Positions 1 to 64,000 of a stretch of 64,000 nt of DNA are shown piece after piece. A program made the translations under genes and the position numbers. The DNA lies in contig NC_092642.1 in assembly GCF_039555335.1 (NCBI RefSeq), positions 58,259,776 through 58,323,775 on the forward strand. The letters run 5' to 3'. The notes under the pieces are model-generated. The model had not been told where the DNA came from. It worked only from the letters and a program-made list of their open reading frames with translations, and ran no database searches. Positions within the stretch are counted from its first letter, which is position 1, and each line of letters starts with the position of its first letter. The DNA is from Amphiura filiformis. Its lineage: Eukaryota > Echinodermata > Ophiuroidea > Amphilepidida > Amphiuridae.

Positions 1-858
1 GCAAATATTCTTTAAATATATTATGTTTGCAAGCCGAACAATTTGAGACTATTTTGGTTTAAATCAGACAATTTTTAGTTTTTTGACCTCTATTGAACCC
101 AACATTTGACCTTTGACCTTTTCGGCTATAACTCAAGAACCGTACATCACAGGTATGGCAAACTATATTTTTTCTGAATTTTGAAAATTTGACCCCTGTA
201 TGACCTTTTCCCGCCAAAAACTACCTTTCCACCAAGTATATTTTAGTATACTTTTTGTATGCTGTTCAGGGGACATCTCTGACATTCATAGGAGTGAAAA
301 AAATTCTGTTGCAATTAGTGGTGAGTCAAAACCCACTTTGACTGGACTAGTAGAATGTTAGTTTCGTACAAGATACAAATGAATAGCAGTGATAATCCAA
401 TACCTTACCTTGCCTACCGGCTTCAGGTGGACAACCTGGGCAATTATAAACTTTGGCATCCTCCGTATATAAATTCTGTAAGTCTTCCAAATTATGACCT
501 TCTAGAGCTCCACACCACTGTTTGTTTGTTTGGGCTATTTCGTCTAGAAAACAAAAGACAAGATAAATGTCATATAAACTACCAAATTACTGTACAAAAA
601 GAAAGCCCGCCCTTCTTTCAGGGGTCATAATTCTTAACATGATTTACATTGAAATTGATGCCGTACATTTAAGATATCTGCTAATAGACTGGTATCTGCT
701 GAATATTACCTATACTATGTGTTATATACTGCAGATTACCAAGACTACTTGATGCTATATAATACTGAAGATTGTTAAAACTTTTAGATTACTGTGATTA
801 CTACTAAATTTAATTTGATATGCAATTTACCTATACGAGAACTTATTTACACAATTGC
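1..858. other. Intergenic, no gene seen
   Basis: AT-rich sequence with only short open frames (for example 355-630) that have no recognisable domain, splice context or compositional bias. Nothing supports a gene here. Confidence 0.5.
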
Positions 859-1101
859 AGGAAGTGCAGTGGCGTAGCCAGGGGGCAGAGTCCCCCCTCC
901 CGCCCAGAAAAATTTCAGGGACAAAATGGGGACGGTAAAGAGCAAAATGTCCTTAAAATTCCCAAAAATGGGACAAAAAATTGACAAATGGGGACTAAAA
1001 TCTGACATTGCTTCCTAAACATTGCCTTTCCACCTAAATGAGGACAAAAATTTGGAGTTGCCCCCTCACACCAAAATCCTGGCTACGCCACTGAGGAAGT
1101 G
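859..1101. mobile_element. hAT-type MITE with 8-bp target duplication
   Basis: A 227-bp element at 867-1093 begins CAGTGGCGTAGCCAGG and ends with the reverse complement of that sequence. It is flanked on both sides by the octamer AGGAAGTG (859-866 and 1094-1101). An 8-bp duplication with CAG-starting termini is the signature of hAT transposons. No transposase can fit in this length, so it is non-autonomous. Related termini occur near 24063-24243 and 45481-45656. Confidence 0.85.
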
Positions 1102-1149
1102 GTAAAGCTACGTTGTTCACTTTAACAAGTTTTTATGAAAATCAAAATC

Positions 1150-1470
1150 TATTTCTCGGGTTCGTCTGTAATTATTAAATAGATAACATTGAAATACATG
1201 TAATACGACCCTTATGCTTGGTGTATTTATCATTAATAGAGAATAGCTTACAAAATACAAAACTTCAATGTATCATGTACGGTAATATAACCGGGAATGA
1301 TAAATGCCCAGGTGCTCAAGTACAAGCATAACATGTAACATGTTACTAATCAACTGCAGTGTCAATAATATTATGTGATTGTAAGAAACGTTTTAACGCA
1401 AACCTGCTGGTGTCATGGTAGTAGCCTGTTGACCCATCGTGGAAAGAAATCGCGATGAATATTACTGTAA
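1150..1470. repeat. Dispersed repeat, copy 1, with near-identical core
   Basis: This stretch is repeated in the same orientation at 10679-11020. The outer parts have diverged. A block of about 85 bp (about 1379-1466), starting AAGAAACGTTTTAACGC and containing TAGCCTGTTGACCCATCG, is almost unchanged between copies. I do not recognise the family. Confidence 0.65.
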
Positions 1471-1789
1471 CAGTAGGCCTACAGCTTACACTTTTCTCAG
1501 AACTACATGTAGCAGAATTCGAAATACGCCATTAAATTATTTTTATTCACACTTTTACTATCTATAGTTAGATTCTATGTGTGTTAAGGATCACTAACCA
1601 CATTATCTTCATTGACCTAGCTCGGAATTGTCTGCTTGAAGACAATTCGTTTTTTTTATTTCATTCTGTTCTGTTTTAAATCATTTTAGGCTACACCGAC
1701 GGTGATTAAATAAAAAGGCTTACTGAATTAAGGTGGTAGGCCTACTACACGTACCTCTTGATAAATTTGTGACAATTTTTGCATTCTTC

Positions 1790-2635
1790 TCAATATGGGC
1801 ATATTGGCCAATTAAAACGTACATAACATAGTCTATGGGCGTCCTGTTCTAAGAAAACGTATATTACTTTCTAGTCTATGGGCATATTGGCCAATGAAAA
1901 CGTACATAACATAGTCTATGGGTGTCCTGTTCTAAGAAAACGTACATTACTTTCTGGTATATGGGCATACTGGCCAATGAAAACGTACATTACATTCTAG
2001 TCTATGGGCATATTGGCCAATGAAAACGTACATAACATAGTCTATGGGCGTCCTGTCCTAAGAAAACGTACATTACATTCTAGTCTATGGGCGTCCTGTC
2101 CTAAGAAAACGTACATTACATTCTAGTCTATGGGCATCCTGTCCTAAGAAAACGTACATTACATTCTAGTCTATGGGCATATTGGCCAATGAAAACGTAC
2201 ATAACATAGTCTATGGGCGTCCTGTCCTAAGAAAACGTACATTACATTCTAGTCTATGGGCGTCCTGTCCTAAGAAAACGTACATTACATTCTAGTCTAT
2301 GGGCATCATGTTCTAAGAAAACGTACATTACATTCTAGTCTATGGACATATTGGCCAATGAAAACGTATAACATAGTCTATGGGCGTCCTGTCCTAAGAA
2401 AACGTACATACATTACATTCTAGTCTATGGACATATTGGCCAATGAAAACGTATAACATAGTCTATGGGCGTCCTGTCCTAAGAAAACGTACATTACGTT
2501 TTGGTATATGGGCATACTGGCCAATGAAAACGTACATAACATAGTCTATGTGCGTCCTGTCCTAAGAAAACGTACACTACATTCTAATCTATGGGCGTCC
2601 TGGCGTAGGAAAACGTACATTAGATTCTAATCTAT
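1790..2635. repeat. Minisatellite of two alternating unit types
   Basis: About twenty tandem units of roughly 40-43 bp. Type A reads GGGCATATTGGCCAATGAAA then CGTACATAACATAGTCTAT. Type B reads GGGCGTCCTGTCCTAAGAAA then CGTACATTACATTCTAGTC. The two types share the ACGTACAT core and alternate irregularly (A-B, then B-B-B runs), implying higher-order duplication. Diverged single units recur at 3119-3200 and 6127-6210. No open frame runs through it. Confidence 0.9.
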
Positions 2636-2718
2636 GATCCCGGCCTATTTTGTCTATGAGTATGCCTGCTGATACTGCCCTCTATCCAGGATTCTGCAGT
2701 AATAATATTAATCCTTGA

Positions 2719-3241
2719 TAGATGGCAGTAGTTTTTTAATTATTATTGGCCAGCAGATGGTATAAATTATAGATACCCATAAAATTACATAAATAAAAAA
2801 TAAAAAATATAATATAATATAATATAATATAATATAATATAATATAATATAATATAATATAATATAATAAAATATAATGGAGTAAAACTATAAAAAAAAT
2901 AGAAATAAAAAATATAAAAATAAATCAAATAAAACAAAACAAAACATATAAAAAAGGAAAGTAGGCCTATCACACAAACTTTACTTTATATTTTAAGAGG
3001 AACAATTGTACATACAGAACTGAACTGTACAATGTTAATGTATATTTGTTCTTGTTCTTAGTAGTCCAAAAGCACATTATATGTAATAATACTGCTAACA
3101 TACTAAGAAAATATATGTGCACGGGTATCCTGGCCTAGGAAAACGTGCCTTACATTTAGTCTATGGGAATCCTGGCCTATGAAAACGTACATTACATACA
3201 GACCCCCCCCCCTAAATTTCAATGCTTCCGCCGCCACTGAA
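2719..3241. repeat. Duplicated 0.5 kb element, copy 1, with (AATAT)n
   Basis: Begins with GATGGCAGTAGTTTTTT and GGCCAGCAGATGGTATAAA and ends with CCGCCGCCACTGA. The same element is at 5707-6246. Copy 1 contains an (AATAT)n microsatellite at about 2806-2868, followed by A-rich sequence, a shared unique block (about 2970-3120) and two diverged units of the 1.8-2.6 kb minisatellite. It has no coding potential beyond low-complexity frames. Confidence 0.8.
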
Positions 3242-3249
3242 GTGAAATT

Positions 3250-4130
3250 GACCAAAAGCATCTTCCTTTGACCAAGTTGTAGGATACAATAATAAATTGT
3301 CCTCATTTGGCCAATTAATGTTAAATTGTATATTTTCGCGCGCATCTGTCGCGGTGAAGTAATTTTAGTACTCCAGCAAAATCAATCGATAAAGTCGAGC
3401 CCATCCTCCACATTGAATGGTGGACTGCACTTATGCCCAAATATGGCACTTGCCAATCAATAATCACCCACTTGAAATCCCCTGGCTCGCTCCACTGATC
3501 AAAATTATGGACAGATATGGGAGTTGTTTTTGCTGTTATCTGCCATTTACGTATCAGGGAGGTACGAACATTTGCAGATGCCCCACCTACTCAGTTTTTA
3601 GCCTACATGAAATGTATACATTATTCTTGATTGACATGACAGCAAGTACAAAAAATATCCGTCAAGTGGTTTAGCTTTAATGTCCTTCGGAAGAGAGCGG
3701 TGCACAAGTGAGTGATAGTCACTAAAAGTTGCATTCGATTTACACAGGGAATTTTGATGGCCATGCCGTTCCATTCCTTACTAAAACACAAAAGTGCAAA
3801 TATTTCCAAACATCTAAATTAGCTAAAAATTTAGGACATGTTACAAAACTATATTTTCTAAAATTTCAGAGAGTAGAAAAAATATTGCCCGGTTATTTTT
3901 CACACAGTGACGTTAACTAGGCAATGCCCTATACCTCTAACATACACTGTTTGTAGAGGTCACACGTCAATGGTGAGAGCACTGTAAAAATGAACAGTAA
4001 CTGCAGTATGATCGGATTAGTGGAACGATTGTGAAATTTGCCTCAGAAACTCAATGGGAACTACTCCCTCGACCCTTACTCCGAAGACCATTGCATAACC
4101 GTTATACTATACTTGCAAATGTGCAGTGAC
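3250..4130. other. Intergenic, no gene seen
   Basis: Short overlapping frames on both strands (3417-3674, 3621-3809, 3729-3920) have no recognisable domain and no paired splice sites. Confidence 0.45.
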
Positions 4131-4388
4131 TATACTTTGATCAGCTCGTAATCGGCGGGAATTGTTAGGCTTTTACCACTACGCCGAAAAGTAGACCTTA
4201 GAGTGTTATTGTTGACCTGACTGGTCTATATTGAGCATGTTAAATAAAGTAGACAAAGTATAGGGCTTGAATTAATAATTTTTGATACTTCTGGTGAGAA
4301 GTGTCACAAGACAATTTTCGCAATAAAATATATTGATATTAATCAGCGATGTTATAAGGCCCGCCGATTACGAGCTGATCAAAGTATA
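4131..4388. mobile_element. Inverted-repeat MITE, possibly Tc1/mariner-like
   Basis: A 258-bp element with near-perfect 29-bp terminal inverted repeats. The left end includes CTTTGATCAGCTCGTAATCG and the right end its complement (4360-4388). The termini are bounded by TA dinucleotides, consistent with a TA target site. It carries no transposase. Superfamily is inferred from the TA alone. Confidence 0.7.
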
Positions 4389-5706
4389 ATTCCGCCTAAA
4401 ATAGTCCTTGGGTCTACATAATTGTACTTACACACTTTTGAGGCGTTTATGACTGATATTGTCCCGACTAGTGGCTTTCTTACTATCAATACCTTTAAGA
4501 AGCTTAAGAACATCCTCCTCAGATAGCTTATAGCCCATTGGACTCTCTTCCGGTACCGTCTCATCGGTGCAAGGTTGGTTGACATTTATAGGGGTTTGGT
4601 TGGTACATACAGCATCGGCTAGATCTTGACCTATGTTTGAAAGAAAGCATTGAAATGATCAGCATTTTCATTACCATATTCTATTGCTGTTGTTTAAAAC
4701 CGTGAAGTACAGTTTTAGACCAGTCAAATTAAGAAAAATCCCCAACATCTACCATGATTCTATTGTGTCCGATTAAGCGTTGACATATTTGGAAATATGG
4801 CTAATTAATATTCATAAGATTGTACAGCGTCCAGTTTTCTCAACTGGGTGACTTAGGCAGGTGTGAAATATAGGGTGTATCAAAATAAAGTATACAGTTT
4901 GAAATATGCCGCTGGATTAGAAAGTATGAGGTCTTTGGTCAAAATTCTCTAGTTGATAACTTAATCAGGAAGCCCCACTTGGCCAGTTCACCACAGAAGA
5001 ACTGACTTACACCTGTTACTTTGATGACAGACAAAACAGGAATTACATGGATAAATTTTAACCTTGACTAATTCCCTAAGGAACTTGAACCAAAAGCGGG
5101 GCTTCCACTTTAAGGCGTGGGGTATGGGCGAACTTGAAGTACAGGTATCTGGAGAGGAGCAACGAGTTACCCCAAATCACAGCGGCAGGTAGTGCCTGGG
5201 CCGCCGAGTACGAATATGTATTAAGTTTGGGAGGTTCGTGTTTGTTTTAAATTTTGGGTTTTTTTTCCCCCAAAATTTGATATTTTTGGTGTATTTCAAA
5301 AAAGCGACATGCCAAAGACAACTTTTTGGGCACATAGTTTGTTATTGTTATTGCAGTTCTTTTCCACATACCTATACGTTACCATTCGCTTTAGTGATTT
5401 ACTAACATTATATATTTTGTGACTACAATTTGGCGTTTTCAATGCGTTTTAAGCTTATCATGAAATTAACGCGAATATCTAGTCACGCTCCTTTTAGAAT
5501 TTTTACCTGATCGTCGGATTTTGCAGGCAACAGAATGCAGATTGGCTCACGATAGATGTCGTATTCCTCTATGTGAGTCACTTGATGATAAAATTACTTT
5601 GAATTCCTTGTAACAACATACAAATGTTCGTCTGGAAACAGGGTTTGGAATTGATTTTGGAACAGCTAAAGACTTCAGCAAACAAACCAACACCATGAAC
5701 AGAGAC
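4389..5706. other. Intergenic, no gene seen
   Basis: No convincing coding region, RNA gene or repeat was recognised. The minus-strand frame at 4379-4585 overlaps the terminus of the preceding MITE and has no domain. Confidence 0.4.
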
Positions 5707-6246
5707 AGATGGCAGTAGTTTTTTTTAAAATTATTACTGGCCAGCAGATGGTATAAAATTACAAAAAAATAAAAAAATAAAATAAAATAAAATAAAATAA
5801 AACATAATAAAAAAAAAAAGGGAAAATAAAACCAAAAATAAAATGAAATAAAAAATATAAATATAAATCAAATAAAATAAAATAAAAGAAAAGAAAAGAA
5901 AAGAAAAGAAAAGAAAAGAAAAGAAAAGAAAAGAAAAGAAAAGAAAAGAAAACAAAACATATAAAAAGGAAAGTATCACACAAACTTTGCTTTATATTTT
6001 ACGAGGAATAATTGTACATACAGACTTGAACTGTACAAATATTAATGTGTTTTTTCTTGTTCTTAGTAGTCCAAAAGCACATTATATGTAACAATACTGC
6101 TAACATACTAAGAAAATATATGTGTACGGGTATCCTGGCCTAGGAAAACGTGCATTACATTTAGTCTATGGGTATCATGGCCTATGAAAACGTACATTAC
6201 ATTCAGACCCCCTCCCCCTAAATTTCAATGCTTCTGCCGCCACTGA
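5707..6246. repeat. Duplicated 0.5 kb element, copy 2, with (AAAAG)n
   Basis: Matches 2719-3241 in order and orientation, including the flanking blocks and the diverged minisatellite units near 6127-6210. At the equivalent internal position the microsatellite is (AAAAT)n followed by (AAAAG)n at about 5886-5951, instead of the (AATAT)n of copy 1. The long minus-strand frames here are low-complexity Phe/Leu translations of the microsatellite. Confidence 0.8.
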
Positions 6247-6450
6247 AGTGAACAATATACAAATGTTCGTCTGGAAACAGGGTTTGGAACTAATTTTGGA
6301 ACTGTGGATGTTTTTCATCATGCTCCACAGATACATGGTATTCAAAACGCTGAAATGCAAAAAAAGTTTTCTGTGACGTCATCACTTCGGTACTCTATAG
6401 CATCGATAAAGGAAACCGACAGTTTCCGAAACTATTGAAAGTAAGTGGAT

Positions 6451-7248
6451 ATCCACCAAAAAACGTTGACAACGTAAAGAAAGCAGCAAGTTTAAAAAGC
6501 CCCCACCTCGGCTCACTTTTTGAAACTTGGTCCCATTTGTAAAAGATACTGATTTAATCTTTGTCATAATTATCAACTTAAAACATTTCCAGAAGTGTTA
6601 TGTATCTTTGATGTGCCGATGCGATATTAAAAGGGCATTTCGTGATCCACAGCCTCATCCCCCACTTTTCTCAAAAAAGTTGAGATTTTTATATCACTGG
6701 AAACCTCTGGCTACATAATGTTTATGTACAAAATATTTCTTGCAGATTAATTCGTTTAGCAAAGATATCGTGAAATTTGAATTTCGTTCTGGTGCACCAG
6801 AACGAAATTACAACGCATTGTCTATGGAGCAGTGTAATACACATAATCATGCATAACTCGTGAAAGCAAAATCGGAATCAACTGAAATTTTGGGAATAGG
6901 TTTTTTCGTGGATATCTAATGAAAAATGACATAAATAGAGGATGCTAGGATCACGAAATACTCCTTTAAGTTGTTAGCATTCTGGAACGATCAGAAAGGT
7001 TATTATGTTGTTCTTGGCCAATATGCTATATATGTTTTGTTTTATAATAATTATTAAGTTCATGACCAATGATTGAATTAAACGAATAACAAGTAGGCAT
7101 GTTAATGGCAATGATGCTATTGTTTAAACGTTAAAACACCGATTTGCTGTTGATATTCAAAATGGGACCAAGTTTCAAAAAGTGAGCCGAGGTGGGGGCT
7201 TTTTAAACTTGCTGCTTTCTTTACGTTGTCAACGTTTTTTTGGTGGAT
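6451..7248. mobile_element. Fold-back element with about 90-bp terminal repeats
   Basis: The left arm (about 6451-6540, starting ATCCACCAAAAAACGTTGAC) is the inverse of the right arm (about 7158-7248). The 620 bp between holds a separate 30-bp perfect palindrome (6780-6809) and no supported gene. The architecture fits a non-autonomous DNA transposon or fold-back element. Confidence 0.75.
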
Positions 7249-7675
7249 TTTCTTTCTTTTTTATGAATGTAGCCAAGCAGCTCTAAGCTTGGAAAGTCAT
7301 CGAGTTACGAAGTACTCCATAAAACGAATAAAACGAAAAATAGATGTTTGAAATTATGTTATCCTTGATTTATGACAGTAAATAATTTGATAAAACTTTA
7401 TCAGCCGTTTATTTTGAAAACTTGCTGGTCACTGCTACCGCGTGACTGTAATGTTAATAGGGATACATATACATTTTAATATACTTTAATTATTCAAGGC
7501 AACTAAGAAAATGTAAATATGAAGAACACATACCCAATGTTGACGATGCCAGCGAGACACAGAGTCAGTCCGGTTTACTTCAAATTGAAACTATGTAGCA
7601 AGGCTTATACTACGGAAGCGTCTAAGTGCCACGACTTAGCAAGATAATTATGTTTTAATGATTGTGGTTTTTTAG

Positions 7676-8995
7676 ATTTGCGGGGCAATCTAGTTGGATA
7701 TCCAAATTTCGCGGTTGATAGTTCTTTGTAGCCCTTTCTAGTTGGAGTTCATTCTAGTTGGATTTCCTATTAAGCGGCGGTTGTTGGCGGTCTTTCGCGG
7801 TTTGTAGTTTTAATTTCCCTCATTCTTCATGCCCTACCCTCTATCGGGGGTTAATTTATAGTTTAAGCTCGTTGGATATCTATACTTCGCGGTGTGTGGT
7901 TCTTTGTGGCCCTGTGGATCGATCTAGTTGGATATCCAAATTTCGCGGTTGATAGTTCTTTGTAGCCCTGCGGGCAATCTAGTTGGATTTCCTATTAAGC
8001 GGCGGTTGTTGGCGGTCTTTCGCGGTTTGTAGTTTTAATTTCCTCATTCTTCATGCCCTACCCTCAATCGGGGGTTAATTTATAGTTTAAGCTTGTTGGA
8101 TAACTATACTTCGTGATGTGTGGTTCGTTGTAGCCCTGCGGGGCAATCTAGTTGGATATCCAAATTTCGCAGTTGATAGTTATTTAGATTTATAGATCTA
8201 GTTGGATTTCCCTATTAAGCGGCGGTTGTTGGCGGTCTTTCGCGGTTTGTGGTTTTGATTTCCCTCATTCTTTATGCCCTGCCCTCTATCGGGGATTATT
8301 TATAGTTTAAGCTTGTTGGATAACTATACTTTACAGTGTGTGATAGCTTGATGTCTCTATTGAGCGGCGGTTGTTGGTTGTCTTTCGCAGTTTGTGGTTT
8401 TAATTTGTTGGATATCCAAATTTTTCGCGATTTGTGGTTCTTTGTAGCCCTGCGGGCTAATCCAGTTGGATATCCCTAGTGAGCGGCGGTTTTTGGCGTT
8501 TTTCGCGGTTTGTGGTTTTAATTTCTCTACTTGTTCGGGCCCTGGCCTCTATCGGTGGCTAATTTGTCTTTTAAACTGGTTGGATATCCATATTTCGCGG
8601 TTTGTGGTTCTTTGTAGCCCTGTGGGGCAATATAGTTTGACATCCCTATTGAGCGGCGGTTGTTGGCGGTCTTTCGCGATTTGTGGTTTTAATTTCCCTT
8701 ATTCTTCAAGCCCTGCAGTCTCTAGGGGGGGGGGGAATTTATAGCTTAAGCTTGTTTTATAGCTTAACCATATTTCGCGGTTTGTGGTTCTTTGTAGCCC
8801 TGCGGGGTAATCTAGTTTGACATCCCTATTGAGCGGCGGTTGTTGGCGGTCTTTCGTGGTTTGTGATTTTAATTTCCCTCATTCTTCAAGCCCTGCTTTC
8901 TATCGAGGGTTGATTAAATAGCTTCAGCTTGTTAGCTATCAAAATTTCGCGGCTTGTGGTTCTTTGCAGCCCTGTGGAAAATCTTGTTGCACATT
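7676..8995. repeat. Satellite-like tandem array
   Basis: At least seven degenerate repeats share GCGGCGGTTGTTGGCGGTC, TTTCGCGGTTTGTGGTTTT and GTTCTTTGTAGCCCTGCGG blocks. The first three are about 220-225 bp apart (anchors 7781, 8006, 8226). Later ones are shortened to about 120-180 bp (8371, 8490, 8660, 8840). Frames read through parts of it, but they track the repeat and are interrupted, so it is treated as non-coding. Confidence 0.8.
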
Positions 8996-9689
8996 CTTAT
9001 AGGCTGTGCCAAGTTGTTCTGTGTGTCTGTGGTGGGACAGTCCCTCCTTTCAATAGGCCTTTGTGTATTTTTGCCGCTTTGCTAATTTTTCTTTACGTAT
9101 GACTTTAATGACCTTCCATATTTGGGTGTCTCCTCTTTTTGGATACGTTATTGTCCCTGCTGGCCTTCCATTTAGTGGAACAATTTTTCACACCTATAGA
9201 GTGCATGCAACAAACCAACCGGAACGGTATAACAATTGAAATGACAGTCATGTAGGAATACAGTTCTACGATAGCTGAAGATGACAGAGGGACAGGTCTC
9301 TACATCGATTCAACAACCATTCATACATATTACATGTTTTATTGCCCTATTATCATGCGAATCGCCCCGTGGTATGACAGAACTTTATTAAATGAGAAAA
9401 TATTGGTAACCTGATCTAGTTTCTTGTGTTATTCAGATTGTTGTGTTGTTCAGATTTAAATAAAGAAAGAAAGTAATAAAGAGATTTCTTTTATTATTTG
9501 TTCTGCTAGCGGCTGCACTATAGGTTTTTTTTAAATAGGCCCTTAATATAATAAATAATAAACCTGAGAATCAAACATCTTGCTTTGATAAAAAAAAATA
9601 ATATCACAATAGCACTGGATGATTAAAATTGTGTTATCCTTGATTAATGACAATAAAATTGTTTGATACAATATTGAAAAAAACAGTTG

Positions 9690-9756
9690 GTCCTCGGGTT
9701 TCGAACTCGGATCCCCGGATCCGGAGTCGAACGCCGAAACCATTGACCTACGGGAC
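9690..9756 (-). repeat. tRNA-like sequence, probable SINE head
   Basis: Read on the minus strand it has an A-box-like TAGGTCAATGGTTTCGGC and a B-box-like GAGTTCGAAACCC, with complementary ends GTCC and GGAC. The middle is an odd repeat of GGATCC, and a clean cloverleaf is not evident. The flank TTATCCTTGATTAATGACA resembles 7365-7385. A tRNA-derived SINE or decayed tRNA is more likely than a working tRNA gene. Confidence 0.5.
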
Positions 9757-9942
9757 TCTGATATAAATTGCTGTGTCGAAGTACATTATTTATTATATGA
9801 ATGGGTGCATCGTCCGGAAAGAACAAAATAATTGTGAAAACTTGATTTTTTGGCGAATGGGGCTCAGAATTTTTATGTAGGGTATCTCAGAAAATGCTAG
9901 GGTATAATTGGAAGTAAATCTGAAAAAGTAGTGTGTAGGTGA

Positions 9943-10200
9943 TTGCCCGCTAGTGATGTAGCCTTGTCCAAAAATTCTGGATCAGCATTATTTTCCACTA
10001 ATCATGCTAATTTTCGCTATGAAATACCGGGTGAAATGAAGCAAAAGTGTTTGTTTATTATTAAACAATGGTTGACTGTAGGATTGGTGTCCCTTTTTGA
10101 ATTAATGAGTTGTCAAGATATTACATTTGGGACTCTAAATAACATTAAACATGGTTTTAGATACACTTTGTACCCAGCGAAAAATATCATAGAACAATAG
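9943..10200 (+). other. Short open frame, not recognised
   Basis: An 85-codon frame starting MPASDVALSKNSG. It has no domain, signal peptide or splice context that I recognise, and it lies between repeats. It is listed only because the frame is not low-complexity; it may be chance or decayed transposon sequence. Confidence 0.12.
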
Positions 10201-10678
10201 AAGTCAAGTGTTTTAATGTTAGGTGTAAATATAGTCTCGCGGGAGCATCTTATTAGTCTTCTTTAACAGTCCTTTTTTAAAACTTGCTGGTCACGGCTAC
10301 CGCGTGACTCTAATTTTATTCGACTAGTCGTATGAAATCACAACAAACAATGGGCCAAACCTATCTAGTCTACCTAATTTCTGCACTAAAAAGTGGCGTT
10401 ATACCACATCAAGTTATTTATATCCATCAATACGTTAATATTTGATGGGGTGGTTAAGTGAAAAAAACACCCCAAATTGACAAATGTACATTGGAATTAC
10501 ACCGGGCATGAGGTAAGTGCTCCATTTGAAAAGAAAATTAATTAATTTCTAATGGGTTAAAATTTGCTATTAACAGTAATAGTAAAGCAAACAAGACCAT
10601 CCAGGCTTGTTCCGTGATTTTTAAGGCTTAAAATGGTCCACTTACCCAATCCTGGTGCTTCTGCCGTCACTGAGTGTA

Positions 10679-11020
10679 ATTTCTCGGGCTCGTCTGTAAT
10701 TATCAATAACAGATTACATTAAAATACCAGGTAAAAAACAATTACATTGCGAATTTCCATACTGTCCAAGCGTTCATACCCCATCCCTTAAGATACTAAA
10801 CTTCAATGTATCATGTTGGCATACTGTAGACCTAATGATAATCTATGTGCTAAATACACATACATGCACAGTGCTCAAGTATAAGCCCAATCAGCTGTCA
10901 ATAACTATCTGATACTAGTAAGAAACGTTTTAACGCAAACCTGCTGGTGTCATGGTAGTAGCCTGTTGACCCATCGTGGAAGGTAATCGCGATGAATATT
11001 ACACTAACAGCAGGGTATGA
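10679..11020. repeat. Dispersed repeat, copy 2, with near-identical core
   Basis: Second copy of the repeat at 1150-1470 in the same orientation. The block at about 10920-11003 is almost identical to 1379-1466 while the sides differ. At 10745-10791 it carries a solo right end of the TTAA fold-back family (GTTCATACCCCATCCCTTAA). Confidence 0.65.
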
Positions 11021-11039
11021 CACTCTTCTTTTCAGGTTT

Positions 11040-12087
11040 ATTTTACAACCCAAACCTATACAAATCCCGTTGGTTTATGAGTGACGAAATGTCCGCATTT
11101 TATTCCCAGAATCTGTGATAAATTCCTGGTATGAATTATTTATTAAGTTTGTCAAGGCAATTGCCTCGATCCATTTTGCAATAATATAAAATCACTTGCT
11201 ATTCGAATAGCAGTACAGTGAGTTCAATGAACTACGCCCTGAAACCGATGGAGTCCGCGACGGGGTCATTGAGTTTAAATGCCCCATCAAAAGAATCTCT
11301 CCACACGCAAATGAACAAACACAATAGGACAAGAAATTATCATGGTTACTGAGCTCTTCTAATATCTTAAAGACCATTATTCGTTATTATCAGTTCCAAT
11401 AAACACCTTATTAATTCAAATCTCTGGATGCATTGAAATGGGTATAGCATTTTGAATAACAGTGGTAGTTTTCATGCCCGTGAACATTTGCCTAATGATT
11501 CTACCAATATGTATGAGGTGTCACCGGAGTTGGAACAGATTAGTGCATATTGACTGCACATTTAAGATGAAAAATGGAAGTTATTGTAATATTATTACAA
11601 ATATTGGTATTATGACATACGGTATAGAAACGACTAATAAAATCCTGCCATGGCGTCAGGTCAAAGGTTTCGATCAGTCCCGTATGTTGAACTAAATTCA
11701 TTAATATTGGAGAGCAATTTATATACCTATTTAATTTTGCTCGAAAAGTCTAGCCAAGAATTTGCTCACCGATAGCTTCACATTGCACCGCAGTCCGACC
11801 GAAAAACGATAGTAACGCATTCTAGCATCGAATGCTATCGTGTGCAAATTTTAGAGTTCTCGAATAAATTTATTTATGTATACATAGCTGGATCTGTTCT
11901 GTCTTTAAATCATTAAGTACAAAGTCTTTCGGAGCTCTATTTTGGTCAACTGAAATATAGGGGGTCTTTCGGAGCTGCAAAATCCGAAAAGGGGGGTCTT
12001 TCCGGGGGAACATACCCGTGTGGTCATTTGTGTTGAGTAACTTGAGTGCCCCCCGGGTGAATAATAGAATACAAATGACGAGTTAAC
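11040..12087. other. Intergenic, no gene seen; repeat end at 11935-12056
   Basis: No supported gene. The 11935-12056 stretch (GGGGGTCTTTCGGAGCTG, then GAGTGCCCCCCGGGTG) resembles the termini of a repeat family also seen near 26818-27150 and 51285-52650. Confidence 0.35.
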
Positions 12088-12427
12088 TACCCAGCAAACA
12101 CAACACATTTTCGACATCTTGTCAGAAAACTTTAAAATGTCGGGTTATATAAAGGGTATATCAAGGGTATATAAAAGGGTAGATAAAGGGTATAAAACGT
12201 TTTCGTAACATTCAGAAACATTTTATGATAACCTACTGCAAATAATGTTATTCAAGTGTTTAAAAATATTGTTGTAGTGTGTTTTCATGCACAACGTTTT
12301 AAAATGTTTTCATGTCCTTTATATAACCCGACATTTAATGTTATCGTTTTTACCTAAACCAAAATCTGATATAACATGTATAACTTGTTTAAAATGTTTT
12401 TTGAAACATTTTTGTGTTTGCTGGGTA
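12088..12427. mobile_element. MITE with TACCCAGCAAACAC termini
   Basis: About 340 bp with inverted termini TACCCAGCAAACACAA and TTGTGTTTGCTGGGTA, plus subterminal inverted blocks around GTCGGGTTATATAAAG and CTTTATATAACCCGAC. The interior has several AAGGGTATA repeats. The plus-strand frame 12287-12697 begins inside it and is not considered a gene. Confidence 0.75.
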
Positions 12428-13027
12428 TGTAAACAATATGGAATTGCACATTCATATAGAACTGCAGAAAAAGCCTTAAAATGTTGCCATGTGATTTGCC
12501 AAACACGTGATATGTCAACATGTGACCATAATGTTTATTGGTGCATGGCTAGTCACACAGTCGTAGTCAACTTGCATTTCTTTACCTACTTATATGCTGG
12601 GAGCAGGAGCCAAGTAACATTCTGTCTGATTATTGTACATTCATTTTTAGTTGCTGGTAAGCAGTATTTCAAAAACGGGTATTTTTATAGCTTATGATTG
12701 ACGTAGTGGGACTCAATTTTATATCAATATCTATGCTGACCAACAGATCGTTCTACGATTTAAATTACTATATGACCCGAGAAGGCATTGAGACAAATAG
12801 CATGCATGTGAAATGTTCCAAATGTTAGCGATCGAGAATGAAAAGAACAGATTAAACTATGTTTGTCTCGCTATGCATAAGTGCGTATATTTACAATATT
12901 TTCGTATGTTCTTGATTGGATGTCAGGTAGGCCTATATATTAAAATCAAAAATACTATTAAATGAAATCCTAGTATAAATAAATCGTCTTCATTCAATCG
13001 TCTATCGTGTGCATATTTGTGTTCTCT

Positions 13028-13078
13028 TTAAGGGAAGGGGTATGAACGATTGGACAGTATTTATTGTGGGACATTAGA
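13028..13078. repeat. Solo left end of the TTAA fold-back family
   Basis: TTAAGGGAAGGGGTATGAAC and the following 30 bases match the left terminus of the complete elements at 38134 and 44394, then homology stops. Confidence 0.7.
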
Positions 13079-13658
13079 CCCACTAACCAATGCAAATTTA
13101 TTCTGTCTGGTGTCAAGATGCACCCACCTTCAAGTTTGAGTAACGTGCGATCCCTAGTCGACGAGAAAATAGGCGGTGTTAAGGGAGGTGTAATGAGCGA
13201 ACCGTGGTTTGGATTCCAGAGGGAGGGTGTCTGTAAGAGGCACAGCCATCAGAAAATAAATAACTGAGATCGCGCGCCAAATAAACTTACTGCAGAAATT
13301 TTCCAAGTCTTTAAAAAAATAGGCATAGGTGGGAATTGGGATTGCCATATATAGAAAGTTTAATATAAAATGGATTATTGCTGTAGTTTGTTTAGCTATC
13401 TTTAGGTATAGAAGAAAAGCAGACCGCAAAATATTACTTTAAGGCTTGATCTCAAAATACAACGTGGAATGTTTTGTATGTTTTGTTCCCCTCATTCAAT
13501 TATTATCATGGCATATGAATTATAAACACTATCATGATAATTAAGGTAGAGCATAATCAGTTATTGCTTATAACTCTCTGTAGCTCTTTCAGATTGTTTA
13601 CAAAATGATCCAAAAAACCACCTGATCATGAGCTGCTCTAAAATGAAGCTAAAAATGC

Positions 13659-14291
13659 TTAAGGGATCTAAAATGAGCGTTTATTGCGTTTCGACAGTAT
13701 TTTTGTGGGACATGAGAGCACCTCAGACCTATCAATTGCATTCTGAATACGAAGCATGTCTTTCTGATATCAAATAATTTACATTTTTGAAAATCACAAT
13801 ATAATACAAATTTTATGACAAATTATAAAATTTGATATTTTCAAATGTTTGTTATATAACAGTCCTCGAAGTAAATTATATAAATCTAATGACATATTCT
13901 TAAAGTGTATGTAGCAGGGAGGAAAAGCCGACAGTCAATTGAACATTTTGACCTTTCATATTGAAGATATGGATTTTTTTCTCAAAAATTCATATCTTCA
14001 ATACGAAAGGTCAAAATTTTCAATTGATCGTCGGCTTTTCATCCCACCCATACATACACTTTAAGTATAAATCATCAGATTTATAAAGTTTACTTCAAGT
14101 ACTGTTAAATATCAAAAATATCAATTTTAATGATTTGTCATAAAATGTGTATTAAATTGCGAATTTCAAAAAATCAAAATTATTTGATATCAGAATTACA
14201 TTCTTCGTATTCAGAATGCAATTCGATATGTCTGATGTGCTCTAATGTCCCACAATAAATACTGTCCAAACGTTCATACCCCAGCCCTTAA
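13659..14291. mobile_element. TTAA-flanked long fold-back element, copy A
   Basis: Runs from TTAAGGGATCTAAAATGAGC to GTTCATACCCCAGCCCTTAA. The two halves are inverted copies of each other almost to the centre, with arms of roughly 300 bp. The centre contains GCCGACAGTCAATTGAAC facing its inverse. Orientation is opposite to the copies at 38134 and 44394. It has no transposase. The TTAA bounds suggest a piggyBac-like target site, though the GGG terminus is not the standard piggyBac end. Confidence 0.8.
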
Positions 14292-14319
14292 TAGACTTGG
14301 GAATTTTAAGACATCAATA

Positions 14320-14961
14320 ATATAAACACCTCAAAAGAAATAAGTCCCCCTCTGAACATGTCGTCATAACATCGTAAGGTTTCATTTTGTACCAACAAAA
14401 CTAACTTTGAAATAATTATATGACTGTTTACTAAGTGCTGTGTGAAAATGAGAGATTTCCATGACTTCAGGGCTGAATAGGCCTAAATTGAAGACAAAAA
14501 GTGCCCTTTCCAAAAGTCACAAAGTAGGCCTATGCTTGTTAAATGCAAGTCGTATTGGGACAAGGAATGGAACTGACCATCTTACAACTCACTGTGCTGA
14601 ACTCTGCACCAAGGGGATTTGCATGGCTGAATGATCAAGAATCGATGCACATTACAGTAAATGTTCACTTGGTGAGGATTTTAAACTGCACTCAAACACA
14701 CGGGGTTTTCCATTAGTAACAAGCCATGAATCAACTTTTGTGACAAGCATAGGCCTACTTTGTGACTTTTGAAAAGGGCAGTTTTTGCCTTTAATTTGGG
14801 CTCATTCAGCCCTGAAGTCATGGAAATCTCTCATGTTCACACAGCACTTAGTAAACAGTCATATAATTATTTCAAAGTTAGTTTTGTTGGTACAAAATGA
14901 AACCTTACGATGTTATGACGACATGTTCAGAGGGGGACTTATTTCTTTTGAGGTGTTTATC
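14320..14961. mobile_element. Long inverted-repeat element
   Basis: The left arm starts ATAAACACCTCAAAAGAAAT and continues through AAGTCCCCCTCTGAACATG. The right arm is its inverse and ends GAGGTGTTTAT. Arms are about 215 bp and well matched, with a central unique part of about 190 bp (about 14545-14735). It lies about 30 bp from fold-back copy A. No coding capacity was seen. Confidence 0.8.
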
Positions 14962-15182
14962 TAAATAACGAACCTAACATCTGCAAGCCTCTAGCTAGCT
15001 GATTGACTATTTTAAATCGAACATTATTTTAGTCACCAGAAATCCAGATTTTATCACCAGGTTCTGTTTTACGCGTTCATGCACGGCTAATTTCAAACCA
15101 TTGTGAATGTACTTTTGAACATTAATTTTACATGTCGCACCGTGATTCTTTAAACACAATAAATCGTATTAGCCTACCTACC

Positions 15183-16560
15183 CATATCAAAAAATGAGAC
15201 CTTTTCGGATAACTTCCCGATAGTCACTGGGTAGACACCGGCAAATTTCACATGCAAATTAGATAGGTAGCGGGTGACTACCCGATAAATTTTTGGGAAA
15301 CAATAGTGGATACCTTTCAGGTAATAGGTACCGGATGACTACCCGATGACTGTTTTGGGAAACTAGCGGGTAACCACCCGATGACTTTTTTGGGGAACTA
15401 GCGGATAACTACCCGATAACTTTTCGGGGACCTAGCGGATAACTTTTGGTGACGATATACCTGGTGACCTCTTTGGAGACTTCCTGTTGACCTTTTGGGG
15501 AATGCAGAAATACAAATTCATGAGTATGCACAAATTTATTAGGCAATTTAGCTTATTATTTGAATTGTAGATTTTGGAGACTGAATATCACTCTGCAGTC
15601 ATGGCAGTTGAGCTTGTGCTATCTTGCTTTAAGAAACTTGAAAGTGTACAATGTAATTTTAAATATTCCTGATTTAATTTAATTGGTTCACACCTTTATA
15701 AGGTGCATACCTTTCAATTAATGTACAACCAAATTGTTATGATATCAGCATATACATGTATTACAGTACCTAAATGTGATCACATCACTGACACAGCATA
15801 ATAATTTTCATATCAAATATTATAATTTATTTACAACAAATTATAGCTTAACATAAAGCTGATCAGTTAATTGACACATCAGCTGATGATTAGTAATTTA
15901 ATTGACATTAATTTACTGCTAAAATCATGTATGATTTACTAGAAAAGATATAAACTAAAACATTCAAATGTGTCATATATTAGGTACATCAGTGTATAAA
16001 GACTGCATCAATACAAATCATTTCATACAAATTTTCCTACCTGCATTGTCATATGAAATCAAGCATTCAATGCTTTATAATTCCTACAGCATGTTCCAGA
16101 TTAATTAGTAAACATCTTGTAATGTCCTACATGTAAATCCATACATTTTGGACCACAAATAACTTGAATATTCTGCACAAATATATTCCAACTGCCAACA
16201 GCTAGCTACTCCATTATTTGAATTCATTCAGTGACCTTTGACCATATACTCACCCACGCATTCTTAAGATGCTTAATGCTATTTTCAAGGTCAAATTAAA
16301 AGCGGATAACCACCGGGTAACTCCTGCAAAGAATATAAGTTTCTGGGAACCTTCTGGGTAACTCATTTGAAATATTTGAGTTTTGGGAGACTTCGGATGT
16401 CTACCCGAAAACTTTTGGATAACTTCATTAGGTATCCGCAAGGTATCCGCTAGCGGGCACTTTCGGATAACTCTGGAAAAGGTACCCGAAAGGTTTCTGA
16501 TGACCACCGAATGGTCATCGGGTGGTCACCGGGAAACTTTTCTTTTTGCTATGGGTATTT
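15183..16560. mobile_element. Inverted-repeat element with internally repetitive ends
   Basis: Both ends carry opposite-facing runs of degenerate repeats built on GATGACTACCCGATAACTTT (15195-15450 and 16300-16535). The outer termini ACCCATATCAAAAAATGAGA and its approximate inverse near 16535-16562 suggest one element of about 1.4 kb. The AT-rich interior has no supported gene. The minus frame 16250-16507 is a translation of the repeats. Confidence 0.6.
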
Positions 16561-17079
16561 AACCATTAAGGCATGTGACTCGGGGTTCATTCGCTGCCTC
16601 AGTTGGTTTCAATTGAATTTGCTTCCCTTTTTTGTTACGTCTAGATTTCCATAATTTATCCTTATTATCACATAACTAGAATTCTACAATAATATTTTGT
16701 TTATTGAAATTTTGAAAATAATGAGGGCATCCTCAGAAAATGCATGAACTTGGAAAACTCTATTCGTGTTTATTATTATTACTCGATGGCCAAAATAAAA
16801 TAAAATGAGAACTACCTGCCGATTGGTCAAAAAGAAGTTTTCATTATCAATTGGACCATGGAAGTAAGAGTTTACTTCCATGATTGGACCAATCAGCAAC
16901 ATTGTTAGAATAATTTCACCACACAAAAAATAGGGTGAATTATTAAAGCTCCATTCTGATTGGTGATTAAAGTGAGGATATTGTGTAATTGACCAATCAG
17001 AGGCAATGTTACATCGGCAGGTAGTGCTCATGGGGTTAAATTAACCTATTCTTGTCACGTTTATCTCTTTCTGCTCCAG

Positions 17080-18617
17080 AATTGCAGACTCATATCAGAT
17101 CAGAGAGAAATCATGTCAAGTATTGCAACAGAGTTCTTCACAAGCAGGTGAGAAGATTGCACATGAATGAGGCTGCAGGATTGCACACGAACGAGATCAT
17201 AATGGCAAAACTGGATAGATCACAGTGCCAGTATTGCAAAAAGAGTTTCTCACAGCCAGGTAACAAGACTGCACATGAATTTAGGGTTCATACAACAGAG
17301 AAACCATATCGATGCCAGTATTGCAACAAGAGTTTCCTATATGCAAGTACCAAGATTAAACATGAAAGGATTCACACTAAAGAGAAACCATATAGATGCC
17401 AGTATTGCAACAAGAGTTTCACATATGGAGGTACCAAGACTAAACATGAGATGATTCACACTAAAGAGAAACCATATCGATGCCAGTATTGCAACAAGAG
17501 TTTCGCATGGGCAGATACAAGGACTGTACATGAAAGGGTTCATACAAAAGAGAAGCCATATGGATGGATGTCAGTACTGCCACAAGAGTTTCTCACGGGC
17601 AAGTCAAAAGACTATACATGAAAGAGTCCATACCAAAGAGAAACCATATCGATGCCAGTATTGCAACAAGGGTTTCACATATGGAGGTACCAAGACTAAA
17701 CATGAGATGATTCACACTAAAGAGAAACCATACCGATGCCAGTATTGCAACAAGAGTTTCGCATGGGCAGATACAAGGACTGTACATGAAAGGGTTCATA
17801 CAAAAGAGAAGCCATATGGATGTCAGTACTGCCACAAGAGTTTCTCACGGGCAAGTCAAAAGACTATACATGAAAGAGTCCATACCAAAGAGAAACCATA
17901 TCGATGCCAGTATTGCAACAAGGGTTTCTCCCACTTAGATAACAAGATTACACATGAAAGAGAAACCATTTCGATGCCAGTATTGCAACAATAGGTTCTC
18001 ACATAAAAATAGTAAGATAAGACATGAAAGAATTCATACCCTTGACAAACCAAATCGATGCCGGTTGCATAAGGAGCTTCTCAGATGTAGGTGACAAGAC
18101 TAAACATGAAAGGATTCACACTAAAGAGAAACCATACCGATGCCAGTATTGCAACAAGAGTTTCTCACGGCCATGTGCCAAGACAAAACATGAAAGGGTT
18201 CATACCAAAGAGAAACCATATCGATGCCAGTATTGCAACAAGAGTTTCTCACAGGTAGGTCAAAAAACTGTACATGAAAGGGTCCATACAAAAGAGAAAC
18301 CATATTCATGTCAGTATTGCAACAAGAGTTTCTCACAGGTAGGTCAAAAAACTGTACATGAAAGGGTTCATACAAAAGAGAAACCATATCGATGCCAGTA
18401 TTGCAACAAGAGCTTCTCAAAGGCAGGTGACAAGACAAAACATGAAAGGATTCATACTAAAGAGAAACCATATCAATGTCAATACTGCAACAAGAGTTTC
18501 TCATCATCAAGTAATAAGATTACACATGAAAAGATTCACACCAAAGTGAGGCCATATCGATACCAGAATTGCAACAAGAGTTTCTCACAGAAAATTGAAA
18601 CACTGCGCATGAAATAA
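17080..18617 (+). pseudogene. C2H2 zinc-finger array exon, frame-disrupted
   Basis: About 16 tandem C2H2 fingers (C-x2-C-x12-H-x3-H, 28 residues, linker HTKEKPY) read CQYCNKSF..H..H. The exon probably starts at 17080, after a strong acceptor (TTTATCTCTTTCTGCTCCAG), as expected for a finger exon at the 3' end of a gene; no upstream exon was identified. Three lesions break the frame: a 4-bp GGAT duplication at 17562-17569, a deletion of about 14 bp after 17959 that removes an H-linker, and small deletions at 18062-18075. Fingers 3-5 are duplicated as fingers 6-8 with a 256-bp offset. The last finger is degenerate (YQNCNKSF, then a stop). An AATAAA lies at 18807-18812. The array is probably a decayed DNA-binding gene; assembly errors could explain some breaks. 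Intact stretches are 17052-17560, 17570-17955 and 18070-18590. Confidence 0.8.
17401..17912 (+). repeat. Three-finger tandem duplication
   Basis: Bases 17401-17656 and 17657-17908 are near-identical tandem copies encoding the same three fingers (TYGGTKTKHEMIH, AWADTRTVHERVH, SRASQKTIHERVH). Three fingers would be 252 bp; the offset is 256 because the first copy carries an extra GGAT. The duplication is recent relative to the other fingers. Confidence 0.85.
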
Positions 18618-18764
18618 TTCATACCAAGGGTGACCGCAGTTAGTAAAAATTGGAAGACAATTATATTATTAGTATTATGGGCAAAATAGTCACAAGGCGA
18701 GTGTGAGAGTTAATGAGTACTAAATAGAAATAATGTTTCTTTTAAGGTGACAGAACTGCAATAA

Positions 18765-18795
18765 TAATAATGATGATGATAATAATTATTTATAA
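18765..18795. repeat. AT-rich trinucleotide microsatellite
   Basis: AATAATAATGATGATGATAA run just downstream of the zinc-finger array and just before an AATAAA hexamer (18807-18812). Confidence 0.7.
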
Positions 18796-19282
18796 GCGCG
18801 ATACACAATAAAGAAAACACACGGAATTACAACGGAACAATAACATAAAATGATTACAAAGTTACTATGGCTATGGTATGAAATCAGTTAGTTAAACATT
18901 AAAGCCTTAAAATGTACTTTCAGAATTTACCTTTATTTTTTCAAATACCAGAATAGTAATAGTGCACTGGCGTAAAAATCCAATGGTGGCTAGGTCAAAG
19001 TTTGGACTAGCAAGAGCAACCGTTGGCGGCGCATTGTATTGTGAATCGCGAGTCTGTCGCGAGAATTGAAAATGTACATTATGAATATTAATTGATTAGG
19101 AGCTGTTATTTATTACAATTTATCATGTTTATCAATACATAGCCAATTTGATCAAACATTTTTGAATTTTGAATCATTGCCCAGCCTTGTTATAAACCAA
19201 TTAAACAAAAAGCAAACTGGTATGATCAATAAAGTTATTAGCAGTGTGTATACGCCGTAGAAGTGACGTCATAATCGGATTA

Positions 19283-19520
19283 ACTACCATAGCAATAGAT
19301 GAATACAATTTTTGATTATACCGCGCTGCACTGCAGCAGGTTGCACTCATCACCTGTCTTCAATCATATAATAGACTGAATACAATACAGCTCTTTAGTC
19401 TTTTCAAATAGACTAATCTTACAGGTGCAATCTATGGTTCAATGCATCGGTACCGCATGAACGTTGTAGTGCGGGGCGATATAGCCAAAATTGTATTCAT
19501 CTATTGCTATGGTAGTTTTA
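19283..19520. mobile_element. Short inverted-repeat MITE
   Basis: AACTACCATAGCAATAGATG followed by AATACAATTTTT at the left end is matched by the inverse AAAATTGTATTCATC... at 19489-19520. About 240 bp in all, with no gene inside. Confidence 0.7.
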
Positions 19521-19575
19521 GGGATTCAATCATGTTTCACCGTTGTTCATCACCGTTTAACAACGATGCGGCCGC

Positions 19576-19645
19576 GTCGTCTGCGTGGTTTACTTCGCGA
19601 GGGCAGCTTTAGCTGCCCGAGCGAAGTAAACCACGCAGACGCGCT
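19576..19645. repeat. GC-rich perfect hairpin
   Basis: CGTCTGCGTGGTTTACTTCGC is followed by a nested GGGCAGC-TTTA-GCTGCCC hairpin and then GCGAAGTAAACCACGCAGAC. The stem is about 20 bp with a second stem in its loop. It is GC-rich in otherwise AT-rich DNA. No gene association seen. Confidence 0.8.
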
Positions 19646-19971
19646 GGACGCGAGTGTGGCAGAATAATTGTGCAGCCACTGTGACATCCCTAGTATCAGG
19701 TATCATAGACTCTCCCGATACCTATTATATTTTGATATAGCCTACCCCCTTCCCCCCAAAAAAGGTAAATCCGGCACCGAACGAAGCAGGGGAAAACCCT
19801 CCACATTTTTTATTATATATTACAATGATCTAGCACCTTTTTAATGCATTTCAAAGACACACCCCGTACGCACGCCCCACATCCCCCACGCCCCACGCAC
19901 TTAAATGCCCCCCTACATCCACGCATAAGATAAAAAATAATAATACAAATTTAACCATACGTTGCACCACA

Positions 19972-20474
19972 AATAAAGTCTGCACAAAAAGTAACTCAGT
20001 TGTTATAAATACGCCTATAGATTCCAAACTAATACTTGTTTTCACAATATTTTAACATAGCGAGAAGGATGTTTTCCTTACACGCATTTTGAAACCCCAT
20101 TCGTCAAATGTCGTTCAATATAAACAACACAGTAGTGCTTTTACAGAAAAATACCCGAATTTAAAAGTTGCAGTTTACAGCGATCAATGGTTATAATGCT
20201 AGCACTGTAAACACGTACAGCCCTCCATTATCTTCGCGCTTACTTCAAATCAATACAAATAACTGCAACTTTTAAATTGCGGTATTTTTCTTTCAAAACA
20301 CTCCTGTATTGTCAATATTGAACAAAATTGGACAAATGGGGTATCAAAATGCGGGTAAATAAATCATCCTTCTTTTTATGTTGAAATATTGTGAAAACAA
20401 CTATTAGTTTTGAATCTATAGGCGTATTTATAACAGCTGAGTTACTTTTTGTGCAGACTTTATAATAATAGCAT
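19972..20474. mobile_element. Fold-back element, about 500 bp
   Basis: The left arm includes AAAGTCTGCACAAAAAGTAAC and CGCCTATAGATTCCAAAC. The right arm is the inverse, ending GTTACTTTTTGTGCAGACTTT. Arms extend inward for at least 100 bp and then through weaker inverted matches (AAAAGTTGCAG and CTGCAACTTTT) towards the centre. Confidence 0.75.
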
Positions 20475-21815
20475 TAAATTCTTCAAATCAAAGCCTAATC
20501 GCTCATAATAACCCAGGGAAGAGTTCTCCCTGGTTGAAGGTACGGGGAAGTGCCACGGTTTTGGGGTACCTTTTCAGCGATTTTCAAACTTTTCAGGTTT
20601 TTCATGGATAATCATTCTCATGCTATATGAGTTGGTTTTCAGGGGAAACTGATGCGCTCAATTGGGCGCATTTTGGCAAAAGTGCCCTTAAAAGCGACCA
20701 AATTTTGTTCGAAGACCCCCCCCCGGATAATAACATGACATCTGACATAGACGGGAACTATTTAGTTGTACTATTCCCAAAACTACACATCCAGATTCTC
20801 ATTCACGGTTTACCCCGCGGCAGATTACCTTCGCGGCTACACCTGGTGTAGCCCTGAAGCTACACCTTAATAGAGCTACTCTGAAGCTATACTCCGAAGT
20901 AGCTACACCTTAGCAAACCCCCTAGTGGATACACCATATCAGAGCTACTTCGCTGTTACTCCATCCATTGTCTGTCTAGAAGCCAACTCCGGTTTCATTA
21001 GTTGATATTAAGGGTCGACGCGGTATTGTTGGTCGAAGCAGCCAAAAAAACAAATTTTCATAATCTAAATCAATATATTATTGAAGAATAACACTTTGAA
21101 GATTTGTAAAAGTTCATTCTATAATTCATATACTTTGAAAACTTGCTTGATTTATTGTTGTTAACGAGTTATGCACGTTTTACAAAAGTGTTGTTGTTTT
21201 AGCCCTTTTTACAACATAACTCAAGAACAACAGGCCCTACAAAAGTATATCTGTGATATTTGAATTCTTTCTACACACTCGCTATGAAATGATCAATGCC
21301 AAAACTCACTACCATTCGCAAGATGCTGTGATCTAGCAAATCGCAATAGTTTAAAATAGTTGCTAACCTTAATGAATACAATTATATACAATGGTAGGAA
21401 ATGGTAAAGGTATACACTTATCGTGATAATTGTTTGTTTGCGTTCTGTATTTGACATGACTTCTGCACAATAAGTAGGGCTATAGAAACAAATTAGTGAC
21501 CAATATAAAGTTGACATTAATTCTGGTTAATTATAGTTATTAGTTCGTAAATACAAGCATCAAAGCATCTTGCTCATATAGTTGGATTTCCATTCCGCTT
21601 TTCCGTGTCATGTTTCTTGCTTACTGGAATGAGCGTCAAGCCTGTGGGAATGGGGACATGTTCCCCCATTTTTTGCAAAATGACAAATGTCTTGTTGTTT
21701 TCAGCCACTTTTTGACAATACAGGCCAAATGACTCCCCACACTTTTCAAGACAGATTGACACCAATGTTCATTGCAGATAGTTTACCATCCCGCTATCCG
21801 CATCACGTGCGTTTC
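20475..21815. other. Intergenic / probable 3' flank of receptor gene
   Basis: No exon was recognised. It contains repeat-like GTAGCTACACCTT motifs (20840-20960). A minus-strand AATAAA at 21151-21156 lies 660 bp beyond the receptor stop and is a candidate but distant polyadenylation signal. Confidence 0.35.
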
Positions 21816-21866
21816 TCATTGCAGTTGGTTTTCCATGCCACTTTCTGTGTCGGAAGTCTGTTCCTC
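21816..21866 (-). CDS. Receptor exon 18: terminal exon with stop
   Basis: After a polypyrimidine-rich acceptor (CACCATATTATTTCAG) the phase 0 frame reads EEQTSDTESGMENQLQ then TGA. The acidic composition continues that of the preceding exons, which supports it as the true end of the protein. Confidence 0.6.
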   Translation of the reverse strand, partial: EEQTSDTESGMENQLQ

Positions 21867-24800
21867 CTGAAATAATATGGTGACAAAAAGAAAATAAGGT
21901 GAGAATATTTTTCGAACAAATAGAAGATGTGAGAAAATCTGAGAAAATCACAATTGTCACCACATGATCACTGAATGAAACCATGACCAAAACTAAAATG
22001 CGTCGCCCTATTATCACTGAATAAAACTGACCACAATTGAAAGGTGTCGACGGTCCCAGGCCATAATCACTGCAACTGCTCGATATTTATTTACGTAGTC
22101 CGTGCATTCTACTCCCAGGAGCTATACTTTTCTTATTTTAGTGGAAAAGGTTTTCCTTTTTTCGAATATAAAATCACTCCACGAAAACCACTATAAACCA
22201 TCAAACAAGACTCATGTACAGAATACAGGTTTGAGATATGGATCTCCACTCTTTCAAGGAGTTGAACGAAGGACAACCCGTTTTGGAGTGGAAAACGCTC
22301 TCAAATGAAAGAAAGTACATTTTCTTTAGGCAATATTCACTCTTTTGAGAATATTATACAGACTACTTCTTTCAATCCCTTTAGAGTGAACATTTTCCAC
22401 TCAAAAAGGGGTTGTCTTCTCCATTTTACTCTTTTTTTCCACTCCTTCCACTCAGTATACATATAATAATTACCATTTCGGTTTGTAGTGTCTCATCATC
22501 TGTTATTCTTGGTATATTGACGTACGACCCTCCTCCATCTTGATCAGACTCCTGGAACACAATAATGTATCATGAGATAAGAGGCTAGAGGTACTTATGA
22601 ACTCCAGAAATATTTTCCTTTAAATAAACATAAAGCATCTTTGAAACATAAAATTGCAGAGAAGCAGAGAAATAAGTATACTTTAACAACTGACATCAGT
22701 TCATTCGGCGTCCCGCGCGCATTTGTTTTTATCAATATCGTTTCAGCCATTTCCTTTTGTTACGTTTTCAAGTTGTTTTTTAGGATTTCCCGTTTTTTTT
22801 TAACTTTCCACTTCACAACAAGGTATAGCCGAGAAGTACAACGCAATATTGAAATTCCCACATAGCGGGTAGCCTCAAAGAAAAACCAAACAAATAAACA
22901 TTTTTAGTTTAGTTTTGGCAGGTAGCATCTTTATTCTTCATCATGAAGAAACAACACAACATATTTATTTTTCAAAATAAACATTTTATCTAGAAGTCAC
23001 TGAAGTAACCTGTTTTGCTTACTTCGTCGGCCATATAGGCTGGCAAATCATCCACATTGTTATCACTGTAGTACACCTGGGTTTGAGTATTGTCCACGTG
23101 ATCCACATCGGTGTCTTCTATTGGTTGGTTCTCTACATCATAAGTTGTGACCTGCAATAAAACATTTTAAATACAATTTGCATGAGCTTCCTTATGATAA
23201 ATAATTATTGTTTCCATAAAACCGGGAACATAGCAAACTGTCAAGATAAGACAAAAATGTAAATTTTCATGACCATATTTGGAATCAGCATGAAAAATGC
23301 ATTAAAATGAGTACAATCAAGCCTAGTATTGGTTCAGTGGTTCTTGAGATAGCTCTTGATATTTTGAGAAAATATCTCAAAACTTGGGACTTCTTATGTT
23401 GAAGCCTATGGCTAGCATGCAGAGCAATGTGGGGATAATGCATATGTATGCATACACAGTGCCGTACCGACTGAAATGTCCAAGAGGGTAAAATTGCAAA
23501 TTCGTCCCGCAAACCCGCTCCACAAATTACAATTATCCGGGCAAGTGCGTGCGAAACGCGCTAACGTGTGGAATATGAATGAATGCTTGAAAACTCACTA
23601 TATTAAATATGTTTGGCTGAAATATGCGAAAAGGAAGAACCACACCCAAATAATGGCGAATCATGTTCCGCTATTTCGTGCTGGGGACAACTTCCCTGTC
23701 CCGGTCGCTACATTGAAAAAAGAAATTTCTTCTGATAAGTTAAAAGTTGGGCACTGAGACACCGTCAATCAAAAATGCAATATTCGTTGACAAATATTGT
23801 AGCCATCCTAGTACAATAATTATGGCATTGCGCGTTTAGATATTCGTATCATTTTAAAATTATTGTCATCAGAAGCAAAACAAAATTGAACAAAATAATG
23901 AGATATTACTCCAACTTGTGCTCTCTAAAACTTACCAATTCGGGTGCTTGATTCTCATTTAGTATATTATGATTTCCATTGGGTGTAACTTGAGTGTTCA
24001 CATAGATTGCATCAAATTCTGCTTCCGCTTCCTCTTCCTATAAAAGATGACAAGTAGCAGTAAGCGGCGTAGCCAGGATTAAAGTGTGAGGGGGGGGGGG
24101 GCAAATTTCCGTCCCCATTTGTCAATTTATGTTTAATTTTTAGTTATTTTAATGACAGTTTACTCTTGTCGTCCCCATTTTATCCCTTAAATTTCGGGTA
24201 GGGGGTAATTTGCCTCCCCTGCTCCCCCTGGCTACGGCCCTGATAACAGTTCAGTTGAGTTTCACTAGTAAAAAATTTTAAAAGGGAGTGTCAAAAAGCG
24301 ACCTTCGCCGAAAAACTAGTGGTGGTCAATATGGGAAGTTATAATAGGGGTACTACCGTAAAAACTCGATAATAAGCAGACATGTATGTGCTTACTATCG
24401 AGCGCTTTTAAAACATGAAGTGCCCTATCCACAAAAGTGTAAGTAAACCATCGATACACATATACGAAAGTGCAAGTAAACCTGCAAATTTGTGTTTCAA
24501 CCCCATTAGCTCAGTAAGTGTCGGACTTTGGTACAATTTCATGTTTTCAAAGGCGCTCGATAGTAAGCACATATGCTAACTATCGAGTTTTACAGTATTT
24601 GGCGAGCTCAGGGAAAGGGGTTAACTACAGGTACAGGTTGGAACATTAAAGCCATATTATAACATTTTCAAACAAAATAGATTAGCATTTCTTTGACATA
24701 AAATGTTAGCTTTTACTGTCAGATATATCCCCTTTTATTTTTGAGCCGAACAACTATACGGCAAAGCAAAGAAAATTGGAATTTACTACCAGCGCACATG

Positions 24801-27800
24801 TCGTCAATACGTACCACTCCTTCGGTCATGTTGTGGTACGACCCTTTGTTGTGTATATCATCGTCTCGCACGCCGTGTACGTATGTGTGTTATGAACATC
24901 GTGTATGCGTTCGACTAATAATTCCATCGTAATAATAAAGCGCCGGTTCCGGCGTTTTATTCAAAATCTCGGATTTTGACAAAACTACAGCACCTAGAGT
25001 CTTGATTTTTGCAGGGTATATTGGTTTAATAAAGTACAATTTAATCGTGTAAAAAAAAGAATTTTAAAAATTCAGTGAGGGCGTCTTCCATAGCAAATGT
25101 TATAATATGGCTTTAAGTGCTCCATCCATCCCGACCAGATCCAGTGGTGTGTGAGGAAGATTCACTGGTCAGTGTCGTATACCAAACACTCACGTGAATG
25201 CTCGCTTGAAGGAGACACTTACTTTTCCGGTAATAATTTTATCCGATGTGGGCGTTCTATTCCCCAAGTTAAAACACACAAGGATCAAAGCACCCATAGT
25301 ACCCATAAGTAGCACCACCGCGATTGTAGCTGCTATCGTACCTTGAAGAACCGGACCTCTGTCTGCTAAAACATGACAAAATATATATGAAAAACATTTT
25401 GTTAATAAATTCAGTACTGTGTTGGAGGAGGTGGGAACATTAAACAATCCTGGCAGATGTAAGCGCAGCTCCAGACATTTTTAAGTGGCTATGAAGTATG
25501 GGTTATATTAGAACTTGAAGGCATCACGAGTCACATGCAGTGACCAATTTTAGAGCACTGTGTTTAAAGGCTGCGCATTAATTATGAGCCCCCCGGGTAA
25601 TTTCGTGCCAAAAATCGCTTGCCCCTCTCAAAAAAAAAAAAAAAATCTTTTCCTCCCTCCTTTGCACATGGCAAATTTTCTCAATTTGCAAACTTTAAAT
25701 GGTCTAGATATAATAATACGAGCGTAGTGAGCAGGAAATTTGCATATTTGAATATTTCTAGAAGCTTCTATAGTATTTTCCTAAGCCTTTTAGAGTGTGT
25801 TATGTAAAAGGTGCCCAGTAAATGTGTGCCAAAAATTACTTGCCCCCTCCTCCGCTTGCCAAAAAAATCATTTTACCCTTGTGCAGGGCTCATAATTATT
25901 GCACAGCCTCTTTTAAAATTTAACGTAAAATCCCTCTGAAAATAAACGCATGCACCCGTGGTGTCAAAAATAAATGGATTGATGTGGAAGATGGAAAGTT
26001 TTTTTTCAGTAATATCTTTGAAAGTCTATATACCAGTAGGCCTATACTTACTATCTTTTGTTCTGACTGGTTCCATGTATGAACTTGATGCATATTCAAC
26101 CTAAGAACCAAGAAAACAACAAAATAAAATGTTCATTATTATACCACTTGAAATATTTAGTAAGATTGCTTTTAATCAATACATAGATTTCTCCTAACCA
26201 TTTAAAATAGTAAAGAAACTATTTTTAAATATAGATATGAAAAGTTTTCTTGTTTCTATATTGTTAAAAGACTACAATATAATCATGACTATAAAGAACT
26301 ATTACAATTTTCTTTAATTTAAAATGCTGGGATATTTTAACAATTTTAAATACAGAAATGTAGATATTAACTGAAATACTCAAGTGAATCTTAATTACGT
26401 TTGTGTCAATATATAGGCTTACCATATTATCGTCCACTAGTGCATAAACTCTGACGAATGCAGAGTATAACACTCCGCTTCGTAAAGGCCCGTTCTCTGC
26501 GTTTCGTTTTCTGGCTACTTCCGTTTCTCGGCGTCTTCGTCTGGTGCCATTTGTTAGTGGTGAGTCACTGCATTCTGTCAATGATCCGTCGCCAATTACA
26601 ACAGTAGAAGTATTTGCTGTCATCTCTTCACTGAAGGAAAACAATTAAGGTACATAGTAAAACGACTTTTGGAACGGCTCCATTTCGAGCCTTTTGTGCT
26701 GCTACATGTGCAAGTAAGAAAGGAGCAATACAACTAAATTCGATCAAAGCGAAGCTTTTCATAGCAACAGTTCTCGAGTAGACCAGCAGTCTGCCATGAG
26801 CAGTTTTTTTTTTACCAGGGGCACTCCCAAAAAATTATGTGCCCGTCCGGTATCCGGGGTCCGGTAACATTGACCCCATTTTCAACTCCCTTCTCAGTCA
26901 CCAAATAACTCCACACACAAACAGACACCATTTTGAAGAATTTTGAACAAATTTCTGATAATTTTTTATAGTGTCACGGAAAGACCCTCTTTTTGTTTTT
27001 AAATTCTCCCTCTCACGAACCCACTCCTTTATGGGCCTTTGCACTCATGACCAGTCACCGAAAGACCCCTAGTTTCGAAATGGTGTCCACACATTCCTCA
27101 CTTCCAAAGACCCCTAGTTTCGAAATGGTGTCCACACATTCCTCACTTACAAAGTGGTGTTCCCCACCCCATATTTTCAATAGGACCATACCATACAATA
27201 CTACAGTTGTGTGAAGGAGTCGGAGCATATATAGGCCCTACCCGAATACGTTGAAACCTCGCTTCGATAGTTGATACCCGCATTACCTTCAATATTTCCA
27301 ATTCTAAAATCTTTAGCACATTACGGGGCCGGTCACCTAAAAAATGCACAACACAGGCCTACTTTATCGACATGTGACATATTTACGAAATTAATGTAAT
27401 TGATTTGAACGTTATACTTTCTCTAGAGATCCATTTTACTCTACAAATACAATAACTGACATATATGAAGGCCATTTACCTCGAGAATGTTAAAGCTACA
27501 TATGGATGTCCTGGTTGAGCTCCAGACGTCGCATAATCAGTGATGTTCTCTGGTGGGAAATCTTCGTTAGGTTTGGTACCAGAAAGATCCTGTAACTTAT
27601 CCAGAGGAATTACTACCACTTCATAGCACCTGAAGCCAATTGCGTGATCAAAAAAGGTTTAGCCTTAATATTTTAATAAAGTAATAAGCTAATTCATGTA
27701 TAAGTATAATATTGAAAATGTGCCTTATAAGTGTGACGAAGTAGGCCTACTTGCTAACCAGCCCCAAATTGCTTTCCCCACTTGTGCGTTTGTAAATATC

Positions 27801-30800
27801 TCCCCCCTCCTTTTAATTAATGCATACCCCTAACTTGCAAGTTGCAACTCCGTTTTTAAAAACAAAGACATAATTTTGCTTACGTTATTGGTCCGCTTCT
27901 ACTCGATACTTTATTGAGGGTCATTGGTATGGTTGTCTTGGTGACACGGCTGGCAGATTGAGAACTCTGTGCTGCCTTTTCAGGCGCGGTAATAACGTCC
28001 TCTTCGGGAGCTTTGAAATAGGTGGTTAAAACATTTAGTAAGTAAAAGTATAGGTAAAGTAAAAAAAAAGTATAAACAACTGAGGGAAACCAAAGTAGTG
28101 AAGATGGAAGAAGCAGACAAAGACAGCTTTAGCCCGGAGTTTTAGACGGGTAAAGGGTGGGGGAGGGGAAAGGACAGATATAAATCAGATAGAACCGAGA
28201 GATATATCCAGAAAGGCAGACTAAAGTGAACGCCTATCAACATAATTGTTTTCATGTAACAATGAAACTTGAAAATAGACCTTTTACCATACTTTCGAAA
28301 TGAGGAGCCATCATCAGGGACACGTCTTTTGAGAACAAATTTTTAATGGTTGAAGAGTGTTTCATATGGTAACTAAGAACATATAGAGTTTTCTATATAG
28401 GTAAAGAAAGAAATGATAATTACAAACCTCCCGGTTGTGTTGTGCAATACACACTGTCACATATACATTGTTCACCCTCGCCATTGTCAGTAGTGGCTGT
28501 AAGCTTAAAGTCATATCTGGAGTAGGACTTCAATGTTTCCTTAGTAAAGCGATATTCAAATGTAAACGCATCCACTTCAATCGATCCTTCTCCATCTATA
28601 GCCCCATAGACATCATCGGTTTCGGTTAAGCCGCGGACAGTATAGTATACCTAAAAAGCATCAATTTTGAAAACAATTCTATTTATCATGACTCGTGATG
28701 AGCACTACCCAACAATAAACCAAATGTGATGTTGCTAAAATACTGTCTAACAATGCCTATAATTATAGTAATAGACTCTATTTCATGCCCCATTGTGTCC
28801 AAAGTTCCATAAACCGATAAATAATAGGGGTGACACAATAATTACACTTAAAAGTGTACTCCCGGCCGCGTAATTTCTTTCAGCAACCATAAGGGGCTGC
28901 TATACGATTACACATAGTAGGCCTACATGTAAGTATATGAGGCTAGATATAGCACGAGTTTATTACACAGCCGTGCCGCGGCTGTGTCTTGTATCGTACG
29001 AAAACTTTCTGTCGACCTTTACATTTGCTCTAGCACTCACATGCTTGCACCGATTTTGACCCAACTTGGTCACAACCATCATTGACCATGCCCCTACATG
29101 TCACATGAAATTCGTGGGGTCAAAGGTCACGTAGGGGTCACAGGGGTCAAAAACATGATTTCAATTCAAAATGCTACTTCTCCCACAAATTTCGCAGGAC
29201 AGTAACGCCACTTGCACACATGCATTGTTATTACCAAGTGTCTATAATTCATACACAGATTTGAGGTCAAAGGTCATTAAGGGGACATTTCCGGTATAAA
29301 ACCAAATTCCTTCAAAAAATTTTATAAGCTAAGAAAAACATAGGAGAGTGATGGTATGTTCACACGTGAATTGTGTTTACCCAATGTATATGTGGTATTT
29401 TTTTTATTTGGGGTCAAAATTATTAAGGGGTCACTTCCGGTATAAAACAAAATACCTTCAAAAAATTTTATCAGCCAAGAAAAACATAGCACATAGCACA
29501 TAGCACACTGACGGTATATTCACACATGAATTGATGTTACCTATTGTACACGTGGTATTTTTTTCGGGTGGGTCAAAGGTCATTAAGGGGTCACTTTCGA
29601 TGTCTGACCGAATACCTTCAAAATGCTTCTTTTCTCAAATTACGCGGCGCAGTGATATTGTGCCCGGTGCATATTGGCTATAGCCAGTGTCTATGTCTGA
29701 CCGAATACCTTCAAAATACTTCTTCAAAGGTTCTTTCGATAGTATCGATCAATACCTATGTATAATTGGCCTTTCGTTTTGTTGCTAGCTTTTTTCATTA
29801 AAGTACTCGTTTATGTTGCATCAGGTAAATAATTCGTATAAATTGTAACAATTTTAGCTCAATGTCTTCTTTTTAAAAGAACTATTTTACGGGTTACACA
29901 ATTGGACTCGGAAGGTTACGGTGATTAACTCCTTTCCCGGGACTCCTTATCACCGCCTCTTCACTGTGCTCTTCACAGCTAAAATATATAAATCATGCAT
30001 GTGAACGTTGATTCACTTTCCCACGCCTGAATGACATGACATCAATTAAGGATATGACCATTGGATGAACCCTTACACTACATAATGCACACGTTGCACA
30101 AAGCACAACCGCTAGCAGTTATGTTTACAATGTTTTCAATTGTGCGGATTTTCGGCAACACACAAGGCATTTTATGTACCATGTTTATAGTTTTGTATGA
30201 TGAAAAGCGTGTCATTTATAGGATATAATACGTGCCCTCGGGGATGTGTACTTGAATCCCTCAAGATGATTTTGCTACACAGTTTAAACCTAATGGGTAA
30301 TTGGGAAGGGGTGATCAGATTGTTTAAACTCATCTTTCCATTTTTTTGCGTAAAACATCTTCATGCCAATAACTAACGAGGGTCATCCTCAAGTGTTTAC
30401 CATGTAAAAGGTCATTCTGGGGCGATTTACACCGTGGATATTGCAGTTTTGTCCACGGCAAATTCACCGTGACCTTTTCAGCCATAAACACGCTTAGTGA
30501 AGATTAAACCGAAATATGCAGTACAATCTAATGAACAGGGGAACATTTTGTAGGGGTCAGATCAAAGGTCATGCAGAGGTCAAATTTTAGAAATGCATTA
30601 TCTGGACATCTGTAAGGGGTACGGGACTCAAACTTGGTGACAACAAGCCTCATGACCAAGGGACCATTTTGGAACATTTTGCAAGGGTCAGATACCTCCA
30701 CAACACCAACACGCCCCAGCTAGGTTTGTGGTCTGTGACCACCATTTGCCACTATTTTCAACTCAAAATGCTACTTCTCCCACAAATTTCGTAGGACAGT

Positions 30801-33800
30801 AAACGCCACTTGCACACATGCATTGTTATTACCCAGTGTCTATAAATCATACACATATTTGAGGTCAAATGTCATTAAGGGGTCACTTCCGGTATAAAAC
30901 TAAATTCCTTCAAAAAAATGTATTAGCTAAGAAAAACATAGGAGAGTGACGGTATGTGCACACATGAATTATGTTAACCTAATGTATATGTGGTATTTTT
31001 TGTTTGAATTCAAAGGTTATTAAGGGGTCACTTCCGGTATACAACGAAATACTTCTCCCACAAATTATGTAGGACGGTGATGCAACTTGCGCACATGCAT
31101 TGCTATTACACAGTGTCTATGAATCATACACAGATTTGAGGTCAAAGGTCATTAAGGGGTCACTTCCGGTATTAACTTCACAACAATTTATTAGCTAAGA
31201 AAAACATAGCACAGTGACAGTATATTCACACATGAATTGATGTTACCCAGTTTACACGTAGTATTTTTTTTATTTTGGGTCAAAGGTCATTAAGGGGTCA
31301 CTTCCGGTCCAAGACAAAAACATTCAAAATGTCCCTTCTGTCGCAAATAATATGGCAGAGTGATACTATGTGCACACGTACATTGACATAAGCCAATGCA
31401 TATGGGGTTTCCGTAGATTTTGGGGTTAAAGGTCATTAAGGGGTCAGAACACGGCTGTGTTCGTGGTCTTAGACCACAGCTAAGTCTAGTTATTATTATT
31501 TCATCTTTCTTACTTAATAAAATAAAAAGAAATTGCTGGAATTAAATTCTACAACGGTTTACCTGGGGTTCGAACCCACAATATATGGATCCATAGTCTA
31601 ACGCCTACACGACTTTGCTATGAGTCGTTGTGCCAGAAAGGTGTTTGTTTATCATACTTGATACGGAATAAAGTGCATACACACAAGTATAAGTACTTAT
31701 AAATACGTTTATAACCCTAACCCCTAACCCTAACCTATAACCCCTAAACCTAATCCCTAACCATAATCTTAACACTAAGACCCTAACCCTGACAATAATG
31801 AACCTTGCCTCGGACTTTGCGGTTAGTGATATATTGCGGCCCATTATGATTATTGTTGCAGAAAGAAACTAGAGCGGTTCTCGGCTTTCGCGGTTCTCGG
31901 CATTCGCGGTTCTCGGTAGTGTGGGTTGGTCCGTATGTGACGTTTCTGTTCAGAACCTTGTGTGACCCCCCCCCAGAAAAAAATCATCCGCCACCACTGG
32001 TTATAACAAGGGCCTTGTAAATGCAACTGGTGAGACAGAGCCTCCCATGACGTTTGTATTTTCAGTCTGATTTCAGTTCCCTAACAGGTACAAAGTTTAC
32101 GCATTATCATTAGGCCTACCAAGTATTGTATGTCCTATAATCTCTTATGTATGACATGGATCTTTACCATGATTGTGCAAGCCAAAAAATATTTTTCAAT
32201 ACCCCAAACATGCGTTAAAAAAGACCATGTTTTACACATGCAACCTCAAGTTTAGACATATAATTTAATTTGGCCTAAACCCTCATGCACGGGAAAAATC
32301 ATGCCGCCACCATTGGTTATGACAAGGGCCTTTTAGGGTGCACACCAGTAAATAACCCCCACTGACTTTCTGTACAGACAGGGGCCGGGAAAAGAACTCA
32401 GTTCTTCAAAACTTCCCCTTTCTGCAAGCAGAAGGTCAGATGACGACATCCATTGTAAAAATTAAAATATATATATTTCAGGATTTTTTTTCCAGAAATA
32501 TTGTAAAAAGTTCAACCTATAACCCATACAGCTAACGCCACCTCACAAACAGCTTGGTGTTTCTGAAATGTAACACATTTTGAAAGTCGTCATAAAAAGT
32601 CGGATCGTGCTAAATTTACACAGACAATCTAATTTACAGGCCTAAATGAGGATTAAATATGAATCAGGTCCTAATAGTTGCCTTTTAAGCCTTTTCTAAT
32701 GTATTACATTAAGTCATATTGCACATTTCCTCGTTTCAAATACTGTTTTTTTTTTTTTCCAGGGTGTAGCTAGACTTCTCCGTACTCCACTTGCCAATTG
32801 TGCTTCTGGCTATTGCATTTAAGCTTAAAACTCTGATTATTATTTGTGCACAATTGATAGATTTTCACATCTAATCTTTTCAGTCACCGTACTCCCTCTG
32901 TTTGTTAGCTTCCCAAGTGGACTACTGACTTTGGATTGCGGATAACATTTTTAACACGGGATTCTATGGAGAGTTAGGCCAATTTCTGGCCTAACTAAAA
33001 TTGGTCATGATGTAATGCATCTTTAAATGAATCTGGCTTGTGATTGGTCCCCAGATATCGTTATTGATTGAACAAATTCATCAGGATCGGTAGAGTAAAC
33101 TAGTAAACCAGAGTTCGTAGTATCTGATCCAAGAAAATGCACTTACTGTGTACGTTTCAACAACCACTGTTGTCTTTGTCAACACTTGATGAGGAGTGAC
33201 TGCAATGTACTGACAACCAACGCTAGAGGGATATGTAAAATCAGGCGGTTTTTGGCGATTTTAGCCATTAAGCCCCCCCACCGCATAAATCTGAAAGCCC
33301 CTCTGAGCCCCCCCTCCTGGAGACGCCATTGCAAAATCAATGGAGAGAAACTATACTACCTTGTTTCTTAATAAAATGTAACGGGGTACATCAGGCAACT
33401 ATGAGAGCCAAAAAGGCCTCAAATTGAGCAAAGAAAGACATTAATTTTCACGTGCATTTCAACCAAGACGCTTCATTAGTGGTGTTCGCCCTTAATGTCA
33501 TATTATCATGACCGTTTTATTTTGTTTTATGTTAAGGGCTGGGGTATGAACGTTTGGACAGTATTTATTGTGGGACATTAGAGCACATCAGACATATCGA
33601 ATTGCATTCTGAATACTAAGAATGTCCTGATATCAAATAATTTTGATTTTTTGAAATTCGCAATGTAATACACATTTTATGACAAATCATTAAAAATAAT
33701 AATTATCATCAGACACATGTCACATTTTTATGTATGATTTTGCATTATTTAATTTCAAATTATATAATTTTTTAAACGTACTAACGTAGTTCTTTATTTT

Positions 33801-36800
33801 TGTTTCTGTGAATATCATCCGAAAAGTAGGCCTCCTGCACATTATGATTTTGCCTTGCTTTATTTAACTCTTTACTGGGGTGCATGCTCTCTGCTGGTTT
33901 TTTTCATGTTCCTCTTATCATTATTGACAAGATAGCACCTGCTGTACGCTGTTTATTTATTTCGCCCTAAATTATTTCTTTACTTGTGTTTTAGATTTTG
34001 AAGTTTATATCATGATAGCATACGTTATGTTTTTATACCAACCGCGTTTTCTTTTTGAAAACAGTTCTCGTTTCAAATCCTGGTCCGCAATGTCAACATT
34101 CAGTTCGTTCATAAAATATGGCTATTTATTTATGTCGCGTGTTAAGTAGTTCTTTATTTTTTGCTCGAAGTGTATAAATATCATCAGACACATGTCACAT
34201 TTTTATGTATGATTGTTCATTATCTAATCTTAAAATATATAATTCTTTAAACTTATTTCTTTTTTTCTGTTTCAGTGAATATCATCCGAAAAGTAGGCCT
34301 CTGCACATTATGATTTTCCTTGTTTTATTTAAACTCTTTATTGAGGTACATGCTCCTCTTATCGTTATTGACAAGTCAGCACATGCTGTACGCTGTTTAT
34401 TTATTTCGCCCTCATTTTCTTTACTTTTGTGTTTAGATCTTTAGTTCTTTATTTTTGTTTCTGTGAATATCATCCGAAAAGTAGGCCTTCTGCACATTAT
34501 GATTTTTCCTTGCTTTATTTAACTCTTTACTGGGGTGCATGCTGTCTGCTGGTTTTTTTCATGTTCCTCTTATCATTATTGACAAGATAGCACCTGCTGT
34601 ACGCTGTTTATTTATTTCGCCCTAAATTATTTCTTTACTTGTGTTTTTAGATTTTGAAGTTTATAATCATGATAGCACACGCTATGTTTTTATACCAACC
34701 GCGTTTTCTTTTTGAAAACAGTTCTTGTTTCAAATCCTGGTCCGCAATGTCAATGATTCAGTTCGTTCATAAAATATGGCTATTTATTTATGTCACGTGT
34801 TAAGTAGTTCTTTATTTTTTGCTCGAAGTGTATAAATATCATCAGACACATGTCACATTTTTATGTATGATTGTTCATTATCTAATCTTAAAATATATAA
34901 TTCTTTAAACTTATTTCTTTTTTCTGTTTCAGTGAATATCATCCGAAAAGTAGGCCTCTGCACATTATGATTTTCCTTGTTTTATTTAAACTCTTTATTG
35001 AGGTACATGCTCCTCTTATCGTTATTGACAAGTCAGCACATGCTGTACGCTGTTTATTTATTTCGGCCTCATTTTCTTTACTTTTGTTTTTAGATCTTTA
35101 GTTCTTTATTTTTGTTTCTGTGAATATCATCCGAAAAGTAGGCCTTCTGCACATTATGATTTTTCCTTGCTTTATTTAACTCTTTACTGGGGTGCATGCT
35201 CTCTGCTGGTTTTTTTCATGTTCTTCTTATCATTATTGACAAGATAGCACCTGCTGTACGCTGTTTATTTATTTCGCCCTAAATTATTTCTTTACTTGTG
35301 TTTTAGATTTTGAAGTTTATATCATGATAGCACACGCTATGTTTTTATACCAACCGCATTGTCTGTTTCAGTTTTTATAACTGTATATATTGCAGGGTTG
35401 CCAAACCCGCGATGTAATAGGCCTATAGGTCAATAGGATGAGTTTTGAAGATTTTCCTCGCGACAATTTCCTGTCCTATAGACACCAATTGATGGTTAAG
35501 AAAAATATTGCATGACTTCTCAACACTGGCTTACGCGACTTCTGGTAGTTTTTTATCTCATAGAAACCAACGGTTGATAAAAAAATATTGGGCGACCTTT
35601 CAATGATTTGACCCGCGGTTTGCCCTCATTTGTTTGGCAACCGTGGTCTGTGTTAAGTGAATATATTTCGGTAAGAAAACAATTATCATAGACCATGTAG
35701 ACAGAACGGACAATGGTCATAGGCGCTCTCCTCCATTTTGAGAAATATACTTTTACACACACACTACATTTATAATTAAAATGATCAGCCTTAAAGTTTT
35801 ACCTTTTAGTGGGTTAAGCCAAACCTAAGTGGATGAAATGTAAATCAACACTTCTGGCACTGATTGGTTTCCGTAGTTGTTATATGGAATACGAGCTGTC
35901 TGTAGCTACAAAATTGCCTGCAAATCGGCTTTTGCCGGGCCTCTCTTTTTCGGCGTTTTTCTCATTAAATTAGGGTCCCGTTCAAATAAAAACTAAACTG
36001 GTGTCTAGATGTAATCACAGTTAATAACACACCAGGAAAATTATAGAATATACAACAACCTAGTTACACCTGTAGACCGCGAACAAACATGCACCTGGCC
36101 AGACCTGGCCGTATCACTTAGTGTTCTCCCTACGGATACCCTTAAGGGTCACACAATTAAGCCTCGGGCCCAGGTCGAATTGACAGATCGTACGGGGGGG
36201 ATTGGGCTGGTCAATAAATGTAATGTCATTGGACTTTGTTGGCCCAGTATGCTATACTATAATGTTTGCTGTGCATGTAGACCTAACTACACATCCCTTT
36301 AAACCAGTTAAATGCGCTACACATTATGTCTACAAGTCTCAAGAACTTTGCACTATAAAAGAGGCTATGCAAGTTTGGCACGTGGTGGTTAGAGATTTTC
36401 AAGTCAAAAGTGGGGGATAATGGCCACCTTTCACTGTAAACGTATAAGTTAGTCAAAAAAGATCTAATTCGACTAATTTTCGACTAATTAAAATTATTCA
36501 AGGAAATTAATGCTGAAATTATGTATTCATAATGCTAAAAGAACAGTAATATCATTTATTTGCATCATTTCAACATACCGTATAGTGTGATAAGATGCCA
36601 TTAGGTGACAGAGGTTCCTCCCATTGTATGATACAGTATTGTTCGTCGTCCTCAGCTGAGACAGCTGTCGGCGAGCTTGGAGCTGCAAATATGTTATTAA
36701 TGATATAAATCTAACAAATTGATCAACAGATTATTTAGTACGTTTTGCCCAAGTGTTTTTTTTTTTTTCGCCCGTTTTTCGTATTTCTACTATCAATAGA

Positions 36801-39800
36801 AATGACGGCAAAGACATATGCAAGGGGCAGCCTATTTATTTATTTAATAATCACACAAAGGTACGAGGCAACCTACTTTGTTGCTAACTTTCCGCAGCTG
36901 CATCAGCAGATGCCGAGATCTGCTTGTTTTCTGTTGACAAGGGGAAGCCTTAAGTAAACGGCTCTTTTCAGAGCCAACAAACCTTTAAGTTTAGCAGATA
37001 GGCGAGACCTGCTTGTTTTCTGTTCACAAGTGGAAGCCTTCAGTGAACCTTTCTTTTCAGAGCCACCAAACCTTTAACTTTAGCAGATGGGCGACGCCTG
37101 CTTGTTTTCAGTTGACAAGGGGCGGTCTTCAGTGTCAGTGAATGGCTCTTTTCAGAGCCATCAAACCTTCAAATTTAGCAGATAGACGAGATCTGCTGTT
37201 CTCTGTTGGCAAGGGGCAGTCTCCAGTGAACGGCTCTTTTCAGAGCCATGAGTAGGCACGGGATGGCCTACATGTCTCATTCTTAGGTACTTTGTCCTGT
37301 AGAAGACAGACTCCTGACGAACGATTGACAGTTCTAAACTTGTCCGACGGCGAATCCGCTAAAAAAACCCAGCTAATTGTAATGAACTCCTGTCGTAAAA
37401 GCCTATTCCATAACCTATAAGATATGTGGTATCTGCTTCAATTGACACATTGGGCAGGTCTCCCAACTCTGGCAATGTGTGATTTGCACATAGGCGCCCT
37501 ATCAATGTGACACTTTTACTTGGTCCCAACCCTTTGAAGGTGTCAATTTAATACCTTTCAAAATGGATCCTGAGACGAGACCTCAATGGTATAAATTTAA
37601 AATGACACCGTAAAGGTGTTTATCATGATAATAATAAGGTATCATGGTGTTTTGGGTGTTTTTTTTTTTTTTTGGGGTGGGGGGGTGTTTTTGGACGAGG
37701 CAGGTAACTAGCTTCTGTATATGAATTTTAAAAAGTTATAGTTTTCTGATTACCATATTTTCAACTTATCGGGTATTTTTGCAGGCCAGTACAAATTGAG
37801 AGGGGGGGGGTCCTGGACAATGTGGTCGATTGTGTAGGCCTATTATGTAGGCCTACATTATCATCCTTGATCTCCTTCCCCTGGACATTTTGAATAATTT
37901 CAATGTATTCCTACTTACGATATGGCAATGTAGTGAAAGAGAACTCTTCATTTGATCCGGGTCCAGCATATTGTCCTGTAATATCAACATTAACTGCGTA
38001 TATTTCAACATCGTACGTAGTATCGGGTACCAGACTATCAATTGTGATATATGGATGGCTGCCGTCTTCCGCTGCAGATTAAGATTAAACCATTAGAAAT
38101 TATTAATGTACTTTTTTTTTATAATCAGCTAGTTTAAGGGCTGGGGTATGAACGTTTGGACAGTATTTATTTTGGGACATTAGAGCACATCAGACATATC
38201 GAATTGCATTCTGAATACGAAGAATGTCATTCTGATATCAAATAATTTAGATTTTTGAAATTCGCAATTTAATACACATTTTATGGCAAATCATTAAAAA
38301 TTGATATTTTTGATATTTAACAGTACTTGAAGTAAACTTTATAAATCTGATGATTTATACTTAAAGTGTATGTAGGTGGGATGAAAAGCCGACGATCAAT
38401 TGAACATTTTGACCTTTCGTATTGAAGATATGGATTTTTTTCCCAAAATACCCAAATAAATTAGGTCTTTTTGGGAAAAATGCATATCTTCAATATGAAA
38501 GGTCAAAATTTTCAATTGACCGTCGGCTTTTCCTCCCTGCTACATACACTTTAAGAATATATCATTAGATTTATATAATTTACTTCGAGGACTGTTATAT
38601 ATCAAAAATTTGAAAAATATCAAATTTTTATAATTTGTCATAAAATTTGTATTATATTGTGATTTTCAGAAAATGAAAATTATTTGATATCAGAAAGACA
38701 TGCTTCGTATTCAGAATGCAATTCGATAGGTCTGAGGTGCTCTCATGTCCCACAAAAAATACTGTCGAAACGCAATAAACGCTCATTTTAGATCCCTTAA
38801 TATGTACTAGTTTTAACGACAAGCCTTAAAAGTGGAAGTAAATGTGAGTAAAATGGGTTTGGGTAGGTGGTTTTCATGGTTTACTTACTACTGTACACAG
38901 TTAATGGTGTTTTACTCGACTGAAGTGTCACACGGTAGAAGCTGATAGGCCCATTTCGCACAAAAGGTTCGTACCACTTTATTTCAGCTGAAGTCTGGGC
39001 TATTGAGTCTGTGGAAACTCCAAATGGACTCTCAGGATCTAGATAAATATAATAGAAATATAAGTGAATGATAAAAAATTACTTTAATCGTGAGATCAAT
39101 TTACATTAGGCCTACGTTATAGATCCCTCAGACAATTTCACCAACGTGTTACTTGAAATGTAATATTCAACCATAGTATGGTTGGCAAATGCTGCATAAC
39201 ACCTGTCACCAACTGTCAACATTTGACAACTACTGCCGCAGGTGTAGGTCACTTCCTGGAAAGCTGGACTGAACAACGTCAACTGATGTGACTGACTCCA
39301 CATCTGGTTCACATACGAGAACTTATAGGGGGTTAATAATATTGATTCAAAACCAGTCCACCTGGCACTTTAGTAACGCCATACCTGGCTGTATGACAAT
39401 GTGGTAAACTTGTCATGATTAGTAGAATTTCAAGTCAGCTGTAACGTAATGAAAGATAATGAAGTGCATTTGTGTGTAAAACTACTTCGAAAATAAACAA
39501 TAGGAATATTTGTTTTTAAAGTCCTGTCCTTGATAGGCATAGGCCTATCTAATATTTTACTAGGATAAAAAAAATGGACATGCCTATTCTCTATGACACG
39601 ACGGGATAGTAAAATCAGAATTTCATGTCGTTTATTCTTATTTTGTCAGCCAATGACAAGCCTTGTCCTTGATTGTGTCCGTTTGTCTGCAATGCGCGTG
39701 CGTCGTGCTGCTTAAATGTAGCTACAGTCGGCATGGCAGCATTATTAGTAATATCTTAAAACTATTTTATTTCACATGTTAGCGCCGTGAAAACTCCCCT

Positions 39801-42800
39801 TATTATAAAATAATCGAAACTTGTTTACTTCTTTAGTTGTGCGATCACATTTGCGTATTACACTGCCTACAACTCGCTACATGCTCGCTAGACGTGTCGT
39901 AGACTACACCAAGGAACCAATGAGATTGAGCGCTTAATAAGCTAAACCACACCCCGCATAATAGCCTTTTCAAGATATGGCGGACACAATAGGATGGCGC
40001 TTCACGAAGTGGGTAAAGTCGTTTGAATTTGCCGGGTTTTTACCCAGATTGAAGACTGTCCTCCTTTTGTGTACGCCATACTTCGAAAAGAAAGGCTAAT
40101 TGACTAAGAATGTGTTCTAGATGTTAGACTTACAAGATACGCCAGTTTTAATAGCTATCAATTCCACCACATTGCTGGATCCGATTTCATTTTCGCACGT
40201 CAACCTGACATCATAATCGGTATACGCTGATAAATCACCAATCAGATATCTCGTCTGTATATCAATTGGGATATCGTTAGCTGCGATTATCCAATCCTGT
40301 GGCTCACTCGAGAGTTTATATTGTACGGTACATGTGGTACTTGCAGAGTTGCCGCTGTTGGATAAGATTATCCATTCTGCGAACAGCGTGGACGAACTAG
40401 TGGATTTGACACTCTCGATCACGCTCGGAGGAACAGGAACTGAAATGGTAAATTCAGAAAAAATTTGAAATATACTTCTGATACTTTCACAATAATAATT
40501 GATCCAGGCGCCACCGTGACACAGAAAGAACTGCATGGGTGTGTTCAAGCATTTGCTTTTGAGAAATACGAATTAAAAATGTTAATTTTCTGTGTCTGTT
40601 TGCTAGTTTGTTTGTTTGTTTTTTGGATGTCTTTTCTACATTGAATCTATAAACTTACCAATGACATTGATAACCGTTTCATTATACCGCGTAACCAATC
40701 CTTCTCCCGGAATTGTTGTTCCAACAGTACACCGGTATGTCCCGCTGTATTGTTCCATTGATATCCCAGTCAAGCTGACTCGGTACTTGCCTACATCCAT
40801 TGAATCATCTACGTGTAGATTGCCGTAAGTAGTTACAAGACTGGGAAGGGTGAATTGGACGCGGTAGTTGCTGACATCCTGAACTGGTATATTGGTCCGG
40901 CATACTAGGGTCAGCGTGTGACCTTCGTAGACATTTTTATTAAGAGAACTCACAGATACAGTAAAATCACCTGAAGTAGATTGCAACATACAAAAACAAC
41001 GTTTAGGCACTACGATATGCTAAGTTGCGGCTTATATTAAAAGATATACGGTACTTTTCCATTGACATTTATTAAATCTATATTGTAAATATTCCTCAAG
41101 AAGCGGTCATATTTTTGTTTCCAAATTCTGATTTTGAAACAAATGCATTATGTATTGTGTATCTCACTCTGAAAGGCAAGGCCTTATAAAGTGCTGTATT
41201 TTTGGACGAAATCTGATCCTTTCAAAAAAAAATCGGAAATGGCTAAATCAGCTTTACCCCTCACGCATCAAACTTGTAGCGACTTAAAACGATTCGATTC
41301 GACTTTTGCAACTGTCGTTCCAGTCGTTTTCAGGAAGCAAACCTGGAATTCCAGATACTAATTTTCTTTTACTGAAAAAATTAATGTAGGCCTACTCCTC
41401 TATAATAAAGGATGTGCCCCTTTTTTCTGGAACAGCCCTTACGTTTATCACACGCTGCTCCATCAAATGCGGGTTGGCAGGAACAGGTCCCATCGTCACT
41501 GTCACACACTGTATCTGATGGGGCGCTGACACAAGTGCATGCTTCACTACATCCAATGCCGTAGAGACCATCAGGACAAACTGCAGCGGACAAGAGACAT
41601 GAAAGGAAGATTAATTTGAGCACCTGTTAGATCAAATCGGACCGGGATTCAAGACCAACCATTTCAAGTTAATTTCAACAATAACTTACGTATGGGCTGA
41701 TGGAACCTGCAAATTAAAAGGACATTTTCTGATGACATATACATAATAAAAAATAGCAGGACTCAAATGCTAAAATCAAGATGTGAAAGAACGCGGAAGC
41801 TTTCATTTTCCAGATATAGCCTATGATTTTGTATGGCAAATATGTTGCGCACAAAAAGTAAAGTACCGGGTATAGTAAGTAAGTTTACACTTATGGGATG
41901 TAAAGCATGCGCGTATATTTTTTTTGGGGGGGGGGGGTAAAAGCAAGGGGCGGCCAAATTGAAGGGGCGGCGGAAGAAGAAGGGGCAGCAAAAAAGGGAC
42001 GGAAAAAAAAACGAAGGGGCGGCAAAAAGAATTAGTAAATAAAAAGGGCGGACAAATTTGATAAAGCATAACATTTTTGAAAAATGGTACTATACATCAA
42101 AATGTGCTGCTTTTAGGGCGCTAGCGCCTGAAACCTTTTTTTTTTTTTTTTTTTTGCTCTTCACTTTTTCAAACGGTCAACCTTCGGACAATTTTCTTCA
42201 GCCCCCCGGGGTTGGGGCGGCCACGGTACGCCACTGGATAGGCTGATACCATGTCATGGTTCACTGTCAACAAAAACAGTAAGTCCAGTTGCAAAGATTT
42301 ATAACCTAATCTAACTTTATTCAACTACCTGGATGATTGAGAATATTCATAGATATATTTCATGGTTCAGCAAAAATATTTACCCAATTGTTGTTTAAAT
42401 TGTGTAAAATTGAATCTTGTCAACCAGAAAAACTCACTTTGGTTAGATGGAATCACCGACGTTGCGGCCAAAATCGATTGACCTCGGATGACCCTAGATC
42501 ATCCACCCAGCTGAAGGCCAAAGGTTTTGGCCGCAACGTCGGTGATTCCAAAGTGAGTTTTTCTGGTTGACAAGATTCAATTTTACACAATTTGAACATT
42601 TCCCAGATGAATGAAAGTATACATAGGGCAATTGTTGTTTAACTTTACAATTGCGGCCACTTTTACAAGCGTATAGATACTTTTTGTGTGCAGTATATAC
42701 TCACATAAATGGATGAAGATAGTGTGGTGCATGGTGCATGATCAGATGATATTGCTATGAACGTGAAACTCTTCCAATAATGACACGAAAATGATTCCCT

Positions 42801-43773
42801 TTTGAATCATTGAACGTGCAATGTTAATAATCTGACATGCATGTTGATTGTTGATCAGAATGGTATTAATTTTTAAAATGTGATAATTGAAAAGTTGAAA
42901 CTTACCAGTTTGTGTGACGCAACCTTGAAAGGATGAAAGAAAGAAAGGAGCAATAAAAGTAAATTATAGGCCTAATAATACAATAAACTGTACATTCAAT
43001 ACTCTCGGATTTTCATATACACCCAAGTTTAATATAACTATAGCAATGCGCACATTCATTCGAACCTTGGATATATATTTCACTATTTTTATCCATTTTG
43101 TACGATCTTTTTAAATAGACTGATTTCATTCAATGTTTGTTGTCTTTTAACATGTTTAGAGTGACTAAGAAAACAATATTTGCCATGATAAAATCATTGA
43201 CATGCACATGTATTTAATTTTACAGAAGAATGGGAAAGAGAATCATTATATACCTGTATCATGATAAAACGGTAAAAACAGTAAAAACTATTTTGTATTG
43301 TTGTGTATTCATTCTTTTGATTTCACGAAGGAACTCTTGATAAACTTTATGCTTTCATTGATTTACATGTACAGCGCTCTTCCGTAGTAAAAGTGGCACA
43401 ATTGTGATTTTAACCTTTCGTTGTTAACTAAACATATCTCGTGATTAAAGCAAGCACATTGATCAGAATAACCGGTATTTGAGAGCTAAGACTATGCCCT
43501 TAACATTGTTATAAGCATCATGTCACAACGGTATTTTCTAATTGCCAAAGAGTGCGCTTTTCATTTGCACAATTTGCACAAAGACAGGCTGTATATTACT
43601 ATTAAATATTATTTCATCGTGCATTTTTGGTTTAAATATTGTATATACTAGGGTTTTAAGCTTATTTCTGATGTATTTTGATGTATTTTGAATTTTGAAA
43701 TACTTATGCACGTCCTACCTTTCATTAGGAAAGTGGTGAAGGCAAAGATGACAGCGCCATTAAGTAGCTTCAT
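21816..43773 (-). CDS. RPTP-like EGF/Ig/FN3 receptor lacking a catalytic domain
   Basis: Eighteen minus-strand exons with GT-AG borders join in phase into 2,496 coding bases (831 residues plus TGA): 43773-43719, 42923-42906, 41580-41443, 40970-40659, 40439-40134, 39038-38889, 38071-37919, 36682-36579, 28650-28428, 28010-27884, 27629-27480, 26630-26423, 26100-26052, 25365-25223, 24037-23936, 23151-23023, 22551-22474, 21866-21816. Order: signal peptide (1-18), EGF-like (25-70), Ig (71-174), FN3 (175-276, 277-377, 378-486), membrane-proximal FN3-like region (487-664) with RRRRR at 609-613, TM helix (about 673-696) and a 135-residue acidic cytoplasmic tail. Ectodomain introns are mainly phase 1; tail introns are all phase 0. 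The membrane-proximal part (GPITCYEVVVIPLDK, ENGPLRSGVLYSAFVRVYA) resembles receptor tyrosine phosphatases, and the EGF-Ig-FN3 order recalls Tie receptors. No phosphatase or kinase exon was found. The tail has YVNT and YVNI, matching the Grb2 SH2 consensus pYxN. Signalling by docking is inferred; extra or alternative exons cannot be excluded. Confidence 0.8.
22474..22551 (-). CDS. Receptor exon 17: tail with YVNI
   Basis: A 26-codon phase 0-0 exon, ESDQDGGGSYVNIPRITDD, with a second pYxN-type motif (22524-22513). Donor is GTAATT. If unspliced, the frame continues 15 codons to a TAA at 22428-22426, giving an alternative C-terminus. Confidence 0.7.
23023..23151 (-). CDS. Receptor exon 16: acidic, tyrosine-containing tail
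   Basis: A 43-codon phase 0-0 exon: VTTYDVENQPIEDTDVDH, TQVYYSDNNVDDLPAYMADE. Four tyrosines sit in acidic surroundings. Acceptor TTATTGCAG, donor GTAAGC. Confidence 0.75.
23936..24037 (-). CDS. Receptor exon 15: tail with YVNT
   Basis: A 34-codon phase 0-0 exon, acidic EEEAEAEFDAIYVNTQV. Tyr in YVNT (24004-23993) fits the pYxN Grb2-type SH2 site. Acceptor TTTTATAG, donor GTAAG. Confidence 0.75.
24063..24243. mobile_element. MITE fragment with GGCGTAGCCAGG termini
   Basis: GGCGTAGCCAGG at the left and CCTGGCTACGGCCCTG at the right, with a G/C-run interior that includes GTCCCCATTT repeats. Same family as the element at 867-1093. It lies next to receptor exon 15, within the intron. No clean target duplication was seen. 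Confidence 0.6.
25223..25365 (-). CDS. Receptor exon 14: transmembrane helix
   Basis: RGPVLQGTIAATIAVVLL, then MGTMGALILVCFNLGNR: one hydrophobic segment of about 24 residues, followed by a mildly basic juxtamembrane stretch ending IITGK. Phase 1 to 0. Confidence 0.85.
26052..26100 (-). CDS. Receptor exon 13: stalk
   Basis: A 49-nt exon, VEYASSSYMEPVRTKD, joining the last FN3 strand to the membrane segment. Phase 0 to 1; TTCTTAG acceptor and GTAAG donor. Confidence 0.75.
26423..26630 (-). CDS. Receptor exon 12: polybasic site and end of FN3
   Basis: Contains NGTRRRRRETEVARKRN (arginine run at 26528-26542), a likely furin-type cleavage site of the kind used to split receptor phosphatases into two chains, then ENGPLRSGVLYSAFVRVYA, the conserved final FN3 strands. 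Phase 2 to 0. Confidence 0.8.
26818..27180. repeat. GGGGCACTCCC-type repeat with internal duplication
   Basis: Starts CCAGGGGCACTCCCAAAAAA and includes two tandem copies of AAAGACCCCTAGTTTCGAAA plus TGGTGTCCACACATTCCTCAC (27060-27145). Similar ends occur at 11935-12056 and 51285-52650. It lies in a receptor intron. Confidence 0.5.
27480..27629 (-). CDS. Receptor exon 11: membrane-proximal FN3, middle
   Basis: CYEVVVIPLDKLQDLSG and PPENITDYATSGAQPGHPYV. The CYEVVVIP strand and long acidic loop are typical of receptor phosphatase ectodomains. Enters and leaves in phase 2; donor GTAAAT. Confidence 0.8.
27884..28010 (-). CDS. Receptor exon 10: start of membrane-proximal FN3
   Basis: APEEDVITAPEKAAQSSQSA, then TTIPMTLNKVSSRSGPIT. 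The TIPM-L-x4-SxxxGPI pattern resembles the start of the membrane-proximal FN3 of receptor tyrosine phosphatases. Ends in phase 2. Confidence 0.8.
28428..28650 (-). CDS. Receptor exon 9: FN3 domain 3, second half
   Basis: Starts VYYTVRGLTETDD, continuing the Y-V-Y strand of exon 8 in phase 0. Later residues SYSRYDFKLTATTDNGEGE are the F-G strand region, and a CICDSVYC cluster is unusual for FN3. The donor is GTTTGT, weaker than the others. Confidence 0.8.
28950..31495. repeat. 2.5 kb interspersed element with internal repeats
   Basis: The segment between ACACAGCCGTGCCGCGGCTG (28966) and AACACGGCTGTGTTCGTGGT (31447) contains at least eight degenerate copies of GGTCATTAAGGGGTCACTTC, together with TTGCACACATGCATTG and AAAAACATAGCAC blocks. 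It occupies the receptor intron between exons 8 and 9. No open frame or transposase was seen. Confidence 0.7.
31557..31622 (-). repeat. tRNA-like sequence, probable SINE head
   Basis: On the minus strand: TAGCAAAGTCGTGTAGGCG (A-box-like), then GGATCCATATATTGTGGG and GGTTCGAACCCC (B-box). The overall length and box spacing are tRNA-like, but acceptor-stem pairing is poor. The central GGATCC is shared with 9690-9756, so both probably belong to one SINE family. Confidence 0.5.
31712..31790. repeat. Degenerate interstitial telomeric repeats
   Basis: A run of CCCTAA-type hexamers with variants (CCCCTAACCCTAACC, CCCTAACC, CCCTAACCCTGAC). These are the complement of the metazoan telomere repeat TTAGGG. 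The run starts about 90 bp from the tRNA-like unit. Confidence 0.8.
33532..33692. mobile_element. TTAA fold-back family, copy B, truncated
   Basis: TTAAGGGCTGGGGTATGAAC and about 140 further bases match the left arm of copies C and D. Homology ends near AAATCATTAAAAATAATAAT, so only the left arm remains. Confidence 0.75.
33700..35370. repeat. 655-bp tandem duplication, about 2.4 copies
   Basis: The anchor TAGTTCTTTATTTTTGTTTC recurs at 33787, 34442 and 35099 (spacing 655 and 657). The copies are nearly identical. Each unit itself contains two related halves (TCATCCGAAAAGTAGGCCT occurs twice per unit). It lies in the receptor intron; the frame 34205-34444 is part of the repeat. Confidence 0.85.
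36579..36682 (-). CDS. Receptor exon 8: FN3 domain 3, first half
   Basis: PSSPTAVSAED and CIIQWEEPLSPNGILSHYT, an FN3 first half with core Trp and P-NG-I-Y motif. Enters in phase 1 and leaves in phase 0; donor GTATGT. Confidence 0.85.
36880..37250 (+). repeat. Tandem array of histone-3'-end-like stem-loop units
   Basis: Four units about 90 bp apart share AGCAGATGGGCGAGACCTGC, TTGTTTTCTGTTGACAAGGG and AAGCCTTCAGTGAAC, then the hairpin GGCTCTTTTCAGAGCC followed by A-rich sequence. The hairpins are at 36960-36975, 37049-37064 (left stem decayed), 37144-37159 and 37232-37247. The 16-nt sequence equals the metazoan replication-dependent histone mRNA 3' stem-loop (6-bp stem, UUUC loop), and unit 2 keeps the ACCA tail. 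No histone coding sequence was found nearby. The array is antisense within a receptor intron. Confidence 0.8.
37640..37700. repeat. Poly-T/poly-G low-complexity tract
   Basis: A T-run immediately followed by GGGGTGGGGGGGTG. No function inferred. Confidence 0.7.
37919..38071 (-). CDS. Receptor exon 7: FN3 domain 2, second half
   Basis: ITIDSLVPDTTYDVEIYAVN is the FN3 E-F strand motif (L-P-T-Y-V-Y-A-N). The exon ends FSFTTLPY. Phase 1-1. Its intron to exon 6 carries fold-back copy C. Confidence 0.85.
38134..38800. mobile_element. TTAA-flanked long fold-back element, copy C
   Basis: A complete 667-bp copy from TTAAGGGCTGGGGTATGAAC to GCTCATTTTAGATCCCTTAA. It is palindromic over almost its full length, with the centre near 38440-38480. 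It lies in the intron between the two halves of receptor FN3 domain 2, so the primary transcript could form a hairpin of roughly 300 bp. Confidence 0.85.
38889..39038 (-). CDS. Receptor exon 6: FN3 domain 2, first half
   Basis: PESPFGVSTDS and AEIKWYEPFVRNGPISFYRV give the FN3 A-C strands with the core Trp and NGPI-Y motif. Phase 1-1; acceptor TTATCTAG and donor GTAAGT. Confidence 0.8.
40134..40439 (-). CDS. Receptor exon 5: FN3 domain 1
   Basis: A phase 1-1 exon of 102 codons with PPSVIESVKS at the start, the core Trp in LFAEWIIL, and L..Y..Y..R in DLSAYTDYDVRLTCENEIGS, which is the FN3 pattern. Donor GTAAGT. Confidence 0.85.
40659..40970 (-). CDS. Receptor exon 4: Ig domain
   Basis: A single phase 1-1 exon of 104 codons. 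It shows the B-strand cysteine in LTLVCRTNIP and the F-strand YSGTYRCTVG. The usual C-strand Trp is replaced (YRVQFTLP). Borders are CTTCAG and GTAAGT. Confidence 0.85.
41443..41580 (-). CDS. Receptor exon 3: EGF-like module
   Basis: One phase 1-1 exon encodes VCPDGLYGIGCSEACTC, then CDSDDGTCSCQPAFDGAAC. This is the C-x-D-G-x-Y-G-x-x-C pattern of EGF-like repeats in Tie/MEGF-type receptors. Acceptor TCCGCTGCAG, donor GTAAGG. Confidence 0.85.
42392..42604. mobile_element. Intronic hairpin element with 80-bp arms
   Basis: The left arm contains CTTGTCAACCAGAAAAACTC and ATCACCGACGTTGCGGCCAA. The right arm is the close inverse, with about 50 bp between. It lies in the receptor intron between exons 2 and 3. 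No coding potential beyond the inverted repeat. Confidence 0.8.
42906..42923 (-). CDS. Receptor exon 2: 18-nt microexon
   Basis: The exon GTTGCGTCACACAAACTG is preceded by an excellent polypyrimidine tract and CAAG acceptor and followed by GTAAG. It is phase 1 to phase 1, adding CVTQT between the signal peptide and the EGF module. Exon 1 could splice directly to exon 3 without changing frame. Confidence 0.6.
43719..43773 (-). CDS. Receptor exon 1: start codon and signal peptide
   Basis: MKLLNGAVIFAFTTFLMK followed by a split Gly codon and donor GTAGGA. It is a typical hydrophobic signal peptide. A possible acceptor (TTTTTTCAACAG) ends just upstream at 43784, so a 5' UTR exon may precede it. 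An in-frame ATG further upstream would give a longer, less signal-like N-terminus. Confidence 0.7.
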
Positions 43774-44393
43774 GTTTACAAACCTGTTGAAAAAATCCAT
43801 ACAAAGAATGAACATGGTCATGGTTCTTTTGAAAATGTTTGTGTGCAAGAAATTTGACAAAAATGCATTTTCACTCTTAGGAAAATAAAAGTGCTACAAA
43901 TTAGACTTCGGCCGTCATCCAGCATGTCCAGGAGGCACCTTCAAAGGTTCTTCAAGAACCAAAAGTTCCGACTCCAAAGGGTTCTTTAAAATCCCTGTTA
44001 GTTCTTACAGCCCCAGAGGGGGCTCTGCGTGCTCGGCATAATTCTAGGCTTCAGCACAAAAAGTTCAAAGTTTTGAAATATTTTCTTAAAATACCAAGGC
44101 CTATCTTAAGAACCCCTGAACCAATAGGCTTGAACTTTGAAATAATTTTAATGTATATTTCAAACTGATTCCAAATATGGTCATGAAAATTTACACTTTT
44201 GGAATTAAGTGAATTTTTAAAAAGTATTTGAAACTTGCCGATGTCGTCTGCAGTCAACAGCACGCACGACACGAATACACGAGTAGGCCTAATTCCTTTA
44301 CACTTTGGGAATATTCATGTATTGTTCGCATCTTCTCGATATGAACTTGTGAAACCATAGACCCAAGAAAACCACTTTAAATTTATTATCATC
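43774..44393. other. 5' flank of receptor gene, no promoter identified
   Basis: Probably contains the 5' UTR and promoter of the minus-strand receptor. I could not identify a TATA box or transcription start with confidence. Confidence 0.3.
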
Positions 44394-45061
44394 TTAAGGG
44401 CTGGGGTATGAACGTTTGGACAGTATTTATTGTGGGACATTAGAGCACATCAGACATATCGAATTGCATTCTGAATATGAAGAATGTCATTCTGATATCA
44501 AATCATTTTGATTTATTGAAATTCGCAATTTAATTCACATTTTATGGCAAATCATTAAAATTGATATTTTTGATATTTAACAGTACTTGAAGTAAACTTT
44601 ATAAATCTGATGATTTATACTTAAAGTGTATGTAGGTGGGATGAAAAGCCGACGATCAATTGAAAATTTTGACCTTTCGTATTGAAGATATGGATTTTTT
44701 TCCCAAAACACCAACAAAAATTAGGTCTTTTTGGGAAAAAATCCATATCTTCAATATGAAAGGTCAAAATTTTCAATTGACCGTCGGCTTTTTCCTCCTG
44801 CTACATACACTTTAAGAATATGTCATTAGATTTATATAATTTACTTCGAGGACTGTTATATATCAAAAATTTGAAAAATATCAAATTTTTATAATTTGTC
44901 ATAAAATTTGTATTATATTGTGATTTTCAAAAAACGAAAATTATTTGATATCAGAAAAACATGCTTCGTATTCAGAATGCAATTCGATAGGTCTGAGGTG
45001 CTCTCATGTCCCACAAAAAATACTGTCGAAACGCAATAAACGCTCATTTTAGATCCCTTAA
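44394..45061. mobile_element. TTAA-flanked long fold-back element, copy D
   Basis: A complete 668-bp copy in the same orientation as copy C, with the same TTAAGGGCTGGGG and AGATCCCTTAA ends and only scattered differences. The similarity of C and D suggests fairly recent spread. Confidence 0.85.
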
Positions 45062-45480
45062 AGCCTGGTTTTCATTTATACTCAAAATGATTTTTTTGTA
45101 TGTGATTGTACTATGCCTTTCATGCAATTTTAGCCACCTTCTATTATGCTGAGTCAATAAAGGCACGTTTATTTAAGCCTTTAAGTTTTATTGTTTATTG
45201 AACCAATGTTAGTATTTGTTCTGTAATAGCAATAGATTTACGAATATTATGCTTGGGCTGCATGGCAATATAAATGTTAATTGGACATGATGTAGGGGGA
45301 ATGACAGGGGTAGTAGATTCTGCATGAATAATAATAATTATAGTGGCCTAAAAGTGACATATTTAGCGTGATAAAATGAAATGTTACTGTATTTTTTTTA
45401 ATGGACCCATTTAGCAGAGAATATTACATTATAAGTATAATCAAACTTTTTTAAATACGGTTAGAATATTTGAAAGTGAC

Positions 45481-45656
45481 AGGGGCGGATCCAGGAATTT
45501 TCAATAGAGGGGGCGCCGAGCCACCACCGCCGCTGCTGCGGCTCGGCGCCCACACAAAGTCAGGCGCCGCTCTGCAAAAATACACAGAGTCAGGCGCCGA
45601 TCTGCAAAAAATAGAGGGGGCGCGCGCCGGGTGCGCCCCCTCTAAATCCGCCACTG
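45481..45656. mobile_element. GC-rich MITE remnant
   Basis: CAGGGGCGGATCCAGGAATT at the left and ATCCGCCACTG at the right, with an interior of GGCGCCGAGCC and internal repeats AGTCAGGCGCCG(A/C)TCTGCA. No clean target duplication. Resembles the CAG-type hAT MITEs in this window. Confidence 0.6.
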
Positions 45657-45661
45657 AGTGA

Positions 45662-48400
45662 TTGTATATATGCCTACGTATACATACATAGTTTGTGTTT
45701 ATTAGGCCTACTGTTTTTAAACAACTTTAAACTTTTAAAAATATTACATGAAAGATAGCCACGACATATATGGCACGATTTAGGGCGAGGTTGAAAAGGC
45801 GAGGAAATCGTTATGTCTATTTAATGTGAAAGAAAAACATATAATTCAACAGCATACCACCTTTACGCAATGACCCCTTTTATTATTATTATTTTGAGAT
45901 TGCAAAAATGCAATTGCTAATCATGAAATTCGATTTAATACGGAATGCAAGCTTGATATTATGCGCAAAAATATCAAAAGTGTCCCAACTCGTTTTCTGG
46001 ACGATAGTTTATATATTTATATTGAGCATAGCGTTTGAGCCGCGGCCTAGTATACATGTAAAAGAAACGGTAAAGTTTATCTGTCAGCCTGATACTGATT
46101 TCCCTGCATCATTTGTGCATATATAACTTTGTTGTCATCACTTTTATTTATTTTTTCTAAAAAGCGAAATGGCAATTATAAATTTTTATTGTTGCAGTCT
46201 GGACACTCACTTTTATACATTCGGTCCTCGTACTTTTTTTTTTTTTTTTTATGATTAGGCCTATACAAATTCATAAAACATAGGACTAATATGTCACAAT
46301 CTCAACATAAACTAGACTCGCTGAGTCTCATGGACGCCGTTCCTATGTCCATCAGACTCGTATTTCCCATTTTGGATGTCAATAGGAAATACACACTTAA
46401 CGATTTGCGCCGGTTAGAAACTTGAAAAAAAATCTTTAAAATTTCATCAATGTATATAAAAGTGGTACCAACCGTATTGTGCTTGCTAATTTAAGACTCG
46501 GTTGAAACAAAATTAAGGATCGAAAGCATTTTAGTGTCCAAAAAGCAAAATTATCGTCAAAGTTCTGCCGAAATCGGCACCCTTGCGAAGGGTTCAGAAT
46601 TCGAATCGGGAACGAAAATATCCGATCTTTGCGATCAAAAACACAAAATTACAACTTTAAACATACTATTGGCAAAAGACATTATTACCAAACAATACAG
46701 AATAGAAAATTTGACATCATTTTCTCAAAATATTGCAAAAATTCGCTCACTAGACATCGAAAAAGTACGCAATCCAATTCCCGTTCAAACGCGTGGGAAA
46801 CTGAAAGTGCGATAATCGTGACTAACATAAACCGGGATTTAAACGTCCTGCCTACTTACTTCATGTGAAGCCGAGACCAGGCTAAGCAGTGACTCCGGAC
46901 TGATGTGAGGACTCGGAAGTTCAAAACAACCAGTTGCTGAAAAGTTGCACGGATGTCCACCAACAATGTATCGCAGAAGCTTGTAAAGTCGTGACCAAAA
47001 ACGACAATATTATAGTACTATTCTATCAATTTAAAAAGATTCACATTCTACATAAACCACCGGATATGTAAGTGTAGCTAGTATTACGGTCTTCAATGGT
47101 CGAATAGTCACAATCATGGACGGTCACATTCTTTTATCATGTATAATATTATTGTATACTTAGTTATGCTCCATTGCGCATTTTAAAAAGCTCCCTGCTT
47201 GACCTATAATTATTATGATGACCATGGATATCCTTGGGTCGGGATAATGTGACGTAGTTTAGATGACGTAATGTTTCCAGAAGGTGTTCTCCAAAACAAA
47301 AACCATGAGAATCCGCACAACTTTTTCCAGGGCTTGATTCCAGAGGAGCGTAAGTTGAAGACCCATTCAGTGATCCCAGCGCAAGTGCAAAAAAAAAAAA
47401 AAAAAAAAAAAAATTGTTTATAAGTTGCTTTAATAAGTGAAGGATAAGTCATTCAAATTTATCATTTGGTATTTTTGAAATGAAAAATTTGGCAAAAAAC
47501 AAAGAAAACAGCAGTATTGATGAAGTTGAATTAGCCCCATTCAAATACATGTAGCTATTAAATTTATTTATATATACTGTCAGTATATAAATTACAGAAT
47601 CATTTAAAACGTCTTATTTGTCTGTATTTTGTCTTGAATACACGGCTTTCGCCTGAACCACTATACCGGGTAGTCTAGCAGGCTATGTTTAGCATATCTA
47701 TGACAATGACGGGTACTCAACTTGAATCCGAATTTTGATAATTTTTACGATCGTTCGGATCAGCAAATCACTGATGGGCCTTTAAGGGGACTCGATCTTT
47801 TGTGCGTAATTATAGAGGGCCAGGGATTCACTCTATCATTTAAAAATTATTTGAAGAAGTTAAAGAGCCCTAAGAATAAAAAACTGTAGTGTAATTCACG
47901 CCAGACACAATTTCTTTATATGACAAAATTAATTTTTGTAATCGATCAAAAAACAAACGTTTTATATCAATTTTAAATTTAGCCTGAATCGGTAAATATG
48001 GTACGTACCTCTCGCCCTTTTTTAGGTCAAGGCTGTTTTTACCATTATGCAGCGAACCATTGTTGAAGCTATTTATCATACATGTACAAAACATTCTAGA
48101 GAAAGAATGAGGCCATATACTGTTTAAATATCTTTTGTTGATTTCGAATGATAATGTCAAGTCGTAAATTTTAAGGTCACATTCCTAAAACCAAAACAAA
48201 ACATTGCGACGCAGATATTTCCCGACTTACGCAATTTCATCATCACATCAGTGTCTTTATTATTTGTTTGAAACCTTTCCCAAACGTTCGTGCTCTTTAT
48301 GCATAAAACGGCTAATCTATCTTTACAAAACGCGTCTTTTTTTAGTAAACAAAAGGCTAAAGATGGCATTATGAGATTTATCATTTATCATTACACTCCT
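45662..48400. other. Intergenic, no gene supported
   Basis: Contains T-runs and A-runs (46236-46250, 47391-47412). A 93-codon plus-strand frame at 46534-46815 (MSKKQNYRQSSAEIGTLAKG) has no recognised domain. The poly-A at 47391-47412 could be a retroelement tail, but no body was identified. Confidence 0.4.
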
Positions 48401-48404
48401 CCAC

Positions 48405-48490
48405 TCAACTGCCACCGTGGACGAGCGCAAAGCGCCTACGCGCAATCAAAGGAACTTCGGAATCGCTGGTTCGAATCCCAACGAAGCCTG
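48405..48490 (+). repeat. Possible tRNA-derived SINE fragment
   Basis: GTGGACGAGCGCAAAGCGC sits upstream of a good B box, GGTTCGAATCCC (48469-48480). Spacing is roughly tRNA-like, but stems do not pair convincingly. Confidence 0.3.
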
Positions 48491-49092
48491 TGGAACCTTT
48501 TTTTCCTTCAAAATTCATGATTGCATTCCGAAATGAGTCACTTGTCGGTAAATCATGTATCGTATCCTTAATAACAGAAAAAGCCATGCAGAAAAGAATG
48601 AGCCAACCCAAGCGCAGCCTAACAATCCACATGCACAAGACTATGAACCAATGAAACTTGGCGTAGCTCGTGAGTCTATGGGGGCAGGGCTGGGGTATGA
48701 TGGGGGCAGCCCCTTTTGCCAATTTGAACAACTTCACCAAAAATATTTGAAATTTGGGCGAAAATCTGGCCTTTTTATGATTTTTTGAAAATTAATAATT
48801 TTTTGACCATTTTTGGTGCAAATTTCTCAAAGAATAAAAATAAAATATCGTTTCCTAGATACTTTTATCTAGTTTTTAAAAATTAATAAAAAAAAAAAAA
48901 TTGGCCCAAGAATTTTTTGTTTATACGTTTAACTAAAAAGGAGTGGGCCAAAAACCCGTTTGAGGGGATGTTGGGCCAAAAATGAGCCGTTTGGCCCAAA
49001 TTTTACCTCACAGATGAATTTATCAAGTCTTTGCCATTCTAAATAATGTATACTTTTACTATATACTTTAGACCAACAATTTAACAGTTATG

Positions 49093-49616
49093 TTAAGGGA
49101 TCTGGAATGAGCGTTTTGAGCGTTTCGACAGTATATTTTGTGGGACATGAGAGCACATCAGACATATCGAATTGCATTCTGAATACGAAGAATGTCTTTC
49201 TGATATCAAATAATTTTCATTTTTTGAAATTAACGATATAATACAAATTTTATGACAAATGATTAAAATTTGATATTTTTCACATTTTTGATATAACAGT
49301 CCTCGAAGTAAATTTTATAAATCTAATGATATTCTTAAAGTGTATGTAGCTGGGAGGAAAAGCCGACGATCAATTGAACATTTTGACCTTTCATATTGAA
49401 AATATGGATTTTTTCCCCAAAAGACCTATTTTTTTGGTGTTTGGGGGAAAAAATCCATATTTTCAATACGAAAGATCAACCTTCTCAATTGATCGTCGGC
49501 TTTTCATCCCACCTACACACACTTTAAGTAACCTATAAATCATCAGATTTATAAAGTTTACTTCGAGTACTGTTAAATATCAAAAATATCAATTTTTAAT
49601 CATTTGCCATAAAATG
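49093..49616. mobile_element. TTAA fold-back family, copy E, truncated
   Basis: Starts TTAAGGGATCTGGAATGAGC, is palindromic around 49430, and ends at GCCATAAAATGTGTC without reaching the far terminus. Orientation matches copy A. Confidence 0.8.
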
Positions 49617-49619
49617 TGT

Positions 49620-50896
49620 CATCCTAATTCCTAAACCCATGATTGTAATAGTTTAATGTTTGAGGTTTGCATTTGACATTCGTTGTTAACGTTATTCAAT
49701 GCAATTGTAGAGCTAATTATGTTGAAAAAGAAACAAAATCCGTAAAATCTTATGATAAGCCCGTTATATTTTGTTTAAAATACAAAATTAATGGACTCAT
49801 AAAAAACGCCACATAAACCGAGATCTTTGTATTACTTAAACCAGTTTATACCCAACACCCAACTGGGCCACTAGCAACAAAATAAACAAATTATAAACAA
49901 GTATAACAAAATAAACAAATACATTTTGTGACATAGGCATATAGATATAGGCCTAGAACATTAATACATTAATAAATTTTTTACTTTGGGCCTTATACAA
50001 AATGACAAACAAATCCCTATATGAACAATTCACAATTTATACTTTATTATTGGATATGACTAATGCGCATACATGTACATTAATATTTATAAGTCACCTT
50101 GAACAACTTATAGTTCTTATGATCTATTTCAACAATCATGCTATAAGTGGTAGTCTTGTACTAGGCCTACCATGTTTAGGTTTATCATATCTTTTCAGTA
50201 TTAACTAAAAAAATCAATAAATAACACCTGTTCATACCCTTCTCTATTCTTGTCTCCTTTCAATGCAGAAATAAATAACTCTGTTGGGAAACAACAATCC
50301 TGACGAATTGATTACGATACTAATTCTCAGTGAATAGAATAATTCTGCATTACCGCCCACCCCACCCGGGACCCCACCCCAAATATGTTACGGTATAGGC
50401 TACCACTGCCTAACAATACCACTGATAACCTAAGCTTTATTTTTTATTTGAAACCAATCCTCTTGGTTTAAAGAAGACAGTCACTTCTGACTTTTCCAAT
50501 CGTGACATTTCAGCACATCACATCAAAAGAACTATCAAAGTTCCCATCGAGCGCCCATTCCTTTTTTAAAGGAATTTTTATTACCAAAATACACAATGTT
50601 ATTGTCAGGGTTGCCATACTCGTAAATTGGTAACTGAATTGGGCGACTTCGAACTGTTATCCCGGGACAGAGAAATATAGTATTTATAAAAAAATATTAG
50701 GATAAGATCGATAAAACACAGTATAAGCAAAAAATATACCTAAAATACCCTTTAAAATCAATTTCGCGTTGGCGATTTTTGTGTGTGTTAATTTGTGATT
50801 GTGAGCCTTTGCAAGATCAGATCAACGCACGCGATAGGGCCTGACATGTTTTGGAAACACTGTTGAACTTGGTCGACGTGTACAAAATCCAGCAAA
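49620..50896. other. Upstream region of MYDGF, no feature identified
   Basis: AT-rich sequence with short frames only. The MYDGF promoter and 5' UTR probably lie within the last few hundred bases, but no element can be named with confidence. Confidence 0.3.
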
Positions 50897-51073
50897 ATGG
50901 TATCGTATGCTGCAAAGCGGATTTCACGATTATTTGTGGCAATGATTAAAGCTGGGGTTATTTATTTGCTACTAACAAGTAGCTTATGTACACTTATTGC
51001 AGCAGAATCAATCTTTGAAGAATCTTTCGATGTCAAACCCGGTGGAAAGGTCACAACAGTGGAACGAAGAATA
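50897..51073 (+). CDS. MYDGF: MYDGF exon 1: signal peptide and N-terminus
   Basis: 59 codons ending ERRI at donor GTAAGC, phase 0. ATG at 50897 gives a 15-residue basic lead before the hydrophobic MIKAGVIYLLLTSSL. The in-frame ATG at 50942 would give a more standard signal peptide and may be the real start. Confidence 0.85.
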
Positions 51074-54000
51074 GTAAGCCTGTCGAATTCGACAACCATG
51101 GCAATAATCATGATGCGTGTGTACTAAAAATACAGATTTACATTTACTATCTTACATTATCTTGCTGTATTTCAGCTAGAGCGCCATAGGTAGAAACCCC
51201 GTTTTTTCTGAGAAGTCTAATGCATTCTCAATCTTGGATAATTGTGTAATGCAGTTGACAAACTTGTGAGTCTTGATTGTAAATTCGGCCCGGGGGTGCC
51301 ACTCATATACCATTGCATGTTGTCATCACTGACCAGACACTTTTATTTTTCACCCAAAACACTGACATGCCCAAGGGCTGAAAGGTAACCCTTACCACTG
51401 ACCTGCTATGAAAAAAGGATACCCAAATCACTGACCACAGCCATGGTGCAAACAAAGGTACCCATATCACTGACCTTACATGTCCCAATGACCCTTTTCA
51501 CTGACGAAGGTAGAAAGCAATATTTACCTAGTGTATTTCCAATCCCTTTACATACAATTTCTGTTATAATATGAAATAGCCTGGAATATCATCCTTAACA
51601 CAAAATTGTGGTCATACACAACAAACAAGCTGCAATCATTTCATTGGTATCCAATTAGTACAAGTACATGGACTGGTGTGTTTTTGAATGGTACACAACC
51701 CGCGGCACACAATCGGAAGTAGAAACCCGGGAGTAGAAAGCAAGAAACATCAGCAAAAGCGATGAAAAACGTGATTGCATTTTCTTAATAAGCGTAGCTA
51801 TTTACCTTTAATTTCAGTGCTGAATCCGGGCGAATCCATGATCCGCGCTAAGCTCTGAAATCTGAAATATAAAGCACTTTTTTCCCCGTTTAACTTCGTT
51901 TTTGCGCGGGTGACAAACAGCGATGGCAAATGTCACTTCACGATTTCCAAAAGGCATGGTTCCTGTCATATCTGGTTCAGCAGTCAAGCGTATGTCGTAA
52001 TCCATTCCGATTACACAGTATCTGTACCTTGTACAAAATTAAGTAGTCTCTCGCCCGTCTCTACGCAGCCCGCTTCGGCAGCATGCACAAACATCACCGA
52101 GTTTTAATCATGGTACAAGACCGGGCACAAGACTAATATATTACACTTACAGGCCCGGGAGTAAGAAGTTGTTTACAATCAGGAGCCAAAACAGCGGCTG
52201 ACGTCAAATGCTGGACTTTGATTTTTCATGAACCCAAAAGCGCCGACATATCTATTGTAAAAAGGTACCCTTTTTTCCAGAAAACACCAAAATTGAGACC
52301 CTTTTCGCATCCAGCGGGACGTGGCCTATGCTTAAAAAGATACCCTTTTACCGCGAAATTTTGGTCGGTGATGACTTCATTGACGGTTCAACTGGCACCC
52401 CCGGGAAATTCGGTGAGAGCAAAAATATTAAAAAATATGGGGTCATTGCATGATTGGGTGAGAGAATGACCTTTTTATTAAATGGAATCTTTGGGTGAGA
52501 ACCGAAAAAGCGCCACAGAAACCTCGAAAATCGAATTTCTAGTTCTAAATGGCTTCAAATTTCTTTGTAAGGGTCTTTGACTTTGGGTGAACAGCCCTAC
52601 ATACGCGTCACCTCCAAAGTGGGAGTGCCCCCCCCCCCCCTGGGCGTGATGGCAATTGCCCCTGCTGAGTTCCTCCGGGACTTTAAACAGACAGACAGAC
52701 AGATGGTGAAAACTAAAATTTGTATCTATTTTTTGTGCAAATGAACATGTTAAACAATCTATTGGTAGAGTTTAAACCTATACACACAACTAAAATTGTT
52801 CACTTACGTGAGCTTTCGACACGACGACTCTGTGTCTTTTTCAAACTGATGGTGATTGAGTTATTGATCTGGGATGTCACATGACGAGCTGACGATGTCA
52901 TGTGACAGAACAGGTTCATAGGTAGCTGTTAAACAATCGATGTGCATGCTTTATGCAGAGAAGAAGTAAGTACATTGAACATACATCATCTAGGAGATAT
53001 TAAAGTTGTTTTTCTCTCTTTCTCTCCTCAGCGTAATGTAGTGTGCAGCTTTACCTATGCAGTGCAAGGAGGGACAGATGAGGTATATTTGTTGTTTTTT
53101 TGTTTAAAATTCATTTGTTTCTGTATGATTTTCAGTAGATTTAGTGATAAAATTCTGATTTTTACACGTTTGTAATGTACCATAGGCCTACTTAAATTAA
53201 CAAACATACCCTACAAGAGGGATAACGCAAGCTCAAAAGGGGTCCAATGAGAATTTTAAGGGGTCCGAAGTTCTGAACTTTGAAAATGATCAAATGCAGA
53301 TTTAGAGTTCACAAAATAACTTGCCTACACAATATGTCGGTTCAAAACTTCTTTATTGTATTAACAATATGGTTTTCAGTCCCGTATTTAACAGGTTATT
53401 TTCATGATTTTGGAATGCTCTATTGGCTAGATTTCTTATTTTTTCTGTGTCATAATTGGTTCCTTTTTGGTATTGACAATGACAAAATTTTATTATGAGC
53501 AGAGCAACTTGGCAAAGGATTTACATAATTTATGCTTCTGTGCATCGTAAAATCCTGCTCCTGTTGGTCAATTTCCACTTGTAATTTAAGGGGTCCAAAC
53601 CGTCCAAAAACAAAGACTTCTTACAGGGGGGAACACCAGCACGGGGGTGGGGGGTGGGGAGGGGGTAGCTGCTCCCTTTGCCCCCTAGCTATGCTACGTA
53701 CTGCCTTGGCAATAAGTAATTAGTTCGAGGCTAAATCTAAAACCAGTAGGCCTGTATAGCTTTGTATGTAGGCCTACAGTATGAAGACCTGGAATGTTTA
53801 GACTTGTTCCAAGTCTTCAGGCATCATAGTATATGGAATGTATTCTATCACCATCATTGTAACCATGTATCAAGCTTGCATGCCAATTTTAATTGTTATG
53901 AATACAAGAATTGTAATTATTACTCAGTCATGTTGTATATTGATGTAGGAATGGCAGTTCAGCTTGAAAAGTTCTGATGACCACACTTTCACTTGTGCGT

Positions 54001-56043
54001 GTACAGACCAGGCGGGAGTCATACCTGTTTTTTCTACAATTTGAATTGGCCTTGACAGGAGCTCAGTTAGAAGATGTAGAATTATATGTGAGTAAAATAG
54101 GTTCCATGCAGGACCACAAAAAAATAGCAAATTCCACAAAAAAATGGCAAATTGCACAGAGCAAAATAGCTGATTTTGCATGAGATTGCGGGAAAAGTAG
54201 TCAATTGCATGGAAAACAAATATGACTGTGATGCCTTGTGGTCATAAAAATATGTTGTACTTAGTTACGGCTTACCCGTAAAAAAATTGCTATACATCAT
54301 GCGAGGCACAGCTTTCTTGGTCTCAGTAGAAACAAGTAGTTGTGGTGTCGTATCCAATAAATAGTGGGTAAAAAATATCAAGTATTGCTGTGCATTCAGT
54401 ATAAACATACGCTATGAACCCTACTCCTCCAGGGTCTTGTCTCCTTGTAGGGGGAAAACTTTACACTATGGATCAAAATATTTTCAAGTTATTAACAAGT
54501 GGTAGAGACATGTAGATGTACATATTGCCCTTCTAAAATATGGGAACCTGGACGCTTCACTGTGTGTTAGCTTGGCTAGAAAGGCCTACAATCAAGCGGC
54601 TGGTGAAAACAACATGATGAACAGGGTTATAGCTAGGCAAATTTTAGTGCCGGGTGAAATTTATATGAAATGGTAAAAAAATTGAAATTTTGATAAGAAT
54701 TGCTCATTTTTATACTGATTGTTCATTGATTTTGAAACATTTGAGACTGGAGTGCCGGGTATTTGGGCTCAAAATTAAATTGAGTGCCGGGTGGAAATTA
54801 AAAGTGCCGGGCGGGTCCGCCCACTGCCGCCCAGCGTAGCTACAACCCTGATGATGAAACCAGACCATCCTCCTTTAAAATAACTAAGTAAATATTTTCA
54901 TATTTTTGCATTTTTTAAATTTTTATAGGGTCCTGGAGGTGCCACATTACAATCAGAAGAATATGTTGTAGATAAAGAGAAACATGCAGGTAAGTTATCA
55001 TTCACACCACCCAAATAAGGCCAATTTGGACTAAAAAATACCTTTTTAGCCAAAAATAGTAAAAAGCCTTATTTTTGGCTTTATTTGGTCAATAGTTAAA
55101 ACAAAAGGCCAATACCCTAAAAAAGTAAAAAACTATTCCTAGAATTTTCTCAAATTCAGAGATGCCAACCCTCCCTAATTCTCAGGGAGGCTCCGTGAAA
55201 AGTAATGAATTTTGCGTACATTCCTACAATCTTACTTACAAACAAATGTGATTCAGGCAGGTTTTGTACGCATTACCTCCCTGATTTCTGTGTGAAACGT
55301 ACCTGATTTGCTGAACTGCAAATTGGAACTTTTTACCCAAACTTGTGTTTATATTTAGACTCCTTGACAAAAAGCAGTCTTTGAGTTTGAAGGGGTGTAA
55401 TACTCACGGAGGGTTCACCTTCAGTTGCCCATCCCAAATGCTCACCTTATAAAATCTGCCAGACTCTTAACAGCTATAGTGTTATACACCTGACAGCTTG
55501 CCGTAACATTTTAAGGAGTGTGATTTATTGCAATTGCATGCCTGGTATTTTAAAAACTCGAAGCCTGGCACAGTCTCTTTTGAGGTAGAAAATATTGTGT
55601 TATGATCAGACCACCCTCCCATAATGATCAGTACACCCTGCTAATTGTATACTGCGCCAAAAAAGTAACTGTTGGAAAAATAATTTTAAAACTAAATAAA
55701 TCTAATACAGGAACTTACTTTTTGCAACTTGGAAACGTTGCCTCTGGAACCACCAGACTTCATCAGGCAACTGACCTGCCTAACATACCAGACCAAAGGC
55801 TCAGTTGACTGATGAAGTCTGGTCTGGTGGTTCCAGACGTAAAGTTGCAAAAAGTAAGTTCTGGTATTAGATTTATGTCCAAAATTCTGCATATGAAAAC
55901 TCATCTCAAGGTCCATTTTTCTACTTCTTCTTACAGTTACTCATGCAGAAGGCATATTTAAGTCACAACTATCCAGGATTGTATTGCTAGGGAAACAGCA
56001 TAAGAAGAGAAAACATCATCAGAAACATAAGAAAGAGCTCTAA
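50897..56043 (+). CDS. MYDGF: Myeloid-derived growth factor (MYDGF), five exons
   Basis: Exons 50897-51073, 53032-53082, 53949-54087, 54929-54989 and 55937-56043 have GT-AG borders and compatible phases. They encode a signal peptide, FDVKPGGKVTTVERRI, VCSFTYAVQGGTDE, EWQFSLKSSDDHTFTC, SYLFFLQFELALTGAQLEDV, EEYVVDKEKHA and GIFKSQLSRIVLLGK. These align in order with vertebrate MYDGF (C19orf10, UPF0556), a small secretory-pathway protein also held in the ER. The C-terminus KKEL corresponds to the RTEL retention signal of the human protein, but a Lys/His-rich stretch has been added just before it. Exon 3 contains a one-base frame conflict near 53997, so the copy as given would stop early; sequencing error, a polymorphism or a decaying gene are possible. 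The segment between exons 3 and 4 is shorter than in vertebrates, so one small exon may be missing from my model. Confidence 0.85.
51285..52650. mobile_element. Inverted-repeat element in MYDGF intron 1
   Basis: GGCCCGGGGGTGCCACTCAT at the left faces AAAGTGGGAGTGCCCCCCC at the right. The interior repeats ACTGACC-type phrases at the left and their inverse at the right (GGGTGAGAG, GGTCAGTG-like). About 1.36 kb with no recognised transposase. Boundaries are approximate. Confidence 0.5.
53032..53082 (+). CDS. MYDGF: MYDGF exon 2
   Basis: 17 codons, RNVVCSFTYAVQGGTDE, after a strong CTCTCTTTCTCTCCTCAG acceptor and before GTATAT. Matches the conserved C-x-FTYASQGGTNE region of MYDGF. Phase 0-0. 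Confidence 0.9.
53949..54087 (+). CDS. MYDGF: MYDGF exon 3, with frame conflict
   Basis: Entered in phase 0, the exon reads EWQFSLKSSDDHTFTC up to 53996, then that frame loses homology and stops near 54042. The next frame (+1) reads RESYLFFLQFELALTGAQLE to donor GTGAGT at 54088, again homologous. One extra base (or two missing) lies between 53997 and about 54012. Confidence 0.85.
54614..54858. mobile_element. hAT-type MITE in MYDGF intron 3
   Basis: A 229-bp element (54622-54850) with termini CAGGGTTATAGCTAGGC and GCGTAGCTACAACCCTG. It is flanked by identical octamers ATGATGAA (54614-54621 and 54851-54858), as expected for hAT. The interior repeats AGTGCCGGGTG. Confidence 0.85.
54929..54989 (+). 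CDS. MYDGF: MYDGF exon 4
   Basis: GPGGATLQSEEYVVDKEKHA, phase 0 in and phase 1 out, acceptor TTTTTATAG and donor GTAAGT. Corresponds to the KTEEFEV region of vertebrate MYDGF. Confidence 0.85.
55695..55876. mobile_element. Palindromic MITE in MYDGF intron 4
   Basis: AAATCTAATACAGGAACTTA and TTTTTGCAACTT at the left match GTTGCAAAAAGTAAGTTC and GGTATTAGATTTAT at the right. The inner arms ACCACCAGACTTCATCAG and its inverse leave about 45 bp of loop. Confidence 0.8.
55937..56043 (+). CDS. MYDGF: MYDGF exon 5: terminal exon with KKEL end
   Basis: THAEGIFKSQLSRIVLLGK is the conserved C-terminal strand. It is followed by QHKKRKHHQKHKKEL and TAA at 56041. Acceptor is CTTCTTACAG. The Lys/His-rich insertion is not in the vertebrate protein as I recall it. 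Confidence 0.9.
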
Positions 56044-56620
56044 CATTGTAGGTTTGATATTCCTGGGACAAATATACTAACAGGATGAGAAACTTACACT
56101 GAGTCTGGTAAAATCACTGTATCAGTGGCAGCCAAATATGTCACTGACTGGAGTCAAATTCAGTGTTGGGTATAATTAGTATTTATAATTAGATATTTAT
56201 ACTTTTATTCAAATTAAACTATAATAGAACTTAAAAAGATAATATCATTTTTAGCTCTCCGAATGTATTGTGGGAAATATTCTCATCATTATTTTGGCAC
56301 TTTTTTTCTAATCTACCTGATCAAGATCCAGTGATATTAAAAAATATACCATGTGAAAATCTGTGTTACGTTAAAGAAAATTTTGTTCTTCAATGAATGT
56401 TTCCACAAGGGCTAATTGGTTCTAAGTAACAAGACTCCTGATACAAATTCAAAAATAGTAATACAAGATAGCAGAGGTTTCTGAATCCTTTAGTATATTA
56501 GTCTCAACTTTTTTGTAGAATTTTAGTTTTATATTTTGTAATGCTAGGGGAGCTAAGAGCAGGTTAAGTAGGGGCTAAAGTCAAAACTGCCAACACTTGT
56601 GTCTCTTACATCATAAAATG
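56044..56620 (+). other. Probable MYDGF 3' UTR and flank
   Basis: No exon after the MYDGF stop. The nearest plus-strand AATAAA I noticed is at 57008-57013, so the 3' end cannot be fixed. Confidence 0.3.
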
Positions 56621-56624
56621 AGTA

Positions 56625-56883
56625 ACATGTGATGCGATCAAGCAAAATAAGTCGGAACTTGGAAATATTGAATTTTCAGTTTCTTATAGGATAGTAAAAA
56701 GCATTTACAAAGCTGCATTTTGCAGAAAACCCCATTGAAATTGAACAACCAGTTCCAAAGATATGAGCAATTAAAGAGTTTCCAAAACAAGAGGAAACAA
56801 AAGGAAATATTTCCTTTGTTTGGTTATATCTCAAAATCAATATTTCCGAGTTCTGACTGATTTTGCTTGATCACATCACACAT
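56625..56883. mobile_element. Inverted-repeat family with GTGATGCGATCAAGC termini, copy 1
   Basis: Terminus ACATGTGATGCGATCAAGCA faces TTGCTTGATCACATCACACA, about 259 bp in all. The interior matches copy 2 at 58186-58444 in inverted orientation. Confidence 0.8.
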
Positions 56884-56949
56884 TATTACAGGTAGAAGGA
56901 AGAATTTTAACTCAATCATATTTAGCAACTGCAGAGCAGGCCAGGGGTA

Positions 56950-58180
56950 GCGCTAGGTTTTCAAACAAATTTCAAATTTTGTGAAATTATGGATCCAATA
57001 CAATAGAAATAAAGGGTTCAAATGACCCTTTAGCAACCTCTACATTGTAATTTTGTGCGCCAAAGGCTAAAAGAATGCGCCCATGACCCCATGGCTCAAG
57101 TTAGCGCTACCCCTGGAACAGGCGATTACAAGCTTGAGTCAGGCACCGCAATCCATAGCTGAGGAGGCAGTAGCATCTGGTTATAAATCGTTGTTGGTAT
57201 CCCCAACAGCTTCAGATAGCTTGTCCTTTGTTACCCTGATCTCCTTTTGCCATGTGATGGAACGTAAACACCATATGTGACTGTACAGCATGAATGAGCC
57301 GTAAATTCCCTAAATTGTATTCTGAGTTACAGTGTAAAATGTGTATGAAGGTCATATTCATCGGTAACTTAAGCTGGTAGCGACATCTTTCTCATTTTGA
57401 TAGTCAAACACCAATCAATAATCCTATTGTTGAAGTGGATAATAAGCTTCTACCTTAAATGGCTATAGAATATTTAATAGCGCTGGTCTTTGTTTGTTTT
57501 GGTTAAATCCTGTTCAAGTGGTGGGTTATCAGGCAAAGTATTTTGTTTAAGTTTGTATAACCAACAATTAACAATGAGAGAACTTTCTTAAACCTCGTTG
57601 ACTTGGGAATGATTTGAAATGACCGCTAATTAGGACTGTTAGATATTTATTGCCAGCAATGTGGAAAAAGAGTCACACATAGAAACGAAAGAAGCTACCA
57701 TTTTGTTGAAGGAGCAAAGTTTAACAAACCATAACCTTGCTTCTGGATATCGTTTGAAGTCAAATGATATACCATTTTAAAGCTTATGATGTATAATTTC
57801 TAAACACGAAATAAAACAAAATTGACCGGGGAGGAATTTACGGCTCATTCGCCGTGTCGGTTCACATATCTTCTACAGGGCTCCTCTACTGGCATCCTCA
57901 GGATGTGTCCTTACTAGGATGATTGGAGGGAGGCTGGGTGTCAGTTACAGTCAAGGCAATTGATGTTGAGCATAATCCTGTACCATGTGGTAAATACATT
58001 TATCTTACATAAAACAAGGACTTTTACACAGGTGGTGTTGAAAAGCGTAATTTTGGTTACGATGGAGATTAATGGACTTCTCTAAAAGAGCATTAACTAG
58101 GATGTAAAGAATTTTTTGATTCAAATCTAATACTGATATCATCCAATTTCAACAGGCGAATGACCCTGTCATGTGATAGC
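56950..58180. other. Intergenic, no gene seen
   Basis: Short frames only (for example 57083-57280). No domain, splice pair or repeat family was recognised with confidence. Confidence 0.4.
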
Positions 58181-58185
58181 TAGAC

Positions 58186-58444
58186 ATATGTGATGCGATC
58201 AAGCAAAATCAGTCGGAACTTGGAAATATTGATTTTGAGATATAGCCAAACAAAGGCAATATTTCCTTTTGTTTCCTATTGTTTTGGAAGCGCTTTAATT
58301 GCTCATATCTTTGGAACTGGTTGTTCAATTTCAATGGGGGTTTCTGCAAAATCCAGCTTTGTAAATCTTTTTTACTATCCTATAAGAAACTGAAAATTTA
58401 TTATTGCCGAGTTCCGACTGATTTTGCTTGATCGCATCACATAT
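58186..58444. mobile_element. Inverted-repeat family, copy 2
   Basis: ATATGTGATGCGATCAAGCA to TTGCTTGATCGCATCACATA, 259 bp. Same family as 56625-56883 with the interior reversed. The frame 58190-58393 lies wholly inside the element. Confidence 0.85.
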
Positions 58445-58449
58445 GGCTG

Positions 58450-59575
58450 GTCAAGTGAGACATTTTTCTCAGCCTGGTACCATGTATAAGATTAAAAAAG
58501 GGAGAAAAATCTTGAGTAATTTTTTGCTCAACATTCCACATATCCCCAGATGGTTTGCTAGCATGATGCCTCCCCTGAGATAAACGAAACTAATTCCTGG
58601 TGTATTTTAAGTAAGAAGTATACATGAAGCTGGTATCTTGTGAGTTCTAAGAGTAAGGAGCATGCTTAAGAGAAGTTGGAACTATTTGTGAAGGATTTAT
58701 GCATGTAGATTGCAGAATGTAAATGACTGTTTTGTTAATATCAAGGTCACAAGTGGGATTCCACCTGCTACCTGCCAGTAGGCAACTCGGCTGCCGGAGC
58801 ACAACTTACTAGCATCCAATTTGCTTTTGAACCAGGGGTATTTCAGCTTCTAGGTGGAAAGAAACTCTTTTATTTTCAATTCATGATAATGTCGCATTAT
58901 ATTTTCAAATTTTTTGCAGTGTTGTTTTCATTACAAACGAGTATCTGAAGATATACCATCTTTTACAACTGGATTTGATATAATGAACCTTCAATACCAT
59001 TTTAACAACAATCCAGATGAACTTGTTCAAAGAAAAGAGTATCTGAAGAGTTACTTGCTTGACCTAACCTCATGGCCACTACTGCCTTTCTTAAAATGCT
59101 CCTGATTGGTTAATTACATAATATGCTCATCTGAGTAACCAATCAAAATATAGCTTTTATCTCTCTGTAATTTTAATCTTCTCACTAATTCTTACCATAT
59201 CTGTGATTGGCTCAATATGTGATATAGGCCTTTTTGTAACCAACCAAATTAGTTCATAGAGGTGGATAATTCAGCCAGTAGTGCCCATGTGGTTAAATAA
59301 TGAAATCATGTACATGTAAAAAAAGTAGCAAGAAATATTTCATGTGATGAAACTTGTATAGATTGTATAATTTTGAAGGATTTTTGTCAACATTTTGTAA
59401 TTAGTTAAACATATAAATGTGGCTCCAAATGGTTTATGGAGATAAATATTGTAACTTTTATTTGAAATTAATTGTTAAACATTCTTGCAAGTGTAACTAT
59501 ACTAAGTTTGTACGTTTCAAATGTACAATGTACATGTATATCACCATTTTCTATTTGACTTAACTTAATTTGATG
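58450..59575. other. Intergenic, no gene seen
   Basis: The 63-codon frame at 58914-59105 has no recognised domain. No repeat family was identified. Confidence 0.35.
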
Positions 59576-59577
59576 TA

Positions 59578-60013
59578 TACCGTATTGTTTGTAATAAACG
59601 CTCCCCCCTCTAATAAACGCCCCCTCCAATTTTCCTGTGAAAAATGGACAAAAATGCAAACATTTCCATGCCATATCGTGTAGGTAAGCTTAAAATTTGG
59701 ATCAGTCATGTCAGTCACGATCGTAAAATTGAACGGACAAACCCTATTATGACTCAACTCCCATCCATTTCATTGCCTAATTATGGTAGAATTTCACTAA
59801 TTCCATGCACTTACAGGTGTAATTTTGTTGTATTTCCCACGAAAATATCATTTTCCGTGTGCGCCGCCATCATACGTATAATGTAATTCCCTCCTTTTAA
59901 TAGGAGCACCTTGGAAATAGAACACAATTTTAAGTTTTTTCACAGACAATTCACTTCCAATAAACGCCCCTTTTGGAAAAATGCAACGCCCAGGCGTTTA
60001 TTACAAATAATAC
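59578..60013. mobile_element. MITE with GTAATAAACGC termini
   Basis: GTATTGTTTGTAATAAACGC at the left is matched by GCGTTTATTACAAATAATAC at the right (one mismatch), with AATAAACGCCCC repeats inside both ends. About 436 bp. A partial relative appears at 61552-61600. Confidence 0.75.
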
Positions 60014-60402
60014 TGGTACTAATATTTTTTTGGCCTGATTGAGAGATTTATGTTGAATCTGCTAATTTTGTATAAGTGACCAGTCACTATTTATGCCAAA
60101 TTAAAAAAAAATCGATGAAAAATTCCTCATTACCCTTATTTTATGAAATTCTGCATTTAAAATGTCACGTTCCCCCCTTTCCTGCCAATATTTTTTTGCT
60201 CACAAGCAAAATTCACATTCCCCCTTAAATCTCCATCCCACCAGTGTAAATAATAACCACTCCCTAACTTGAAAATAAAATAGCTTTTATTAATTAAAGA
60301 TGGTAAAATTGATGGGAAAAAAAGTTAATATTTTGGGTTTTTTTCATGGGTAGAACATTGGTATGATCAATATAACTTACAATGTACTGTTATTCTTTTT
60401 AA

Positions 60403-61322
60403 TATATGTGATGTGATCAAGCAAAATCAGTCGGAAGTCGGATATAATATTTTCAGATATGTGACCCCTCGGCACAACTGAGCCCGGATGTCGCCAGTGC
60501 CACTATAGCTCTTGATCAGAGCCCTCGCAGTACCTTAGAAGATCCAGTGATCCCCAAGTAAAATAAACCCAAGCAAGTGACTGGTATTTTTAAAGAAAAT
60601 GTATATGATCCCTGCCTGGTTTAGACCATTCTGTAAAAAATTAATACCACTCCCAGCAGTACATGTACATGGTACAGAGTTTGCCGAAGGCAAGCTTCAC
60701 TATTGGCAAGCTACATAAGTCACCAACAAGTATATGGCCACTATGCAGTAAAGACTATGATCACTGTCTCCCTAAGATATTGGTCTACAAACCCACCAAC
60801 CGCGAAAGCCCACTCACCGAGCCGCCAGCCTTTACTATTAGTGTCAGAGGGCATATGGCATGGTTTTTCATTTTTTCTTTCAATTGGATGGAAAATAGGT
60901 TGGCTTTGGAGCAAAGCTATGCCACTATTGAGATATGCTCCATCAAACTTAACAATAAACAATAGGAAACAAGGGTTTTATTGACTGTTTTATTGATTTT
61001 TCACTACTTAAATGTCAAGTACTATAGACATGATATACATCATTTTAAAGCTAATTTCAAGCAGAATATTTTGGTTGAATATCTCAAAAATGATGATTGG
61101 CGACTTCAGGGCTCAGTTGTGCCGAGGGGTCACATATAGCCAAACATAGAAAATAATTTTGTTGCATATAGTTGGGAAACACTTCCAACTGTTCATATCC
61201 TTGGAACTAAATGTTCAATTTCAATAGGGTTTTCTGCAAATGTAGCTTTACCAATTCTTAATACTAATTGAAAATTGAATATCCCTTATTTCAGACTGAT
61301 CTTGCTTGATCACACCACATAA
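60403..61322. mobile_element. Inverted-repeat family, copy 3, split by a nested element
   Basis: The left end (60403-60458) and the right part (61137-61322) match copy 2 once the insert at 60459-61134 is removed. The rejoined site reads as the AGATATAGCC of copy 2. Confidence 0.8.
60459..61134. mobile_element. Nested DNA transposon with perfect 28-bp ends
   Basis: TGTGACCCCTCGGCACAACT followed by GAGCCC at the left has its exact complement at the right (61109-61136 including flanking bases). The target duplication is TA or ATAT; both restore the empty site. The two interior frames (60663-60965 and 60703-60984) show no transposase motif I recognise. Confidence 0.8.
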
Positions 61323-61689
61323 TTATGTCATGGTGTTGTCTTGTGTTTATTCAGTAGATTAAAAAATGTATGAAATACATTCTATATTGTTTATTTATTT
61401 GAAATTTACATTCCACTTTATAATCAGTTGTTAATGAATGGTGGCTGTGATAAACTTGACCATATGTGCCTCAGGGCCAAATGTAATAAAAAAAAATATA
61501 CATTGTAATTTGTAACATTGATCTATGGCATGGTTGTTATTTGTCTCAGTGTATACCCTGTTGTTTATATTAAACGCCCTTGCGGCGTTGCATTTTTCAA
61601 AACGGACGTTTTTTGGAATTATCAGTGAAAATACCTTAAAAATCAGCTGGGAACTTAAGAAGAATCACCTACTTCCGGGTTCAAATTCA

Positions 61690-62469
61690 TCAGCAGTTGA
61701 TAGCATACCAATTATGTCATCCACACCCTTATCAGCAGTAGATAGCATACCAGGTATGTCATCCACATCCTCATCAGCTTTAGATAGCATACCAAGTATG
61801 TCATCCACACCCTTATCAGCAGTAGATAGCATACCAAGTATGTCATCCACACCCTCATCAGCAGTAAATAACATACCAAGTATGTCATCCACAACCTCAT
61901 CAGCAGTAGATAGCATACCAAGTATGTCATCCACACCCTCATCAGCAGTAGATAGCATACCAGGTATGTCATCCATACCATCATCAGTAGTAGATCGCAT
62001 ACCGAATGTCATCCACACCCTCATTAGCAGTAGATAGCTTACCAAGTATGTCATCCACACCCTCATCAGCAGTAGATAGCATACCAAGTATGTCATCTAC
62101 ACCCTAATCAGTAGCAGGGCTGTCAACTCTCACGCATTGGCTGTGAGTCTCACGCATTGGGGCACTTTCTCACGGTCACACGCCAAGGTAGTATAATCTC
62201 ACGCCTAGGTAGTAAATCTCACGCAAAATGAGTAAAATCTCACGCATCGTCATGAATAATTTGTTACCCCTACCCCCCCGCTTTTCACTGTCTCGAGCGC
62301 CGTGGCTCAAATAATCATGGTACAAAATGAACATTGGAGTCGGCAAATCCCGGTACGCCTCTGTCTCACGCCAAGCAATTCCAAAAAGTTGACAGCCCTG
62401 ATCAGTAGTAGATAGCATTCCAAGTTTGTCATCCACACCCTCATCAGCAGCAGATAGCATATCAAGTAT
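61690..62469. repeat. 42-bp minisatellite, split by a MITE
   Basis: About ten tandem 42-bp units (TCATCCACACCCTCATCAGC then AGTAGATAGCATACCAAGTA-TG) at 61690-62106, with one or two more at 62401-62469 after the inserted element. Because 42 is a multiple of three, all frames give long repetitive translations (SSTPSSAVDSIPSM on plus), which creates apparent proteins at 61525-62037 and 61665-62096. No initiation or splice context supports expression. Confidence 0.9.
62107..62408. mobile_element. hAT-type MITE inside the minisatellite
   Basis: A 286-bp element (62115-62400) with termini CAGGGCTGTCAACT and AGTTGACAGCCCTG. It is flanked by the 8-bp duplication ATCAGTAG (62107-62114 and 62401-62408). 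The left interior has repeated TCTCACGCATTGG and TCTCACGC phrases. No coding capacity. Confidence 0.9.
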
Positions 62470-62470
62470 T

Positions 62471-63660
62471 TATACCCGCATGCGAAGCATGAACGGGTAT
62501 ATTGCCATTCTATGGTTTCTTCTCCTCTTCTCCTCCATCAAACACAACATTCTGTCAAGGCTAGCGCTAAAACTACAAGGGCCACAGGGCCCATATGTGG
62601 TACACTTATGGGCCCTACCCATCAGATTTATCCTTTGCCCATCTTGGCCCCAGAGGTCAAAGGTCACGGGCCCCAGGGGCCCAAATGTAAAAATACAAAG
62701 CATGCCGTTTCTCATCAAATGAAGCAGCCTCATGGCCCTGAGTTGGTACACTGATAGCCCCAGGGGTACTCTATATATACAAGTATACATGAGCCCCATA
62801 TGTCATATATTATGGGCCCAAGGGCCCCAAATGTTAAAAAAAGGGGCAACAGATTGACAAGGCTAGTGCTAAAACTATAAGGGCCCCAGGGCCCATATGT
62901 GATACACTTATGGGCCCTACCCCGTAGATTTATCCTTTGCACATCTTGGTCCAGAGGTCAAAGGTCACGGGCCCCAGGGGCCCAAATGTAAAAATACAAA
63001 GCATGCTGTTTCTCATCAAATGAAGCAGCCTCAGGGCCCTGAGTTGGTACACTGATAGCTCCAGGGGTACTCTATATATACAAGTATACATGAGTCCCAT
63101 ATGTCATATATTATGGGCCCCAGGGCCCCAAATGTTAAAATAAGGGGCAACAGATTAACAAGGCCAGCTATAAAACTACAAGGGCACTAGGGCTCATATG
63201 TGGCACATGTATGGGCCCTAAGTTGTAATGTGTCTTCTGCCCATTTTGGCCCCAGATGTTTAAGACTAGGGGCCCCAGAGGCCCAAATGTTAAAACAAAG
63301 GGCCGGTCGTTTCTCAGCAAATAAAGTAGCTACAGGGTTTAGATTTGGTACACTAATAGGTCTTCAGCATTATATTGTTATACGTATATATGAACCCCAT
63401 GTGTCACATAATATGGGCCCCAGGGCCCCAAACTCTAAAACATAGGGCCGGCCGTTACTCCGTAAAGAAAGCAGCTACAATGTCCAGCTTGAGTCTGCTG
63501 ATAGCACTTGAGAATTATATTTCAACATATGCACATGAGCCCCATAAGTCAAATATTATGGGCCCGGGGCCCCAAATGTTAAAGCAAAGGCCCGGCCGTT
63601 TTCATGAAATAAACCTGCTTCAGAGCTCATAGTTTGTACACAGACTGCACCTGAGAATTA
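62471..63660. repeat. 300-bp tandem repeat starting with a hairpin
   Basis: Begins with the hairpin TATACCCG...CGGGTATA (62471-62501). Units anchored on CAAGGCTAGCGCTAAAACTA occur at 62557, 62858 and 63158 (about 300 bp apart). After that only half units remain, anchored on GGGCCGGCCGTT-type blocks at 63302, 63446 and 63591 (about 145 bp). Rich in GGGCCC and GGGGCCCAAATG. Frames across it are repeat translations. Confidence 0.8.
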
Positions 63661-64000
63661 TATTGTTTTATGTACATATCGTTATGAACACGGCAGAGTG
63701 CCGAATACGCAAAATTGCTGTTCTGTGTAAACGGCGTTTGAAAATCTTGGTACTATTCCATTGGTCCTTCTAAAAATTTAGAACATTCGTGAGCACTCAT
63801 TTGAAATGTATATTATAGAAGTGAATGTACACGAATTATTGGCAATACTTGCATGTTCTGAAATAATCGATATATCCCTCAAAACGCGTTTTAACAGCTA
63901 TTCGGCTTTATGCTGTATCCAAAATGTCTCTACCACTGCGCAGAGAGAGGTCGAATACGCATTCAACTACGTGTAAACCATAGCACGCATTCTTGATTCG
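63661..64000. other. Window end, no gene seen
   Basis: No supported gene or repeat. GAACACGGCAGAGTGCCGAA (63686-63705) may be the edge of another element. Confidence 0.35.

What the first reader, a model, noticed from the sequence alone, without database searches (positions are those of the whole stretch)
21816..43773. Receptor-phosphatase-like ectodomain on a short, non-catalytic, tyrosine-rich tail
Seen: 18 minus-strand exons join in phase from a signal peptide to a stop codon, giving EGF, Ig, FN3 domains, a TM helix and 135 cytoplasmic residues. The last four exons are acidic, phase 0, and end in TGA with no phosphatase or kinase motif. Known: the membrane-proximal FN3 with GPI-x-x-YEVVV and a polybasic site is typical of receptor tyrosine phosphatases; EGF plus Ig plus FN3 recalls Tie. 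Inferred: a catalysis-free receptor that signals by docking.
Basis: partly seen in the sequence, partly recalled or inferred. Interest (0 to 1): 0.8.

Follow-up and report, generated by a model that had tools for sequence, protein, structure and literature searches.

The report
Brittle-star phosphatase-like receptor lacking its enzyme
This looks like a real brittle-star gene for a cell-surface receptor whose outer part resembles a family of signalling enzymes (receptor tyrosine phosphatases) but whose inner part shows no enzyme and carries sites that may recruit signalling adaptors instead; similar enzyme loss has been described in sea squirts and for the bladder proteins called uroplakins.

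Summary
Eighteen minus-strand exons (43773-21816) join in frame to 831 residues plus TGA. A public protein from the brittle star Amphiura filiformis ("uncharacterized protein", isoform X2, 830 aa) is the same except for a 3-base NAG/NAG acceptor choice at exon 14. No phosphatase or kinase domain was found in the protein or in the 21.8 kb downstream on its strand.

FN3 similarity peaks at receptor phosphatases, but FN3 is promiscuous. The membrane-proximal segment matches no Pfam profile. It has features of the long juxtamembrane FN3 of R3 phosphatases and uroplakins (NGPL, a C3-type cysteine, furin-type RRRRR, phase-1 flanking introns), but the C4 cysteine is missing, other intron phases differ, and pairwise alignments are weak or inconclusive. 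"Tyrosine-rich" is mild (6 of 135); two of the six sit in YVN, fitting the pYxN motif bound by Grb2-family SH2 domains.

Best explanation: a non-catalytic, R3-phosphatase-like receptor that, once phosphorylated by another kinase, docks Grb2-type adaptors. Catalysis-free R3 derivatives (CionaNocat, uroplakin 3) are published, so this is a new variant of a known kind. No homologue was found; ancestry and function are untested.

The parts
43719..43773 (-). Exon 1: start codon and signal peptide (MKLLNGAVIFAFTTFLMKG)
   Evidence: identical in P0001
42906..42923 (-). Exon 2 (18 nt micro-exon, phase 1-1)
   Evidence: needed to give P0001
41443..41580 (-). Exon 3: EGF/laminin-type domain
   Evidence: EGF_laminin 15.7 bits, 18.6 bits in the N-terminal piece alone, both below the cut-off of 21
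40659..40970 (-). Exon 4: Ig-like domain, one exon, phase 1-1
   Evidence: Ig_2 and Ig_3 below cut-off
40134..40439 (-). Exon 5: FN3 domain 1 (phase 1:1)
38889..39038 (-). Exon 6: FN3 domain 2, first half
37919..38071 (-). Exon 7: FN3 domain 2, second half (domain pattern 1:1:1)
36579..36682 (-). Exon 8: FN3 domain 3, first half
28428..28650 (-). Exon 9: FN3 domain 3, second half (domain pattern 1:0:1)
27884..28010 (-). Exon 10: S/T-rich linker and start of the juxtamembrane domain (GPIT)
   Evidence: entering intron phase 1
27480..27629 (-). Exon 11: juxtamembrane domain (CYEVVVIP ... HPYVALTFS)
   Evidence: no Pfam match
26423..26630 (-). Exon 12: juxtamembrane domain with VIGDG, C599 (C3-type), RRRRR furin-type site 609-613, NGPL 625-628 (P0001 numbering)
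   Evidence: motif from PMC5242461
26052..26100 (-). Exon 13: end of juxtamembrane domain (VEYASSSYMEPVRTKD)
   Evidence: leaving intron phase 1, just before the TM exon
25223..25365 (-). Exon 14: transmembrane helix (best 19-residue Kyte-Doolittle mean 2.49); NAG/NAG acceptor gives 831 or 830 aa
23936..24037 (-). Exon 15: tail exon, phase 0-0, Y723 in AIYVNT (pYxN type)
23023..23151 (-). Exon 16: tail exon, phase 0-0, four tyrosines (749, 772, 773, 784)
22474..22551 (-). Exon 17: tail exon, phase 0-0, Y798 in GSYVNIP (pYxN type)
21816..21866 (-). Exon 18: last coding exon, ends ...ENQLQ-TGA
22964..23022 (-). Candidate alternative 3' end: read-through of exon 16 gives VSKTGYFSDF-TAG (TAG at 22992-22990), AATAAA starting at 22969 and followed by a GT-rich stretch; would drop Y798
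   Evidence: inference only, no transcript seen; 1.67 AATAAA per kb on this strand, so about 0.1 expected in 55 bases by chance

Best explanation
A single-pass receptor of the brittle star Amphiura filiformis: EGF-Ig-3xFN3, an R3-phosphatase-like long juxtamembrane FN3 segment with a furin-type site, one TM helix, and an acidic, probably unstructured tail. It has no PTP domain. Most likely it descends from, or borrowed its membrane-proximal half from, an R3-type receptor phosphatase, and works as a docking receptor. Ligand or cell contact clusters it; a Src-family-type kinase phosphorylates the tail (Y723 is preceded by an acidic run and Ile, which I recall as favourable for Src kinases); the two pYVN motifs recruit Grb2-family adaptors. 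The tail sits on four symmetric phase-0 exons, so splicing could change its docking sites without a frameshift. Shown: gene model, no catalytic domain found, motifs present. Inferred: ancestry, cleavage, phosphorylation, adaptor binding, ligand.
For: Gene model reproduced by a public annotation. No PTP/kinase found in the protein or downstream. The best six PDB matches of the Ig/FN3 block are RPTP sigma, delta and F (E 4e-14 to 4e-10), ahead of Dscam, PTPmu and NCAM2. Juxtamembrane segment: NGPL (in 0.2% of shuffles of the segment and 0.8% of shuffles of the whole protein), C599 upstream of it, RRRRR between them, in the segment next to the TM; PMC5242461 reports C3X(n)C4NGPL as found only in R3 phosphatases and uroplakins 2/3, furin sites in many invertebrate R3s, and introns 1 and 4, both phase 1, as already present in sponges; here the introns before and after the segment are phase 1. 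With the C3-C4 linker left out, the segment scores against PTPmu FN4 above 4919, 4987 and 4956 of 5000 shuffles in three scoring schemes. YVN twice occurs in 0.06% of shuffles of the tail. Grb2-family SH2 domains bind pYxN (PMC6669380); several R3 phosphatases, including one from sea urchin, have a predicted phosphorylated YxN behind the PTP domain (PMC5336234). CD6, a receptor without catalysis, signals through a YxN plus a second tyrosine (PMC5440646).
Against: C4 of the signature is Glu here, although PMC5242461 finds C3 and C4 from sponges to mammals. Intron phases from the segment through the TM are 1,2,2,0,1,0, not 1,1,2,1,2. No Pfam match for the segment and only one chance PDB match (E 0.33, an SH3b protein). 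Uncut alignments to PTPmu FN4 are not significant (484 to 2657 of 5000 shuffles of the segment reach the score over six schemes, and in 6 of 6 schemes some other stretch of the same protein scores higher). Against uroplakin 3A: 69 of 1000 shuffles (local); 150, 18 and 117 of 2000 (semi-global), with the segment above all 16 control stretches in 2 of 3 schemes; 347 to 519 of 5000 with the linker cut, 2 to 5 of 25 controls as high. In the cut PTPmu comparison 1 to 4 of 25 control stretches score as high, as a generic FN3 signal would give, and the cut was made after the uncut result. R3 ectodomains hold FN3 only; this one has EGF and Ig. PTPRQ and its invertebrate kin lack predicted C-terminal phosphorylation sites. 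Two or more YxN of any kind arise in 12% of tail shuffles, and any repeated Y-tripeptide in 7%. No homologue was found, so conservation of the motifs could not be tested.
Confidence: 0.45

Rival explanations
1. A lineage-specific adhesion receptor or ligand assembled by shuffling of common phase-1 EGF, Ig and FN3 exons, with no special descent from receptor phosphatases; the tail anchors or is regulated otherwise and the YVN motifs are incidental.
For: The EGF, Ig and FN3 modules of exons 3-9 are bounded by phase-1 introns. FN3 matches extend to Dscam, NCAM2, IGF1R and DCC. The juxtamembrane segment matches no Pfam profile, and its uncut alignments to PTPmu FN4 are not significant and are exceeded by other stretches of the same protein.
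Against: Cysteine, furin-type site and NGPL in this order in the segment next to the TM, with phase-1 introns at both flanks, is not expected of a generic FN3; YVN twice is rare by composition.
Confidence: 0.34
2. A truncated or decoy product of a longer phosphatase or kinase gene: the annotated stop is one isoform and catalytic exons lie further away.
For: Only one protein sequence was seen, labelled isoform X2; the database cluster holds 3 member sequences, and what the other two are was not shown.
Against: No Pfam family on the minus strand from 29798 to 1 (the scan is less sensitive to domains split over exons, since it also missed the half FN3 of exon 9), a C2H2 zinc-finger locus on the other strand at 17.0-18.6 kb, and a tail of four well-formed exons ending in a stop that the public protein shares.
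Confidence: 0.08
3. A Tie/Tek-type receptor derivative: EGF-Ig-FN3 ectodomain that lost its kinase.
For: EGF, Ig and three FN3 in one ectodomain; Tie2 chains match residues 144-266 (E 2e-4 to 6e-4).
Against: Weaker than RPTP, Dscam and NCAM2 matches in the same search; one EGF and one Ig, where I recall three EGF and more Ig domains in Tie, and RPTP-type motifs before the TM.
Confidence: 0.08

Closest known systems
CionaNocat.1 / CionaNocat.2 (tunicate R3 PTPR-related proteins without PTP domain; PMC5242461)
   Same: FN3 ectodomain with an R3-type juxtamembrane region, one TM, short cytoplasmic tail, no PTP domain
Uroplakin 2/3 family (UPK3a; PDB 8jj5)
   Same: By PMC5242461 an R3-derived juxtamembrane segment plus TM and short tail without PTP; UPK3 is tyrosine-phosphorylated in fertilised Xenopus eggs as a sign of Src activation (PMC2805626, passages)
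   Different: No further ectodomain modules; keeps C4 (LCNPPL in 8jj5); alignment to our segment weak to inconclusive
R3 receptor tyrosine phosphatases (PTPRB, PTPRQ, PTPRJ; sea urchin_1)
   Same: Juxtamembrane motifs in part, invertebrate furin sites, YxN in the cytoplasmic C-terminus of several members
   Different: They have a PTP domain and FN3-only ectodomains
LAR-type (R2A) RPTPs: PTPRS, PTPRD, PTPRF
   Same: Best sequence matches for the Ig/FN3 block
   Different: Several Ig and tandem PTP domains (recalled); not present here
CD6 and LAT (docking tails)
   Same: No catalysis; tail tyrosines in pYxN recruit Grb2/Gads
   Different: Unrelated otherwise (recalled); an analogy of mechanism only

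Membership tests
R3 receptor tyrosine phosphatase | Single cytoplasmic PTP domain | tested here: not met
   Pfam on the protein, minus strand 1-29798 in three frames, tblastn with the PTPRJ domain
R3 receptor tyrosine phosphatase | Ectodomain of FN3 domains only | tested here: not met
   EGF-type and Ig-type exons at the N-terminus, both below Pfam cut-offs
R3 receptor tyrosine phosphatase / uroplakin 2/3 | Juxtamembrane signature C3X(n)C4NGPL | tested here: inconclusive
   C599 and NGPL present, C4 replaced by Glu (motif)
R3 receptor tyrosine phosphatase / uroplakin 2/3 | Intron phases 1,1,2,1,2 across juxtamembrane segment and TM | tested here: not met
   Observed 1,2,2,0,1,0; the two flanking phase-1 introns agree
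R3 receptor tyrosine phosphatase | YxN in the cytoplasmic C-terminus (several members, not PTPRQ) | tested here: met
   YVNT and YVNI, though not behind a PTP domain
PTP-less R3 derivative (CionaNocat type) | FN3 ectodomain, R3 juxtamembrane segment, TM, short tail, no PTP | tested here: inconclusive
   Parts present, but the R3 nature of the segment rests on motifs
PTP-less R3 derivative (CionaNocat type) | Cytoplasmic tail similar to uroplakin 3a | not tested
   No alignment of the tails was made
Tie/Tek receptor | Cytoplasmic tyrosine kinase | tested here: not met
   No kinase in the Pfam scans; three kinase motif patterns without match in six frames of the window
LAR-type (R2A) RPTP | Tandem PTP domains | tested here: not met
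pYxN docking receptor (CD6-like in action) | Tail tyrosine phosphorylated and bound by a Grb2-family SH2 domain | not testable with these tools
   Motifs only

The most novel reading that the evidence does not exclude
An echinoderm origin, separate from the tunicate/vertebrate one, of a receptor that swapped phosphatase output for adaptor docking: an R3 receptor phosphatase lost its PTP domain, kept or multiplied the YxN docking motif of R3 tails, and gained EGF and Ig modules, with the docking motifs on symmetric exons that splicing or intronic polyadenylation can include or drop.
Probability: 0.22. Interest if true: 0.55.

Novelty: new variant of a known kind. Interest (0 to 1): 0.35.

Why it matters
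If right, it is an echinoderm case of receptor phosphatases turning into catalysis-free membrane proteins, alongside the tunicate CionaNocat genes and vertebrate uroplakins, and would show that the change can keep tyrosine signalling alive by switching from removing phosphate to being phosphorylated. Amphiura filiformis has a published genome and is studied for arm regeneration (PMC11310086, listing and passages), so expression and knockdown tests could be tried. The gene is public but named only "uncharacterized".

Tried and rejected
Homologue searches: three, all used, each returned only the protein itself: 1 of 7996 scored candidates (E up to 1e-3), 1 of 2789 (residues 505-830, E up to 10), 1 of 2665 (residues 376-672, E up to 10). 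The tool needs shared 5-residue words, so distant relatives may be missed; this is no proof of a lineage-restricted gene.

Structure: AlphaFold2 on the single sequence failed (mean pLDDT 31.5); no fold search was made on it, and the second prediction job was not used.

A candidate 17-nt exon at 41690-41706 between exons 2 and 3 has good splice sites but breaks the frame and is not in P0001; rejected.

Paralogue in the window: tblastn of P0001 gave, outside the gene, two chance-level hits (E 1.8 and 4.5). tRNA and Rfam scans: nothing. No ITIM or ITSM pattern in the tail. The W7G4Y loop code of FN3-2 and FN3-3 is reported as typical of PTPRQ, but RPTP sigma has the same spacing in the alignment, so I do not count it as evidence.

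The PTPRJ search gave two neighbouring hits on the minus strand at 1099-1061 and 949-860 (E 6.6); the translation there is full of stops and has no PTP signature, so I rejected them.

Papers: PMC5242461 read in parts 1-3 of 5; PMC5336234 section 11 and passages; PMC5440646, PMC6669380, PMC2805626, PMC10815196 and PMC11310086 as passages only; others as search listings. In nine paper searches I saw no listing about this gene; none was a search for its sequence or accession. The genome paper holds no 'phosphatase' or 'receptor tyrosine' in its main text.


Full report
What is there. The DNA at 43773-21816 (minus strand) encodes 18 exons that join in phase to 831 residues and a TGA; 17 of 17 introns are GT-AG. 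A protein database entry, P0001, "uncharacterized protein [Amphiura filiformis]", isoform X2, 830 aa, is the same except that TD reads N, which the second AG of a TAG|CAG| acceptor at exon 14 explains.

Architecture (P0001 numbering; borders partly by eye). Signal peptide 1 to about 20; EGF/laminin-type domain 26-70; Ig-like 72-174; FN3 domains 176-276, 278-377 and 379-487; a 183-residue segment 487-669 before the membrane; TM about 672-695; tail 696-830. Pfam finds FN3 clearly (84.2 bits) and the Ig and EGF domains only below cut-off. The tail has no Pfam match, 33 acidic and 4 basic residues, and 6 tyrosines.

No enzyme found. Pfam scans at E 0.05 of three frames of the minus strand over 1-9999, 9900-19898 and 19800-29798 show no family at all. 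As a control, the same scan over 33850-43848 recovers FN3 from single exons but not the Ig or EGF exons, and the scan misses the half FN3 of exon 9, so domains split over exons can be missed. Minus strand 43700-63598 also shows no family; 29799-33849 and the last 402 bases were not scanned on this strand. Two PTP and three kinase motif patterns gave no match in the six frames of the window. A PTPRJ catalytic domain gives two hits, E 6.6, in a stretch full of stop codons without the PTP signature.

What it resembles. Against the PDB, 123 distinct sequences reach E 1 (60 shown); the best six are RPTP sigma, delta and F (E 4e-14 to 4e-10), followed by Dscam, RPTP-F, PTPmu and NCAM2; Tie2 chains come at 2e-4 to 6e-4. 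FN3 similarity alone does not settle descent.

The membrane-proximal segment. It reads GPITCYEVVVIP ... HPYVALTF ... VIGDG ... C ... RRRRR ... ENGPL ... YSAFVRVYA ... YASSSYMEPVRT, then the TM. Chicote and co-workers (PMC5242461; parts 1-3 of 5 read) describe a long juxtamembrane FN3 in R3 phosphatases and uroplakins 2/3 with the signature C3X(n)C4NGPL, furin sites in many invertebrate members, and intron phases 1,1,2,1,2, of which introns 1 and 4 are already present in sponges. Ours has NGPL (0.2% of shuffles of the segment, 0.8% of shuffles of the protein), a cysteine at the C3 place, a furin-type site (whether at the same place as theirs I could not see, as figures are not held), and phase-1 introns at both flanks; it lacks C4, which they find from sponges to mammals, and the other phases differ (1,2,2,0,1,0 in all). 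Alignment tests are mixed. Against PTPmu FN4: uncut, 484 to 2657 of 5000 shuffles reach the score, and other stretches of the protein score higher in 6 of 6 schemes; with the C3-C4 linker left out, a choice made after the uncut result, 13 to 81 of 5000 shuffles and 1 to 4 of 25 other stretches. Against pig uroplakin 3A: 69 of 1000 shuffles (local), 18 to 150 of 2000 (semi-global; above all 16 controls in 2 of 3 schemes), 347 to 519 of 5000 with the linker left out. Neither Pfam nor the PDB sequence search recognises the segment. I therefore call it R3-like by motif and layout, not a proven R3 member.

The tail. Two of the six tyrosines lie in YVN (YVNT in exon 15, YVNI in exon 17). Two YVN occur in 0.06% of shuffles of the tail, two of any YxN in 12%, and any repeated Y-tripeptide in 7%, so the fair statement is suggestive. 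Grb2-family SH2 domains bind pYxN, and three LAT sites fit it (PMC6669380, passages); CD6 pY629 in a YxN binds GADS and GRB2 directly (PMC5440646, passages); several R3 phosphatases, including one from sea urchin but not PTPRQ, carry a predicted phosphorylated YxN behind the PTP domain (PMC5336234, section 11). An acidic run and Ile before Y723 suit Src-family kinases (recalled). Exons 15-18 are all phase 0-0, so exons 15-17 can each be skipped in frame; exon 16 can also be read through to VSKTGYFSDF-stop with AATAAA 20 bases after the stop. No transcript evidence was available.

How it probably works. Shown: single-pass receptor layout without a recognisable enzyme, docking-type motifs. Inferred: ligand-induced clustering, phosphorylation by another kinase, Grb2-type recruitment, optional furin cleavage with the two parts staying together, as described for PTPmu and PTPkappa (PMC5242461). 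Uroplakin III is tyrosine-phosphorylated in fertilised frog eggs as a sign of Src activity (PMC2805626, passages), which makes the kinase step credible for an R3-like protein without PTP.

Novelty. Catalysis-free R3 derivatives with short tails are in print (tunicate CionaNocat, uroplakins), so the category is known. What is new is the brittle-star case with EGF and Ig modules and a two-YVN tail. No other homologue was found in three searches limited to shared 5-residue words.

Odds. On checking I lowered the best explanation from 0.50 to 0.45, the boldest reading from 0.25 to 0.22 and interest from 0.36 to 0.35, and raised the domain-shuffling rival from 0.30 to 0.34 and the truncated-product rival from 0.07 to 0.08. 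The reasons: the control stretches, which outscore the segment in every scheme, and the reported presence of C4 from sponges to mammals had been left out, and the nature of the other two cluster members is unknown.

Noticed in passing
17040-18617, + strand: Array of C2H2 zinc fingers (KPYRCQYCNKSF... repeats, 84-nt period) spread over three ORFs in two reading frames, with stops between them: a zinc-finger gene, perhaps decayed or split. It lies tail to tail with the receptor gene.
   Followed up: partly
54013-54129, + strand: Exon-like stretch matching UPF0556 (PF10572; I recall this as the myeloid-derived growth factor family), 23.6 bits, just under the cut-off of 25; no other Pfam match at E 0.01 in 44001-64000 of that strand.
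   Followed up: partly
61687-62111: Ten copies of a 42-nt repeat that is open on both strands; the + frame reads SSAVDSIPSMSSTP-type repeats after a hydrophobic stretch.
   Followed up: no
22964-23022, - strand: Possible intronic polyadenylation: read-through of exon 16 ends in VSKTGYFSDF-stop with AATAAA and a GT-rich stretch behind it.
   Followed up: partly
41690-41706, - strand: 17-nt sequence with good acceptor and donor between exons 2 and 3 that would break the frame if spliced in.
   Followed up: yes
33700-35400, - strand: Intron 8 holds repeated blocks spaced about 655 bases apart; a 20-base marker recurs at 35357, 34702 and 34045 (blocks seen by eye).
   Followed up: partly
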